DNA from: Heterotrichella gracilis
Lineage: Eukaryota > Sar > Xanthophyceae > Tribonematales > Xanthonemataceae
Reading direction: 5' to 3'
NCBI GenBank assembly: GCA_032358255.1
Contig: JAULBX010001336.1
Span: forward strand, 1 to 64,000
Length of the DNA: 64,000 nt
Of the stretch, positions 1 to 64,000 are shown piece by piece (the first letter of the stretch is position 1; every line of letters begins with the position of its first letter). The notes beneath the pieces are model-generated. The model had not been told where the DNA came from. It made no database searches and saw only the letters and a list, made by a program, of their open reading frames with translations. Made by a program: the position numbers and the translations under genes.

Positions 1-1020
1 CCCCCACCCCCACCCACCTCCGCCTTCCTCTTCTTGTAGTTGTCCACGTGCTCCACGCGTATGGTCCTACCCCCCACCCGCGCCCCGCTGAGGTTGTCCA
101 CAGACAGCACCGTGGAGCGCTGGTCCTCGTACGATAGGAAGCAGAAGCCACGTGACTTGCCAGTCTCACGACTCCTGCAAGGGGGGGAGAGAGAGGGGAT
201 GTGGAGTGAGTTATACATATTTATATTGTCAGCGCCACATTAACACCCCTTCCTTCACCATTGCAGGAGGGCGGGTGCACACTTACAGACGGGGTTTAGG
301 CTTAAGGGTTGTATGCGGCTTGGGGCGGGTCATGGGTGTGCAAAGTGAGGTGTGTGTGCCAAGGATGTAATTGGTGAGGGTGCAAGGTGTGTGATTCAGA
401 TGCAGGGGGATTGACTCTTGTGAGGAATGCAGGGCCACACCGATGCACAAGATGTGCGTGTGCGTGTGATGCCAGGCGGGCGCCGTGCAACCGAGCCACC
501 CTCAACTGCAAGAATTTTTTTGTGAAATTTATTTTGCGTGTGAACGCCACAGGCGCATGGACTGAGGTAAGTTGGCAAGACATTGGCCTGGTGCTGGTGG
601 CAATGCAGAGGTGTATCCCTCCCCACCCAGCATACCACTGTATAGAAGCACTGCGCTCCCCATATGAAACTATAAAACCGAAATGCTTGCTGCAACTGCA
701 AACTGCAATTAATCCTGCGTCATGGGCATTTTATTCAACGGTTGGCAATGCCTTGCTAGGCGCATATGCATGCACTATGATGCATGCATATAGAGCTTTC
801 ATGCAGGCACTCACCTGATGAGGTTACAGTCCACGATCTCTCCATACTGCGAAAACACCGCCAGTATGTCACCCTCCGTCAGGTCGAACGGCAGGCCACC
901 AGCGAAGACATACGACGAGTGCTTGAACCGGGCATGCCACGACGCACTGTCAGAAATGCCTGCCTGGATTTCAGCTTTGGTGGCCTTCTGGGTGTTCTTT
1001 ATTTGCGTCAGGGGGTTCAT
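1..1020 (-). CDS. RBMX2/Ist3-like RNA-binding spliceosome protein, 3' part outside window
   Basis: Two exons are visible on the minus strand: 1020-815 and 174-18. The first opens with MNPLTQIKNTQKATKAEIQAG, the signature N-terminus of RBMX2/Ist3 (Snu17), a U2 snRNP-associated RRM protein of the RES complex that acts in pre-mRNA splicing in the nucleus. It contains the RNP2-like YVFAGGLPFDLTEGDI. The second exon supplies the RNP1 core GKSRGFCFLSY and ends in NYKKRKAEVGG. The donor GTGAGT (814-809) and acceptor TTGCAG (180-175) join in phase. A second donor GTGGGT (17-12) shows the gene continues past the left edge. The FAD oxidoreductase gene is divergent, 640 bp away. The family assignment is firm; the C-terminal part is not visible. 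Confidence 0.9.
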
Positions 1021-1662
1021 GGCTCACGTTGGGTTTGTCTATGCACTGTGTGCTGTCCCAGGGATAGTTGGGACCCAACACCAACTGGCATCACTGTTTG
1101 TACAGGAAGCACTAGTCCCAACTTGGGTTGCCACAGCATACAAGGCACGCACTCAAACTCTGCGCACTGTGTGCTCTCGTTTTAGTGAGAATGAGTCAAG
1201 AGGTAAACGGTGATGGTCTATACCTATCTAGACACAGAGCCCTCTTTTTTGCCGAGCCACTCAGCTTACTCAGAGGGCCGACTGGCAGGGTTGATAACTG
1301 TGCAACTTCAGCACTACCCAATTCAGTCTACGTTAAAAGCACAAACGGACTGCTGTCAACGTCAAAATCTACTGGTTGGGTTCCAAGCTGTGTTAACACT
1401 CAAAAGCTTTGTGAGCGTTTCGTGGCGGCCATCCCTGTGAATTTCAATCTCATCCTTCCTGTTTCTGGAACCAGTAGCGTGGCACTTGCTAGTAGGTTGC
1501 AACACATACTATAGAACCTCTTTAGTTGTTGTGCCTTTTCGGCACTTCCCGCAGTGCGTAGGCTGAAGGGTCAAGTGAACATCTTTCGGCAGTTTGGTTC
1601 ACCTTGCAACAGGTTTCGGAAACCCACACCAGCCGCTTGTTGGCGGGCCAGGGGCTTCTGTT
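1021..1662. promoter_or_regulatory. Divergent intergenic region between RBMX2-like and FAD oxidoreductase genes
   Basis: These 640 bp separate two genes transcribed away from each other and must hold both 5' UTRs and promoters. I see no obvious TATA box and no coding exon. An in-frame but non-ATG extension of the plus-strand gene reaches back to 1594, so the 5' UTR of that gene probably begins in this stretch. Confidence 0.5.
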
Positions 1663-4600
1663 ATGCAGCCTCTGCTGCCTAGCAAGCTCGGGAATTGCAA
1701 AGCTCGGGCTTTCCGCAAGCAGCTCGTCCACCAGCCCTTGCCATCTCAACACAGGGCTCCTCGACACACACACCAACATTTCCACGTTAGCAGCAGGCTT
1801 AAGTACGCCACCAACGGTGTCATCGTCACACGGAAGGCGTACGATGTAGCTGTGATCGGAGGGGACCTGCTGGGGCTGTCGGCTGCCTATGCCCTGGCGA
1901 GGCGTGGCAAAAAGGTGAGCCCCGGCCATCGCCACAGCCCCCTTCACGACACCCAGTAAAGGCTAGGCGCCGGAACGCTTGATGCCACAGTGAACGAGCA
2001 ACTGCAAAGTAGAGTATCATGGTCGAGGTAGACGGCAGCCGTGGAGGTCGGCCTGCATGTCGTTTCCAACCCTTGTGCCATATGCATGCATATGACAGCC
2101 ACCACCACCGCCGTGTCAAGCAGGCCCACCTATACTTAGCACGGGGACCTCTGTTATTGTCCCTAGGACCCCTTATGTGGGTCGAAAGCAGACCGCATAA
2201 TAGCAAACTGCTGCCTTGTGTAGCACACTGTTGGCTGCACAACCTGGTTTACCTCACACCGCTGGGGCTCTCCTCTCCCAGGTGGCCGTGTTGGAGGGTT
2301 TTGGGGTGGAGCAAGGCATACCCCGCCTGACCGAGGATGTCAAGCCGCTGTGGCTGCCACACCCAGACCCATTCCTGGCCAGGTGAGGGCTGTGACCCCC
2401 CTGCACAAACAAGCACCAGTGCACAGCACCCCCCCTGAACAGCTACACAGAGTTGGTGCACTGAAAACAGCTGCCCACATATGTTGAACCCCCATCTGCT
2501 ACATGGAACGTTCCCCTCATCATGCTGCACGGAAGCTATCACCGTAGGGATAGCTGCTTCCACTCAGAGGTGAACCAGTGTCCCCTTTCCAGTGTGCACC
2601 ACCCTGTTAAAACCCCCCTTGCCCCCACCCTCACACCCTCCCCACCCTCCGCACAGCTGTGCCAAGGAGTCGCTGTATTACTGGCGGGGCCTGGAGCTGC
2701 AGTCGGACGCGACCCGCCTGGTAAACCCTTGCGGAACCCTAGACCTGGGACCCGCGCGGGGTGCCAGCGATGCCTCAACCCTACTAGGGCAACTGCAGGA
2801 CAGCTGTCGCAGCGCGGGGGTGAAAAACCACCCCCTTGACAACATGCAAGTGCAGCACATGCATGGGCCGGTGCGTGTGCCGCGCGGCCAGGTGGCGCTG
2901 TGGCAGCCCGACGGGGGCCTGCTGCAGTCTAGGGTTGCGCTAGGGTTCCTGCGCGCGCTGGCTACGCGCATCGGGTGCGATGTGCTGGCGGGCAAAGAGC
3001 TGAAGGGGTGGATGGATGCAGGTGGGGAGGGAAATTATGGCCAGGGATTTCATGGACCGGGTGTTGCCAATCATTTCCATTCTCTTGGTTCTCGCACCTG
3101 CTGGCCCTTTGGCCGCACATTCGGGCACAAATTGGCCATCTGGTCCATGACTGCATGTGTGAGTATCTTCCATGCACCACAACTAATGCAGGGTGTGGGC
3201 AACCCCAGTACTGCATGGCATATAATGCATGGCCCTCTCCATCCATGCTAACCCCGTCGCCTCATCCCCTCCACCTGATTTATAAACCCACAACACACCA
3301 CACACCGCCACCAGTTCATACATGCCCATCAGCACCCACCACCCACCACCTCACCACATGTCCACCCACCCCACCCCCACAGGCAGCCACTTCATCCTGC
3401 GTGCCGGCGACCCCGGCAGCCCCACCACCCACGCCCTCATAGAAGCCGAACAGCTGATGCTTAGCCCTGGGCAGAGCCTGGCGGGGGCGCTGCCGCTGTT
3501 CGGATACGGGGTGGGTGCTGCTGAGCTGGCGGTCACATGGCACGCCAGCTGGCGGTTTGGTGCTGATGTGGCGCGCGTGCCCATGTGGCGGTGCCTGGGC
3601 GAGGGGAGGGTGGAGGAGGAGGGGGGGGCCACGGTCAGCACTGACAGGTGAGGGGACACCCAGTAGGGTGGTGATGGTGGATGTGGTGTGCCCTGCACTG
3701 GGTCGCTGGCGGGTGTAAACGTGGGTGTGCGGCGTACGTATGCCCATGTCTGCAGTGTACAGTCCGTATAGCAGGCAGATTTGGCTGTGCACTCTTACTG
3801 CTTGTTGCCTGACACCTTGTGGCATTATTGCGCCAATGTTTGTCACCTGGGGTGCGGGACATGCTGGCGCAGAACCCGTGCAATGGGTTCCTTAGGACAA
3901 CATATGTACACATCAAGTGTAAATGGGGTCAGGGTTTACAGGCATGAGCTCCAGATGGATGCATGCCCGAATGCGGCATGCCCCTTGGGGTGCGCTGTGT
4001 GCCAGCCAGCCCTCTGAACAACACTGCCACGTCCCTTCCCAGGTGCCTAGGCTTCCCACCCACGGGCCCCTCGGGGCGCGTGCGTGTCGGGCAGCTGCCC
4101 ATCGACGGCGCCACATGCCACTCCCTGGATGACCTGGCTCTATTGTATAACACCTCCCAGGAGAGGCGGGGGCTGCTGCACGACGCCGGCCCCCCCACCT
4201 CCAGCCAGGGTGTGCTGGATGTGAGTACCACCAGCAGCAGCGGCAGTGGGGGGGCGGCTGCGCGGCAGGTGGTGGTGGGGGAGCTGGCAGGGTGCGCAAG
4301 GGGGGTGCTGTGCGGGCTGGGGACGGAGGTCCTTGGGCGGCGCGGAAATGCGGCGCATTTGATCACCCCCGACGGCTACCCGCTGCTGGGCAGCCACCCT
4401 GGTTTTGAGGACAGCAGGGTGGTGATAGCCGCCGGTGCCACGGGTAGGGGACTTGGGGATGTGGACAGCACGCAGCTGTCCCCGCTGCTGAGCAAGCTGG
4501 CGGTGGATGTTTTATCCGGGAGGAAGCTGGAGATCGCTGATCCCCAGCTGTTTGCTGTGGACCGCAAGGCCCTGGATGCAGCCCCGGTGGAGCATGCATT

Positions 4601-4724
4601 GGACCCCTGGGACAGGATGGGCAAGGCGTCGACAAGTGGTGGTTATGTGGAGGAACAAGGGGAGGAAAGGAGTGGTGACGAGGAGGGCAGGGAAGCCCGC
4701 GAACGCATGTACTTTGTGTCGTAG
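1663..4724 (+). CDS. FAD-dependent oxidoreductase (DAO family), probably plastid-targeted
   Basis: Five exons, 1663-1914, 2282-2382, 2657-3021, 3383-3647 and 4043-4724, join in phase to give 554 aa ending at TAG 4722-4724. Residues 1-55 are basic and rich in Ser, His and Gln, like a transit peptide. Then comes AYDVAVIGGDLLGLSAAYAL, the N-terminal FAD-binding beta-alpha-beta unit, with VAVLE as the second strand. Near the C-terminus, TPDGYPLLGSHPGF and VIAAGATGRG match the DAO/sarcosine-oxidase fold's closing FAD contact. It should oxidise an amine or amino acid with FAD, but the substrate is unknown. An oddity: the middle glycine of GxGxxG is Asp (GGDLLG). ATG 1663 is the first Met in frame. 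Confidence 0.88.
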
Positions 4725-5514
4725 TGATATCCGATATGGTACTGGCATAACAATAGGTAATACAATTATAGGCTAGATAGGCAGGGTTGCAAAAAGAAAA
4801 GGGGGGCACGAAGGGGTAGGTGTTTTATACTAAGTTTTCCAGCACCCACTACCCACAAAAAATTCAGTGACACTGTAATGGGTCTGACCCATTATGACTC
4901 ACCCATTATGGGTGCTGGAAATTGGAGACAGTCAGGTGACAGTTCCAGCAATCCATTGTGATGCGGAATGCGGTAGTAAAACAGGACTTTGCCAGGCATG
5001 CTTTTAGATGCTGTTCTCTTCTGAGAAGAGATGGCACCAGCTCCTGGGAACCCTAACGTAGGGTCGCCTGGAAAAGAGGTGTTCCCTGGACATGATCGTG
5101 TTCTAGTCCCCCTTGAGGTGAGGAGAGAGCCCCCCTGAAGTGACGTAGGTATTATGCAGCTTTGGGATGAACAAAGGCACAATATCTCCCCTCAGACAGC
5201 TGGTTTCTAGCGCCGGACGCTTGCACGCAATACACACTTGCCGTTGAGAGTTGTTGGGTGGACGTGGGTTTGGTCTGTGAGTCGCGAGGGGATGACACGG
5301 GTTGGCCTGGCCTCAGTAGCAATCGATACAGCGATGGAAGTGCGGATGTTCCGCGTGGTTCGCTCCGGAAAGCCGTGATGTCACAACGCTGTGCCGTGTC
5401 CTGCTGCTGACAGGCGAGGGGGTGGCTTGACGCGGCTCAGTGGGTGCTCGCTGGTACCATATCCACCTCATCAGGCCCTGTGAGGATTGTTTCAACCTGT
5501 TTCAGCCAAGCAGT
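4725..5514. other. Intergenic region between FAD oxidoreductase and LUFS gene
   Basis: This 790 bp stretch holds the 3' UTR of the oxidoreductase, an 86-bp nested palindrome (4836-4921) containing TGTAA, the usual green-algal polyadenylation signal, at 4874-4878, and the upstream region of the LUFS gene. No coding exon is evident. Confidence 0.5.
4836..4921. repeat. 86-bp nested inverted repeat (MITE-like or 3'-end structure)
   Basis: The outer arms TTTCCAGCACCCA (4836-4848) and TGGGTGCTGGAAA (4909-4921) are perfect 13-bp reverse complements. Inside lies a perfect 8-bp hairpin, AATGGGTC-T-GACCCATT (4877-4893), and a 6-bp palindrome, ACCCAT-T-ATGGGT (4901-4913). It sits 112 bp after the oxidoreductase stop codon. 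It could be a short terminal-inverted-repeat element or a 3'-end RNA structure. Confidence 0.6.
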
Positions 5515-8500
5515 ATGCCCGCCGCGGGCTCCGGAGGGGCTCCGGGCCCTCAAAACGCGGAGACGAAGTGGGAAGCTGGCCACATGTGAGTAGCGCCTGT
5601 GGGGTTATTGCACCCCGCAACGGTCTACCTGTGCCAATACTGGGGCCAGTACCATGCGCCTCACCAAGCCTCTCTGCCGCAGGTTGGACGTGTATATCCT
5701 GGATTACATCAAGAAACGAGGGCTGGAGAACACCGCTAACGCCTTCAAGGTGGAAGCCAACGTGAAGGACAAGAACCTGGGTGAGTGTTGTTTTGCTTCA
5801 CCTTGCCTGGGTCCTTGACTTGTTGAGCGAGGTCTAACGAGGCGTTCCCTGTTGCATGTGCAGCAATTGACGCGCCCTCTGGGTTCCTGTTCGAGTGGTG
5901 GACCGTGTTCTGGGATATATTTATTGCGCGGAGCAACCCCAACTTCTCGGAGGCAGCGGGCAACTACCTGGAGGTGAGCGGGATGCAGTCATGGTACATA
6001 TCTCTGCGTTCGCAAACCGTGCGTTTGAAAACGCCCCAGTCTCTGACATCGTGCTGGCTGCTTGCGCAGATACAAAAGGTCAAGCAGCAGCAGCAACCGC
6101 TGCAACAGCTGCAGCTGCTTCGGTTACAGCAGCTACAACAGCAGCAGCGGATGGTGCGTGTATGCCCTGCCTATGATTGCACCACCTAGGCGCTGTTAGC
6201 CTATGGAGTTTTGAACCGTGGTCCTAGCTAACCTGTTTTTTAGCCTGGTTGGCAAGTACGGTGGTGTATAGGCAGGCACAAGTCCTTCTTTAGCCCTTCT
6301 TTAAGTTCGAAAAGAAACACATCAAGGGCTGTTGCCAGTGGGAGGCTGCAAGGGATGCTGGTGAGAATCGCCTGTCCGCCACTCCTGCTCAAATCAACAG
6401 GTTTCATACCCTACACAGCCTCTCTAAACACAGGAGGCAACCACTGACCCCTTTTCATCCCATGGCACTATTCGCCAGCTGTCGGCCCCCCTCCCATTGC
6501 ACCCCACCCCCCTGCTGTCTCCCCCTCACACCTCCCCACCCCCCCTACAGCAAGCCGCACGCGCCCAAGCCGCAGCGGCAGCCGCGGCGGGCGGCATGGT
6601 GCCCCCCGGCTTTGTGGACCAGCGGCGAGGGAGCATGGATATGCAGTATGGGATGGCTGACTGTGGGGGCTTTGACCGGCGGGACAGCAGTGGCTCGCTG
6701 CAAGGCATGCCGCGCACCTTGTTGCCGCCGGGAAGCCAACTGGCAGGCCAGCAGGTGGGTGGGTACCAAGCAACCAGCCATTCAACGGGGTTTGGGGTGC
6801 ACACCATGCCTTGCATCCACACTTACAAGATAGCAGATCACCTCGCAATAAGCACCGCCAGGCTACACCCTGGCAAGGGTTTGTGTTTGCCACCAGCCTG
6901 TCGCGTATGCACTCCTCACCACTCTGCATCTGGCGTGCACACACGTGAGTCTTACACACCTGGCGCTAGACCTACCTGAAACCACGACACTGCTCACGCA
7001 CACCTGGCACCTGACCCATCGGTGCACCACCCGCTGCGCAGGGTGGCATGTTGGGCGTGCCCTTGGGCCCTGGCCCGCTGCCCACCGGCATTGAGCGGGC
7101 CGGCTCCTGGCCCACCCACAGCAACCTAGTGGGTGCAAACGGGGTGCTGCTGAACGACCTGTCAGGCGGCAGCCTGGGGCGGGTGCAGTCGGTACGTGCG
7201 CTGCATATCAATGGAACCACGGTACTCACGATGCAGTGCGCCACCCACACACACAACACATCACACCAAAACCTCAACAACCACACCACACCACCTACAA
7301 CCTATGCCAACCACACCACAGCAGAGCCGCCACCGGCACACACATGCCGCTTGCTGCCGCGTGTTATGGATAGCAGGCAATGCACACACATCCAATTTCA
7401 CAATTTCACAAACAGGTGTCTGCTACTTGCTTGCGCTATACAATATGGCGCCCCATTACCCCGTGCCCCTCCTGACGCACCCCCCCTGTAGGGTGGCCTG
7501 GTCTCTTCTGGCCCCTCCGGCGCCTCGCTTGTGCGCATGCCATCGTCTGAGAAGCCTCCCTTCCCGAGCAGCCACATGGCCCTGCCCCAGCGCCAGGCGG
7601 GCAACATGCAGGCAATGGAGATGGAGGCGCAGCTGCGCATGCGGGTGAGGGGCTGGGGGTGGGGGTGGGGTGCAGTCGGTTGTGGGGGCTGGGGGCATGC
7701 AGGTGATGGAGATGGGAGGCGAATGTGGGTATGGTGGGTGGCGGGGTTGCCGGTGGAGAGGGATGCAATTACTGCAGGCAGGTACATACAGGCAGTGCCA
7801 GGGCAGTGCAGCGCCAGGTGGGCATCCCTGCAGCAGCACCAGCGCTGCGTATGGCACCAAGTCGCAGCCCACTGGGTGCTCCTACACCCACCCAATACTT
7901 TTGAGCCAGCCGTACCAGCAAACAGGCATGCAGACACGTGCGCACGCACCACCCTAATTGCAGCCAGTGTGTCACCCTGTCATTGTCCGCATTCCAGAGC
8001 CCCCACCCTTGCCCTTCCTGTCTTAGCAGGTGTTGCGCGACCAGCAGATGCATCAGCGGCTGGCCGGCGGTGGTTTTGACGACACCATGGGGATGGGTGG
8101 GTCGGGGCCGCTGGGGATGGGGGCCAGGATGGGGATGAGCGAGCAGCAGATGGGCATGGGGCAGGTGCGTGGGTGGGCCCCACCACCGATGCCGGGTTCG
8201 GCATTTGGCATGGGGATGGCGGGGGACATGGGCATGGATGGGGTAAGAGCTAGCGTACCGGTTGCACTCCCCATTTGCTGCATGCACTTGGTACGGCTGT
8301 GGAGGGCAGGTTTTGGCCGGGCGCGCAACCCCTCACCCTACTCCATGGATGTGGACAGATCAGGTGCATGCACTAGTCACAGGTGGCATTAGCAATTGCA
8401 CACCACGACACCATGCCTGGCCTCACTACGGCGCCATGTGCGCATCCATGCCGGGTGCACATGTGCTCGTCCCTTGACTGCACGCCGGCAGGCACACTCA

Positions 8501-9444
8501 GCAAACCCCTCCTCCTCCCCCCTCCTGCAGATGCCCCAGCGGCCCCGCTCCCAGGCCGGCACGCCGCAATCCCCTGGCCTGAACGTCTCCATGGCAGACC
8601 TGGCAACCAGCATGGGCCTGGGCGCGGTGGGGACCGGGCGCCAGATGTCGATCGCCTCGCCAGACATGCAGCCCCCCCGCGCCCCGCACAACGCGGCGGC
8701 CGCCCAGGGCCGCAAGCGGCGGGGCGCCAATGGGAAGCTTGGTGGCGGGTCTGAGGGGGATGCGCCCTCCACCTCCTCCCACCCTTCCAACATGCTGCAC
8801 CAGCACTCCCCCTTGCCGGACCAGGGCCTGGGTTCCCTGCATGACCTGCAGATGCACGAGCCCTTCCCCGACCCGCTGGACCCAAACACGCTGCAGGACT
8901 TTCAGAAATCGGTACGCTGGCCGTAACCTCACCCACCACCCTGCACCTGCGTCGCTCACAATGTCAGACATGCTTATGCACTCCCCTGCCCTTGTTGCAT
9001 AGAGCTGTGCAGATGCAACACAGCAATCGCGCATGCAGTAGAAGCATGCATGCATTTGTAAATTGTATAACTGCGATTGCATCCCTCCATACCATCGCTG
9101 GAAGGGAAGGAGGTATGGATCAATATCATCCAATCACATGTAGTAACCCTGCGCCCCTCCTTTGCCAGGGCCTGCTGCTGGGCGGCATCGACGGTCTGAT
9201 GGACGACAACCTGTTCCTGTCGGGCGACCCCCCAGACATGTCCATGGCGGACGACGAGCACGTGCTCATGGCAGCGGTGGACGGGTTTGGGCGCGGCGGC
9301 GGCCACCACGGGCTCAAGGGCGGGGGCATGGACGGGCACGGCAACGGGATGATGAACATGGCAGGTGACGGCGTGATGATCAAGGGCGAGGGGGGGCCCC
9401 CCATCCACGCCACGCGGTCTGCTGGCAAGCGGCAAAAGCACTAG
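5515..9444 (+). CDS. LUFS/LisH-domain transcriptional co-regulator, glutamine- and methionine-rich, no WD40
   Basis: Ten exons (5515-5585, 5683-5780, 5864-5973, 6070-6153, 6551-6754, 7042-7191, 7492-7644, 8030-8242, 8531-8911, 9169-9444) join in phase to 579 aa. Residues 24-93 form a clear LUFS domain: [19 protein letters not shown] is the LisH helix pair, followed by [20 protein letters not shown]. This domain is shared by plant LEUNIG co-repressors and animal SSBP/SSDP proteins and mediates partner binding in nuclear complexes. It is followed by a Gln-rich segment ([15 protein letters not shown]) and about 440 residues rich in Gly, Met, Pro and Asp, ending GKRQKH as a possible basic nuclear signal. 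LEUNIG's WD40 repeats are absent, so the layout is SSDP-like. The first Met gives the conserved N-terminus. Confidence 0.88.
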
Positions 9445-10658
9445 GGTGGGGGTGGCGTAATTTAGTGTGTTATTTGGTGGCTGCGGTAAGGGGTACAGCG
9501 CCCCCGGGATGGTTGGCTGGGTACGTGTACTTCTGCCCTGCATATTTTACTTTTCCAATCTGTTGGTTCTGCCAGGGCGGCCGTTGCTTTATATGCCTGC
9601 AGAAGGCAGCGTTGTGCCCATTTCAGTGACGACACACGCTTGCGGTCTGGGGTCATGGTGTATGGGCCCCTGGTAATGGGCGGCGCAGGCAAGTAGGATG
9701 CTCAATTGAGGTTTGTCTGCGCCACTGACAGTGCATGTTGCTCCGAGTTTGCTATCTGCGGTGCTGTGGTACAGTACAGGCAGGCTTCTCGCAAATGATT
9801 GTGACCAGTTGCAGCCGGGTTGTGCTAAACAAAGGCGGCGCGATTGAGGAATGTGGTTAGTTCAGGAATAATTTTGCAAGTTTTTGGTGTGTCAACGGTA
9901 AACATAATATTGGTTCTATCAAGTATCGGTATGCTTCTTTCTCGCCATTTGCTAGCTTGCAGCTTGTGAACTTGCAAAGCGGGCTTTTGTATGGGTGTTG
10001 GTCTGACTGAGTTTCATTGCATGTTTCAACATCCAGCAAGTTGATGAAAATAGCTTCAGTTGATTGGAATTGGAAGGGCAAAATTATTTTCGCTGCCTTA
10101 AAATAAATGGTGGTGGTTGGGTTGTTTAGCAGCCCACTTGCATGGGTTGGCTTGTGACCCATGTGATTGTAGCAGCTATTAGCATGTAACCTCTGTGACG
10201 TGTAAGGCATCTGCCTCATGTAGCCCTAGTGGAAGTGCATACATCATGTGAATAGAAGCGGCCTTGTCGCCTGGTTTCACTCGGGCAAGGTGGCTTCACC
10301 AAGTTGTTTTCAACCCCCACTCTTGCGCATTGTCCCAGCCTCGCATCCAGCCAGCGCAGGTGATGGGTTTGTAACCTGGTAATGAACCCCATAGGGTTGC
10401 GCCGTGCCTTACACTATGCAGTCCTGGTGTTGCAGTGAGGCGCTGTCATGTGCCACTTCACCAAGAGGTGTGGGTGGTACGGAGGTGCAGCTTTCGAGAG
10501 AACAGTATCAAGTTATTTCAATTGTGAAGCACGAAAAGTTACTAGAGAGTATTGGTGAACGATCACACAGGCATAGGCAACAACAACAACATTTTCAGGC
10601 TCGGGCAGCAGCTCCAGGGGGTGCTTGCTCCATTGAAACGTTTCAGCAGTGGTCCATC
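9445..10658. other. Convergent intergenic region between LUFS and RAMP4-like genes
   Basis: This 1.2 kb lies between two genes that end towards each other. It is less GC-rich than the genes, especially around 9850-10200, and contains TGTAA near 10186 and 10201. I found no exon with coding character. The 3' UTRs of both genes should be here. Confidence 0.5.
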
Positions 10659-11155
10659 CTACTCCCCCATCGAGAGCGGGTTCTTGGCGGTGGCCGTTTG
10701 GATGATTTGCAGCAGCGCTGCAGCAAAATACACGCAGTGATGTCAGTGGTCGAGCATAGCACCCTGACTGCAGAGCTAGCAATATATACCGCAGTGCAGC
10801 ATACCTGATCCCACCACCACAAAAATGAAGAAACCAAGCAACCACGGTCCCACAGACGACTTTTCCTTCTTCTGCAAAACAAATTTCAAACGGGCACCTT
10901 TAGTATGCCTGCACTGCAGTTGACGGCAGTGCAACGCCCCAGCAGACAATACATGTCCCACAGCCCATCACAGTGGTACCTTCTCGTCCAGACCCGTCTG
11001 CCCCCTCTTGTGAATCAAGTTGTGAAACCGGCTGCTCTTAGCCACGGCCACGCGCTTGGAGGTCACCTACAGGAACCCACTCACGGGATCAGTTTCCACG
11101 CAGGTTGATAGGTCTCGAGACAGCAGGGCACCTTGAGCAGGCAGCACCCCACCAT
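10659..11155 (-). CDS. RAMP4/SERP-like ribosome-associated ER membrane protein
   Basis: A 71-residue protein assembles from four minus-strand exons: 11155-11153 (ATG only), 11066-10980, 10871-10805 and 10717-10659. The order matches plant and animal RAMP4/SERP1: VTSKRVAVAKSSRFHNLIHKRG, then EKSSVGPWLLGFFIFVVVGS as the single C-terminal membrane anchor, then LLQIIQTATA before the stop. RAMP4 is a tail-anchored protein bound to the Sec61 translocon that stabilises nascent membrane proteins under ER stress. All junctions have GT-AG borders and keep phase. The three-base first exon is the weakest part: it is the nearest ATG directly followed by GT, so another start is possible. The DHHC gene is divergent. 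Confidence 0.85.
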
Positions 11156-12048
11156 TATGCTCTGGTAGACGAAACAGGGTCCTAAGCGGCGATCTGACGC
11201 TCCTGTGCACCAACTGCAGCTCCTGTGATGTGCAGAGACCCACTCTCCTTGGTACTGCCACTGCCAAAGGCACAAAACGCTCACGGAAAACTGTCAAGAG
11301 CACCGACAGCCAAAAACGGGACCACCTTCAAATGTACAACCTTTGCTACAAATTGCGTGACATGCAAGCCTGAGAAGCGCTATGTATTGAAGGCCGGCAA
11401 CGCAATTTGAGGGCCTTGGTGGTTTGTTGCTTCCATTTCCCTTGGAAACGCTTCTTATGTTCGTTTCACGCTGCATGCACTTCATCGCGCCGCGTGTGAA
11501 ATTTTCGGCGGGACCGATGCATCAAGGGAGATAGTGCACAGGAATTTCATGCCCGCTGCAATCTCGAAATTCAAAAGAATAAACAAAAGTGGCCATCTTT
11601 TATCCAAGGAGCCAATACGCTTTTGGTGGGCTTACACAGGTAATTGGCCAGGTTACTTGAGCTTCTTTGAGCAATCGACGACTTCGCGCTTACAATCGTG
11701 CAGAATCCCAGTTGCTGTTGACACACCACACTGCATTGGAGTGGCTGCATGCCAGGGGTCTGCTGGGTTCATGCGCATAAGCCCAACCTTCTGCCGCGCT
11801 GGACACACGCATACGTTCACTGGGGATCTTGAAAGTGTTTCTTCTCGTTGCTCTAGCTTTCCTTGTTGAGTATTGCAAACCTCCGTCGCCCATATCATCT
11901 TATTGTGGGGATAAAAATGCTGTACGAATAATGACAACCACGTGCGACGTGCAACTGCAATGAGGCGCTTGCAATGCCCTGCTAGTATATCATGCTTCAC
12001 CTGATGGTTTGGAAGGGTGCATAGAGGCCGGCGTGTCTATCTCCCACT
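11156..12048. promoter_or_regulatory. Divergent region between RAMP4-like and DHHC genes
   Basis: This stretch of about 0.9 kb lies between divergently transcribed genes and should contain both promoters. It is moderately AT-rich from 11540 to 11960. I see no coding exon, TATA box or repeat that stands out. Confidence 0.45.
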
Positions 12049-15000
12049 ATGCCTGACACGAGGAGGCGACGGGGTGTAGACAGAGGGAACCACTACACCT
12101 TCTTTGGGGAACGCATGGTATTGGGTGAGTGGGGTGCAGAGGCTGCATTTCTGCTTATACATGTGCCGTGCAGCTGTCCAGCTGATATGCATGCATCTTC
12201 TGCCACCCTCCTGCACTGGCATGCAGCCCCCACACCCAGATGGGCACAGCCAAACCGATGACACCTGCTGCAGGGCCCGACTGGAAGTCCCTTGCAGCCT
12301 CCTTCTTCCTCGTCATCACGCCTTCAGGTAAACAATAACCCACACGCTGCATGTAGCAACCCACTTGAGTACCCATACCACACCCAGGGCATGGCCATTC
12401 GACTAGTCAACTGGTCCCGCATTCCCGTCTGGACAAGTATACACTGACTCATCCCAGGGACCTGCCACAGCACTGCTGCTGAACCCGCCCCCCGTGCCTG
12501 CAGGCGTGTTCATCGCGTTTGTGTGCGTTGACCTGAGCCAGCGCCTGAGCTGGGCCATCCTGCCCGTCAGCTGCGCGTACATCGGCTTTGTGATGAGCAT
12601 GATGCTGGTCACTGCCTTCAGGGACCCAGGCTTCATACCGCGCAAGGAGCCGGTCATGGACCTGGAGATGGGGTATGCGCCACACACACAACCCTCCTCT
12701 GCACCAAACCCCTTGTCAGCAATGCAACAAACGTACCCAGCACCAGCACTGCACCCCACTCCCCGTGCACATGCAGCCATTGCTTACAGTAGGCACTCGC
12801 CGCCGCACAACCATTATGCGGCGGCCGCTTCGGCAGCTGTGTGCTGTGCACTCTCGCGGCGAGGGATTCTGGTGTAGGGTTTAAGGTCTAGGAACCTAAC
12901 CCCAGATATGCCAAGCATAAACTTGGTAGCTCAGCTCATTGCCCTTGAGGTACCACTCCCACCGCACACATAGCCCTTGCCACCATGCTGCCAAGGCGTG
13001 GTGGGAGCCAAGCGCACCTGCGCCATGCCCGCCAGCCTCGCGGTCTGCTGTACTCCGCGGACAGTTTGCTGCATCAGTAATGAGTACCGTGGAGAGGGCA
13101 GTTCGTGATTGAAGCTAGACATGACAAGGCCAGTGTCTATTTTGGAAGTGTGGCGTCTGTGCATTGATCAGGTGGACAACACCACCAGCAGATGTACTTT
13201 CCATTGGTGTTGGAAGTTGGAAGTTGAAATTGCGGCTGGCATTGTACCTAGCCAGCGATCTGGATCCGCCCTCATCCTTTCCTTGCCATTGAGCTTGTAC
13301 CTAGCCCATTACACCCCCCTCCGCCCAACCCCCCCAGCCTTGAACCCTAAACCCTAAACTCACCCCCCGTGTGCGCGCAGGCCCCGCCCCCAGACCAAGG
13401 AGTTCCGCATCAACGGCTACACCGTGGTCACCAAGTGGTGCGTCACGTGCTCGCACTACCGCCCGCCCCGCTGCTCGCACTGCGCGGTGTGCGACAGCTG
13501 CGTGGACCGGTTCGACCACCACTGCCCCTGGCTGGGGATATGCGTGGCGCGGGTGAGTGGGTGGGAGGGCATGAGTGGGCGCACGGGTGCACATGCAGGG
13601 GCGCAGGGAAGGGGATTGCATTGCGAGCATAACATGCATGCGCCTGCGGGTTGCCTCGCGACTGGGGCGGTGGAGTGAACTTTAATTAGCAGATTGGCTG
13701 TTGGTAAATGGTGTCGATCATGTACAGTGCATCAGAGTCTGGCGGATTAGGTTATCCTGAGAGCATGCATGCATATACATTATTTCCCAGCTCTTATCGG
13801 ATGCTCCTCCCCAGGTTTGGTGCACAGCACATGTGCATTGTCAAGTGCACTTGATGGTCCATGCATGGTCATGCTGCCGTGCACATGGTGGTCCATGCCA
13901 CACACTTTCTACTTGTCCCCACGCGCTGCTGACACCCTTTTCCTCCCCTCCTGCAGCGCAACTACCGCACCTTCCTGCTCTTCATCTTCTCCTGCACGGT
14001 GCTGTGCTGCTATGTGTTTGCGCTCAGCCTGGCGCAGGTGTTTGTGTACGCGGGCGACCAGGATGTGGCGTTTGGCACCGCGCTGGTGCACCGCATTCCC
14101 GCCCTGGTGCTCATGGTGTATACCTTTGCCATGGTCTGGTGAGTGGGTGGGGTGGGGGTGGGGGTGGGGATGGAGGGAGTGGCACAAACCATCACATAGT
14201 CAACCATAGGCCAGATGTATGGCCCACGCGCCTCACCCTGGTTCACTCGACAGCTGCATGCGCACCACTCAACACAGCACACTGGAGCAATCCCCTTCCG
14301 CTGCTCCCTTCTCCCATTTTTGGGTCTGTCGGCGGTTTTGCACATCCTCTTCATGTTCTATTTCTATGTGCAACTACTCCTCCACCCCTCCACACACACC
14401 ACCCCCTCCCCCACCCCCTCCCCTCCCCCAGGTTTGTGGGCGGCCTGAGCGCGCTCCACATCATGTTCCTGTCCACCAACCAAACCACCTACGAGCACTT
14501 TAGGCACAAGCACACGGGGGCGGGCAACCCCTACAACCGGGGCCTGGGCGCTAACTGCTGGGAGGCGCTGTGTAGCGCGGTGCCGCCAAGGTGCGGGGGG
14601 GTGGGGGGGTGGGGGGTGTCGCCATGTGTGGGGTGGCAGTGTGCCTCCTTGCACGGGATGGCGGAACCCTGCACTCAAAGCATTGTACATGTATGCATGG
14701 GGGCAGGGCGCGAGGTTGGGGAGCGTGGCTGCAGGCTCCTGTAGCTGCTGTGGCTTGGCAGTGCAGCACCTGGCCTGGCGGCTACCTGTCATGCATACGC
14801 ATGTCCATCGATCAAGAGCCCTATGTACCAGTCAGTAACACCTCTGTAGCTGGGTGCTCACCATCCTGTACTGCTGGCCCGCTCGCAATGGTACCAAGTA
14901 ACAACCAGTATATTGCCCATCCCCAGGCACCGCGAGGGGGATGCGCGGCAGCTCGCCATGCTATCCCCAGACCCAGTGGACTTGGACCAACCACAGGACA

Positions 15001-16549
15001 CCACACCCACCTCACAACAGCCACTCCCCCCCACCACCCACAATCCCCCCTACACCCCCCACAATGGTGGCGGCCACCTGGTTGCCTCCCGCAGCACGCA
15101 CACCATACCAGAGGAGGAGGAGGAGGGGGAGGGGGGTGGGGTGCGGTCGCCGCTGACGGGGATGGGGGTTGAGCTTGTGGGGATGAGTGATGGGGACCGG
15201 GATGTGTTTGGTCGGGGGGGCGAGGAGGGGGAGTGGGAGGCTATGATGGGGCAGGGGATCAGCGGCATTAGCGGGATCACAAGCAATGGGAGCGATGCGG
15301 AGGGGGAGGGGGAAGGTGAGGGTGGGGGGAAGGGGGCCTGATGCTAGGTGACACATGGGAGAGGGTGTGGGGATGTATGTGGGTGGAGGCCAAGGTGTAG
15401 GGTGGTGTGGGGAGAGATGTGCACTTGCACGCCCAGCCAAATGCGCAGGGCGTGGGCTGTGGTGTATGTTTGGCACACATGGCCCCTTTGGGTGTGCCAC
15501 TGGTGCATCACACAAACCCCCCTCCCTTGTTGCTCTTAATAGTCGAATCTGGTACAAGCAATGCCAGGATGGACTGAGTGGTGCAAGCTTGTGCAAGGCT
15601 GATTGATGTTCTGGCTGTATTGTCGGGAATCCTCTTATTTTGTTACATGTAAGGGCAGTTCATCAACTAGGTTCCTTTACATGCTTTACCCCCGACCAAG
15701 CACCACCACCCCCTTTGCGCAGAGGAGTACGAGACCATTGCCGATAAGGCGGTGCGCACATACCAGAGCATGAAGTATGCGCAAGGTGGGTGAAGGGAGA
15801 ACGGGGGGGGAAGGGGGGGCGTGGTGCTGTGCCTGCGTGGGGCATGGCTCTGGCCTGGAACAGGGATATTTGCAACCCTGAGGATTGATCCTAATGAGCA
15901 TGTGTGGCATTATGTGACATAATTTATGTCTTTTTTTGATACAGTGAAGTGGGTGGTGCTGGCATCATGTGTGGTGCTGGCATCACCCATGTATGTGACC
16001 CTGGTGTACGTATGTGTGTGCGCTCCTGCAAATGAACCCTAAACGCTATATGCGTGCACCCACGCAACTCAACCTGATGCGCGCATGTATATGTGTGCAC
16101 CCGAGCAAATGAACCCTAGAACCTCAACCCCTGCAACTGAGCCTGTGGTGTTATGTGTGTGCAGCCAACAGCGGGCAACCTGATGCGCACATGTATATGT
16201 GTGCACCCTACCAAATGAACCCTAGAACCCTAGAACCCTAGAGTCCTAGAACCTCAACCCTGCATGTGTGCACCCCTACAGCTGAGCCTGTGGTGTTATG
16301 TGTGCAGGCAATGACGGGCAACAAGAACAGGCGGGCCCACACTCCCCACCCCACAGCAGCCCGTCTCGGAGCAGTGGGGAGGTTGGGACCCAAGGGGTGG
16401 GAGAGGTGGGTGAGGGAGGCAGCGGCAGCGAGGGGGGGCGCCTCATGCAAGGGGCAGGGGAGGATGGGGAGGCAGGGGGGCAAGGAGAGGTTGAGGAGGA
16501 GGGGGGCCAAGGGGAGGGGCCCATACCGGAGGCTAATGGCACGCATTGA
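12049..16549 (+). CDS. DHHC-type protein S-palmitoyltransferase
   Basis: Nine in-phase exons, 12049-12124, 12274-12327, 12504-12672, 13381-13552, 13957-14138, 14432-14590, 14927-15315, 15723-15785 and 16308-16549, encode 501 aa. Two membrane segments lie at residues 30-50 and 63-83. The Cys-rich domain reads [19 protein letters not shown] then [12 protein letters not shown] (residues 117-150). Two more membrane segments follow (159-183, 203-228), then the TTxE motif as QTTYEHFR. The enzyme transfers palmitate from acyl-CoA to protein cysteines at endomembranes, through an acyl-enzyme on the DHHC cysteine. Residues 271-501 form a hydrophilic Gly/Glu/Ser-rich cytosolic tail. Reading past donor 15316 would stop at 15341 and give a shorter tail; the three-exon end is preferred because both extra junctions keep phase. 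Confidence 0.9.
13345..13358. repeat. Two CCCTAAA telomere-type units in an intron
   Basis: A perfect double unit of the plant-type telomere repeat lies 23 bp before the acceptor of DHHC exon 4. Similar degenerate units occur in introns throughout the window. Confidence 0.8.
16071..16322. repeat. Tandem duplication including the 3' splice site of DHHC exon 9
   Basis: Copy A (16071-16178) and copy B (16177-16322) both run from AACCTGATGCGC through the acceptor tract TGAGCCTGTGGTGTTATGTG...CAG into GCGGGCAAC or ACGGGCAAC. Only copy B leads into the long open tail exon. Copy B also carries three AACCCTAG units (16218-16241). Confidence 0.85.
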
Positions 16550-18096
16550 CGGAAGGGGGAAGATACGTGTGCGAATGTGAGGGGAGGGGGCGGTGTGCAT
16601 GTACATGCCAGCACCCCCCATTGCCCCCTCCCTGGCCAACCTTGGGATGAGTTGCAGCGCCAGGTGGCGGCACGTGGGTGGGCGTGACGGGACAGTGGTT
16701 GCCTGGCACCCTAGGGCAGGTGCCACGTGGGGAGGAGAGGGAGCATACCAATTGCGCGCACGCTCACTGGGGAGGCGGTTATGTGGACACGCCGGGTGCA
16801 CCCAGTGGCAGCCCGCGCCATGTGGTGGTACCATCAGCCTCACACTATTCTCGTGTACGGGCCACATGTATCGCCTGGTACTGGTTAGCTGCATGCCATG
16901 ACCACTGATGATTGTCGATACACCTCAAAATCAGCGGCTGTTGCCAGTGTGAGACTGTGAGCTAGCACCGCATGCGCTGCACATTTGTTCGCGCCAGGGT
17001 GAAGGGTTCATTGCACCAAGCATTGGTAGTCTTTTAGTTAGCACCAACTTGGCTTGAAGGGCTCGTAGAGCCTCACTTGATTGGGTACCCTTCATTGCGA
17101 ACGTGATCAAGAACCCTCTGGCATTCAATTGAGTGCAGTGAAGGGCCCGGAATCTGTACACAAGGGGGAGCCCACCATTTGAACATGCCTTGAAATTTCA
17201 TTCATCTATCAGCATTTGCCTTGAAAGTTGCCATCCCAATCTGTTCGTCACAGTACTGACACAGAGTGAATCATTAACGAATTTCGCCTTCCAAATTGGA
17301 TAGAAAGTTTCTATTTTTAAAGAAAGAAACAACATGCCCCCGCACACCCTGTCAGCACTGGTACATGTGCTGCAGAGCACGTGAGTCCCATGTGACACTG
17401 TACACCCCACGGTGTACACCAACTTGGAGGCTGGTCTTAGACTACACGTAGACTACACGCCAGCGATGCATCACTGATGTGACATGTTGATAGTCAGTAT
17501 ACAGTACGTATACGTTACCCTGTCGCATGCGGATTGATTAAGCGGCTTGCCTGGCCCCAGGCTACCTGGTCTGATCTGGGCCACCTCTGAGTCACTGACC
17601 GGGCCAGGGCCAAGCAATGACTCAGACTGTCACAGTGTGGCCCATAATCATCATCACCATGATATTGAATGGTTTGAAGAAAACCCACAAGACATATGAA
17701 TCATCTGAATCTGATGATCATCTGATGGTACGGTCACTTTCTGCACGCAGCCCGGCGCGGCATTAATCAAATACGAAAAGTCCTGTGCGCGCATCATGGT
17801 CAGCCACCAGCCGCTGAGCGGACCCACTCAGTCACCCACCAAATTCATTGGGAATGGAAAATAATAAGATAAGTCCGTGAACACCATCAATAATGATAGA
17901 CACTGTAAGCCATTCGCGCAGTACAGCTGCAGCTGCTCCACCAACCCCAGGCTACCTGCCAGCACTCAAGGTGACAGCAGCAGCTTCTAAGGCTACTCAC
18001 TGGCATTGCACTGTTGCTGTACCATCCCCAATGGTGCGCCCACCACGTCCCCAGGACACCACCGCCAGTAAAACTGCCCATCCCCAACCTTTCCTG
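16550..18096. other. Convergent intergenic region between DHHC and UBTD-like genes
   Basis: About 1.5 kb between two genes ending towards each other. The stretch 17200-17900 is AT-richer and contains small inverted repeats such as GGTGTACACC near 17410. No exon with conserved protein character was found on either strand. Confidence 0.45.
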
Positions 18097-19676
18097 TCAG
18101 GGTGAAGGTCCCTGGGGTTGACTTTCCCCCTGCTCGGGCTGCGGCGGGTCTTGCTGCAGGTTGGTGGGATCGCTGAGGGTGTACTTGGGCAGCTCGTACT
18201 TGGAACCTGGGGATAGGGATGAGGGAGGGGGGGATATATTTGTGGGTTTGTGTTCCAAACGTACCATACCTTTTCACACACTGACCAAGGCCATTTGCAT
18301 GATTGTAGCCAGCACTGGCGGCACCACGGCACAGCAGAAAGCCATCTAATGCAGGCGCGCTAGCAGCTGATGTGGTGTGGCTCAAGTTGGTGCTTAGAGT
18401 ACGTCACAATCCCACAGCAGCGCAACTACCTAGCATCATTCCAGCACCACCCCACACCTCACACACTGCACCAAACATACCACCGCCACCCCATTGCATG
18501 CACCCCTCAGCCCCCACCACCCTCAATAACGCCCACCTCTCTCGTCGTAGCAAACCGTCATGTCTGGCGCCGCCACAATCACCCCCGCGCTGTCTAGGAT
18601 TACCCTAGCGGTGGCCACATCAGCCTCACAGGCGGCCTTCAGGGCGTCCCAGATCACTGCGGCAGGGGTTAAGGGTTTAGGGTTCAAAAACTAGGGTTAG
18701 GGTCTCACAGGCGGCCTTTATGGCGTCCCAGATCACTGCGACAAGGGAACCATGGGTGGGCAGGGATACCCACAAACCCTATGCCCGGGTTTCCAGGCAG
18801 GGTAGACCAGGCTTGATTGGGAAACACTCACAAGCGGGAACAAAGAGCAATTTGAACTCAAAGATTGAACACAAACATGTTTGCACAGCGCAGCACGCGT
18901 AACCCAACGTGAGTGTATGGATACATGGCGCCTCAGCCTCTTCAACTACCTAGCGCACCCACCTCTGTCCCCGCCATAGTGAGGCGACGTGTCCCAAAAC
19001 TCCTCCCGCATCCTCTGCACCAGGCACCACCGAGGGGTTAGGGGGCTGCTGGGGCACTTGCGTGTTTAGGATTGGGGTCTTGAGGCACTAATGGGGCGGT
19101 GGCTTGCACGGAGCCCATTTTTTGTAGGGTCCAGGATGTGATTCATGCGATTGCACCACCCTCAGCCAACGCATGGCCGATCCAAGCGTGCATGATGTCT
19201 GCATCATGGCGCATGCACTTGCACACAAAACGGGCGACCATAGCAGCGCTATCACCAGCAGTGATACCACTGCGAGGAAGCTATGTGCACCCAAGGTTGT
19301 TCCCACAGCATTGCACCCTATGCGTGGCTCCTGAGTGGTGCCTGTGCCACCCACAGCATATTATTTGAGAACCCTATGCCCTAGAGGGATTCCCTGTCCC
19401 CTATGTGATGCAAGAGCCTCTTCACAACCTGGGGAATACTGTACAGGCATGACACTCTGCCATGAGATCCACTCAATGGCATGAAGGAGTTTTGGGTTTA
19501 AACCGTCCGCGCTACTCCCATGCACCCAGCTGGCTTGGACCCCTCACCTTGAGCCTGCTGACTGTGATGGGGGTGTCGCTCTTCCACTTGGGCTTGGCAT
19601 GCAGGGCAACCCGCTGATCGCCCCGCTGACCGCCACCACCGCCAGTGGCCGCCTCTTTAGAAGCCAAGCAGCCCAT
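18097..19676 (-). CDS. UBTD-like protein (DC-UbP N-terminal domain), N-myristoylation/palmitoylation signal
   Basis: Four minus-strand exons, 19676-19548, 19014-18963, 18656-18537 and 18206-18097, give 136 aa in phase. The protein starts MGCLASKEAA, a consensus for N-myristoylation at Gly2 with a palmitoylatable Cys3. It continues KPKWKSDTPITVSRLK, REEFWDTSPHYGGDR, VIWDALKAACEADVATAR, and YDERGSKYELPKYTLSDPTN. This is the conserved N-terminal domain of UBTD1/2, which in animals binds ubiquitin-conjugating enzymes. The C-terminal ubiquitin-like fold is absent and the protein ends in a Gln/Pro-rich tail, as in some short plant members. The role is probably in ubiquitination at membranes, by family inference. 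A fragment of exon 3 is duplicated in intron 2. Confidence 0.9.
18625..18744. repeat. Copy of UBTD exon 3 start in the intron, separated by telomere-like motif
   Basis: The exon 3 start and acceptor (18625-18664) recur at 18704-18744 with three substitutions inside the coding part. Between them lies AAGGGTTTAGGGTTC followed by CTAGGGTTAGGGTC, degenerate TTTAGGG units. The outer copy still has a CAG acceptor but lacks the rest of the exon. Confidence 0.85.
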
Positions 19677-20676
19677 TGGGCGAAGGGTGGTCGTGGGTTG
19701 GTCACCCCCGGTCAAGGGTTGCGCGTGCACATGCACCCCTGCTCCTACTCGAACGCACGACAGCTGTCACTTTAGATGGGATCTGGGAGCTCGCACACGG
19801 CCTCCCAGATTTGGAGGCGGTGGCGGTGGTGCGTAGGTGGTGTGGCTGGTGCGGCTTGGGTCTGGTGGCGGTGTTGGATGGACAATTGTAAAGCTCACCC
19901 GCGCACAAAACGATACTGGGAAGCAAGCCTTTTGGACCCGCCACCGGCCGCAAAGGAAAATATATAACGATTGCGAGGTGGGTTTGAGACCTAGTTGTCA
20001 AGTGCGCAGGTGAGGGTCAGGGCGGGCGTGACAGGATGCATGCAAGGGTGGAAGATGGCAGCCTGCATGCATGCATGTGCACAGCGCTGTCATGTGCAAC
20101 AGGTGGCTCAACACCACCAACGGCAAAGACAGCTTTTATACTTTTTTAGCTTGCTTATGGGAGGAGGTTGCCGTTCACGAGCTGCAATATGGCGCGCTTA
20201 AAAATTAAATGCACGATGACTGGTCATCGATGACAGTCCCGCACAAGATGATCATAACATCTGGATGACAATGCATGCATATGAAAGGTGACGTCGTTGA
20301 CGAGGTGACCATTTTACCCCCGCAGCGCGATCGTGTTGCACTTGTCTTCCGTTTGCCTGTTGCCGGTACTGTAACCGACTCCGAGGTAACCTTGCAAAAC
20401 ACAATGGGGGAACTGGCGTTGCAACGTGTTCGTCAACTAATAACACAGCATTGTCGACGAATGCATGCATGCAAACCTAGTATGTGACCCAAACTGGCGC
20501 TTGCTAGTTATCCTTCGTTCGAATACCGAGTACACCGCGCGCAACATATGTCGCGTGTATGACCGTTCCCGGGAAGGCCAGTCCCGAATACGTACTCCAC
20601 CCCCCCCCGGTCCACGCCAGACCCTAGCGCTGTCGCCGCACGGTAGTACACTAGTGGCGGGCGGCCCTGTACCGCG
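19677..20676. promoter_or_regulatory. Divergent region between UBTD-like and thioesterase-like genes
   Basis: One kilobase between divergent genes. It contains several TGCATGCA palindromes (20036-20070, 20272-20281, 20460-20472) and one open frame with protein-like composition (20275-20487), listed separately. No TATA box is obvious. Confidence 0.45.
20275..20487 (+). CDS. Small hypothetical open frame, 70 aa
   Basis: ATG 20275 to TGA 20487 encodes MHMKGDVVDEVTILPPQRDR and then a mixed hydrophobic/charged segment ending RRMHACKPSM. Composition looks protein-like and differs from the low-complexity noncoding DNA around it, but I recognise no family. It lies 190 bp upstream of the thioesterase-like gene and could be an upstream ORF, a remnant, or chance. 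Confidence 0.2.
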   Translation: MHMKGDVVDEVTILPPQRDRVALVFRLPVAGTVTDSEVTLQNTMGELALQRVRQLITQHCRRMHACKPSM

Positions 20677-23600
20677 ATGCCGCAAGGCGTGCGCCAGCTG
20701 TTGCGGTGCGGTTCGGCCTCGCTCGCCGCGCAGTGCAGCCAGTGGCGGAGTGTGGCATGGGGCCAAGTGCATATGCTTGCGGGCGCCTGTGCCCCGAGCC
20801 ACACACAGGGCCGTGCGGTGGGTCACCAAGCGGGCAGTGCCCTGGGGCCTGGCGTCACCATCGAAGCACAGGACAAGGACAAACACACGCACACGTTCAT
20901 TTTCCTACATGGTAGGAAAGTAACCCTAACCACGTTCCCAAACCCTACCAATTGTTCATCCTTTTACGCCATATGTCTAGACCCTACTCTACACAGGTTG
21001 TGGCACTACCCCTGAAACATGCACTCTGCCCCTCGCCCAAGCAACCCACTGCACGTTTGAGCACATGCAGCCCGAGGGGTAACCCTGGCCAAAACCCTAC
21101 AAAACCCTACTGTGTGGTTTCCCCCAGGTATGGGCGAGACGGGCCCGCACTGGCTTGACATCATGGAGGGGCACGTGCTGCCTCACCACCCTACCCTCAA
21201 GGTGGTGCTGCCCACCGCCCCACTCAGGTACACCATACCGCGCACACCTGCATACCGCAGCCACTCTCACAGAGAGTCTCAGCTAAGCTTGCCACTTGCC
21301 CATGCACACAACCAGAGGGTAGGTATGCAGGGGGCAGACAGCAAAGCAACACTCCCTTGCAACCGACACCCCGCGCAGCCGACCCTTTTCCAGCTGCAGA
21401 GGGTTGACCCACCACCGCCCTGCACCCCCACCCTTCAACCCCCCTTCCCGCAGGTCGTTGACCGCCTACCCCGGCACCCAGGCACACGCGTGGTGGGACA
21501 GGCTGGGCAACCGCTCCCGGTCCCAGGAGCCAGTGAGGGAGGCGCCACAGGCAGCGGCGAGCATCGTGCAGCTCATAGAAAAGGAGGTGGGGCAAAAACC
21601 ATAAGGGTTTTGGTGGTAGGGTTTGGAACCAGATGTGCATGTCGTGGGGCTGACTTGGCGGGCAGGGGAGGGTTTTGATTGGATCCGCGTAACAATGTCA
21701 ATCTGGAGGTGGATCGTGCCCATTGTATTACAATTCCCGGGGTTGGCGAGGGAAAGGCATGTTCATGCATGCACGAACGGCATGTGCGATCATCGGTTGC
21801 AAAGATGGCCCCACCCGCTGGGTAGTATCCATGCAACATGTGGTACAGGCAGGCATATCCAAATACCTTAATATCAATACATTGATGTACTTGCAAGCCT
21901 CCCGGAATATGGGCACTTCTCCACGCAGGTGGCAGCCGGCACCCCCTACCGCAACATCATACTGGGGGGCTACTCCCAGGGCGCAGCCGCCGCCATCTAC
22001 GCCAGCCTGCGGCTGCCCCACCGCCTGTGCGGCCTGGTGGCGGTGAACGGTTACCTGCCGGGCCTCGCGGCGGCGCCGCTGCACATCCAGGAGAGGCTGC
22101 CCTACCCGCTGCTGTTCTGCCATGGGGCGGCGGACCAGCAGGTGCGGGTGGAAAGCCTAGTGCCCTAAAACCCTAGATCCTCTGGTGTTGAAATCCTACA
22201 TTTAATGCCCTACCCGGTGCTGTTCTGCCATGGGGCGCGGACCAGCAGGTGCGGGTGGAAACCCTAGTGCCCTAAAACCCTAGACCTGTGGTATCAAAAT
22301 ACGTTTTCACTCTGACTGAGCATGCTGGGCACTTACTCTGATAAATTTCCGCCTCGATGGGTGCTGCGCATTGGTCGTGTGGGGCCAGGGACAGCATTTC
22401 CCAGCTGCAATGTCACTCACTCACAATTAAGTTTATTAAAAACCTCTATTAGAACCTCCTTTTATAATGTTGGAATTTATTTATTATTTTTTGCAGGTCC
22501 GCATTGAGGAGGGTTGGCGCGCCTTTTCCATCCTGTACACCGGATCCACCGGCCAGCTGGACACTGATGCCGCTGAGGGGCTGAGGCGCATGTGGGCATA
22601 CTCGGCGGCAGAAAAGTGAGTATTGCGCATGCATGGGTAGGGAGGGAAGCACATGACGGTGGATGGGTCGTGCGCATGGTGGCAGCGCAAGGGGCATTGT
22701 TGGCGGCAGGTGCTGCACGTGCGTGTGGCCTCTCACATGCGCATGTGTGCATGGTCGTCGCAGCCACGTGGGTAGGCATGTGGGCGCTGGGCGGCGCGTG
22801 TGCTTGTTGGCGGTGCGGGCATGTGGCGTGGTCAATGGCAGGCACTTGGTAAAGCAGGCACATGCTGGTGGCAGGGGTATACTGATATATTACTTTTAGC
22901 ATTTCAAACTATTTTAATCTATTCAAATGCCCCTGCTGGTGGCCGATGCGTGCCCATGCGTGTGGGCTTACCCCTTCACCCCACCAGTGGACCCTGCCCC
23001 CATCTCCACCTCCACCTCCCCCGCACTGAACCCAACCCCATCCCTGTCCCCCAGCCCCGACTCCTCATCTGGCACCGATGACTCTGACGGGGAGGAGATT
23101 GTGTCCCTGCGCCACCGCCTGACAGTGCTGGATGAGCCTGCACCGGTGTACAGGGCAAACAACAACATGATGCAAGGTAAACCCCAAATCCTAGCCTAAA
23201 CCCTGACCATGCTCACCTGGGAAACCTACTACCATAACCTAATCATGCACCTCAGTGGACCACCTAGCACCAGACAGTGGACAAAACCAAGCAATGATGC
23301 AACGTTAACCCACTTCCTATGCCTCAAGCCCCATGGGAATCGCTAAGCCCTAAACCGCAAACCTGCACCAACTCCCTCCCCCATCCCCATTGATTATATT
23401 GCTTTATAGCAGTTTTTTATAGTGGATTTTGTTTTATTACTAGTAATACAACATGATTTTTTCTTCCAAAATTATGCAGGCCTGCGCGGCCCCGCCTGCC
23501 TGCTCCACGGGCGCAGCAACCAGGGGTACTGTGCAGTGCGGGGGAGCGTGTCATCCTTCGTGACCTTCCCCAGCCAGGGGCACGACCTGAGCAGGGAGAT

Positions 23601-23966
23601 GGCGCAGGTGGGGAAAGGAGGGGAGGAGAAAAGGGGGAAACCCTTGGGATGGGATATTTTGTACTCCAAAATTCCAACAACCAAACAACGTCAAAACCTT
23701 GGGAGTATATTTATTGTTTGTCTTTCACTTTCTTGCCATCCCTAGCAAATGGAAGGCGACTGCATCAAGTGCGCGGGCGAAGCATGTTTTTGCACTCCCG
23801 GAACCTAATTAAGGGTATTCTTTGCCTGCAGGTGATGTCTGATTGGCTGGATCACGTGATGCAGCCCCAGCCCCCACACCGCCACCACGCCAGCAAACAT
23901 GGCCACAGCCACAGTCACAGCCATAGCCACCAACCGCAACATCCCCCCCAGCAGCAGCCTGCATAG
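20677..23966 (+). CDS. Acyl-protein thioesterase/lysophospholipase-like alpha/beta hydrolase
   Basis: Exons 20677-20911, 21128-21227, 21454-21586, 21929-22141, 22497-22615, about 22988-23176, 23480-23607 and 23832-23966. Family landmarks appear in order: oxyanion-loop FIFLHGMGETGPHW, nucleophile GGYSQGAAAA (GxSxG), acid FCHGAADQQV, and histidine TFPSQGHDLSREM. That is the fold of APT1/LYPLA enzymes, which remove palmitate from proteins or hydrolyse lysolipids. Two oddities are visible. A Ser/Pro/Thr/Asp-rich insert of about 60 residues (exon 6) separates the Asp and His strands, and the C-terminus is a His-rich tail (HGHSHSHSHSH). Exon 5 ends in phase 2 but exon 6 reads in phase 1, so a micro-exon or an indel remains unresolved there. 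The N-terminal 60 residues are not conserved. Confidence 0.78.
22098..22287. repeat. Duplicated end of thioesterase exon 4 with its donor site
   Basis: The exon 4 end, its GTGCGG donor and the first intron bases (22098-22178) recur at 22206-22287, almost identical but with one G to C-type change and a 3-nt loss (GGGGCGGCGGACC to GGGGCGCGGACC, frame-breaking in effect). Both copies end in GTGCCCTAAAACCCTAGA, a CCCTAAA-type stretch. Confidence 0.88.
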
Positions 23967-25217
23967 GGGCCACATCAGCCAATCAACTTGTGGCATCCAA
24001 GCAGTGACTGACAGGGGCCTTCCTCGCCCAAGACCACCCAGAACTCTTGGGGGCGGCGCAGTGCGCACAGCAGCAGCACGCACAGTAGAGTGTGGGCGAT
24101 TACTCAATATTGGCCCCGGACTTCGTACTGCATGGGCCGGTTGCTAAGGTTGTCGGATTTCAGAATAGTGAACGTCATTCTTCATTCTTGCGTCAAGGCC
24201 TGCATGGGCACCCGCGCCATGGCCACATACTGGGGTCAACTTGGCTGGGGCACATATGGGCCATGCGGAAATGGCGTTTGACCTGGCGGTTACGCACTGG
24301 CGTACTATCAGCGGGGAATTGATGCAAAGACTCGGGGATTTGATGAAATGGCTGTGTGGGATTTGGCCTGGTGGATGCGCTCTCTCAGCGAGTGGCTATG
24401 GGGATCAGTCAAATAGCTGGCTGTAGGCCTTGGTCCAGCAGTGATTGACTATCATGGGGGATTGATCAGATGCATGTGTGGGGCCTGGGCGATGCGTACT
24501 GCATCACCGGTACTGTACTGCATCATCAGAGGGATTCTATCTGATCATCTTTTTGTTGGGGGGGGTAATTTGTGTGCATGACATTGTGCGTCTCTGAGGT
24601 GTGTTGCATGCACATATTTTTTACAATTAAATCCATTATTAATGCTTGCAAGCATGCTGCCATTTGCTCAAGCGCCACATCATAGGCCATAATCTGTGTA
24701 CCATGTTATCATAATGCAAGGTGCCACCTGGTGGTCCATACGTGAACAAAGGCTGATTTATTATAAGACTAGCTACCACGTCTTCAAAAAGGCCTTCCCT
24801 GGGCCAGCGTTACGAAAATGTTCAGGATGATCTTGGAGGTCGCGGTGCTAAACCCCAGACATTGGCTCTGCCTGTGTCACCACTGGCAGCCAGGTACACT
24901 GTCATGGCGTTGCAAAAATGTTCAGAGTGGAACTCACGGGGTCAAACCACATCTCATTGAGGACCCCGGCCCAGCCGGCTTCGAGCCATGCCTTATGGAT
25001 CCATGCATGGATCGCACTACTTTTTAAAAAATGAGTCATATGAGTATATACCAGAGTGGATACAGGAACATTCCGTATTGGTGCAAGCTCATTCAGCAGG
25101 GCCTGGCTTTCTGTCCTGCCTGGTGTAGACATAGCATACACAAACTTTGGGCCAAATGGTTACCCCTCGCGGCTTGTGGCTGCTGCCACAGCCACTGGTC
25201 ACCCGGTGGGCCATCAG
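23967..25217. other. Convergent intergenic region between thioesterase-like and P-loop ATPase genes
   Basis: 1.25 kb with falling GC content towards 24600-24800. A short motif, AAAATGTTCAG, occurs twice (24816-24826, 24916-24926). No conserved exon was recognised. Confidence 0.45.
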
Positions 25218-28200
25218 TCAAGGGGGAGGGATGCGCGCCATCTCCTCCAGCTTCTCGCGCATGAGCCCCATGCAGTACAGGTCCAGGGGGGAGGGCGCGG
25301 TCACCACAGGGGACAGGGTACCGGGCTCTGCCCCTCGGAACGCCTCCCTGGGGATGTCACGTGCCCACCTCGAGTAGGGGCGGACGCTCAGCGCACGTGC
25401 CTCCACCAGGCTTTCCAGCGCAGATTTCCCTGTCCCCTGATGGGCATGTGCAATGGCTGACCCGCTCTTGAAAGGTTCCATCAGCACCCGCAATTCTTCC
25501 TCACCGTGCGGAAAATTTATAGCCTTCAGCGCAGCCTCTGCAAACGACTGAATACTATTTGCCAGTGCTGTGAACTGGTAGCGCCCCAGCAGCATGTCAT
25601 CCACGCGCACCACATGGTGCGGCGCATCCAGCAGCGCCAGCGCGGCAGCTGCGTACCGTTTGCCCGCCGAGTCCTTGCCCTCTTGCAGCGGTGCCTTGAC
25701 AAACCCCATTTGCCTGCTCACCAGCTCCTCAAGTGCTGCAACCAGAGAATCCATGCATCAATTAACTCGAATAAATCAACATATTTACGTGAGAATATGC
25801 AGATACTATCTATTAGATGTCAAGTTGTGGTGGGATGCAGTGTGGCACAGCAGCAATTATATGATGCATAAGACTTGGTTGATCTCTACAGCCTCCTACA
25901 AACTATCCATGCAACAGGGAACACACTCATGCTGCTTTGTGACGCAGCACATATTTCCACATAATTTTTGTATTAAACCACACTGATATCCCCTGCATTG
26001 CACGGATCAAGGTGAAGACTACTTGCAAAGCAGAGCAACAGCACACCACTTGCAATGCCACCGCTGACAGTGCACCACAGGGAGCAACCTGCTACAAACC
26101 TTGCAGTGGTATGAAATGTATTCTTGCTGTGTGTGATGCGCTAGCAGCGCTCAATGAAGCCCTCTATTGGGCAAGGTATATAGGGAAGCTTCACATATGA
26201 TATCAAACAGACCAAAAGAAGGTCACCAAGGGAGCCATCCGGAGACCATCCGGGGTTGTTGTTTATACTTGGGGATGGATGCACCAATGCTACACGGTAT
26301 GGCTCATTGGCATGCAAGGCAATCTGCTATAGTGTGCATATGCACATGCCCACCTCCTTCCCAGTCGGGCTGCCCATCCTCAAAGTAGTCCGCAGCCTTC
26401 TGTGCCAGGCGCGCAAGGTCGCCAGGGTTGCCACCGCACACCTGCAGGTCGGTTGCACTGGTGATTGCCACTGGACATGCAAATGCAGTTGGACGGGCCT
26501 CATCACAAAAAAACGTTATAAAAAAGGATAAAACCGAATCAACTGAGCAAGACAAACATCATGAAGAAGGGGAAAAATAATGAATTGGGCTACAGCACAT
26601 TAAATCCAATCATTGCAATAAACATCAATTTGTCATGGACTGATTGCAAGGCTGGTATTGAATGGCACCCATTGCAATCAAATGCACTCGAACAAATGAT
26701 GCCAATATTCATTGGATGCCATGCCAACCCCCGCAGTATCGTATCAACAAACGGCACCAATGCTCAAACGCAACCTCTGATACCTTTTTCCAGCCACCCT
26801 TGGAAGCCAGGCTCTGACGTGGCCAGCACAACACGGCACCGCCCTGATGTCTTGGTGAGCCACACAAAGATACGCAACAGGGCTGCTACCCTGTCAGCGT
26901 ACTCCTTGCTCCACTCCATCATCAGCTGAGCTTCATATCAATGATCAAAAGTGGCCACTGGCGCCCCTGTGATGCAGGGAGTGCCACTTCCAAGGGGCAG
27001 ACAACACCCCTGCAAGCACCAAAGCCATGTACTTCAGGAGTGCACCGATAAGCATAAACCAAATTTGTCAACAAATAGGGAAACACCAGGAGGACTTTAA
27101 TATATCACAATATATTAAAGTCCTCCTGGAAACACTACAATCATCCTTTGCAATGCGGCACGCACACCATCGTAAATCTGCTTGCAAAGGTGAATGTATT
27201 GGTCAACACAGGTGGTCCCTTCCAAAGTCATACACGCATGGCCCACGCGGCGTTGGGGGGCTTTCATGGACAGCAACTGCAACACAAGCCCTGAATTGCA
27301 TTGCATCAAGCATCCGCAATCATGTGCAAATGCTATGTACCACCGCGGCTGTGGCAGCATCCAGAAAATTGCAGTGCATGCCTATCCATCAGGTGTTGAT
27401 GCCAGGTGGGACCGAACTTGGAGCCTATTCATGCAAGCTGAACACAAGTATGCGCACTGCAACAGCAAATCGACACACTTACTCGATGACAGTGAAGAAA
27501 TCATAGGGTGTCCATTCTTGGCCTTGATTTGCCCTGCTGTCTAGCACATCAGAAATACTGTAGGAGCCCTTCTTCCACTGGGTGGATGCAGCCTTCCCCG
27601 TCACCGATGCTAGCTGGAGAGCAAGGCCCTCGGAAGTGGTGCTGGACATGTCCTGACAGTCAATGCGGATGACATTGGCCTTGTCCTTGCTGAACTCGCT
27701 CAAAACGGCGCTTTTCCCGCCGTTGCGTGGCCCTGTCAGCACAGTGATGCTGGTAGGCTTGGAGCTGCACAGGGCTTCAAGCCTTGCAAGCTCAAATGCC
27801 CTGCCATACAGGCTGCTGCTGATGCTGCTGCTGCTGTTTTCCAGCTGGGTGCCTGCCTCTGATTGCTGCTGTTGCAGGCCTGGACCTGCCGCCTCATGTG
27901 CTGCTTCTGGGCGGGGATCTGCAGTAGGTGGGGTACAAGAGCTGTTTGGGTTTTACCCCTTTTGCAACAGACAATACATAATTAAGCGGGAACAATCCAG
28001 GCCAGATCCTCCACTGTGAAACAATTCAGAGGTGAAGCAGACTCAGTCTTGCGTGGTAGTGCACAGAAGTGCAAGGGGCGAGGGCGAGATCACATGTACA
28101 CGCGTGACCACACAAAGTCTCAAGTCTCTGAGTTAGAGACGTAAGTGCCAGCGCCAGCCAGGTAACAGTGTAACATCTCTTGTGGCAAAGACCCAATCCG

Positions 28201-28343
28201 GCAGTTGCAGGTAAAAACATGGTTATTAAATCCAGTGAAGCATAACACCCAGCAAGTGGTCCCAACAAGGAACAAGTGAACCAAGCAAGGAGCAAGGAGT
28301 ATGAGAGTAGTTGCCACTCACCCTTGAAGTTGCTCTGAGCCAT
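25218..28343 (-). CDS. P-loop ATPase (archaeal ATPase_2/STAND-like), 2-bp frameshift at Walker B
   Basis: Minus-strand exons 28343-28322, 27918-27483, 27009-26784, 26470-26354 and 25735-25218. After a Gln/Ser-rich N-terminus comes SITVLTGPRNGGKSAVLSEF, Walker A (GPRNGGKS). Exon 3 has QWPLLIID followed by EAQLMMEWSKEYADRV, Walker B, but these two halves are in different frames because GAT-AT-GAA has two extra bases near 26933-26938. Then RVVLATSEPGFQGWLEK and ITSATDLQVCGGNPGDLARL, a typical ATPase_2 lid. The last exon is a 172-residue helical C-terminal domain of unknown function. All splice junctions keep phase, and the corrected length is 438 residues. Function is unknown. Either the gene is decaying or the base call is wrong. 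The start exon rests on phase fit only. Confidence 0.68.
27086..27129. repeat. Perfect 20-bp inverted repeat with 4-nt loop
   Basis: CCAGGAGGACTTTAATATAT (27086-27105) is followed by CACA and then its exact reverse complement (27110-27129). It lies in intron 2 of the P-loop ATPase gene. In RNA from either strand it would form a 20-bp hairpin with no mismatch. Confidence 0.9.
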
Positions 28344-29859
28344 GGCCTGGTCCCATGGGCGGTGGTGGTGTGCGGGGTTCTCTCGAGTGCACTTGTGGGG
28401 CGTGTGCGGTACCCAGCAACGGCCTTCCTGACGTCAAATGTCTGGCTCCTGTAGAGGGATGGCACCATACCCTGTGAAAATACAAGAAAATTTAAATACA
28501 GGTCATGGCGTATGTACATATGTGATGTGCTTCACTTTCACATTCACAGACGCAACGGCTGCAGCTGGGTCCCGACAAGTCCCTTGAACGTGCTGGTCCT
28601 ATGTGGTATTCGAGCACACAAATTCTGAGGAGCCACATATAACAAGGTACAGTGCTGGCCACGCCACTTGTACAAGCACAGCCACCCTCCCCTACCTGAC
28701 AAGGCACTCGTGCCCGTGGTCGCCATTGCTGTGGCCATCTTCAGCTTGGTGCAAACAAACACACGGCTGCAGGCAGAGTACTTGTGCTGCTTGTACGACT
28801 ACCCACTGGAGAAGGCACACAAAGGCCTAGTTTTAAATAGCTCAGTTCAGGTGTTCAAGGTTCAAGAGGTTGAGGGTACAATCAAGATAGATACTTTGGC
28901 TAGCCCGGGCCCACTGTGAAGCTAACTAGCTATATAAACTGGCGCCGTACGCGGTTCTACTGGCAGCCAAACACCTTAAACTCTACTCGTATATATGCAC
29001 CAATGCGCTTAATAGCTTGGCCATGGGTCACTCAGTGGGCAACAGCCAAGTGGGTCCATTCCCAAGTTGACATGGCATACCTGAAAGTCGAAGTCTCAGC
29101 ACGGAAGCGGTTGACGTTTGCAGAAAAAACTGTACGGTAAAGAGAAATTATCCCAAAACACAAATAGGAGTTGTTGCCAAAAGTCAGGGGCAGTCGGCGC
29201 ACTTGTAGAAGTGGCGAAACTCAATGAGACCAGCTGCAGCTGAGGTTGGTGCCAGTCCAACCGGTTCACCAATAATGTTGTGCGTAAATATCCCTCACAA
29301 ACCTTCCAGCTACCAGGATTTGTTATGGGTTTTGAGTGATGGACTGGTATTGGCTTCGTCCCTCGACGTTTCTTGCTGTTTCTGGGCGATGCAATGGACG
29401 CATGCATGCATGCGAGAAGTAGAGAGTGTAGCAGTTGTCGCTTTTACCGCTGAAGCCCAACTGAAATCCACTTTTGTCTCCTGTATATTGTAGAGTATAT
29501 GAACAACGTGGGCGCAGTGCAAGTACATTTGGGTTGTGTTGGGACTTCACAGTGCTCAACACAACGCATGCATAAACACTGGTACCAAGTAAGTAGGTAC
29601 CAAAGCACATTAGTGTCAGTGACTGGCAGAGCCAGTGCTGGGGTCTGATACCATGTTGCTATTTCTTCACTATTTTGCAACGTAGCTGGCTGCCAGTGGT
29701 GACACTTACAGAGCCTATTAGGGTTTCACCCATAACCTATAGGTACACTTTTGCAGCTCCGTCAGAAGAATGTCCTCATCCCCACACGTGTCTACCTTTG
29801 CTCAGGCTTTCCTACCTCCTCAGAACACCACTCCTCCACAATATTCCACTGGACTACAG
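28344..29859. promoter_or_regulatory. Region between ATPase start and glyoxalase 3' copies
   Basis: 1.5 kb containing the presumed promoter and 5' UTR of the minus-strand ATPase gene. There are plausible spliced leader exons at 28468-28344 (acceptor TTTTCACAG just upstream) and a GTCAG-GTAGGG donor near 28695, but they do not join in frame with the ATPase start, so I treat them as noncoding. Nothing else is recognisable. Confidence 0.4.
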
Positions 29860-30060
29860 TTTTCTCCTGCAGCTCCTTCAGGAAGGCATCCACATCCCGA
29901 TGTGGAGTTCACAGCCATGTCATACCATCTCCCTATCTAACCACTTGCACCCAAAGCACTGCCATGCCCACCTGAAAATTGACTCCCTACTCCTGCAGCT
30001 CCTTCAGGAGGTCCTCCTCATCCAAAAACACACTCTTGTACCCCTCCATGGTGCACCCAC
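29860..30060 (-). pseudogene. Two extra partial copies of the glyoxalase C-terminal exon
   Basis: On the minus strand 30053-29993 reads EGYKSVFLDEEDLLKELQE then stop, closely matching the true end [19 protein letters not shown] (30160-30101). A shorter copy at 29905-29865 reads DVDAFLKELQE. Neither has the rest of the exon or a glyoxalase upstream of it. They are tandem duplications of the gene's terminus downstream of the functional stop. An alternative terminal exon is conceivable but I see no clear acceptor. Confidence 0.8.
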
Positions 30061-30100
30061 AGCACCCCCTTATTCCATTTGAAATGCCACCACATTTTTC

Positions 30101-32445
30101 CTACTCCTCCAGCTCTTTGAGGAAATCCTCCTCGTCAACAAACACAATCTTGTAGCCATCGGGGTCAGTGGTGGCGGTGATCTTGGTACCCAACCCAGGG
30201 ATGGGGCCGGCCTCCCGGGTGATCTTGCCACCCACAGCCTTGATGGCGTCAGCGGTCTTGTACACGTCCTGCAAGGGGAATGGGGCGTGAAGGGTGACCA
30301 GAGGGTGAAACCCTAGGATAGAAAGTCTAGGGAAAGGACATGCAGTACGTGCGCATCCGTAGTGTAAGTGCGGGATGCGTTTACACCATCCGACGCGGTC
30401 CGTCCGAAAACAACCGCAATTGGCGTTCGCCCAAGCATGCACCTGCCGCCGCCACCTGCTCCCCTTCTAACCCCCCACACACCAAGGTACTTATGGCAAC
30501 CTGCGTGCATGCGGACTCCCCTGCACCCACCGCACCCCTTTCCGCACCCACCCACCCACTTTATTGTGTCACTGGCCACCTACGCACAGCCATCCCCCTT
30601 CCCGCATCCGCACCCACCCCCACCCACCTTTGTGCTGATGGCCACCTGGGCATAGCCCCCCCCCTTGCTGTACTCCCCCTTGCCATAGTTGTAGGTCAGC
30701 TCAAACACCGTGTTCTCCTCTTCAGGGCCATAGGCCAGGAAGGCAAGGGTGTACTTGTACTCGGGGTTGTCGCGCGTGCGCAGCAGGGTCATGCCCAGCA
30801 CCTGGGTGTACCACTGGATGCTCTTCTCAAGGTCGCCCACGCGCAGCATGACCTGCAGAGGGGGTTTGGGTAGGATACTGTTATGGTTCTGGTGGCGCGC
30901 AGCATGACATGGGGAGGGTTTCGTGTAGGGTTTTGGTAAGGGTTCTTCCATGTGTGCAGCAGGGTCACGCAGCATGACTCATGCTCAACACCTTGGTGTA
31001 CCACTGGATGCTCTTCCCAGGTCGCCCACGCGCAGCATGAACTGGAGGGGGTGTTGGGCAGGGTTTTGAATGGACATAACCAAGTAAGACTTGGTACACA
31101 TATCAGCTTTGGGTAGAGTTAGGCACTGGCAATGCTGCACTCGATGATCATGTAGACCCTAGTCCAGGGTTCCCTCTACTGACCTGCGCAATAGGCTCCT
31201 TGATCTCGCCCTCCCGCCCAATGATCTCCCACTTGTAGCCGGTAGGGTCCTCAACAAATGCAATCACTGTTTTCCCACCCTTGACCGGGCCTGCGTCACG
31301 CGAGATCTTGCCGCCTGTGCAGGGGGAAGGGGCCAATCAGGAAATTGCAATGTCTTGAATATATGCAGAATGAAATTCAAATGCTCCTCGGTCTGTCAAC
31401 ACTGGCGAGCCCCTTGCTTCCCTGCTGTTCAACTTCACCATGCTCAGTCACCCTTGCTTAAAATTCATTTATTACATTTATAATTACACACAACTAAGTT
31501 ATCAATTGTAATATCACAATTCTGACCCCAATCAGGTTTAATTGTTCATACCAGCTCACCTCTCCCCCTCCTCCCAGCTGATGGTCCTGCTTCCTCATCC
31601 CCCACATTCACTCCCGGCCACCTAACGTAACACTCTCCACCGCACAACCTCCCCCTCTGCCCACCATCCTACAGCCTGCTGATTTGATGCTCTCATACGT
31701 CGTTCACCGCCAGCCCAACCTGGCCATACCCCTACCCAAGAACCACGCACCTAATGCTCTTCCCAGGATTATGAACTACTCTCCCTAAGAGGCCCCCTCC
31801 CACCCCACACACCCACCGCCACCATCTAATTGGCATTCATCACCCCCTCCCCACCCCAACACCATCCCCTACCTGCTGACTTGATGCTCTCCACCGTCTT
31901 GTACACGTCGTTCACCGCCAGTGCAAAGTGTCCAAACCCCTCCCCAAGGTCGTACGAATCAACTCCGTAGTTGTAGGTCAGCTCAAGGGCAAAGTTGGTC
32001 TGCTCGGGGCCATACCCTAGGAAGGCGTTGCTGTACTTCTCCTGCAATGGGCGCAGGGTTTAGGGTTCCGGGATTAAGATTTAGAATCAGGATTCAGGTG
32101 AAATTGAGGGAAATGTGGCTTTCCGTGGCCCTGTACCTCATGAATGCAGTGCTGTATTATTCCTCAGGAGTCTAACTATAGGATTTAGGGTTTAAAGCAA
32201 AGTGGGCTTCATGGGACCCAAACCAATAGTGCTGCTGTATTGCTGCTGCAGCTGCGTTAGGGTTGGGATCTAGGGTTTACAAAGCGCACCTCCGGGATGT
32301 CCCTGTATCGCAGCAGCTTCATCCCAAAGTGCTTCTTGTAGTAGTCGATGGTCCCATCCATGTCGCCCACCCGGTACACAGCGTGCAGCATGCGCCGCTT
32401 GTCCTCAGACACCCAGTCAGGGGTGGCGCTGGCGGCTGTCGCCAT
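30101..32445 (-). CDS. Glyoxalase I (lactoylglutathione lyase), two-domain
   Basis: Five minus-strand exons, 32445-32290, 32041-31873, 31314-31184, 30852-30628 and 30268-30101, join in phase to 282 aa. Two vicinal-oxygen-chelate domains follow each other. Domain 1: [58 protein letters not shown]. Domain 2: [56 protein letters not shown]. This is the plant-type monomeric GLX1 that isomerises the hemithioacetal of methylglyoxal and glutathione to lactoylglutathione using a divalent metal. Metal ligands include the His in MLHAVY and the Glu in LELTYN. The ATG follows an acceptor-like GGTTGCAG, so a 5' UTR intron is likely. Introns 2 and 3 carry degraded copies of neighbouring exon ends. Confidence 0.93.
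30957..31042 (-). repeat. Degraded copy of glyoxalase exon 4 start inside intron 3
   Basis: The stretch resembles 30780-30855 (exon 4 start): both include CACC-TGGTGTACCACTGGATGCTCTTC and AGGTCGCCCACGCGCAGCATGA on the plus strand. The copy has small indels that break the reading frame. Confidence 0.85.
31667..31740 (-). repeat. Degraded copy of glyoxalase exon 2 end inside intron 2
   Basis: Plus-strand text CCTACAGCCTGCTGATTTGATGCTCTC and CGTCGTTCACCGCCAG matches the exon 2 end and donor at 31868-31922 with a deletion of about 9 nt. It lies 130 nt downstream of the true donor in gene orientation. Confidence 0.8.
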
Positions 32446-34717
32446 CCTCCTGCAACCGCAGGTGTAAGGGTTTGAGACAGGGATTCTGGGTGTGGAATTT
32501 TGAGTATGATACACCAATCTCCACAATTAGTACTTGAAGCACACGCAGTGGCCAAGTGCGTGGGGTGGGGCATGCATGGCAAGTATACATACAATGTGCT
32601 TGGTGCCATGCAAGGGGTGTGGGGCACGTGTGGCGCCCTGGCAACCAATGAGGCGCTGTGGCCATCCTCCTGCACAAGCTGTAGATGCGTGGAATAGAGC
32701 GCATGTGTGTGCCGTTTCAAGAGTGGCTAGCTGGCCAATTGGTTGCACGCACCAGGGTGTTGGGGGGTGGTGGTGGGAGACACATGTGGCCCTCTCCGTT
32801 TACTTCATGGATAAAATTCCTCTCAACTAAATGCACGCAAGTGACAATAACTTACGTTATGATTGTTTATGATAAGCAATCATCCATGCACGCGAAAAAA
32901 CATGGCATTGTGGTGTGTCATGTGACATGACTCATGTCCTCTCAGACCTATACACGCACGATTGTACATACCCGCCATAGGCCCACATGTACCGCCGTGT
33001 GCATGCACGCACATTGCATGCGTGTATATGTATGCACCCCTCCCCCATTGCATGCATGAACCATACTCGGACGCACCACGCAAATGCACGCAAGCGCACC
33101 CGCACCCAGTGCATGCGTGCCACATGGCACACAGCGAACGCAGGATCTATGCCCAGTGCACGCCTGCCACTGCCATGCACATGCAGGCTGACCACACCCT
33201 AATAGGTTTACAACATGCAATTACACTGCTTACACAGGGTCCTAACATGCAAATGTCCAGGGTACTTATGTCTGAAATGGTACGCCTGCCACGGCAGAGC
33301 TGCTAAAGTGTGCAATAAAAAATGGCAAGATTTTTTGTATAAATTTACATGAGTGCACATCTGACTGTACTGCTGGGATGCATGTCAATGATTATGCTTG
33401 CACACGACCAGACTGCGGCCAAAAATGTGTTGGCCCCCTGCACCACACACCCGCCTCCCAAGACCTAATCCTTCATGTCCCCCTCCACGCTCACAGTTTC
33501 AGTGTCATACCCACCTTGTAGCCCGCGCTGGGCGATTCTGTGAAACCCTAAAGGGTAGTGACCCAATCAAGGACGACCGCGTGGCTAAGAGCAGGGGGGA
33601 GGGCCTGTGGAGGGGGGCAGGGGAGGAAACTGCCCGGTTGGAATTAGCGCATGTGATGTTCCTGTGGATGCATGCGCTGACAGTTTCAACTGCTGCGGGA
33701 CTGCATTGTACACACCGTGCATGCGGTGACATCAATCCTTATTTTTCTTGCATGTATTGCACGCCACAAAACTATCAGCTTGCGCATTTGGTAGCGGGGT
33801 CAGGAACGGCTGGTTGTGTTGTGCTTGCATAAAAATGATGATATTTAACATCCAGGTGACTGCCTGGCTGCACCAGCTGTACCCAGGACACTCACAGGGG
33901 TGGGGGTGGGTGGTGACAGTATATGCATGCACTGCACAGGATGCCTACCCGGACATCCCAGGTGCATTCACCACAGTCTTAACCACAAACACCAATACGT
34001 AAACCAACTATTATACCATACGTCGACACCACTCGCTCAGCAGAGCTCCAGGCTGGCTAGAGATCATCACCCCCTTAATTCCTCGTGCATGTGGGTTGCG
34101 GAAGGCACACATGCGCCCTATATGTATGCACGGCATGTGCAACGGGAACAATGGCTCACCTCGCGGCAATGGTGACCATAGCTGGCGCCGAGGTTAGTGG
34201 CTGGAGTGTTGTAGAAGCCGTGGGGAACCCAGAGGTATTATGTGGTTGTGGTGGATGGGTGAGGAGACTGCCAGGTGCACTATGGCCAATGAACCCTTAA
34301 GCTCGAGAGGTATGCAGAGCAGGGATGGGAGCGTGGTTGGCGTGGGCTCGCTTGCTTACAACACTTCTAGTTGCATGCGATGCGCTGTCCCAGTTTCACT
34401 TGTACTTTGTTACTACCCCTGAACGGGTCCCAGTAAATTGGGGCAATTTTGGCCAAACTTACTGAACCCGTTCAGGGGTTGTACACCTTCCTGGAACTTC
34501 TGTCACGGGGGTGACAACGCACATGCCAGTGTTTGCAAGCTCAATTCTATTCAAGTCACACCCAATCAGACACTACACAGCACAAAAAGTGCATCTCTTG
34601 TATTCAGCACGCACCTGTGCAGCCAACATAGCACACATCCGCGGCTGCGTTGGGGAGCCTGTGGGTTGCTCAGCCTGCGGTGGGGTGCGCGCCCCCCCAC
34701 CACTGGCGGTGAACAGT
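32446..34717. promoter_or_regulatory. Divergent region between glyoxalase and DEAD-box helicase genes
   Basis: 2.3 kb between divergent genes. It contains a partial copy of the glyoxalase exon 1 start with its acceptor (32648-32682), an ATGCATGC/GCATGC-rich stretch (32985-33190) and a long palindrome (34415-34479). An open frame at 33398-33832 has no convincing homology. No exon was recognised. Confidence 0.45.
34415..34479. repeat. 65-bp palindrome, 14-bp perfect arms
   Basis: ACCCCTGAACGGGT (34415-34428) and its exact reverse complement (34466-34479) enclose a second, imperfect inverted pair, AGTAAATTGG and CCAAACTTACT. It lies about 240 bp upstream of the helicase start codon. It could be a small terminal-inverted-repeat element or a hairpin in the 5' region. 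Confidence 0.8.
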
Positions 34718-37700
34718 ATGGGGGCGGAGTTTAACCCGGGGTTTTCGTTTGACCTGGGTGGTGGCGGTGAGGAGGCGCAGGCACCATGGGAGCTGTCAGG
34801 TACGCACCCACCGCCACCAACACCGCCACCCAACGCGCATACATTTACACACACCCGCAGACAAGCGCCCGTTGACAATTTACTGGCAATATTGAAGCGG
34901 AAGAGGTTAAATAAAAGCCGTGTAGTGGGGGAACAGGGTTGGTGGGTGTGTTACGTGTTGATATGTTTCAAGACATACGCATGCATGCATATGCGCGGCG
35001 GCCACTGCCGCCAACTTAGTGCCTGTAGCTCGTTACCCAGCTCGCGGTGGCGAGATCGCCAGAGATGGCGTGTACAGTATGCATGCGTAGTGAAAGCCTC
35101 GAGGTACCGTACCAAGGCGGATCTGCTTTGTGGGAGGGGCACCGCTAGCTACAGGGGTGAAAGCACTATGCATGCATATGCCTCTGCATAACTCGACTGC
35201 GCGTATTGCCCACTTGCACACCTAGACCCCTGATAACACCTCTGCACTCGATGTCCTCGCATTGGGGTCTTACAGGGTTGGCTACATTCGGCCAAAGCTG
35301 TAAGAACAGCACAAAAATGACCCTAGAGGGTTTGACCACTGCCTTTCCCTATTTCAGGCGCCATAGCACAAGCCACCCTGCCCGAGTATGGTACCTCCAT
35401 CGACCACAAGATCAGGCAGCGACTGGCCAGCACAGGCAGGGGTGGACCAGTGGTGCGCCCTCAAAACCCTACCCAAAACCCTACAACCCTACACCCCTTT
35501 GCATAGCTCCCACGATTAGGCAGCGCTTTGCCAACACAGGCAGGGATAAACCCCTGGTGCGGCCGAGGATTCTACCCAATGTCCTTAAGCTTTGCTGCAG
35601 ACCCCTGCATATTTCCACCAATGTGCAGCAGCAGTTGCCCAGGTGCTGCTGCACTACGAACCACAGCCGCCAGCAGTGTAAGGACAGCACGCACCTCAAG
35701 GTCATGGTACCCTGTCCGGGTTGGGGTCCTGTACCCTAGCAGGGTCAGCATAGGTGGAATGCTGTCCCATATGCACAGCATGCACCTGCCCTAACAGGGT
35801 ACACATGACAGGGCCAGCCCTGCGCGTGTACCCTGGTGGCATGACCCCTTTGCCATGGCCAGTGATCCTGGGGTGTCTGTGTCGAGGGGGGACCAGCACC
35901 ACCACCACCGCCGCCTCCACTACACACCATGCTGTTTAGATTACGACCCTCAAATGCAAAGCCTAACCCTGTGGCTATGTGGTCTGTGCAGGCGCCAAGG
36001 GGGCAAGGCAAGGGGAAGGGGAGGGCCAAGGCCCAGGTGGTGCAAGAATCGGATGACGAAGAGGGGTTGAGCTCAGATGATGGTGCATCATCGTCTGATG
36101 ATGAGCCGCTGCCAGGGGAATTGGACAGCGACGATGGCTCTGATGAGGTTGGATCGGACAGTGATGATGGCGAGGATGTTGGATCAGATGATGGGGCCGA
36201 TCAGGGGGAGGAGGAGGAGGAGGAGGGGGGTGAAGGGGAGGAAGAGTCGAGTGGGGAGAGCGATCTGGAGCAGGTGGATTTTGATTCAGACAGCGACGGT
36301 GTGGCGGATTCCGGCGACGTTGATGCGGCACCATCAGATGACGATCACATGGCCGATTCTGATGAGGAGGGATCGGGGCCAGAATCGGATGATGATGATG
36401 GTGGCGATGCAGACATGGATGCTGGTGCATCTGGGAGCAATCAGTCAGGGAGTGAATCAGATGCCAGTGGATCGGGTTCTGATCAGGAGGAGCAAGCAGC
36501 GGGTCGGAGGGGGGGGTCCATGGCAGCTTCGGGGTCTGGGCAGGGGGAGGTTGCACTGGGGGACAAGGGGAGGAAACGTGCCGCGCAGGAGGGAGCGCAA
36601 GGGGGGAACAAGCGGCAACAGACAAAGGTGTGTGGCGCATCCGTGTGTGGGTGGGATTCGGTCGGAAACCCTTATGCGTGGTTTGGATGCAGTTCCAAGA
36701 GCAGAGCAATATGAGCAGCTACCCTTTGCGACCCTCTGCACCAATCGGCTCTGTCTTGGCAGGCTTTATATTATCCCTGGATACATAGGTTTCAAGGGTG
36801 CTTGGCACATTTTGCGTATTGTCACACCATCAACCCTCAAGGTCACACAACCACCCTGTGGCAAGTGGTGGACGCATACGGTGGTTGCTGGTCTTCGACT
36901 CCCAAAGGTGTCTACCGCACACCCAACCCTCCCCTCACTGTGTGCCCTCCCACATCCTCCCTTGCGGGCCTCACCCCACTGTTTTCCTCCCCAGTCAAAT
37001 TTCTTCGCCGCCACCCCTGAGGGCACCCGATTCAGCGCCACCTCCTTTGCTGATCTAAACATATCGCGCCCCCTGCTCAAGGCATGCGAGAAACTGGGCT
37101 ACGCGCATCCCACACCCATACAGGTGCGCAGGAACCCAACACTCTAATTCCTAAACACTGAACCCTGAACCCTGAACCCTGGCGGGTAGCTCCCTGCGTC
37201 CTGGTTGACCCTAAGCGACCAGGCCCTGGTAGGATAGGGTGGGTGCTGCACCACATGCGCTGTGTGCTGGGATGGGCAGTGTGCACTGGACAATGGGGTA
37301 GGGAGCGTAGGGATTGGGGTAGGAGAGCCCAGGGCCACATTGGCTGACCTGACCAGCAGGACTAACAATGCCCTGCAAGACGGTGCATGATCAAAAAATG
37401 GTGCCACCTTTGTTAGTAACGAGTGCCGGAGAAACCTGCTTGGGGCCGTGTGTGCATGGCTGCCTGCTAATCTGAATGTACTGCTAGAATGTATGATACG
37501 AGCCAATCCTGTACATGTGTGAATAATGATGAAGAGCACGCCGCAATTTGTACATGCATGCCCTCCCCTTGTTAAAGCCCCCCTCCCCTCCCCTCCCCAG
37601 GCCGCCTGCATCCCCCTTGCCCTCACCGGCCGCGACATCTGCGGCAGCGCAGTCACCGGCAGCGGCAAGACAGCGGCATTCACGCTCCCACTGCTGGAGC

Positions 37701-40700
37701 GCCTGCTGTACCGGTCTAGGCGGGTGGCGGCGATCTACGTGCTCATTCTCACCCCGGTCAGGGAGCTGGCTGTGCAGGTGTGTACAAAACCAGAATACTG
37801 TTTCCTAAAGGAGGTTGCGGGATTGAAAGGTGTGGTGACCATTGACATGCTCATCCTCGCACCGGTCAGGGAGCTGGTGGTGCAGGGATGGCAGCAAAAC
37901 CTCAAGGGTATTGCAATCTTTGTAGCCGTTTTACCTGCACCCTGGCCCTCACGCATCACCTGTGGTTTCTCATTTCCTCACATTTCATTTGCCCCCCTTG
38001 CAGGTCCACTCCATGGTTGTCAACCTATCCCAGTTCACTGATGTGCGCGCAGTGCTGGTGGTGGGGGGACTGGCGCTGGGGCCACAGGCAGCGGCGCTCA
38101 GGCAGTCACCAGAGGTGGTGGTGGCCACGCCGGTAAGGGCATGTGTGGGGTTTATGAGGGTTACTAAGGATGGCTGTAGGGTTGTTGTAGGGTTTTGCAC
38201 TCGCGCATCTTTTGATGCACTGCCCACGCCTGTGAGGGTACATGTAGGAATTGTGTAGGGTTTGTGCAGGGTATCGACATACAGTATGGCGCACATGGAG
38301 TGTGGCGAAATCATGCGGGCATGGAGTAGTATGCATACAATCTGGTGGTTTGATATGCCTGCATTCTGTCTCACCTCCTCCACCGCTGACCTCCCCATCC
38401 GGTCCACCTTGACCTCACTCCCATCCCCCTTGACCCCGTCCCCACCCCCCTTCCCCAGGGCCGCCTGATTGACCACGTGCGCAACAGCCAGAGCGTGGGT
38501 CTGGAGGACCTGCAGGCGCTGGTGCTGGATGAGGCGGACAGGCTGCTGGAGATGGGCTTCGAGGGGGAGGTGAGGGGCGGTGGTGGTGTGATGGCGGTGG
38601 TGGTGTGATGGCGGTGGTGGGTGGGAGAATTGAAGATCCATTTTGTTTGCTTTCTTCATTAGTTGTAGGCTTCTGATGCACTCGGTGCGAAAGGGTTAAA
38701 ATAAGGCTTCAAGGTAAAAGTCGCTTGAAGTAAGAATAAAGGCAGAAGGACTGGTTGTGCTACACCCTGCCTCCAACTGAAAAGCATGTTGGAGATCCCG
38801 CCTCATCCTCACCCCCCGATAGTTTCACCCACCTACATCACCACAGGCTTGGCCAGCGCCTCAAAAAAGTTTGAAAAAACTCTTTAGGGTGCAGTCCCTG
38901 GGTTACCAACCGCTGAACCCCCCCTCCCCCACACCCAGGTGAAGGAAATCCTGCGCCTTGCCCCCCGTTCCCGCCAGACCCTGCTGTTCTCCGCCACCAT
39001 GACCGAGGAGGTACGCCAGCTGGTGTCGCTGTCAATGTCGAGGCCAGTGCGGCTGGCGGCGGATGCGGCGGCGGCGGTGCCGGAGCGGCTGGTGCAGGAG
39101 GTGGTGCGGCTAAAGGTGGGTGGTGGGTGGTGGGTGGCGGGTGGTGGGTGGCGGGTGGTGGGTGCAGCGGCAAGTGCCAGAGCACTGCTTGACTGTCCCC
39201 AGTATAATTGGAGCAGGGTTTCCACGCCACCACGTCACATCCCTCCCAACATTTTGCAAAAGTATAGCCCAAACACCACTAATCGTCCTCATGCATAGCA
39301 TTGCGCAGGGTCTAAAGCGAGCCCAAACCCTGCCTCGCAAAAACCTCTGCGCAGGGTCCTACCCCCGTCCATGCCTCCTCCAAAACCCCCGCTGACCCTC
39401 TCCAAAAACCCTTGTGCAGGGTTCCCAGTCCGCCGCCAAGGAGGCCGCCCTGCTGGCCCTGGCCTCGCGCTCCTTCCCCTCGGGCCGCACCATAATATTC
39501 ACCTCCACCAAGCAGCGCGCACACAGGCTTAAGATACTGTTTGGCCTGGCGCGGCTCCCACCTGCTGCTGAGCTGCACGGCAACATGACGCAGGCGGCGC
39601 GCCTAGAGGCGCTGGACAGCTTCAGAAAGGTAAGGGTTTAGGGTCAGGTTGGGGCTGGGAGAACCAGGTTAGGTTTGATGCTTAGGGGTTGTTGGCCCAG
39701 CAGCCGAGCTGCACGGCAACATGATGCAGGCGGCGCGCCTGGAGGCGCTGGACAGCTTCAGAAAGGTAAGGGTTTAGGGTCAGGTTGGGGCTGGGAGAAC
39801 CAGGTTAGGTTTGATGCTTAGGGGTTGTTGGCCCAGCAGCCGAGCTGCACGGCAACATGATGCAGGCGGCGCGCCTGGAGGCGCTGGACAGCTTCAGAAA
39901 GGTGAGGGTTTAGGGTGATGGATTGGGGTTGTTTATGTCGAATGCGTCACACGTGGAACAGGCATGGAATTGTAGCTAGTTGCAAGGGGCGGGGGCTGGG
40001 ATGCTGCGCTAGGTTTCCTCTTCACAGGGTTCATGTGTTGTGCTACGTTTAGGTTTGAGGACTTTGTATTACAACTTTTATGCCCACAACTCACCCGCCC
40101 CCCACTCCACCGCAGGGCGAGGCCGCCTACCTCCTTGCCACCGACGTGGCTGCAAGGGGGCTGGACATACTGGGGGTGGAGGCGGTGATCAACTTTGACG
40201 CGCCCCAGAACGCGTCCACCTACATGCACCGCATAGGGCGCACCGCGCGGGCGGGCAAGGGGGGCGTGGCGGTCACGTTTGTGGAGGACGGGGACAGGGG
40301 CCTGCTCAAGGAGGTGCGTGAGAATACCCTTGAAAAACCATAGCAAATCATTGAAAAACTTTGACACATGCTGGTAATGCTTGGATGGTGGCAGGGGCTG
40401 CTCAAGGATTGGAAAAGTTGAAAAGCGTTTCCGCAGAATTTGGGTCTCTGCTGAAAAAAGTGCGAAGGGTTGTCCCTGCGCAACCTACAATAGCATCTGC
40501 GATCCCTTCCCATTTCGCCCGCTTATCATTTCCCCCCTTTGCCAGGTCACCAAGTCCGCCCCCCGGGGCCTCAAGCTGCGGGTGGTGCCCCACCAGGCAC
40601 TGGAGGCATGGGGGTTGAAGGTAGAGAAGCTTGAAGGGGATGTGAGGCGCATCCTGGGGGAGGAGGGGGAGGAGACAGCCATGCGCAAGGCGGAGATGGA

Positions 40701-42440
40701 GGCGCAGAAGGTAAGGAGAAAAAATATATTTGTTTATTATTTTCTGGATTTATTTATGTGATGGTGATGTAATGTTGCATCCCTGGGTGGGGAGGAGGAG
40801 ACAGCCATGCACAAGGCGGGAATGGAGGCGCAGAAGGGGGGATAGTAATGGGGTGTTGGGGGGATGTGCTGAAATTGCATTTTGGGTGGGGTGGCAAGGT
40901 GCAGAAGGAAGGGAATGTGGTGTGATATGGATGTGGTATAATGTGATTGGGGCGAGATGGCATGGGAGCCACATGGCCACCATTGGTGATGCATGTCCTG
41001 GTGGGCAACCAATGTATGATACTCGGGGTGGGAGGGGAGGGAGAAACTGCATGCCGCTGCCGTGGCAACCCCCATAGTAAGCCACCCTGATTTGGGTGCT
41101 TTGGTGCACCAACCTCTTTGGCACCAGGCCATGCATGGCTATGCCTGGTACAATCTGACTACGCACGTGTTTCAGCAACGGTTGACCCCATCCACCCTGG
41201 TCCCCCTCCTCCATCCCAGGCCCAGAACATGATCGAGCACGAAACGGAGATCTACTCCCGCCCCGCGCGCACCTGGTTCCAAACCCCCAAGGAGAAGAAG
41301 GAGGCTGCCGAGAAGGCCAAGGAGGAGGAGACAGCTGCGCCTGGGGGGGCGCCAGGCAAGGGGAAGAAAGACAAGAGCAGGGAGAAACACTTGAATAAGC
41401 TGAAAGGGGAGGTGGACCCCAAGGCCAAGAAGCGGAATGTGTTCATGGAGGTGGGTGGGGAGCCTCGAATCCCTGAACCAAACTACATCGATACCTGACT
41501 CAAACCTGGACGTGAACCCTGCTCTAGAAACCCTACATGAACCCAAAGCATGAGACGCCAATCTAGCCAAAACAAGCTACTACAAATTCACGCGTTCATA
41601 GGTATTGGCAACCATACAAAGTCTCAAGAGGGTTCCAGCCGCGCCATCGCGCACACCGCACCTACACCCTGCCCAAAACCCTAGCCCAAACCCTACCCCA
41701 AACCCTTGCAGGAGACGGAGGGCTCCAGCCGCGCCATCCGCGCCATCAAGGCGGCCGAATCGCAGCTGCGGGCGGGTGGCATGCCCGCCAACAAGGCGCG
41801 CAAGGCTGCGTCTGCCATGGTGTCGGGCATCAAGCCAAGCACAAAGAAGAAGGGCAAGGGGAAGAAGGGGGCCGCGCAAGGGTGGGTGGGCAGGCTGTGG
41901 ATTGCACATGCTGCACATTCACTTTCCCCCTCTTGTTTTGATCTATTTTAAATGATCCACCATGACAACTTCATGGTCCACTGTTGTGAGTGGATCACAG
42001 CTGCTCCACGTGTAGTGCAAGTACTCTAAACCCCAAACCCTAAATCCATGTATCAATATTGTAGCTGCATTCATGCCAGCAGCACTGCCGCCGCCCTTCC
42101 ACAGCTGGCGCCGACTCATCCAGGCCGTCCTGGCATTGCCTACATCCTATGTGAATGCGTTCATGCCAGCGCTCAAAAGCCAGTACTTCCAATTTGTAAC
42201 CAGCGCCTCTCCCGCCCTCGCAGGGATGACGGAAATGGTGGCCTGTTTTCTGGGGACGGCACCTCCAAGGGCCTGGTCAACAGCAAAAAGGGGTCCAAGG
42301 TGTACGCGGGGGGCTACGCCAGCGGCAAGCTCATCGCCCCCAGCAAGGGCCTGTCCAAGACGGAGCGCAACCGCGTGAAGCGGGGGGGCAAGGGCAAGAG
42401 CACGTTCAAGAGCAAGGCCAGGCACAACCGAAGGAAGTGA
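34718..42440 (+). CDS. DEAD-box ATP-dependent RNA helicase, DDX27/Drs1 (plant RH28) type
   Basis: Fourteen in-phase exons (34718-34799, 35358-35452, 35992-36627, 36995-37123, 37601-37777, 38004-38132, 38459-38569, 38939-39115, 39420-39629, 40116-40313, 40546-40710, 41220-41450, 41712-41881, 42224-42440) give 908 aa. Residues 60-271 are a Glu/Asp/Ser-rich acidic region. The helicase core shows the Q motif ([14 protein letters not shown]), [47 protein letters not shown] and [11 protein letters not shown] Lys-rich tail follows ([21 protein letters not shown]), a nucleolar signal type. Drs1/DDX27 acts in 60S ribosomal subunit assembly in the nucleolus. Motif Ia has PVRELA in place of [18 protein letters not shown] matches the family's TSIDEKI. 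Start chosen as the first ATG before [13 protein letters not shown]. Confidence 0.93.
35411..35564. repeat. Duplicated end of helicase exon 2 with donor
   Basis: Exon 2 end plus donor (35411-35458, encoding [15 protein letters not shown]) recurs at 35514-35564 (would encode [15 protein letters not shown]). Between them is CAAAACCCTACCCAAAACCCTACAACCC, CCCTA-type repeats. Confidence 0.85.
37735..37886. repeat. Duplicated end of helicase exon 5
   Basis: The exon end coding [12 protein letters not shown] (37740-37777) recurs at 37849-37886 as [12 protein letters not shown] followed by GGATGG in place of a GT donor. The second copy lies in intron 5. Confidence 0.82.
39113..39170 (+). repeat. GGTGGGTGG-type G-rich minisatellite at a donor site
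   Basis: Immediately after helicase exon 8 the intron begins with about seven units of GGTGGGTGG or GGCGGGTGG. The guanine runs could fold into a G-quadruplex in the pre-mRNA. Confidence 0.7.
39565..39918. repeat. 136-bp tandem triplication across helicase exon 9/intron 9 boundary
   Basis: Units start at 39565, 39701 and 39837, exactly 136 bp apart. Each contains the last 65 bp of exon 9 (GAGCTGCACGGCAACATG...TTCAGAAAG), the donor and the following intron beginning AAGGGTTTAGGGTCAGG. The first unit belongs to the functional exon; the second and third have an acceptor-like GGCCCAG in front and identical exon text. Unit 3 is truncated after GTGAGGGTTTAGGGT. Confidence 0.95.
40666..40838. repeat. 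Duplicated end of helicase exon 11
   Basis: The exon end GGGGAGGAGACAGCCATGCGCAAG...GGCGCAGAAG (40666-40710) recurs at 40787-40838 with ATGCACAAGGCGGGAATG changes and no GT donor after it. Confidence 0.82.
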
Positions 42441-44181
42441 GGGCCGCCGCGCGCTGGCGTGCGGAGCGCGTCCGTGTGCGTTTGTCGACGGACTCCCCAT
42501 GCATGGGCGGGGTGCGAGGCGGCATGCGCATGTGCAGCGCGCGCGTGTGCACTTGGCGCATGAAGCTCTTCACAGACTGCCTGGTCTGTGGTTTTGGACG
42601 GGCAAGCACCCGGGTGTCCCACGTCGGGGTTGCACATGTATGCACGCGGGAGGGTCTGCGGGCGTTTGCATATGCGTGCTGCTGCCTTTTGGGTGGTGAG
42701 GAAATCTAAAAACTGTAGGGAATTGGTAAGAAATGTGCACGGCGCCGGCCACCGCTTGGGCTCAACCCATTGCTAGCCTGGTTGCTCAACTTGCATATTT
42801 TGCTGTGTCACCTTCTGCAGCCTTGCGGAGAACCTGGTCAGGGTTTGTTGCAAGGGTGCCTCACACGTAAGGCAGCAGCGGTATGACGTGCGCACGATGG
42901 CCAGGTGACTGCCTGGGGTGTGCTTTCAAACCAGACCCTTGTGTAAACCCTACTTGACGACCTGCAGTGGGGAGGTGTGCATGGCAACGAGTGCCGGTGC
43001 ATGGCACCCATCCTAGCACGGCACTCATGGTCCTGGCGCGTGCTTGCACAGCGCCATGTACCCAGTGCACTGGGTACTCTACCCTACAGGTGCCAGCCAA
43101 GAGCCCGCAGGTGGCCATTGCAATGCAAAAGTTCATGCCACAGCCAGGCAGTACACGCATTAGGCCAGGCTTGGATGGCGCTCTTGTTGCTCGAGTGTAC
43201 ACCACCATGTCCACAGAGATTGTAGGCTTTGTGAGTGGTCCCACTCGCCTAACAGCTGGCATGCATGCCCCAGTTTGTGTCCAAAAGGCCACTGCAAAGC
43301 CCTTCAAAACCCTAGGGTCCTCTTGAGAGGTCCCACACCTGAAAGCTTGAACAGCGCATCGTTTTGTGGGTCACGTTTGGATCCGGAGGAGCATCCGATT
43401 GAGGATCCGGGGCTTGAAGCCGAAGGGCACCGGATCCCTCTGCACCTCCGGGACAACGGCGGCGTCGGCGGCACATGCCTTTTCAGCTCAGAATCGTGCG
43501 CCTGCGGCATGGTCCGCCGGCCAACCCCCCCTTTGGCGCAGCCCGATTTCGCATCAATCATGGGGGCCATCGCTCGAAGGCCGCAGGATAAGAATAGGAC
43601 CCATCGGGTGGGATCAAATACCGCCCCAACATGAAGAGGTCAGTACCACCGCCGTTGTTCCGCCGGCCTGCCCCCCTGGCGTATGAGCCCTTCAGAAACG
43701 AATTCGGAATCCTGTGTCTCCCGCAGCAGGCAAGGCCGACCCACTCCTCTGCCCGCTCTGGGGTGCTTGCAGGCCTTTGGCACAGGCCCTAGCCCTTGCT
43801 TGCCTGCCCTCTGGCCTTGGCCGTACCAACACCCCAGCCACTGGCGCAGTTCCGTAGCCCACCATTGCGGCGAAGCTACAGCAGGCGTGGGTGGTTGAAC
43901 GCAGCATTTGCACGCAGCGCGGTCGTTACCAAACCCCACACCCTGGCTGATTGCCCTCCACCCCATGCACCTGCGCTTGCATACGCTCCAATAAGCCTCC
44001 ACCCACCACCACCCTCCCTGGTGCTTCACTGTGTCAGAGGCCGCGCATAGATAGAGCGCGGCTTGCTTGCGGCGCCCACTCCCTCCTACACGCTTCCCGG
44101 ATGCGGGTCTGCACGATGCAAAGATAGGCTGTGCCCAGGCCCAAGACAAAGGAAGCCAATACCACCCTGAGACACAAGCCC
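42441..44181. promoter_or_regulatory. Intergenic region between helicase and cysteine-repeat membrane protein
   Basis: 1.7 kb holding the helicase 3' UTR and the promoter of the next gene. The part 43370-43720 is GC-rich with open frames on both strands and several GGATCC/ATCCG repeats, but no recognisable protein. A mobile-element remnant there is possible and unproven. Confidence 0.4.
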
Positions 44182-47100
44182 ATGCATAGTGGCGGCATGG
44201 CAGGACAACGTACCTCCAAGCTGCGCACGGGTGCAGCAGTCACCTGTGTGGTGCTGCTGTGCTCGCTGCAACTCTGCGCACACGTGGTGCTTGGCGATGC
44301 CAACCAGCCTTCGCTCAACGCCTTCAGAGAGTCACCACAAGAAACGTTCAAGGGCCGTAAGGTAATGCAAACACCCCCTGCCAATATACCTCAATACGTA
44401 CCATCATAGCTGGTAATCGTTGTGAACCCTGCTGTTCTTGCAATGCTTTGCCTCAGTACCTATTTTTGAAACCTGTTTGAATGCAGTGCTGTGCCTCACC
44501 TCTATTTGAAGCCAGGTTTCAAACCCACCACTGCTCCTATTCAAGTCCAGGTGAAGAGTACCCTGCTGTGCCCACACCTCTACTTTATTTCGAACTCAAA
44601 CCCACTGCTGTGCCCTCGCCCTGATTTAAACCAACCTGGGACCCGCGGCCTACGATGGGTGCTAGTCCCCACTGCCGCTGTGTGGAATAGAAACCAGCAG
44701 CGTCAAAAGGAACCTGGAACCACAACCCCCTTTGCTGACTGTCACTGTGACCCTTGCCCACTTCTGCCACCAGCAGCCCTTTACACGCTCCAGCGTTTTA
44801 TGGCCCCTACCTCTCTCCCAATGCTTCTGCCGGGTGCCTATCTAGTGGTTCTGATAGGGCTCTTAGGAGTACAATGGGTGGTCTACAGGCTGCTGTGGTG
44901 GCTTTTCAGCAGCTCAAGTAGGGGTTGCGATGAGCTGTGAGCAGTGTGGGAGAGAGGGGCAAAGTGGTGTATTGTTTGCGGTTGCAGTGTCGTCACCTGT
45001 TTGGATGTATATTGGTATAGGGTTTATGGTTCAGGGTCTAGCAGGGGCAAGCCATGGCGTGAAGGCAATGTGAGATGTACATTATTGCGCGTGGACATGG
45101 GTCGTTCTAGAGTGTGCTCTTAGTGCGGGGCGCGTGTGTGATATGTATGTGTGGATAGATACCGAGACCTGTGGTGTCATACAGATACTCGTGTGTGGCA
45201 GATGTTGGCATGGCCACATAGCTGAATTTTGAGAGGGTGCTGTCACAATGGTTGTTCAGGTTTTGGGGCATGGTTTGTAAACTGGCCGTTGAAACTCATA
45301 TATCACTGCTAGAAATGAGCCTACTACACTCGGGCCCGGTGTAGAACCACGCCAGCAACTGTCAAGGTTGCGGGTTCGTTGTTGTTCATGCAGCGTGTGG
45401 TCCTCACTAGGATTGTTATGGATGCAGCGCCTAGGCAGCTGGCCTCACTAGGGTTTCTGGTGACTCCCCGCCAAAAGCCTTACCGGTGCTGAACCCTAAA
45501 AGTATATCTTACCGGTGCTGTTCCCTGTTGCTTGCAGGGTTTGAACCAGCACAGGCGGCTGGCTCAGGCAGCAACAGGTGCGCCCTCCGATCTCCCCCCT
45601 ACCCACTTTCACGGTTGCCTGTCGTGATGTGCACCCCTTGCTGCGCTGGTAGATGGAGGTGCTTCTATTTTTATCACCGCTGCACTTCCTTGAGATGCCC
45701 TCCTTGCTGGTATATGCTGTAGCAAACACACAAGGGGGGTGTTGTTTGCTGAGTGATAATCTGACGAGAACAACATTTGGTTGCAAAGTATTGGGGTTGC
45801 ACTGTGGAATTCAGGCTCCTGCTGACTGCTCTTTTGTACCTCTTGTTGCAACCACTGCGCACACAGGGCCACTTGCATTTAAAACCCTGGGTGTAATCCA
45901 ACCGCCAAACGCAGCCCACTTGCTCGTCCTCCTGTACCCGCTCTAAACAAACCCCTCCCCCTTGTCCAGGGACCACCCCATCCTTCATTGTCACTGGCGC
46001 CGCCACCTCACCCCCCGTGGTTGCCGCTGCCAATGCCCCCCCCACCGCGGCCACCCGAGTGGCAACCAATGGCGAGCAGTGCCTGTTGCCTGACGTGATT
46101 GCGGCAGCAACGCAGTACGACTGCTACTCGTCAGGGGGCAAGGAGTACTGCCGAACCATCTCCAGTGGGGCAGAGCTGGTGCCCTGCGTGCCCTACGGTT
46201 CCACATTGCCGGTAAGGGTTTTGCTAGGGTTTGTGTCGTGGACATGAATAACCCTGAAATGTAGGGTAGTGGGGGCTGAAGCCGGCCACCGGTGCGACGC
46301 GTGGGCTATAAAGGCGCGGCGGCGGTAGCATGGACAAGGGTCTAGCTAGCGTTGCATTGCTGGAATGAGGCTCCTATAATTTTGAAAACATACCTATTAT
46401 TCACGGTTTTTACTTTTAGAGATGTAAGTGAAACCTAGGAAAACGTACTGGCGTGTCTTCATTGAACCAAACTTTGGTGGGTGAAAAGACATGGCAAGGG
46501 AGAGTCAGCCAGGGCTGATAATGCCTCCTGAATCCATCCCATATGTGACGTGTTATGGACTTCCTGCCAATGTTGACAGCGGATGCAGTTGGGATAGGTT
46601 TGGGGCTTCCTGCCATGGCGTGTAGGCATGGGTTGCACAGTGCAGTAGCTGCAGAGTTCCAGGACAAGTAACCGGCAGTATGGGTGGGCGCTGGTGGGTA
46701 GTGCAGTGGTATACGGCACATTTCCTATGTAAATCAGGGACAGGGGCCTAGCATCTGGGTATTGTCTCTATGCCTGTCAGACATGTATGTCGCAATTGCA
46801 ATTGAGGGCGATTGTAGCGAATGTGAATGGGCGTGGAAAATCAAGTCATGGGAAGCTCTTGGAAGTCCTCAATGGATTCAGAACCTTCGGGGTGAGACAC
46901 AGGGGTTTACAGGCTTGAACTTTGCAGGTTAGTTCACAAGCGCCTAGGCTTGACAGCGATGGCGTCATTGTCCCTCCCTATCCCATTCACTGAGCCGCCC
47001 CCCCCTTGTCCACAGCCCACCACAGCAGCCACCTCACCGCCCACCGCCACCGCACCCACCACGGCACCCACCACACCAACGCCCACCGCGGCGCCCACCA

Positions 47101-50100
47101 CCCCCACCCCCACCCCAACCGCGGCGCCCACCAAGCCTGCCACCCCAACACCCACTGCAGCACCCACCACACCAGCCACTCCAACGCCCACCGCTGCACC
47201 CACCACACCTGCCCCAGCCAGCGCCCCCCTGTCCATTGATGGCGGTATGTGGCTCCTCAACCCAAGCCTGAATCGGGTTTCAAATCCTGGTTATTTTGTG
47301 AGGGACCCCACCTGTGTGTCTGAGGGCTGTGAGGCAGGGCAGCATGCAGTACAGGGCGACTGAAGGGTTCTCCCAATGCTATAACACCTGTAGCATTGGT
47401 TGGAAGCCAGTTTGTACCATGGCAGCACACAGACATGGGCTTTCTCAGTTACAGGTTTTGACCCTGGATCAGAGAGGTTTATGGGCCCCTCTGCCATGCC
47501 AATCCATGGTCATGCAGCTGTATCCAGAGTGGGCTGTACCGACCCGATCAATCTTTTTTAGAACCTTCCAGATGTTTTATTTAAAAAAAAAACACCCCCG
47601 TGCAGGCACCACCCCCACCTTCACCGTGGCAGTGGCCCCAGCCCAGCCCCCTCCCTCCGCCACCCCCACGGCCCTCGCCCCCCCCTCCGCCGCCACCCGC
47701 TACGCCATAGACGGCCAGCAGTGCCTGTTTCCCGACGTGATTGCGGGGGTGACCCAGTACGACTGCTACTCAACAGGGGGGAAGGAATACTGCAGGACAG
47801 CCAACAGCGGGACCAACCTGGTGCAGTGCGTGCCCTATGGAGTGGCGGTGCCACCCGCATCCTCCACCCCTGCTGGCACCGGAGGTAGCCCTGTGGGGGC
47901 GCCAAGTGGCGGTGCCTCGACGCCTCCATTTGCGGTGCCTTCAGCAGCGCCACGTGGCAGCTTCACAGTCCCCACAGGCAACGGAGGCAGCCCCATGGCT
48001 GCGCCAGTTGCCACCCCCACAGTGCCTGCCACAGTGCCATCGGCTGCGCCAACTGGCGCCCCGACCACGCCCGGGCCCTCCGCGGCCCCCATCACAGTTA
48101 CCGGTACGCGCCTGTTTCCCACCCCCTGGGGGCACCCATGTGCAGCGCAACCTGCCTCAGATATCTGATTATGAACATTCTGCCAATTAGGCCGTAAAAG
48201 TGTGCGTCAATTGGGCGCCACAGGCATGGAGGAGGAACCAAGCCCGGGACCTCCCCAGGCCCAGCCTCAAGGCCTGTTGTCCTGCAACCCTTGCAGCGGC
48301 TGGTATGTGTTAGAGTAGCATATGCTATTTGGGAAAACATTACCATGGGGATAGATGTATAATGCCCTGCATGGCGTGGGTACCATATGATTGCATTTAG
48401 TGCTGAAACCCTAGCCCATTTCCGCACACCATGCAGCATCTCAGACATGCATCGTATTTCCTCTCTTGTGTAGGCGGCGCAAATTACATTCGAATCATTG
48501 ATCATTGATGCATTATTTCCCCCCTTGTTGTAGGAGGCGCAAACTACACCTTCACCGACAGCAGCCTGTCCTCATCCAAGCCCCCACCAATGGCAGCTGC
48601 CAACCAATCGCCATCAACAGGCACCCCAGCCACCAGGTATGTGAAACCCTACTAAAACCCTACCAAACCCTTCTCCTGTGTGTGTGCAGCCACTCTGCGT
48701 GGGGAGGGAAAGCAGTTTGGAGTCCCGCGCTTGCGACATTGTATCAAGGCCGGCGGTTGGCACTAGATGATGCAACAATGGGTGTTTGTGATGGTCTGAG
48801 CAGAGCCGATGCCAATCAAAATACACATGTGGCACAGATATATGCAAATCTATCCAAACCGGAAGGCAGCCCTGGTCCTCCCCAGCTGGCATTGTAGTGC
48901 TTCACCTGCATCTTACATACATTTTCTTTCTTTTAGTTAGCCTGCTACCAATGGCAGCAGAGCTTTATCCCAAAGCCCTATGCAGTGTAACCCAGCGTAC
49001 ATTTTTAATCATCCCAGCACCACCCACACACACCACCCCCCAATCCCCAAGGTGCACCGCAACCGGTGCGGCCTGCATCTTCCCAGACGTGGTGGCTGGC
49101 AACACCATCTACGACTGCTACAACCAAGGGGGCAAGCAGTACTGCCGGACAGCAGACAGCGGGACCAACCTGGTGCAGTGCCTGCCATATGGCCAGACGT
49201 GCCCAACCACAGGTGGGGACAGGGGAAGTGATTGGAGATGGGAATGAGGATGGTGGGAGGGAAGAGGGGGAGTGTGTGTGCAGTCATGGTCTACGGCCAA
49301 ACTGCCGTAGATGGAAGGGCAATGGGGAGAGGGGAGTGTAGTGGGCAAGTTTAACCGTACCTGTGATCACATAGTAGTGAAGTTTAGGATTTCGAGTAGA
49401 GCTTGGGGTCGGGTCAGGTGCTAGCTGAGGACTGCTGTACATTGGGTGCCGTTCCCAGTTAGGGTACTCTTTCCAGATCTGGATCCCACCCAACACCCTA
49501 AAAAACCGGTGTGATGTGCAGGCGCCCCCACCACCCCCACCACGCCCGGCGCAGGATCCCCCACCAGTGCGCCCACCCCCACCACCCCCACTCCATCTGG
49601 CAGCCCCTCCGGCCCCTCCACCCCCATCAACATCGGCCCCTCCACCACCCCCACATTTGTGGTCCCCCCCAGCAAGGCATATTCGCCCATGCTGCCCAAC
49701 CAAGGCAACGCCCCACCCACCCCCCAAACCCGGGTGACCCTCAACGGGGAGTCATGCATATTCCCAGATACCATCCAAGGAAGCGTGGCCTACGATTGCG
49801 TGACAGTGGGCAGCGCGGAGTTCTGCCGGACCGCAAATTCCGGCTCAGATTTGCGCCAATGTGCCCCCTATGGAGCCAGCACCCCCAGCGCTGGCGGGCC
49901 CTCGGGGCCTGCTCTGTCGCCCCCCAACTTGGGCCCATCGCCTGGATTTGTGGTCAACTACAGCCCGCCACCCACCGCCCTCCCCACCCCCTCTGGGGCC
50001 CCATCATCATCACCCGGGGGTGTCTCGCCTCCACTCACCCTGGGTCCCACCAGCGCCCCCACATTTGTGGTGCCAGTCAGCTCAAAGTGAGGGCTGCATG

Positions 50101-53100
50101 GTGCACATGTCTGCGCTTGTTAGTGAAATGCAGTTGAAAGGAAACTGCATAGGCGAGCTGGTATCGCTAGGATAATGCTGTCATCACACAGCATGACTTG
50201 ATGACATGTGTGATCTTGTTGCACATGTGGGGCTGCCAGGGATGCCGCAGATGGTTGTTTGCATGCAGCCCAGCACTACAGCCAGCTACCCATGCAGTGT
50301 GCTTGCAAGGGGTAAATAGAAAGATACCTCTATCATTATGCCTTGTGTGGCCTGGTGCCATTTGAGCACATGCACACTGTGTATAGGGTTTTTGAAAAAC
50401 CCTGCACCTTGGCCTTCCCACCTTTACCCCGCCCCCTGCCCCCCCGCAGGCCCCCACCCCCCACCACCTTCACCCCCTCTCCCAACACCCCCTCCATCGC
50501 CACCCGCTACACCACCAGCGGCGCCGCCTGCATCTTTCCAGACGTGGTGGCGGGCAACACCATCTACGACTGCTATAACCAAGGGGGGACAGAGTACTGC
50601 AGGACAGCGGACAGCGGGACCAACCTGATGCCATGCCTGCCATATGGCCAGCCGGTGCCAAATATGGGCCCCGGCGGTGCACCTATTGCGGTGGCACCGG
50701 GATCTGCCCCAGCCCCCACGGTGGCGCCAGTGTCCATCCCGCCACCACCTGCACAGCTGGGTACGTGTGGACGAGGATTTTGAAGAGGGTATCGAAGGGT
50801 TTTGAGGGGAGGTGCATAGGGTTTCATTGCCATGTCTGATCTCTGCAGCATTTTGAATCTGATGGCCTGATTTTTCTGGCTCACTGTGGGCGCTCCACAA
50901 CACACCCTTGCTTCCCTTGCTCCCTGAAATTGCCCCTTTTTGGTTTCTGACCTCCCCTAGCATCCCCTGACCTTATCAAACATCCCCCCTTGCAGTCACC
51001 CAATCCACCAGCAGCTCCAGCTCAGCCGGGGCCATCGCTGGTTCCATCATCGGCGTGTTTGCGGCTGTGGCGCTGTTTGCGCTGGTGCTGTTCTTCGTCA
51101 TGCGGTCAAAGAAGGGGGACAAGGTCACATGGAGGTGAGGACAGGGGGAGGGAAGGGGTCTGAACTGTTCTGCCCTGTCAAAACGTTTGTTGAACAGGAG
51201 TTATGGTCAGGTTGCGGCAAGAATGGCTTTGCACAGGTTGCGTTGCTTATGAACCTGTTTCAATACACGGCACACGTTGCGATGCAGGGTGTTGGGACAT
51301 GCATGTGAGCCCATAGCTTTGCACTCTCAGCCCAGCTGACAGCCATATGTACCGCAGCGCTTAATGCCAGGCAACAGTCTTGAGCTGCATCTCACATGGG
51401 CCATGATCCCAGCATCAAAATTTTACATGTAGTCATGCATGAATATATGAATTCCCACAAGGCGGCCATCCTCCCTGTGCCCACCACCTCCACAACTACC
51501 TTTGCCATCCACCCTCTTTCCCTGCAATTTACCCCCCTTCCACCCCATCCCAGGGACATGAAGTACAAGATGATCCCCCCGAGGTTCCGCCGCCGCCCTG
51601 TGCACTCCTACAAGGAGGAGGGTGCTGATGTGGAGGGGGGCGACCTGGACATCTCGCGCGTGCAGACCACCACCGGCAAGGTGGTGCATGTTGGGGATGC
51701 CGACCAGGACCTTGAGGATGTGAAGATCACGTTGGATAAGGGGGATGAGTTCACTGTGGATGGGGCAAAGGAGGAGCTGGGCCTGTCAAGGTGGGGATTG
51801 ATTGAGACAGAATGGGGCAGGAGATATGCAATCTGTAGTGCAATCTCTACCGTAGATTGTGCACCATCGCCCCACTGCTCTCTTATATCTGTTATATTGC
51901 ACAGGTTGCCCACCACTTTCTGTGCCGGGGTTGGCTTCCTCATGATTGTCTCCAAACTTCCTGTAAACTGATGCAACTGGCTGATGACGATAATAAGGTG
52001 CACCCACAATTTCCCTCCTAGCCACTAACCCCGCCCTTCACCTTCAGGCAAAACTCCATCACCTCCCAAACCGGCGAAGGCATGGCCTTGGACAAAGAGA
52101 TTGAGCCCATGGGCGCCATTGATGAGTCCACCCCCCCCACTGATGGTGGCATCACCATTGTGCCCCTGGCAGTGGCTGGTGGGGCGGTGGCAGGGGCGGG
52201 CATCGGAGGGGCGCTGCGCAGGCTGGGTTCAGGTGGGGCGCTGCGGAACCCTAAAAACCCTAGGATGCAACCCTACATCAGGGTAACAGTTACAGCAGGA
52301 ATAAGCAGGCATGAAAGATATTGATGTGGCACCAAGCAGTTCTGCCATGGCATTGTTTATTACCAACTGCCAATGGGTGGTGTTGCCTGGTTGAAAACCC
52401 TATCCTGGGGTGTCGGCAGGCCCTTTGCCCCCAGGCATCATGCTTCATGTGCATTGGCCAAAACACAGCTTCCGGCAAACCCACAGTAGTTCTCCTTTTC
52501 CCACCGCAACTTCTCAACCCTTCCCCCTTCAAGTCATACATATCTCAAGACCTCAAACCCTACAAGCAGGCCTCTCCACCCGCTCCCACCGCACCTCCCC
52601 TACTCTCACCACCCAAACCCTGACCTCCACACCTTACACCCTGAAACAGGCATCTCCTTCTCCCGCTCCCGACGCAACTCCTCCACCCTCCTCAACCCTA
52701 GCGAGCTGGGCCTCTCGATAGACCCTGTAGATGCCACGGACGCACCTGCGGCCACGGGGGCAGGGGATGCGGCAGCGGTGGCTGTGGGGGCTGCGGCTGG
52801 GGTGGTCACCGCTGCAGCGGTGGCGGACGCAGTGAGCGAGCCCATAGGTGGGTAAACACCTCTTCACCACAGATCGTTGAAAGTAATTGCTAATATTATC
52901 AATTACGATGAAACAGTGTACATGGGATAAAAGCAGTAATTTATTGCTAGATTGGTGTATTTGGTGGAGGCTTTGAGCTGGCTGTCAGTTATGCATGAGG
53001 GGCAGGTGTATACAAGTGCATTTTTTCCAGTTGTCCATGCCGGCAATATACCAATCGTTCAGACCCTGGCACTGCGTATACCACCTTGTTGATCTTGCGC

Positions 53101-54635
53101 TCAGATCTGGCTGGGTCAGGCGTACAATGCACAAGTCAAGATTGTACTGCTAAAAATTCAATTTAGTAGTAGGAAAGGAGTAGTAGGAAAGCAGTACTCC
53201 AAACATTTCAACCTTTAAACCCTATATGGGTGTCCCTGCAGACAAACCCTGTGCCACTCCCCTCTTAAACCCCAGCCCTAAACCCTAAATGGGTGCCCCT
53301 GCAGACAAGCCCGCCCGCCGCCGCGCCAGCTGGTCCTTCAGCACCAAGAAATCCCGGCGCAACAGCGCATCCCTGGGACTGGACATGTCTGCGCTGGACA
53401 TGGATGAGAAGGACACCAAGGGTGCGGCCATGATCGAGACGGCAGCAGTGGTGGCGCCCGTCAGGGGTGAGTGGCAGGGATGGTAATAGGGAAGGGGAGG
53501 AGTGGGGGGTTGAAGATGTAGATAGCTGCTGGAATTGCATGCCTAGTCTTACATTCTTGCCAATGTCCCGATGCTGTAGCACTGTCACATTGCAGCATTC
53601 CCGTAAGGGGAGACCATCCAGGACCTAGGCGAGTGGCCTCACTAGCCCACTTTCATATACTCACCTGCGCTGTCCCTACCAAACCCTAGTCAAACCCTCA
53701 TCCCAGAAGCCACCGCTGGCCTCACCCGCGCTGCATCCATGGGCTTGCCTACACTGTCCAAAACCCTAGCCAAAACCCTGTCAAATCCTAACCCAAACCC
53801 TGCTCCCGCAGCCACCGCTGGCCTCACCCGCGCGGCTTCCATGGGCTCCTCCTACGCATCGGAGCTCAACAGCGCAGCCCAGGATGTGAAGCAGAGCGAG
53901 GGGCTGGACATCTTCGACACCCCGGCACCCGCACCAGCACCCGCACCGGTGGTAGTGCCCACCCCCGCCCCTGCGCCGGTGGTGGCTCCTGCTCCAGTCC
54001 CCGTCCCCGCGCAAGGCCCTCAAGTGAACGATTTTGACATCGATTCGCTCATCCTGAAGAGCGGGAAGACCACAGGGCCATCATCCCCCCTCGGCGGGAC
54101 ACCAACACCGGCACCGGCACCTGCGCCTGTGGCGGTCCCCGTCCCCGCACCCCCACCAGTAGTGGCGGCTGTGCCCTCAGCATCGCCTGAGCCAGAGGCC
54201 GAAGATTCAGGTGCGGATGGGCAGATGTGATTAAATCCAGTGGCGCCCTTTCCTGTGTTCGAGCCAGTGTTCAGCAAGATAAATGGGATTTGCATTGGGG
54301 TCGAGGAATTCTCAAAAGGTTACCTGGGACAGTGTGGGACACATTCATGCCAGACAACTTTTGGGCATTAGGGTGTAGTGTCAAGCGTTTTGCCTGTTGC
54401 TGAGTGCTGCGCATTGCTGCTGCATCATATGTTGGTCCACATGTCACGCGCGGTACCAAAACCCTAATGAATGTCCTTGGAAACCCTTAATTAATCCTCC
54501 GTCCTCGGTTCCCTTGCAGCATCAGAGCCAGTCGTGCAGCTGGGGAGCAAGAAGGGAATTTTCGGGCGCGGGCGCCGCCAATCCCTGTCCCTGCAGGACC
54601 TGGGGATTGACATCGTCCCCGAGGAGAACAAGTAG
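44182..54635 (+). CDS. Single-pass membrane protein with five cysteine-rich (FN2-like?) repeats
   Basis: Sixteen in-phase exons: 44182-44361, 45538-45577, 45970-46211, 47016-47244, 47606-48103, 48534-48636, 49052-49212, 49522-50086, 50450-50760, 50996-51134, 51554-51790, 52048-52232, 52650-52847, 53305-53466, 53812-54210, 54520-54635. From Met 44197 the product is 1249 aa. A signal peptide (TGAAVTCVVLLCSLQLCAHVVLG) precedes five repeats with fixed spacing C-x13-C-x8-C-x11-C and consensus CxFPDVxAGxxxYDC, YCRTAxSG, CxPYG. The linkers are Pro/Thr/Ser/Ala-rich, like algal hydroxyproline-rich wall glycoproteins. One membrane helix (IAGSIIGVFAAVALFALVLF, about residues 783-808) is followed by basic MRSKK and a 440-residue cytoplasmic tail with RRxS-like sites and Ala/Pro repeats. 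The topology fits a cell-surface receptor or wall-linker. No kinase domain is present. The repeat family is uncertain. Confidence 0.82.
48468..48552. repeat. Duplicated acceptor of membrane-protein exon 6
   Basis: TTGTGTAGGCGGCGCAAATTACATTC (48471-48496) resembles the true exon start TTGTTGTAGGAGGCGCAAACTACACC (48525-48550). Both carry a TAG acceptor. Only the second is followed by a long open exon. Confidence 0.7.
53228..53312. repeat. Duplicated acceptor of membrane-protein exon 14
   Basis: ATGGGTGTCCCTGCAGACAAACCC (53227-53250) and ATGGGTGCCCCTGCAGACAAGCCC (53289-53312) share the acceptor and first exon bases. Between them lies CCCAGCCCTAAACCCTAAA, a telomere-type run. Confidence 0.82.
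53703..53860. repeat. Duplicated start of membrane-protein exon 15
   Basis: CAG-AAGCCACCGCTGGCCTCACCCGCG...TCCATGGGC (53704-53743) precedes the true acceptor copy at 53809-53848. AAAACCCTAGCCAAAACCC lies between the copies. Confidence 0.85.
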
Positions 54636-56386
54636 ATACAACATCCAGCCCCTGATTGGCTGGGATGTGAGTCATTCACGCCCTTCGCGGCACAAGGAGA
54701 ACCCTAGACAAGGGTTAATGATTGTCTAGGTTAACTAAGGTTTGCCCAGGTTGCAACCTAAACAGCCCGCGTATGGTGTGGGCCCTTAGGTGGTATCCCA
54801 CCTGCAAAGGCGCATTCACAGACAAGCAGGTATTTCCTTTCTTAGGCAATTGGAGCGACACGCTGTGCGATTTAGATGGTGTAGGGTTTAAGCCATAATC
54901 GTGTGGTTGTTCTGGGTACCTGTACAGTCATGTGTACGGGCATCATGCAGTGCTGCATAGATCAGCATGGGGGGCATGTTAAATCGCAGTACAATTTACG
55001 CTTATTTGGCAGTGAACAGCTTTTAGACAGTACGCTGCAGGCAATGGTTGATAATGAGCATCATGCATTGTTGCCATGATGGCTCATGAGATGATCAGCA
55101 GTCCACCCATAGGGTTTGGCGTAGGGTTTGGGCCTCATGCCTCGCGTATCCATGCACACGTGGTGGCCACGCCTCGACAGGCACATGTGTGGTGCATGCA
55201 TGCGCTGAGGGCGCCAGGTCAATGATGCAAGCGGGGGGCGGGGGGTGCTTGTAACTTATCTCAACACACATGTGCTGGCACGGTGCATATGTGAGGACCT
55301 TGCGGTCAGTGCATCAAGGGACAAGCTGCCGAGGGACATGGTGCCCGCTGCATGTTGCCTTGCACAGCTGTGGGCTATGGGCCTTGCAGTTTCCCTGTGC
55401 ACCTGAATCAGCCCACTGCAACCCTGCAATGAAGGACCAGCTGATGCACTGGGGACATGTCACCATCATCTTTGATTGACCCGCAGGTTCAAGAACACAT
55501 TGGAAATGCACAGTTTAAAAGTTTTTGTGCCTGGTCAGGTGGAACACACAGTGTGTGTTGTCACTGTGTGGCCGTTCTCTTTCTTCCTTTCCTGTGATTT
55601 AACTTCAGAACATTTTTATTTAAATTTTCGGTGACGCCGCGTCACGCTGCGTGCACTGGCAAAGAACCTTGGCAGGCTGCAATATGAAGTGAATGCAGGT
55701 GGCCCTAGAAAAAAGGAAATGAAATTGGGGACGCACAAAGGCGGAGCCTACGTATGCAGCTCTCAACTAACCACTTTCTTTCACCCATGGGCGGGTGTAG
55801 GGTCACCAGCTGGCAGGACCCTTGCAAAGGGTCAGGTCCCGCCTAGACGGCGGTGTGATCCCCACCGCCCGCATTTCCCGCCGACGCACCTTTACAAAGG
55901 CGACCTTTCGCAAAGGGCATATCACTCCTGGGCCAGACCAAGCGCTTTACTCACGCTCGACACCCCCGTTTAGCGATACTCCAAACGCCGGCCGCTGGAG
56001 GCTGCGTGCTGGCAGGGAATGCGTGGTCGCATTCGCCAAGCAGTGGTGTTGCAAGGCGAATAGAAGTTGCAGTTGCATTGGTACCGAGACCACCGGCATG
56101 TCATGCGTGAGCTTGCGGTGTCCATGTGAAGAAGCTATGTTGCTGGCACCAACTCTCCGCATGGCCTACAACCCCTAAACCCCCAATATAGGCTACAACA
56201 GTAATCGAAGCCCCAACTACCGACCATACACTCAATAGCAATCCAACCTGCCCACCTAACCAGTACTAGGTGCTATCCAATACGCTTGCGCGGGCGGTAA
56301 CTCTGTCTTTGCGTGCCTGGCTGCGCGCCTTGCTATGACTTGGTAGTGAGTGTGTGAGTGTGTGTCAGTAGTGGTGTGGTGCAACT
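54636..56386. promoter_or_regulatory. Intergenic region upstream of the CLC gene
   Basis: 1.75 kb containing the 3' UTR of the membrane-protein gene and the promoter of the CLC gene. The segment 55500-55640 is AT-rich. TGTAA occurs near 55248. No coding exon was recognised. Confidence 0.45.
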
Positions 56387-59300
56387 ATGGGTGAGCTAGG
56401 CAAGGGGGACAGCGAGGCATCTGGGTCACCCCCAAATGGCGGGACGGCGTCGCTGCTGGAGCCAGCAAAGAGCTTCAAGTACGCAAACAAACAACCATGC
56501 ACAAAGAACAACCCTCGCAACCAATCGATAATGCTGGTTGTTTTGCTACACGGGGGCCCTTTCGGCTTCGCCTTGTGCAGCACTGAGGATAGGCAGAATA
56601 CCCTCCACTACACCCCAACCCAACCCAAATTCAATCCATGCATGCATATGCAGCGAGGGTCATAGGCATCCAGGCGGTGGCACAATGGAAGCCTTCCACG
56701 ATATAAAGCAAAAGGCGCTTGTGTTTCCTATCAATAACATCTAACACCAACGGTCAAAAATAGAAAAAGAATGAATAACATTTGGAGGAGTGGTATTTGA
56801 CTGCGATCCCGTGCTGTCACTCTGCGTTATGCTGCCTGGTTGCGCACTTAACCCTTGTAAATTTTGAGGCCACAGCTGTTCCTCCCCGCCTGTGCACACT
56901 GTCCCCACTTCCAGAGAAAACCCTAATAAAACCGACCTCACTAGGCCAAAACCCTAACTCTTGCCCCCCTTTGCCTGCAGCTATGCCGCTGCCAGGGCCG
57001 CTGGCGACGAGCTTGGAACCCTTGGCAAGGGTCTGCGCAAGCGACACAACACCCTACCCTCCGTTCTGCAGGGGGCACCTGAGACTGCCAAGGTAAGGGG
57101 GAGGCCACAAGGGTTTACGGCAACAGAACCGGAAACCCTTAACCCTACGTACCAAATTTGAGACTGCCAAGGTAAGGTGGACGGTATGTCTTGTCAGTAG
57201 GCAGGCAGCGATGGGTCTTGTAGCTGTGGAAAAACTTCCCTGGGGCATTTATTGGCCTGACCTGCTTGCATGTTTGGTGGCGAGTTCTGGAGCTTGCTGT
57301 GTGACTCACCCCCCTTGCTGTGTGACTAACCCCCTGCGTCCCGCAACCCCCTGTGATCCCCCTATTGACACCCTCATTCAGTGCTTCCCCATCACTCCTC
57401 CCCCAACCCCCCCTAACATACTCCGTGTGCACCCCTGCAGAAGCACCAGGAGACAGTTGCCCGGCTGAAGCGCATGCAGGCATTTGAGGCATGCGACTAC
57501 GACCCTGTGGTGCGTGCAATGCCCTAAGGGTTAGGGATAAGGTTCTTGTTGCATGCAGGGCCCTGTGGCATGCGTCTACAACCCTAGGCTATGGTGCAAA
57601 CAATAACCCTTAGGGTTTTGGGGTGTCACAACGCTGTGCAGTGCTCGGCAACCCGCTGATGCATGACCCTTGGGCTTAAATGCAGAGTTTAGGGTTTTGG
57701 GGTGTAGGGTTTGGGCTTGATGTGTGCACAGACAACAGCGCCATGCAAGGAGGTGGTACTGGTGTGCACAAAAGCCCAAGGGTTCGCCATGTGGGGTGCT
57801 CCAGCAAGAGGAGTTACCTTGGGTTTCTGGGGTCTGCAAGCAGTACCCCGACCTAGGGTTTTCCTTCCGCAGGACTCGGAGCTTGAGCGGCAGTACAACA
57901 GCGCCAGGGGGAAAAAGGACTATGACCTGGCCGACACATGGAAGTGGTTCATTGCCATACTGATTGGCCTGGCCATGGGCTTCTTCGCCTTCCTGGTGGA
58001 TTGGGCAATCGAGTCGCTCAACCACTCCAAATACGCGTGGGCCAAGAAGTACATCACGCCTGGGGGTAGGTGCAAATGTGCCAGGGTTGTAAATGAGGCA
58101 CGGGCCTTTGCGCCCTGATCGCATCCGTCAGCCCTTTGGCACAAACCAGTGCAGGGTGGTTTGCGTTGTTTTGTGATTGAATCCATCTCCAGGTGCAGCA
58201 AATAATGTGCCATACATATTTGAATTGCATGACAGCGTATACAAGCCCCCCTCCCGCCCCCCCTGCAGGCGGATTTTCCTCCCCCTACTTCACCTTCATG
58301 GGATTCTCCCTATGTTTTGCCCTCATCGCGGGGGGCCTGGTGTCCTTCATCGAGCCCCTGGCGGGGGGGTCTGGGATCCCCGACCTCAAGGTGTATTTGA
58401 ACGGGATCCACATCAAGCGCCTGATGAACATTAGGACCCTCATCGTGAAGCTGGTCAGCCTGGCATTTGCGGTCCCCGCGGGGCTCATCTGCGGGAAAGA
58501 GGGCCCTTTTGTGGTGGCGGGGGGTATCACGGGAGGCGGCATCTCTGGTCTGGGGTCCATGTGCGTGCGCAACCCTACCCGATTGAATACCCTAGCAAAA
58601 AGCCTTCCTAACTGCAAAGCTGCAATACGATGTCTGCAATGCAGTCCCAACCATCAGCCCCAGTCACCATTGAATGTGAGACCCTGTGAAATCATCGGTG
58701 CACACAGGGTTCCACGGCTGTGCATCCCTACAAATGCCCTGGTATGCTTGCACACCACACCCCACCATCCCACCCCCTCCCAAGATGGCCTTCCTACCCC
58801 CCTGCATTCTATTCCCACCCCTAACCCCCCCACCACAGGACCCTGACAAACCTGGTCAAGGGGAAGTACCGCTTCAAGATCCCGCGCAAGTATGGGGGCT
58901 ACTTCCGCAACGACGCGGACCACCGGGATTTCACTGCAATCGGCACCGCGGCCGGGGTGGCTGCCGCCTTTTCCGCCCCTATAGGGGGGCTGGTGTACGC
59001 GATTGAGGAGGGGGTTTCCTTCTACAGCCAGTCTGTGTTCTGGCGCTGCCTGCTGTGCACCAGTGTGGGGGTGCTGTGGCTGCACTTCCTGGTGCAAGTG
59101 GTGGTACGTGTGTGGGGGAAGTTTCAACAAACTTGAAACCCGCAGGGATGTGGTACTCTTGTTGCAGAACGGTGGGTAAGCGTGGGGGTGCTGTGGCTGC
59201 ACTTCCTTGTGCAGATGTGGTACGTGGCGTGGTGCCGATTAGGGACACCCTAAAAAGCCCTCGGGGTTGTTCAATGTGAGAGATATCACGGATGCTTCTC

Positions 59301-62300
59301 ACTAGCATGGGGTGCTGTGGCTGTCATCATTGATGCAGTGTTCACAAAACCCTGCTTATTACCTACATGAACCCTACAGAAAACCCGAGACAGGCCTTGG
59401 CAGGGCTTGTTGGGAGTTTGCTTTTGCGTGCATGCTGAGGCTGCACATGCACCGCAGCCTGAAAACAGGAGTGTAGGGTTCAGGATTCATGCTTTGACGT
59501 ATAGTCGACCCCAACCATGTGGCATGCATTGCGGCCACCCACCCACCCCATCCATTTTGGTCCCCTGTGCAGGTAGACCCCCAGAAATTGCTGGTGGCCA
59601 AATTCGGCCGGTTCCGGGACTTTGGCCTGTACAGCGACGGCATCGCCAACTACGGCAAAATTATGTACTATTACATCTGGGAGATCCCGATATTCATGGC
59701 CATGGGGGCTGTGGCGGGGCTGCTGGGGGCCCTCCTCATTTCCCTGAATGTCACCCTCACCAAGCTGAGGCACAGGTGCGCGGGGAAACCCTGCAGGGTT
59801 GGGAGGAAACCCTTTAGGGTGGAACGCTGGCAGCGGTAACCCCGTCGGGTTGGGCTTTACATTGGCACGTGTAAAGCCTACCAAGGGCTGTGAATGGCAT
59901 ACTAGTAGTCAGAGTTACAAGGGACTGCAACTGGACATGTGAATCCCAGCACAGGGATGGAATGACAGCAGTATGCAACCCTTGTGTAGGGTTCACATTG
60001 ACCACAACCAACAACAGAGAGGCTTGTCCCACTCCCTATTGCCCAGATCCCCTCTGAATCCCCACCCTGCAATTTTCTTCTCAGCCACCCCCACTGCTCC
60101 TCGTCATGTCCCTGCGGGTGTGCAGGCTCCAAGCGCCTGTTGGACCCATTGTAGTACCCCACACCCCAAAATTCCCTTCTCGTCCTCCACTTGCAGCTTC
60201 ATCCCCTTGTTTTCCAGATCCATTGTACAAACCCTAAATCTTGCCGTAGGCTTTCCAAATCACCCTACACAAAACCACCCACTTGCAGGTACATCCCCAT
60301 GACCTCGGCTCCAAGCACTGGTAAACGTTGCATTACCCTAACAACAAGACCCTAGGGTTTCCTAATCACCCTCCATCCCCCCACCCGCAGGTACATCCCC
60401 ATGTCCTCCGGCTCCAAGCGCCTGATAGAGGTGATGGCGCTGGCAGCGGTGGTCAACACTGTGTGGTTCCTGGCGTCCTACCTCAGCCCATGCAAAGCCA
60501 TGCCAGCGGAGGTGCGTAAACCCTGACCAGGGTTTATTTCTAGGGTTTGTAGGGTTCTTTGTGTGGTTCCTGACGTCCTATCTCAGTCCATGCAAAACCA
60601 TGCCAGGGAAGGGAGCGGGACACCCTACTCAGGGTTTGTATGTTGAAGAGTTCCTTGGGGGGGTCCTGGCAGCGTACCTTGGCACATGTGCACCCCTGAC
60701 AGTGGGATTTTGGGGCTAAAGCATTGGGGTTTTTCATCAGTGCAAAGGATGAGGTCGTAAACCAACCTACAGGAGCCCGAGTGGCAGCCCTCATGGGAAC
60801 CAGGGGCGCCTGTAGGCGGCGGATGCTCAAGCTGGGGCTGTAGCATGCTGTGTTGCAAAACTTCACCTTCATAGCCCCATAACCCTTCTGTGCAGGACCA
60901 GCGTACGTGACTCATTGCCAAATGCTGTGCCCTCATCCTTGTAGCCCTACACCATCACCCCCAAAACCCTAAGCCCCTGTCTCAAAACCTGACGTGCAGG
61001 ACCAGCTCAAGTGGTTCAATGCCAAACCCTTAGCCCTTTTTCCCGGACCCTAAGCCCCAGTCCCTAAACCCTTAGCCCTTGTCCCCAAATTTTGCCATGC
61101 AGGACCAGCTCAAGTGGCTCAATGCCAGCGCTGACGATGACATGAAGGAGAGCTTCTATGGCGGAGGGGAGCTCAACCACTTCCCGCAGCTGTGGTACGG
61201 GTTTAGGGTTTAGGGTTTAGGGCTCAAGCATTTTCCGCAGCTGTGGTACGGCAGGGGCCATGGTGGTGGGGGGAAGGGTGTGGGTAGGGTGTAGGTAGTG
61301 GGCGTGGTGAGGGGTGAAGGGTTGTGGAGGGCAGTGGTGCAGGGGTTGAAGATGCAGCCCTGCATGACGGCGTTGGGTCCTCGTTAATTTCCACCCGTGC
61401 AGTTGGTTTCACAACGCTCTCGTCTAGATCCTACACAGAACCAGAATTCAAAACTTAAACAGAAACCTCTTCCAAACCCTCACAAATACATATAGGACAG
61501 AAACCTCAACCAAACCCTCACAAAGTACGTAGCTAACGCAAACCTCGCCCCCCACAGGTGCCCCAACGGCACCTACTCCACCTACGGCCAGTTGTTCTTC
61601 ACCCCCCTGTCGCAAGCCACCAAGCTGATCATCCACCTGGGCGAGCCACTCACCGCCTCGCACTTCAACGAGGGGTTCCACCTGCGCAACGACGACACCT
61701 ACCAGTTCCCCGTGGGCCCCATGATCACCTTTTTCTTCCTCACCTACATCTTCATGATATACACAAATGGGGTGGGCGCGTCCACGGGTACGTGTGGGGG
61801 GCAGGGGTAAAAAGCGCACAACCTAGGTCCTGAACCCTAATTCTAAACCGTGTTTAAATCGGGTGGCGCATCCACAGGTACGTGGGGGGCCAGGGGTACA
61901 TAACACACCCTGGATCCTGAACCCTAAACCAGCCTCGCACTGCACTGCAACTACAATGCAGCGCACGTGCTCTACCACCTCCGAAGCCCTTGTCAGGTCA
62001 TCAAACCCCATCCGATCAACTTGCATCGGCCGCATCTTCTTCTGTACCCTGTGATCACTCCTGGCCGAGCATTTGGATAAAGTGACAAACTTTCGTTCAC
62101 AACGGCCATTTGCATCAGACCCCAACCCTAACAACCGCTAACCATGCATCACTCCCGCCGCAGGCATGTTTGTGCCTGAGATTGCCATTACATCGGCTCT
62201 GATCACCATTGCATCGGCGCTGATCACCTTGCATCCCTCCCACCGCAGGCATGTTTGTGCCTGCGATCGCTGTGGGAGCCACCGGGGGCCGCCTGGTTGG

Positions 62301-64000
62301 CCGATTAGTGGCCCTGATCGTGTACCAGATCGACCCAACCGTGGTCATCTCCCTCCCCTCCTATGCGGTGGTTGGCGCTACTGTGTTCCTCGGGGGCGCC
62401 ACCCGCATGACCCTGACTGCTACCATCATGATCATGGAGACCACTGGATCGGTGCAGCTGATCATCCCATCCATGCTGGCTGTGTTTGTGGCCAAGATTG
62501 TGGGCGACAGGTGATTGCTTGAACACAAATGCTGTCCACATCCATCAAATGGGAGCTGCCTGTGGCTACATAAAAATTGCATTAATTTGCACCTCTGAGT
62601 GAAGAGGTAATCAAATGCAATATGACGGTATTGGGTATGATGCTGTATAATAACCACATAGATTATTAGTACCTCCCCCAACCATGTGGTACCTCCCATC
62701 ATACTTCTCAGCAAGCGGTGGATGGAGTGGGCAAGTGAAGTTATTCTTCACCCCACATTACATTACATATGTGCCCGTAGAGGGATGCATCCACCGCCAG
62801 TATTATTTACCTCGCCAACCACCATCCCTCCAGGTTTGGCCACGGCCTCGACGACACACACATCAAGCTGCGGGGGGCACCCCTGCTTGAGGAGCCTGGC
62901 ATCGACCCTTACCAGAAGATGGTGGCGGACAAGGTGGAGGTGTCTGAGGTGGCTGTGGCGCACCTGCTGGCGCTGCCGCCGGTGGTGGGGGTGGTGGCGG
63001 CGGTGGACGCCCTGCGCGGGTCGGCGCATCAGGTGTTCCCCGTCACGCACCAGGTCAAGCAGGTGGGGTCTTAGGGTGTAGGCTTTAGGGTATCGTATGT
63101 ACGAGGGCTCTGGCTGCAGCCCTTGGCCCCTGCACATGACACCACGCCTGCCAACAAGCACTGATTCAAATTTATAAACTGATTTTGGATCAAACATTGG
63201 AATGGTTCAAAGGCAAATCCCCTATCATGGCGGCGCTGGGTGGCAAGACCTTGCAGCTACACGGTCATGTCACCCTCGGGAGCATGCAACGAATTAACAA
63301 CACCGATGCACCCAAATGACCAATCTCAGGATCGATTGCTAACTACATTCCACCCCGTCCACAGGCCTTTGACGGCGAGCCCTTCCAGCTGCACGGCGTC
63401 ATCACCAGGGTGCAGCTGCTGCGCATGCTGAGGTACAAGATCGGCCTGGTGGTGCCCGACCTGGGGGGCCACTTCCCGCGGCCAGAGAGCCTGCTGCCCA
63501 CCACGCAGGACAAGCGCGGGTACATTGTGGGCAAGATGGAGCAGATCCCGCTCAAGATTAGGCCAAAGGAGGACATGGAGAAGGTGTTCGGGTGAGTGTT
63601 CATGCAGTGCTTGTTGGTATATAAAAAAGATATATAATAGGCCCTAGGATTTTCAATGTCCTTCCCAGGGAACGCATGTGGCTTGACCGGGGCCCTTTCA
63701 TGCAGCCGCAGACATCCATCGGAAACCCATGGTGACAAACCGCCGTTGACAGTCACTGCAACACAACCTGGAGCCGCACCACCTCCTCCTGTAGCTGGAC
63801 CTCACTAACCCTGACCCAACCCCTGTCCCGCAGGACCCTCGAGCCCCACCACTGCGACATGTGGCTGGACCTCACCAACCCTCACATAACCCTAACCTTG
63901 CCCCCACCCCTGCCCTGCAGGACCCTTGAGCCCCACCACTACGACATGTGGCTGGACCTTCGCCCCTTCATGCAGCGGGAGCCATTTGTGGTCCAGCAGG
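56387..64000 (+). CDS. CLC-6/7-like chloride channel or Cl-/H+ exchanger, 3' end outside window
   Basis: Fourteen exons join in phase: 56387-56478, 56981-57092, 57441-57509, 57873-58065, 58269-58560, 58839-59103, 59573-59775, 60391-60511, 61103-61194, 61558-61787, 62249-62510, 62834-63062, 63365-63591 and 63921 onward, about 822 residues before the edge. AFEACDYDPVDSELER is the N-terminal motif of the CLC-6/7 clade. Pore signatures are GGSGIPD (Ser as in chloride-selective members), GKEGPFVVAGG with the gating Glu, GMFVPAIAVGATGGRLVG, and FLGGATRMTLTATIMIMETT. KCP-like CPNGTYSTYGQLFF is also typical. Exons 12-14 begin the C-terminal CBS pair (VEVSEVAVAHLLALPPVVGV). It probably resides in an endomembrane or vacuole. 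Nearly every later intron holds copied exon ends. Confidence 0.92.
57079..57177. repeat. Duplicated end of CLC exon 2
   Basis: GAGACTGCCAAGGTAAG at the exon 2 end (57081-57097) recurs at 57162-57178 after AACCCTTAACCCTACG. The second copy has only the last five codons. Confidence 0.75.
59063..59226. repeat. Duplicated end of CLC exon 6
   Basis: GTGGGGGTGCTGTGGCTGCACTTCCTGGTGCA...GTGGTACGTG (59064-59110) recurs at 59179-59226 with few changes, including the donor-like GTACGTG. Confidence 0.85.
60112..60610. repeat. Copies of both ends of CLC exon 8 in flanking introns
   Basis: The exon 8 start CAGGTACATCCCCATGTCCTCCGG (60388-60411) has a near copy at 60285-60308 (ATGACCTCGG) and a shorter piece at 60126-60148 (GGCTCCAAGCGCCTG). 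The exon end TGTGTGGTTCCTGGCGTCCTACCTCAG (60460-60486) recurs at 60560-60586 as TGTGTGGTTCCTGACGTCCTATCTCAG. Confidence 0.85.
60893..61252. repeat. Copies of both ends of CLC exon 9, with triple TTTAGGG
   Basis: The exon 9 start CAGGACCAGCTCAAGTGGCTCAATGCC (61100-61126) recurs at 60997-61023 (TTCAATGCC), and a shorter CAGGACCAGCG at 60894. The exon end TTCCCGCAGCTGTGGTACGG (61181-61200) recurs at 61231-61250. The two exon-end copies are separated by three perfect TTTAGGG units (61202-61222). Confidence 0.88.
61202..61222 (+). repeat. Three perfect TTTAGGG telomere-type units in CLC intron 9
   Basis: Three uninterrupted TTTAGGG heptamers lie 7 bp after the donor of CLC exon 9, between two copies of the exon end. 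This is the longest perfect telomere-type run in the window. Confidence 0.92.
61770..61895. repeat. Duplicated end of CLC exon 10
   Basis: GGGTGGGCGCGTCCACGGGTACGTG (61770-61794) recurs at 61860-61884 as GGGTGGCGCATCCACAGGTACGTG, donor included, with CCTGAACCCTAA after each copy. Confidence 0.85.
62158..62270. repeat. Duplicated acceptor and start of CLC exon 11
   Basis: CGCAGGCATGTTTGTGCCTGAGATTGCC (62159-62186) precedes the true exon start CGCAGGCATGTTTGTGCCTGCGATCGC (62244-62270). Between them the motif TCGGCTCTGATCACCATTGCA is itself repeated. Confidence 0.87.
63770..63960. repeat. Two copies of CLC exon 14 start upstream of the true acceptor
   Basis: CGCAGGACCCTCGAGCCCCACCACTGCGACATGTGGCTGGACC (63830-63872) closely matches the true start at 63918-63960, including a CAG acceptor. 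A shorter piece, GTAGCTGGACCTCACTAACC, sits at 63791-63810. Confidence 0.87.

Follow-up and report, generated by a model that had tools for sequence, protein, structure and literature searches.

Local direct repeats are numerous in the genome sampled here, and on balance they are probably the scars of frequent short tandem duplication by staggered-break end joining, often filled with telomeric DNA. A diagonal scan of 254 kb of the 68.5 Mb genome (the low-GC L009 was excluded from counts) found 99 non-redundant local direct repeats against none in shuffled sequence, and 175 pairs scored at least 35 bits against none in three Markov-2 shuffles. This rules out chance as their source. The repeats listed in a preliminary description of the window (the whole 64,000-nucleotide stretch analysed) are thus real and extend beyond it, and the self-alignment proposed there, run on the 254 kb, places them far above shuffled sequence. 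A low-complexity filter removed 21 of 170 pairs, leaving 149; two of the window pairs lost (40632/40759 and 59062/59179) look real. Copy identity in the filtered pairs is 71-95% (5th to 95th percentile; full range 68-100%). Because the copies diverge this much, assembly stutter is unlikely for nearly all pairs and was discarded as their explanation; the top pair is 100% identical. Recognisable duplications occur about once every 2.6 kb. Direct pairs (149) far outnumber inverted rows (25, each counted up to twice). Offsets peak at 100-120 and 190-210 bp across the 254 kb. The apparent lack of offsets below 60 bp is a BLAST artefact: in an implant test the BLAST self-comparison recovered no duplication of 30-50 bp (0/30), few of 55 bp (5/30 and 7/30) and nearly all of 60 bp and longer (28-30 of 30), and the diagonal scan places 10 of its 99 repeats below 60.

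When the window is compared with itself, 28 local same-strand rows appear at E<1e-3 over distances of up to 2.5 kb, a few of them low-complexity. The gapped method with the low-complexity filter gives 29 pairs within 500 bp, of which 18 touch a predicted junction. As first described, the repeats are of many ages and lie in many genes and on both strands (Table 1). The first genes were said to have few or none, and positions 1-16000 hold no pair by either method, only two short low-complexity arrays. Five of the gene names given earlier agree with database matches: Pfam identifies DHHC, Abhydrolase_2 thioesterase, glyoxalase and CLC genes, and a PDB sequence match identifies a DEAD-box helicase. 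Known helicases have one copy of the PVRELA segment; the best PDB match corresponds to the first copy, and some matches (DBP10) begin in the second. The triplicated unit at 39561..39931 is matched as a single copy in the PDB alignment shown.

Table 1. Direct repeats in the window; donors, acceptors, exons and introns are predicted
Feature	Position	Strand	Offset (bp)	Identity (%)	Remarks
DHHC gene, intron	16070..16322	+			two overlapping direct-repeat pairs; an intron copy within ends in acceptor-like TGTGTGCAG
DHHC pair 1	16070-16123/16176-16229	+	106	94	
DHHC pair 2	16127-16179/16272-16322	+	145	85	
Pair, no gene called	18625..18747	-	79	91	UBTD-like in the preliminary description; entire 35-base spacer TTTAGGG-type; CCGCAG precedes copied stretch on sense strand
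Thioesterase (Abhydrolase_2) exon end, donor after 22141, intronic copy	22098..22300	+	108	92	
Glyoxalase 3' coding end	29864..30160	-		82-88	three copies; identity in aligned pairs
Glyoxalase repeat across donor 30627	30541..30666	-	66	77	
Glyoxalase exon start, acceptor 30852, upstream copy	30779..31062	-	189	87	GTAGGGTTTT-type filler in spacer
Glyoxalase exon end, donor 31872, intronic copy	31662..31948	-	198	73	copy decayed, donor GT->GC
Pair, no gene called	35407..35564	.	104	78	50-base CCCTAAA-type spacer
Helicase segment PVRELA	37724..37886	+	108	80	two copies
Triplicated 136-bp unit	39561..39931	+			57-nt exon piece, donor and TTTAGGG-type intron start
Helicase exon end, donor 40710, intronic copy	40632..40837	+	127	82	
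Pair at exon start 41712	41628..41743	+	90	92	flanks 46-base CCCTAAA-type filler
Pair across acceptor 53304	53216..53312	+	63	91	
Pair across acceptor 53811	53674..53847	+	102	84	CCCTAAA-type spacer
Short pair, donor 57092	57080..57181	+	79	96	telomeric heptamers in spacer
CLC exon end, donor 59103, intronic copy	59062..59226	+	117	90	
CLC acceptor 60390 pair	60244..60419	+	106	81	
CLC donor 60511 pair	60460..60637	+	100	82	TTTAGGG-type spacer; decoy donor broken, GT->GG
CLC acceptor 61102 array	60890..61127	+		75	~104-bp units, 2.3 by TRF; CCCTAAA-type stretches
CLC donor 61787 pair	61765..61927	+	91	82	
CLC acceptor 62248 pair	62141..62270	+	85	89	
CLC acceptor 63920 array	63675..63985	+		79-90	several exon-start copies, CTAACCC-type DNA between

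The telomere motif between copies, a side remark in the first reading that proved correct, is the most specific clue. Spacer and copy statistics rest on 77 pairs and filler alignments on 72. TTTAGGG/CCCTAAA heptamers occur in 39/77 spacers but in only 15/77 and 14/77 of the equal-length flanks (paired P=4e-5 and 7e-5); matched random places gave 11.8 ± 3.1, with a maximum of 23 in 300 rounds. The same holds outside the window (28/59 spacers against 12 and 9 flanks) and with an ungapped diagonal scan (39/73 against 15 and 14). Heptamers lie entirely inside the spacer in 36/77 pairs, against 11 at most for the other 19 word classes of the same composition, and they top the list of over-represented 7-mers. 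Telomere-aligned fillers (score of at least 10) are found in 31/72 spacers, compared with 6/72 shuffled spacers and 22/143 flanks. Motif coverage is 0.3% in exons, 12.0% in intronic copies, 11.0% in intronic spacers and 2.8% in the remaining intron. Genome-wide there are 834 exact three-unit telomeric matches (both strands, chromosome ends included) and none to the backward pattern.

The 2.8% coverage of introns outside recognised duplications fits another order of events, in which telomere-like tracts pre-existed in introns. The DNA between two such tracts would then have been duplicated through unequal recombination or through template switching during replication. Duplication density does covary with telomeric density outside duplications (27 chunks, rho 0.67, P=1e-4), a correlation that agrees with telomeric filling as well, and the 13/77 pairs with the motif in the spacer and both copies also fit duplication of a pre-existing tract. 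However, this explanation predicts outer tracts, and the flanks hardly exceed random places (15/77 and 14/77 against 11.8); we consider it unlikely.

About as improbable is an origin that involves no telomerase, in which ordinary end joining or slippage made the tandem duplications and CCCTAAC-type words were retained as branch points and pyrimidine tracts. The 38/77 spacers without a telomeric heptamer count against telomeric filling and agree with such an origin. So does the excess of C-type over G-type motifs on the intron sense strand (482 vs 198), where the G-type is rare near acceptors. Signals expected of a telomerase step were also not clear. G-type filler, predicted to lie nearer copy A, did so in 9/15 cases and lay nearer B in 5; C-type filler, predicted nearer copy B, was so in 6/16 and nearer A in 9. 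Telomeric filler gives a weak dating signal: copy identity correlates with spacer telomeric coverage over 72 pairs (rho 0.25, P=0.034; rho 0.26, P=0.10 when spacers are limited to 70 bp), and it tracks neither the purity of the 31 clear fillers (rho 0.12, P=0.51) nor telomeric score per spacer length (rho 0.14, P=0.24). Against retention for splicing, G-type filler is common too (15/31 clear fillers on the plus strand), the telomeric excess is local to spacers, and the motif covers 9.2% of spacer bases in stretches without a gene call, some of which may be missed introns.

All exons, introns and junctions are predictions of self-trained gene models (HMM). The preliminary description placed the repeats at exon borders, and this stands in part. 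In gene territory of the 254 kb, 37/55 pairs span a predicted junction against 26.0 ± 3.1 expected, and none of 1000 random placements reached as high; the excess is nevertheless modest, at 1.4-fold. Other repeats lie in the interior of introns or where no gene was called. With medians of 152.5 bp for predicted exons and 236 bp for predicted introns, both are short enough for a 100-bp event to cross a border often. Constrained copies should stay recognisable for longer, which by itself would raise the junction share; such slower decay may partly explain the excess. With an excess of this size, a process aimed at borders would not be needed, and a strictly border-targeted one is rejected.

A junction-targeted process such as reverse splicing or mobile introners, or copies that themselves create introns, would account for the spanning excess. 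It is nonetheless highly improbable. None of 77 first copies and only 2/77 second copies match elsewhere in the 254 kb, so no element family is apparent there; an introner family, with the same sequence at many sites, was not encountered. The earlier suggestion of intron gain fails on the zero-diagonal homology between donor and acceptor that is its signature: 2/239 introns score at least 8 against 2.07 expected, and intron birth by tandem duplication was dismissed on this result. Two other suggestions fared better. The duplications do supply decoy splice sites, with the dinucleotide intact in 24/30 testable decoys (76 rows, in which the other copy was outside the same predicted intron, were left out of this count). 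They also lengthen introns, as recognisable copies and spacers make up 9,937 of 60,168 predicted intron bases. Some exon-like decoys were called as exons by the self-trained gene model.

In the duplication process that we favour, offset nicks would produce a staggered double-strand break. Telomerase would often extend the free 3' ends with TTTAGGG (CCCTAAA on the other strand), and fill-in of the CST-Pol alpha type would complete the extended ends. End joining would then seal the break, leaving copy, telomeric filler and copy, with recognisable copies of roughly 30-130 bp. Events would survive where splicing conceals them; telomeric filler would be purged from exons because stop codons come with it. 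The expected outcome is that existing introns grow and acquire decoy splice sites, not that new ones arise.

A broader proposal is put forward only tentatively. Telomerase and telomere fill-in could be routine partners in internal staggered-break repair in this lineage, duplicating about 100 bp around telomeric DNA. Such repair could be one of the chief ways in which introns still lengthen and decoy splice sites still arise across the genome; extrapolated from 99 per 254 kb to 68.5 Mb, the events might number in the tens of thousands. Each of the mechanisms involved is known already; what appears to be new is their coupling at such density. If this is true, telomeric break insertion and small tandem duplication, which have been described separately, become one frequent intron-building process. 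The genome would then offer many natural examples, of varied ages, for the study of how telomerase is excluded from internal breaks, and the same examples would show how splicing tolerates decoy splice sites. In the annotation of such genomes, frame-open exon-like pieces beside true exons can be decoys.

Several known systems resemble these repeats in part. Introners and intron gain by tandem genomic duplication both involve repeats touching splice sites; this feature is shared, but their defining signatures were not seen here. Vaughn and Bennetzen reportedly explained, in 2014, natural tandem duplications in rice by patch-mediated break repair. Telo boxes, described in Arabidopsis and rice, are likewise plant-type telomere motifs spread through genes, and telomerase action at free 3' ends has been proposed for them; in the sections that describe them, however, they are over-represented in 5' UTRs and not between duplicated exon borders (PMC3022908).

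Short interstitial telomeric sequences (ITSs) inserted at double-strand breaks are described in primates, rodents and horse. In the relevant passages, simple target duplications are given for 4.6% of rodent loci (n = 130), 16% of primate loci (n = 25) and 4.5% of horse loci (n = 66), those in horse are ascribed to staggered breaks, and none of the human ITSs is placed in exons (PMC2246262, PMC7215372). The likeness lies in telomeric repeats at internal sites, here in spacers, and in the minority of ITSs with a direct target duplication; a tract at the junction and not beyond it is found for about half of our pairs (39/77). The systems differ in that duplications accompany 4.5-16% of loci there, whereas here they occur about once per 2.6 kb and about half have telomeric words between the copies. 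CST-guided Pol alpha-primase makes small tandem duplications at 3'-overhang breaks; the passages on it, which concern engineered breaks in mouse and human cells, mention no telomeric filler (PMC8355091). Short direct tandem duplications are common to both systems, offset nicks, end joining and the telomere fill-in complex would be shared under the favoured process, and the direct neighbouring copies of local sequence that mark CST-type duplication are present here (99 vs 0).

The genome comprises 68.5 Mb in 903 contigs; the window is contig C16. Twenty extra 10-kb stretches were drawn from other places in the genome. One of these, L009 (contig C1, 894 kb), differs from the other sampled stretches, with ORFs of up to 2.5 kb and a GC3 near 0.3; it was dropped from the counts because it is probably a contaminant or foreign replicon. 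The analysed sample is the window plus the remaining 19 stretches (L010-L028), 254 kb in all. Genes were modelled with a splice-aware hidden Markov model that was self-trained on the sequence, and exons and introns are predictions. The final model of the 254 kb holds 300 exons and 248 introns (predicted medians 152.5 and 236 bp). It labels 54% of bases as non-gene, part of which are surely missed genes. Among the predicted proteins of the window are matches to Abhydrolase_2, Glyoxalase, Voltage_CLC and DHHC. The two-domain glyoxalase aligns over residues 3-284 with PDB 5d7z, the maize enzyme (E 1.6e-118); together with the frequent three-unit TTTAGGG repeats, this suggests that the source is probably an alga of the green lineage. 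The CLC product aligns with exchange transporter 7 over residues 28-393 and again over 504-726, crossing several exon joins. The model is imperfect, as is seen in the helicase: repeated segments were taken as exons, and the PDB alignment shown fits one copy of each. PVRELA is present there in two copies, either of which may be the real one, since some other PDB matches begin in the second.

Gapped self-comparison of the sample found 175 direct-repeat pairs of at least 35 bits within 500 bp, against none in three shuffles; 170 remained without duplicates and 149 passed the low-complexity filter. These outnumber inverted rows, of which there were 25 (any one counted at most twice). A second method, an ungapped diagonal scan, gave 99 non-redundant pairs, 23 of them in the window, and none in one shuffle. 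Identity of the 149 pairs spans 68-100% (5th-95th percentile 71-95%), which bears out the preliminary description of copies ranging from near identical to decayed. Pairs are spread unevenly: none fall in 7 of 27 chunks, and up to 18 in others. Few or no copies had been noticed in the first genes, and none were found in window positions 1-16000. Across the 27 chunks (8-10 kb each), duplications show strong regional clustering (variance/mean 5.5); their density tracks that of telomeric words (rho 0.67), not GC. Offsets in the diagonal scan peak at 100-120 bp (29/99) and 190-210 bp (15/99). Over the window and L010-L028 they look bimodal, at about 105 and 200 bp; any tie to nucleosome or Okazaki dimensions is speculative.

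Individual repeat loci in the window
Feature	Positions	Remark
Glyoxalase gene, repeated 3' coding end	29748-30160	Copies past predicted gene end
Three 136-bp units, 98% alike	39561-39931	TRF
Larger repeats, cysteine-repeat gene region	45944-50662	1.3-1.6 kb apart

The second and third 136-bp units each contain a predicted exon of 57 nt, in frame and complete with its two splice sites; these could be alternative exons or decoys. The larger repeats are a module duplication of a different kind.

Three-unit TTTAGGG repeats are frequent in the genome, and telomeric heptamers (TTTAGGG or CCCTAAA) top the list of over-represented words. Among 77 simple non-redundant pairs, a heptamer lies in or touches the spacer in 39, compared with 15 and 14 for the two equal-length flanks, so telomere-type stretches do often lie between copies, as first described. 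Composition-matched random placement gave 11.8±3.1 (maximum 23 in 300 rounds). The motif occurs in the spacer only in 16 pairs, in the spacer and both copies in 13, and in the spacer and one copy in 10. The telomeric class lies wholly within 36 spacers, more than any other of the 20 word classes of equal base composition (11 for the next). Spacers with a heptamer number 11/18 in the window (flanks 3 and 5) and 28/59 in the independent stretches (flanks 12 and 9). Copies and spacers make up 9,937 of 60,168 predicted intron bases. Telomere-type words cover 12.0% of intronic copies, 11.0% of intronic spacers, 2.8% of other intron bases and about 0.3% of exons. Telomere-filled duplications are a real feature of the genome as sampled.

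The sense strand of predicted introns of at least 120 bp (window and L010-L028) carries 482 CCCTAAA-type and 198 TTTAGGG-type words (29 and 27 when shuffled). The TTTAGGG-type words are concentrated in the donor-side two fifths (145/198) and are scarce near acceptors.

Exon borders had been described as the recurrent site of copying. Junction-spanning pairs number 61/149, against 29.5±4.4 for random placement over all sequence. Within gene territory, 37 of 55 non-redundant clusters span a predicted junction (26.0±3.1 expected); the rest are exon-only (6, with 9.3 expected), intron-only (5, with 10.3 expected) or mixed (7, with 9.5 expected). This test used 55 of the 95 clusters; the other 40 each lay for the most part outside called genes. 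Random events meet a border about half the time (26.0/55) because exons and introns are short, and constraint on one copy should keep a pair recognisable for longer. The overlap above random therefore stands, but the excess is modest and requires no targeting.

Duplications do supply decoy splice sites: the dinucleotide is intact in 24 of 30 decoys lying within the same predicted intron (13/14 acceptors, 11/16 donors; 76 further rows were set aside), and these 30 gave no sign of purging. Intron gain, also proposed, is not borne out; the signature of birth by tandem duplication occurs in 2/239 introns (2.07 expected). In a search within the 254 kb, none of the 77 first copies and two of the 77 second copies matched another place.

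Telomere-like tracts might have pre-existed in introns, with unequal recombination or template switching between two tracts duplicating the DNA between them. This predicts telomeric tracts on the outer sides of the copies; the outer sides are near background, and such an origin seems unlikely. A staggered break which is filled in and then joined would yield a tandem duplication. A single process joining these steps with telomeric insertion and telomerase at free 3' ends would yield copy, telomeric filler, copy, and the observed arrangement fits this combined process. Further support for it is weak or missing: copy identity rises with spacer telomeric coverage (rho 0.25, P=0.034 over 72 pairs, and P=0.10 over the 43 spacers of at most 70 bp), telomeric score per length gives P=0.24, filler purity does not follow identity (rho 0.12, P=0.51, 31 clear fillers), filler polarity matches prediction in 9/15 G-type (TTTAGGG) and only 6/16 C-type (CCCTAAA) cases, and half of the 77 spacers are non-telomeric.

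Titles and abstract openings among the matches listed from open-licence PubMed Central include none on telomere-filled tandem duplications at exon borders, although absence is not proven. The parts of the mechanism are already known. Tandem duplication at 3' overhangs by CST-Pol alpha is reported in mouse and human cells (PMC8355091). For telomeric repeats inserted at breaks in mammals, the reported share of loci with target duplications is 4.6% in rodents (130 loci) and 16% in primates (25 loci) (PMC2246262); in horse it is 3/66, attributed there to staggered breaks (PMC7215372). For plant telo boxes, telomerase acting at free 3' ends was proposed (PMC3022908). The combination of these parts and its density appear to be new.
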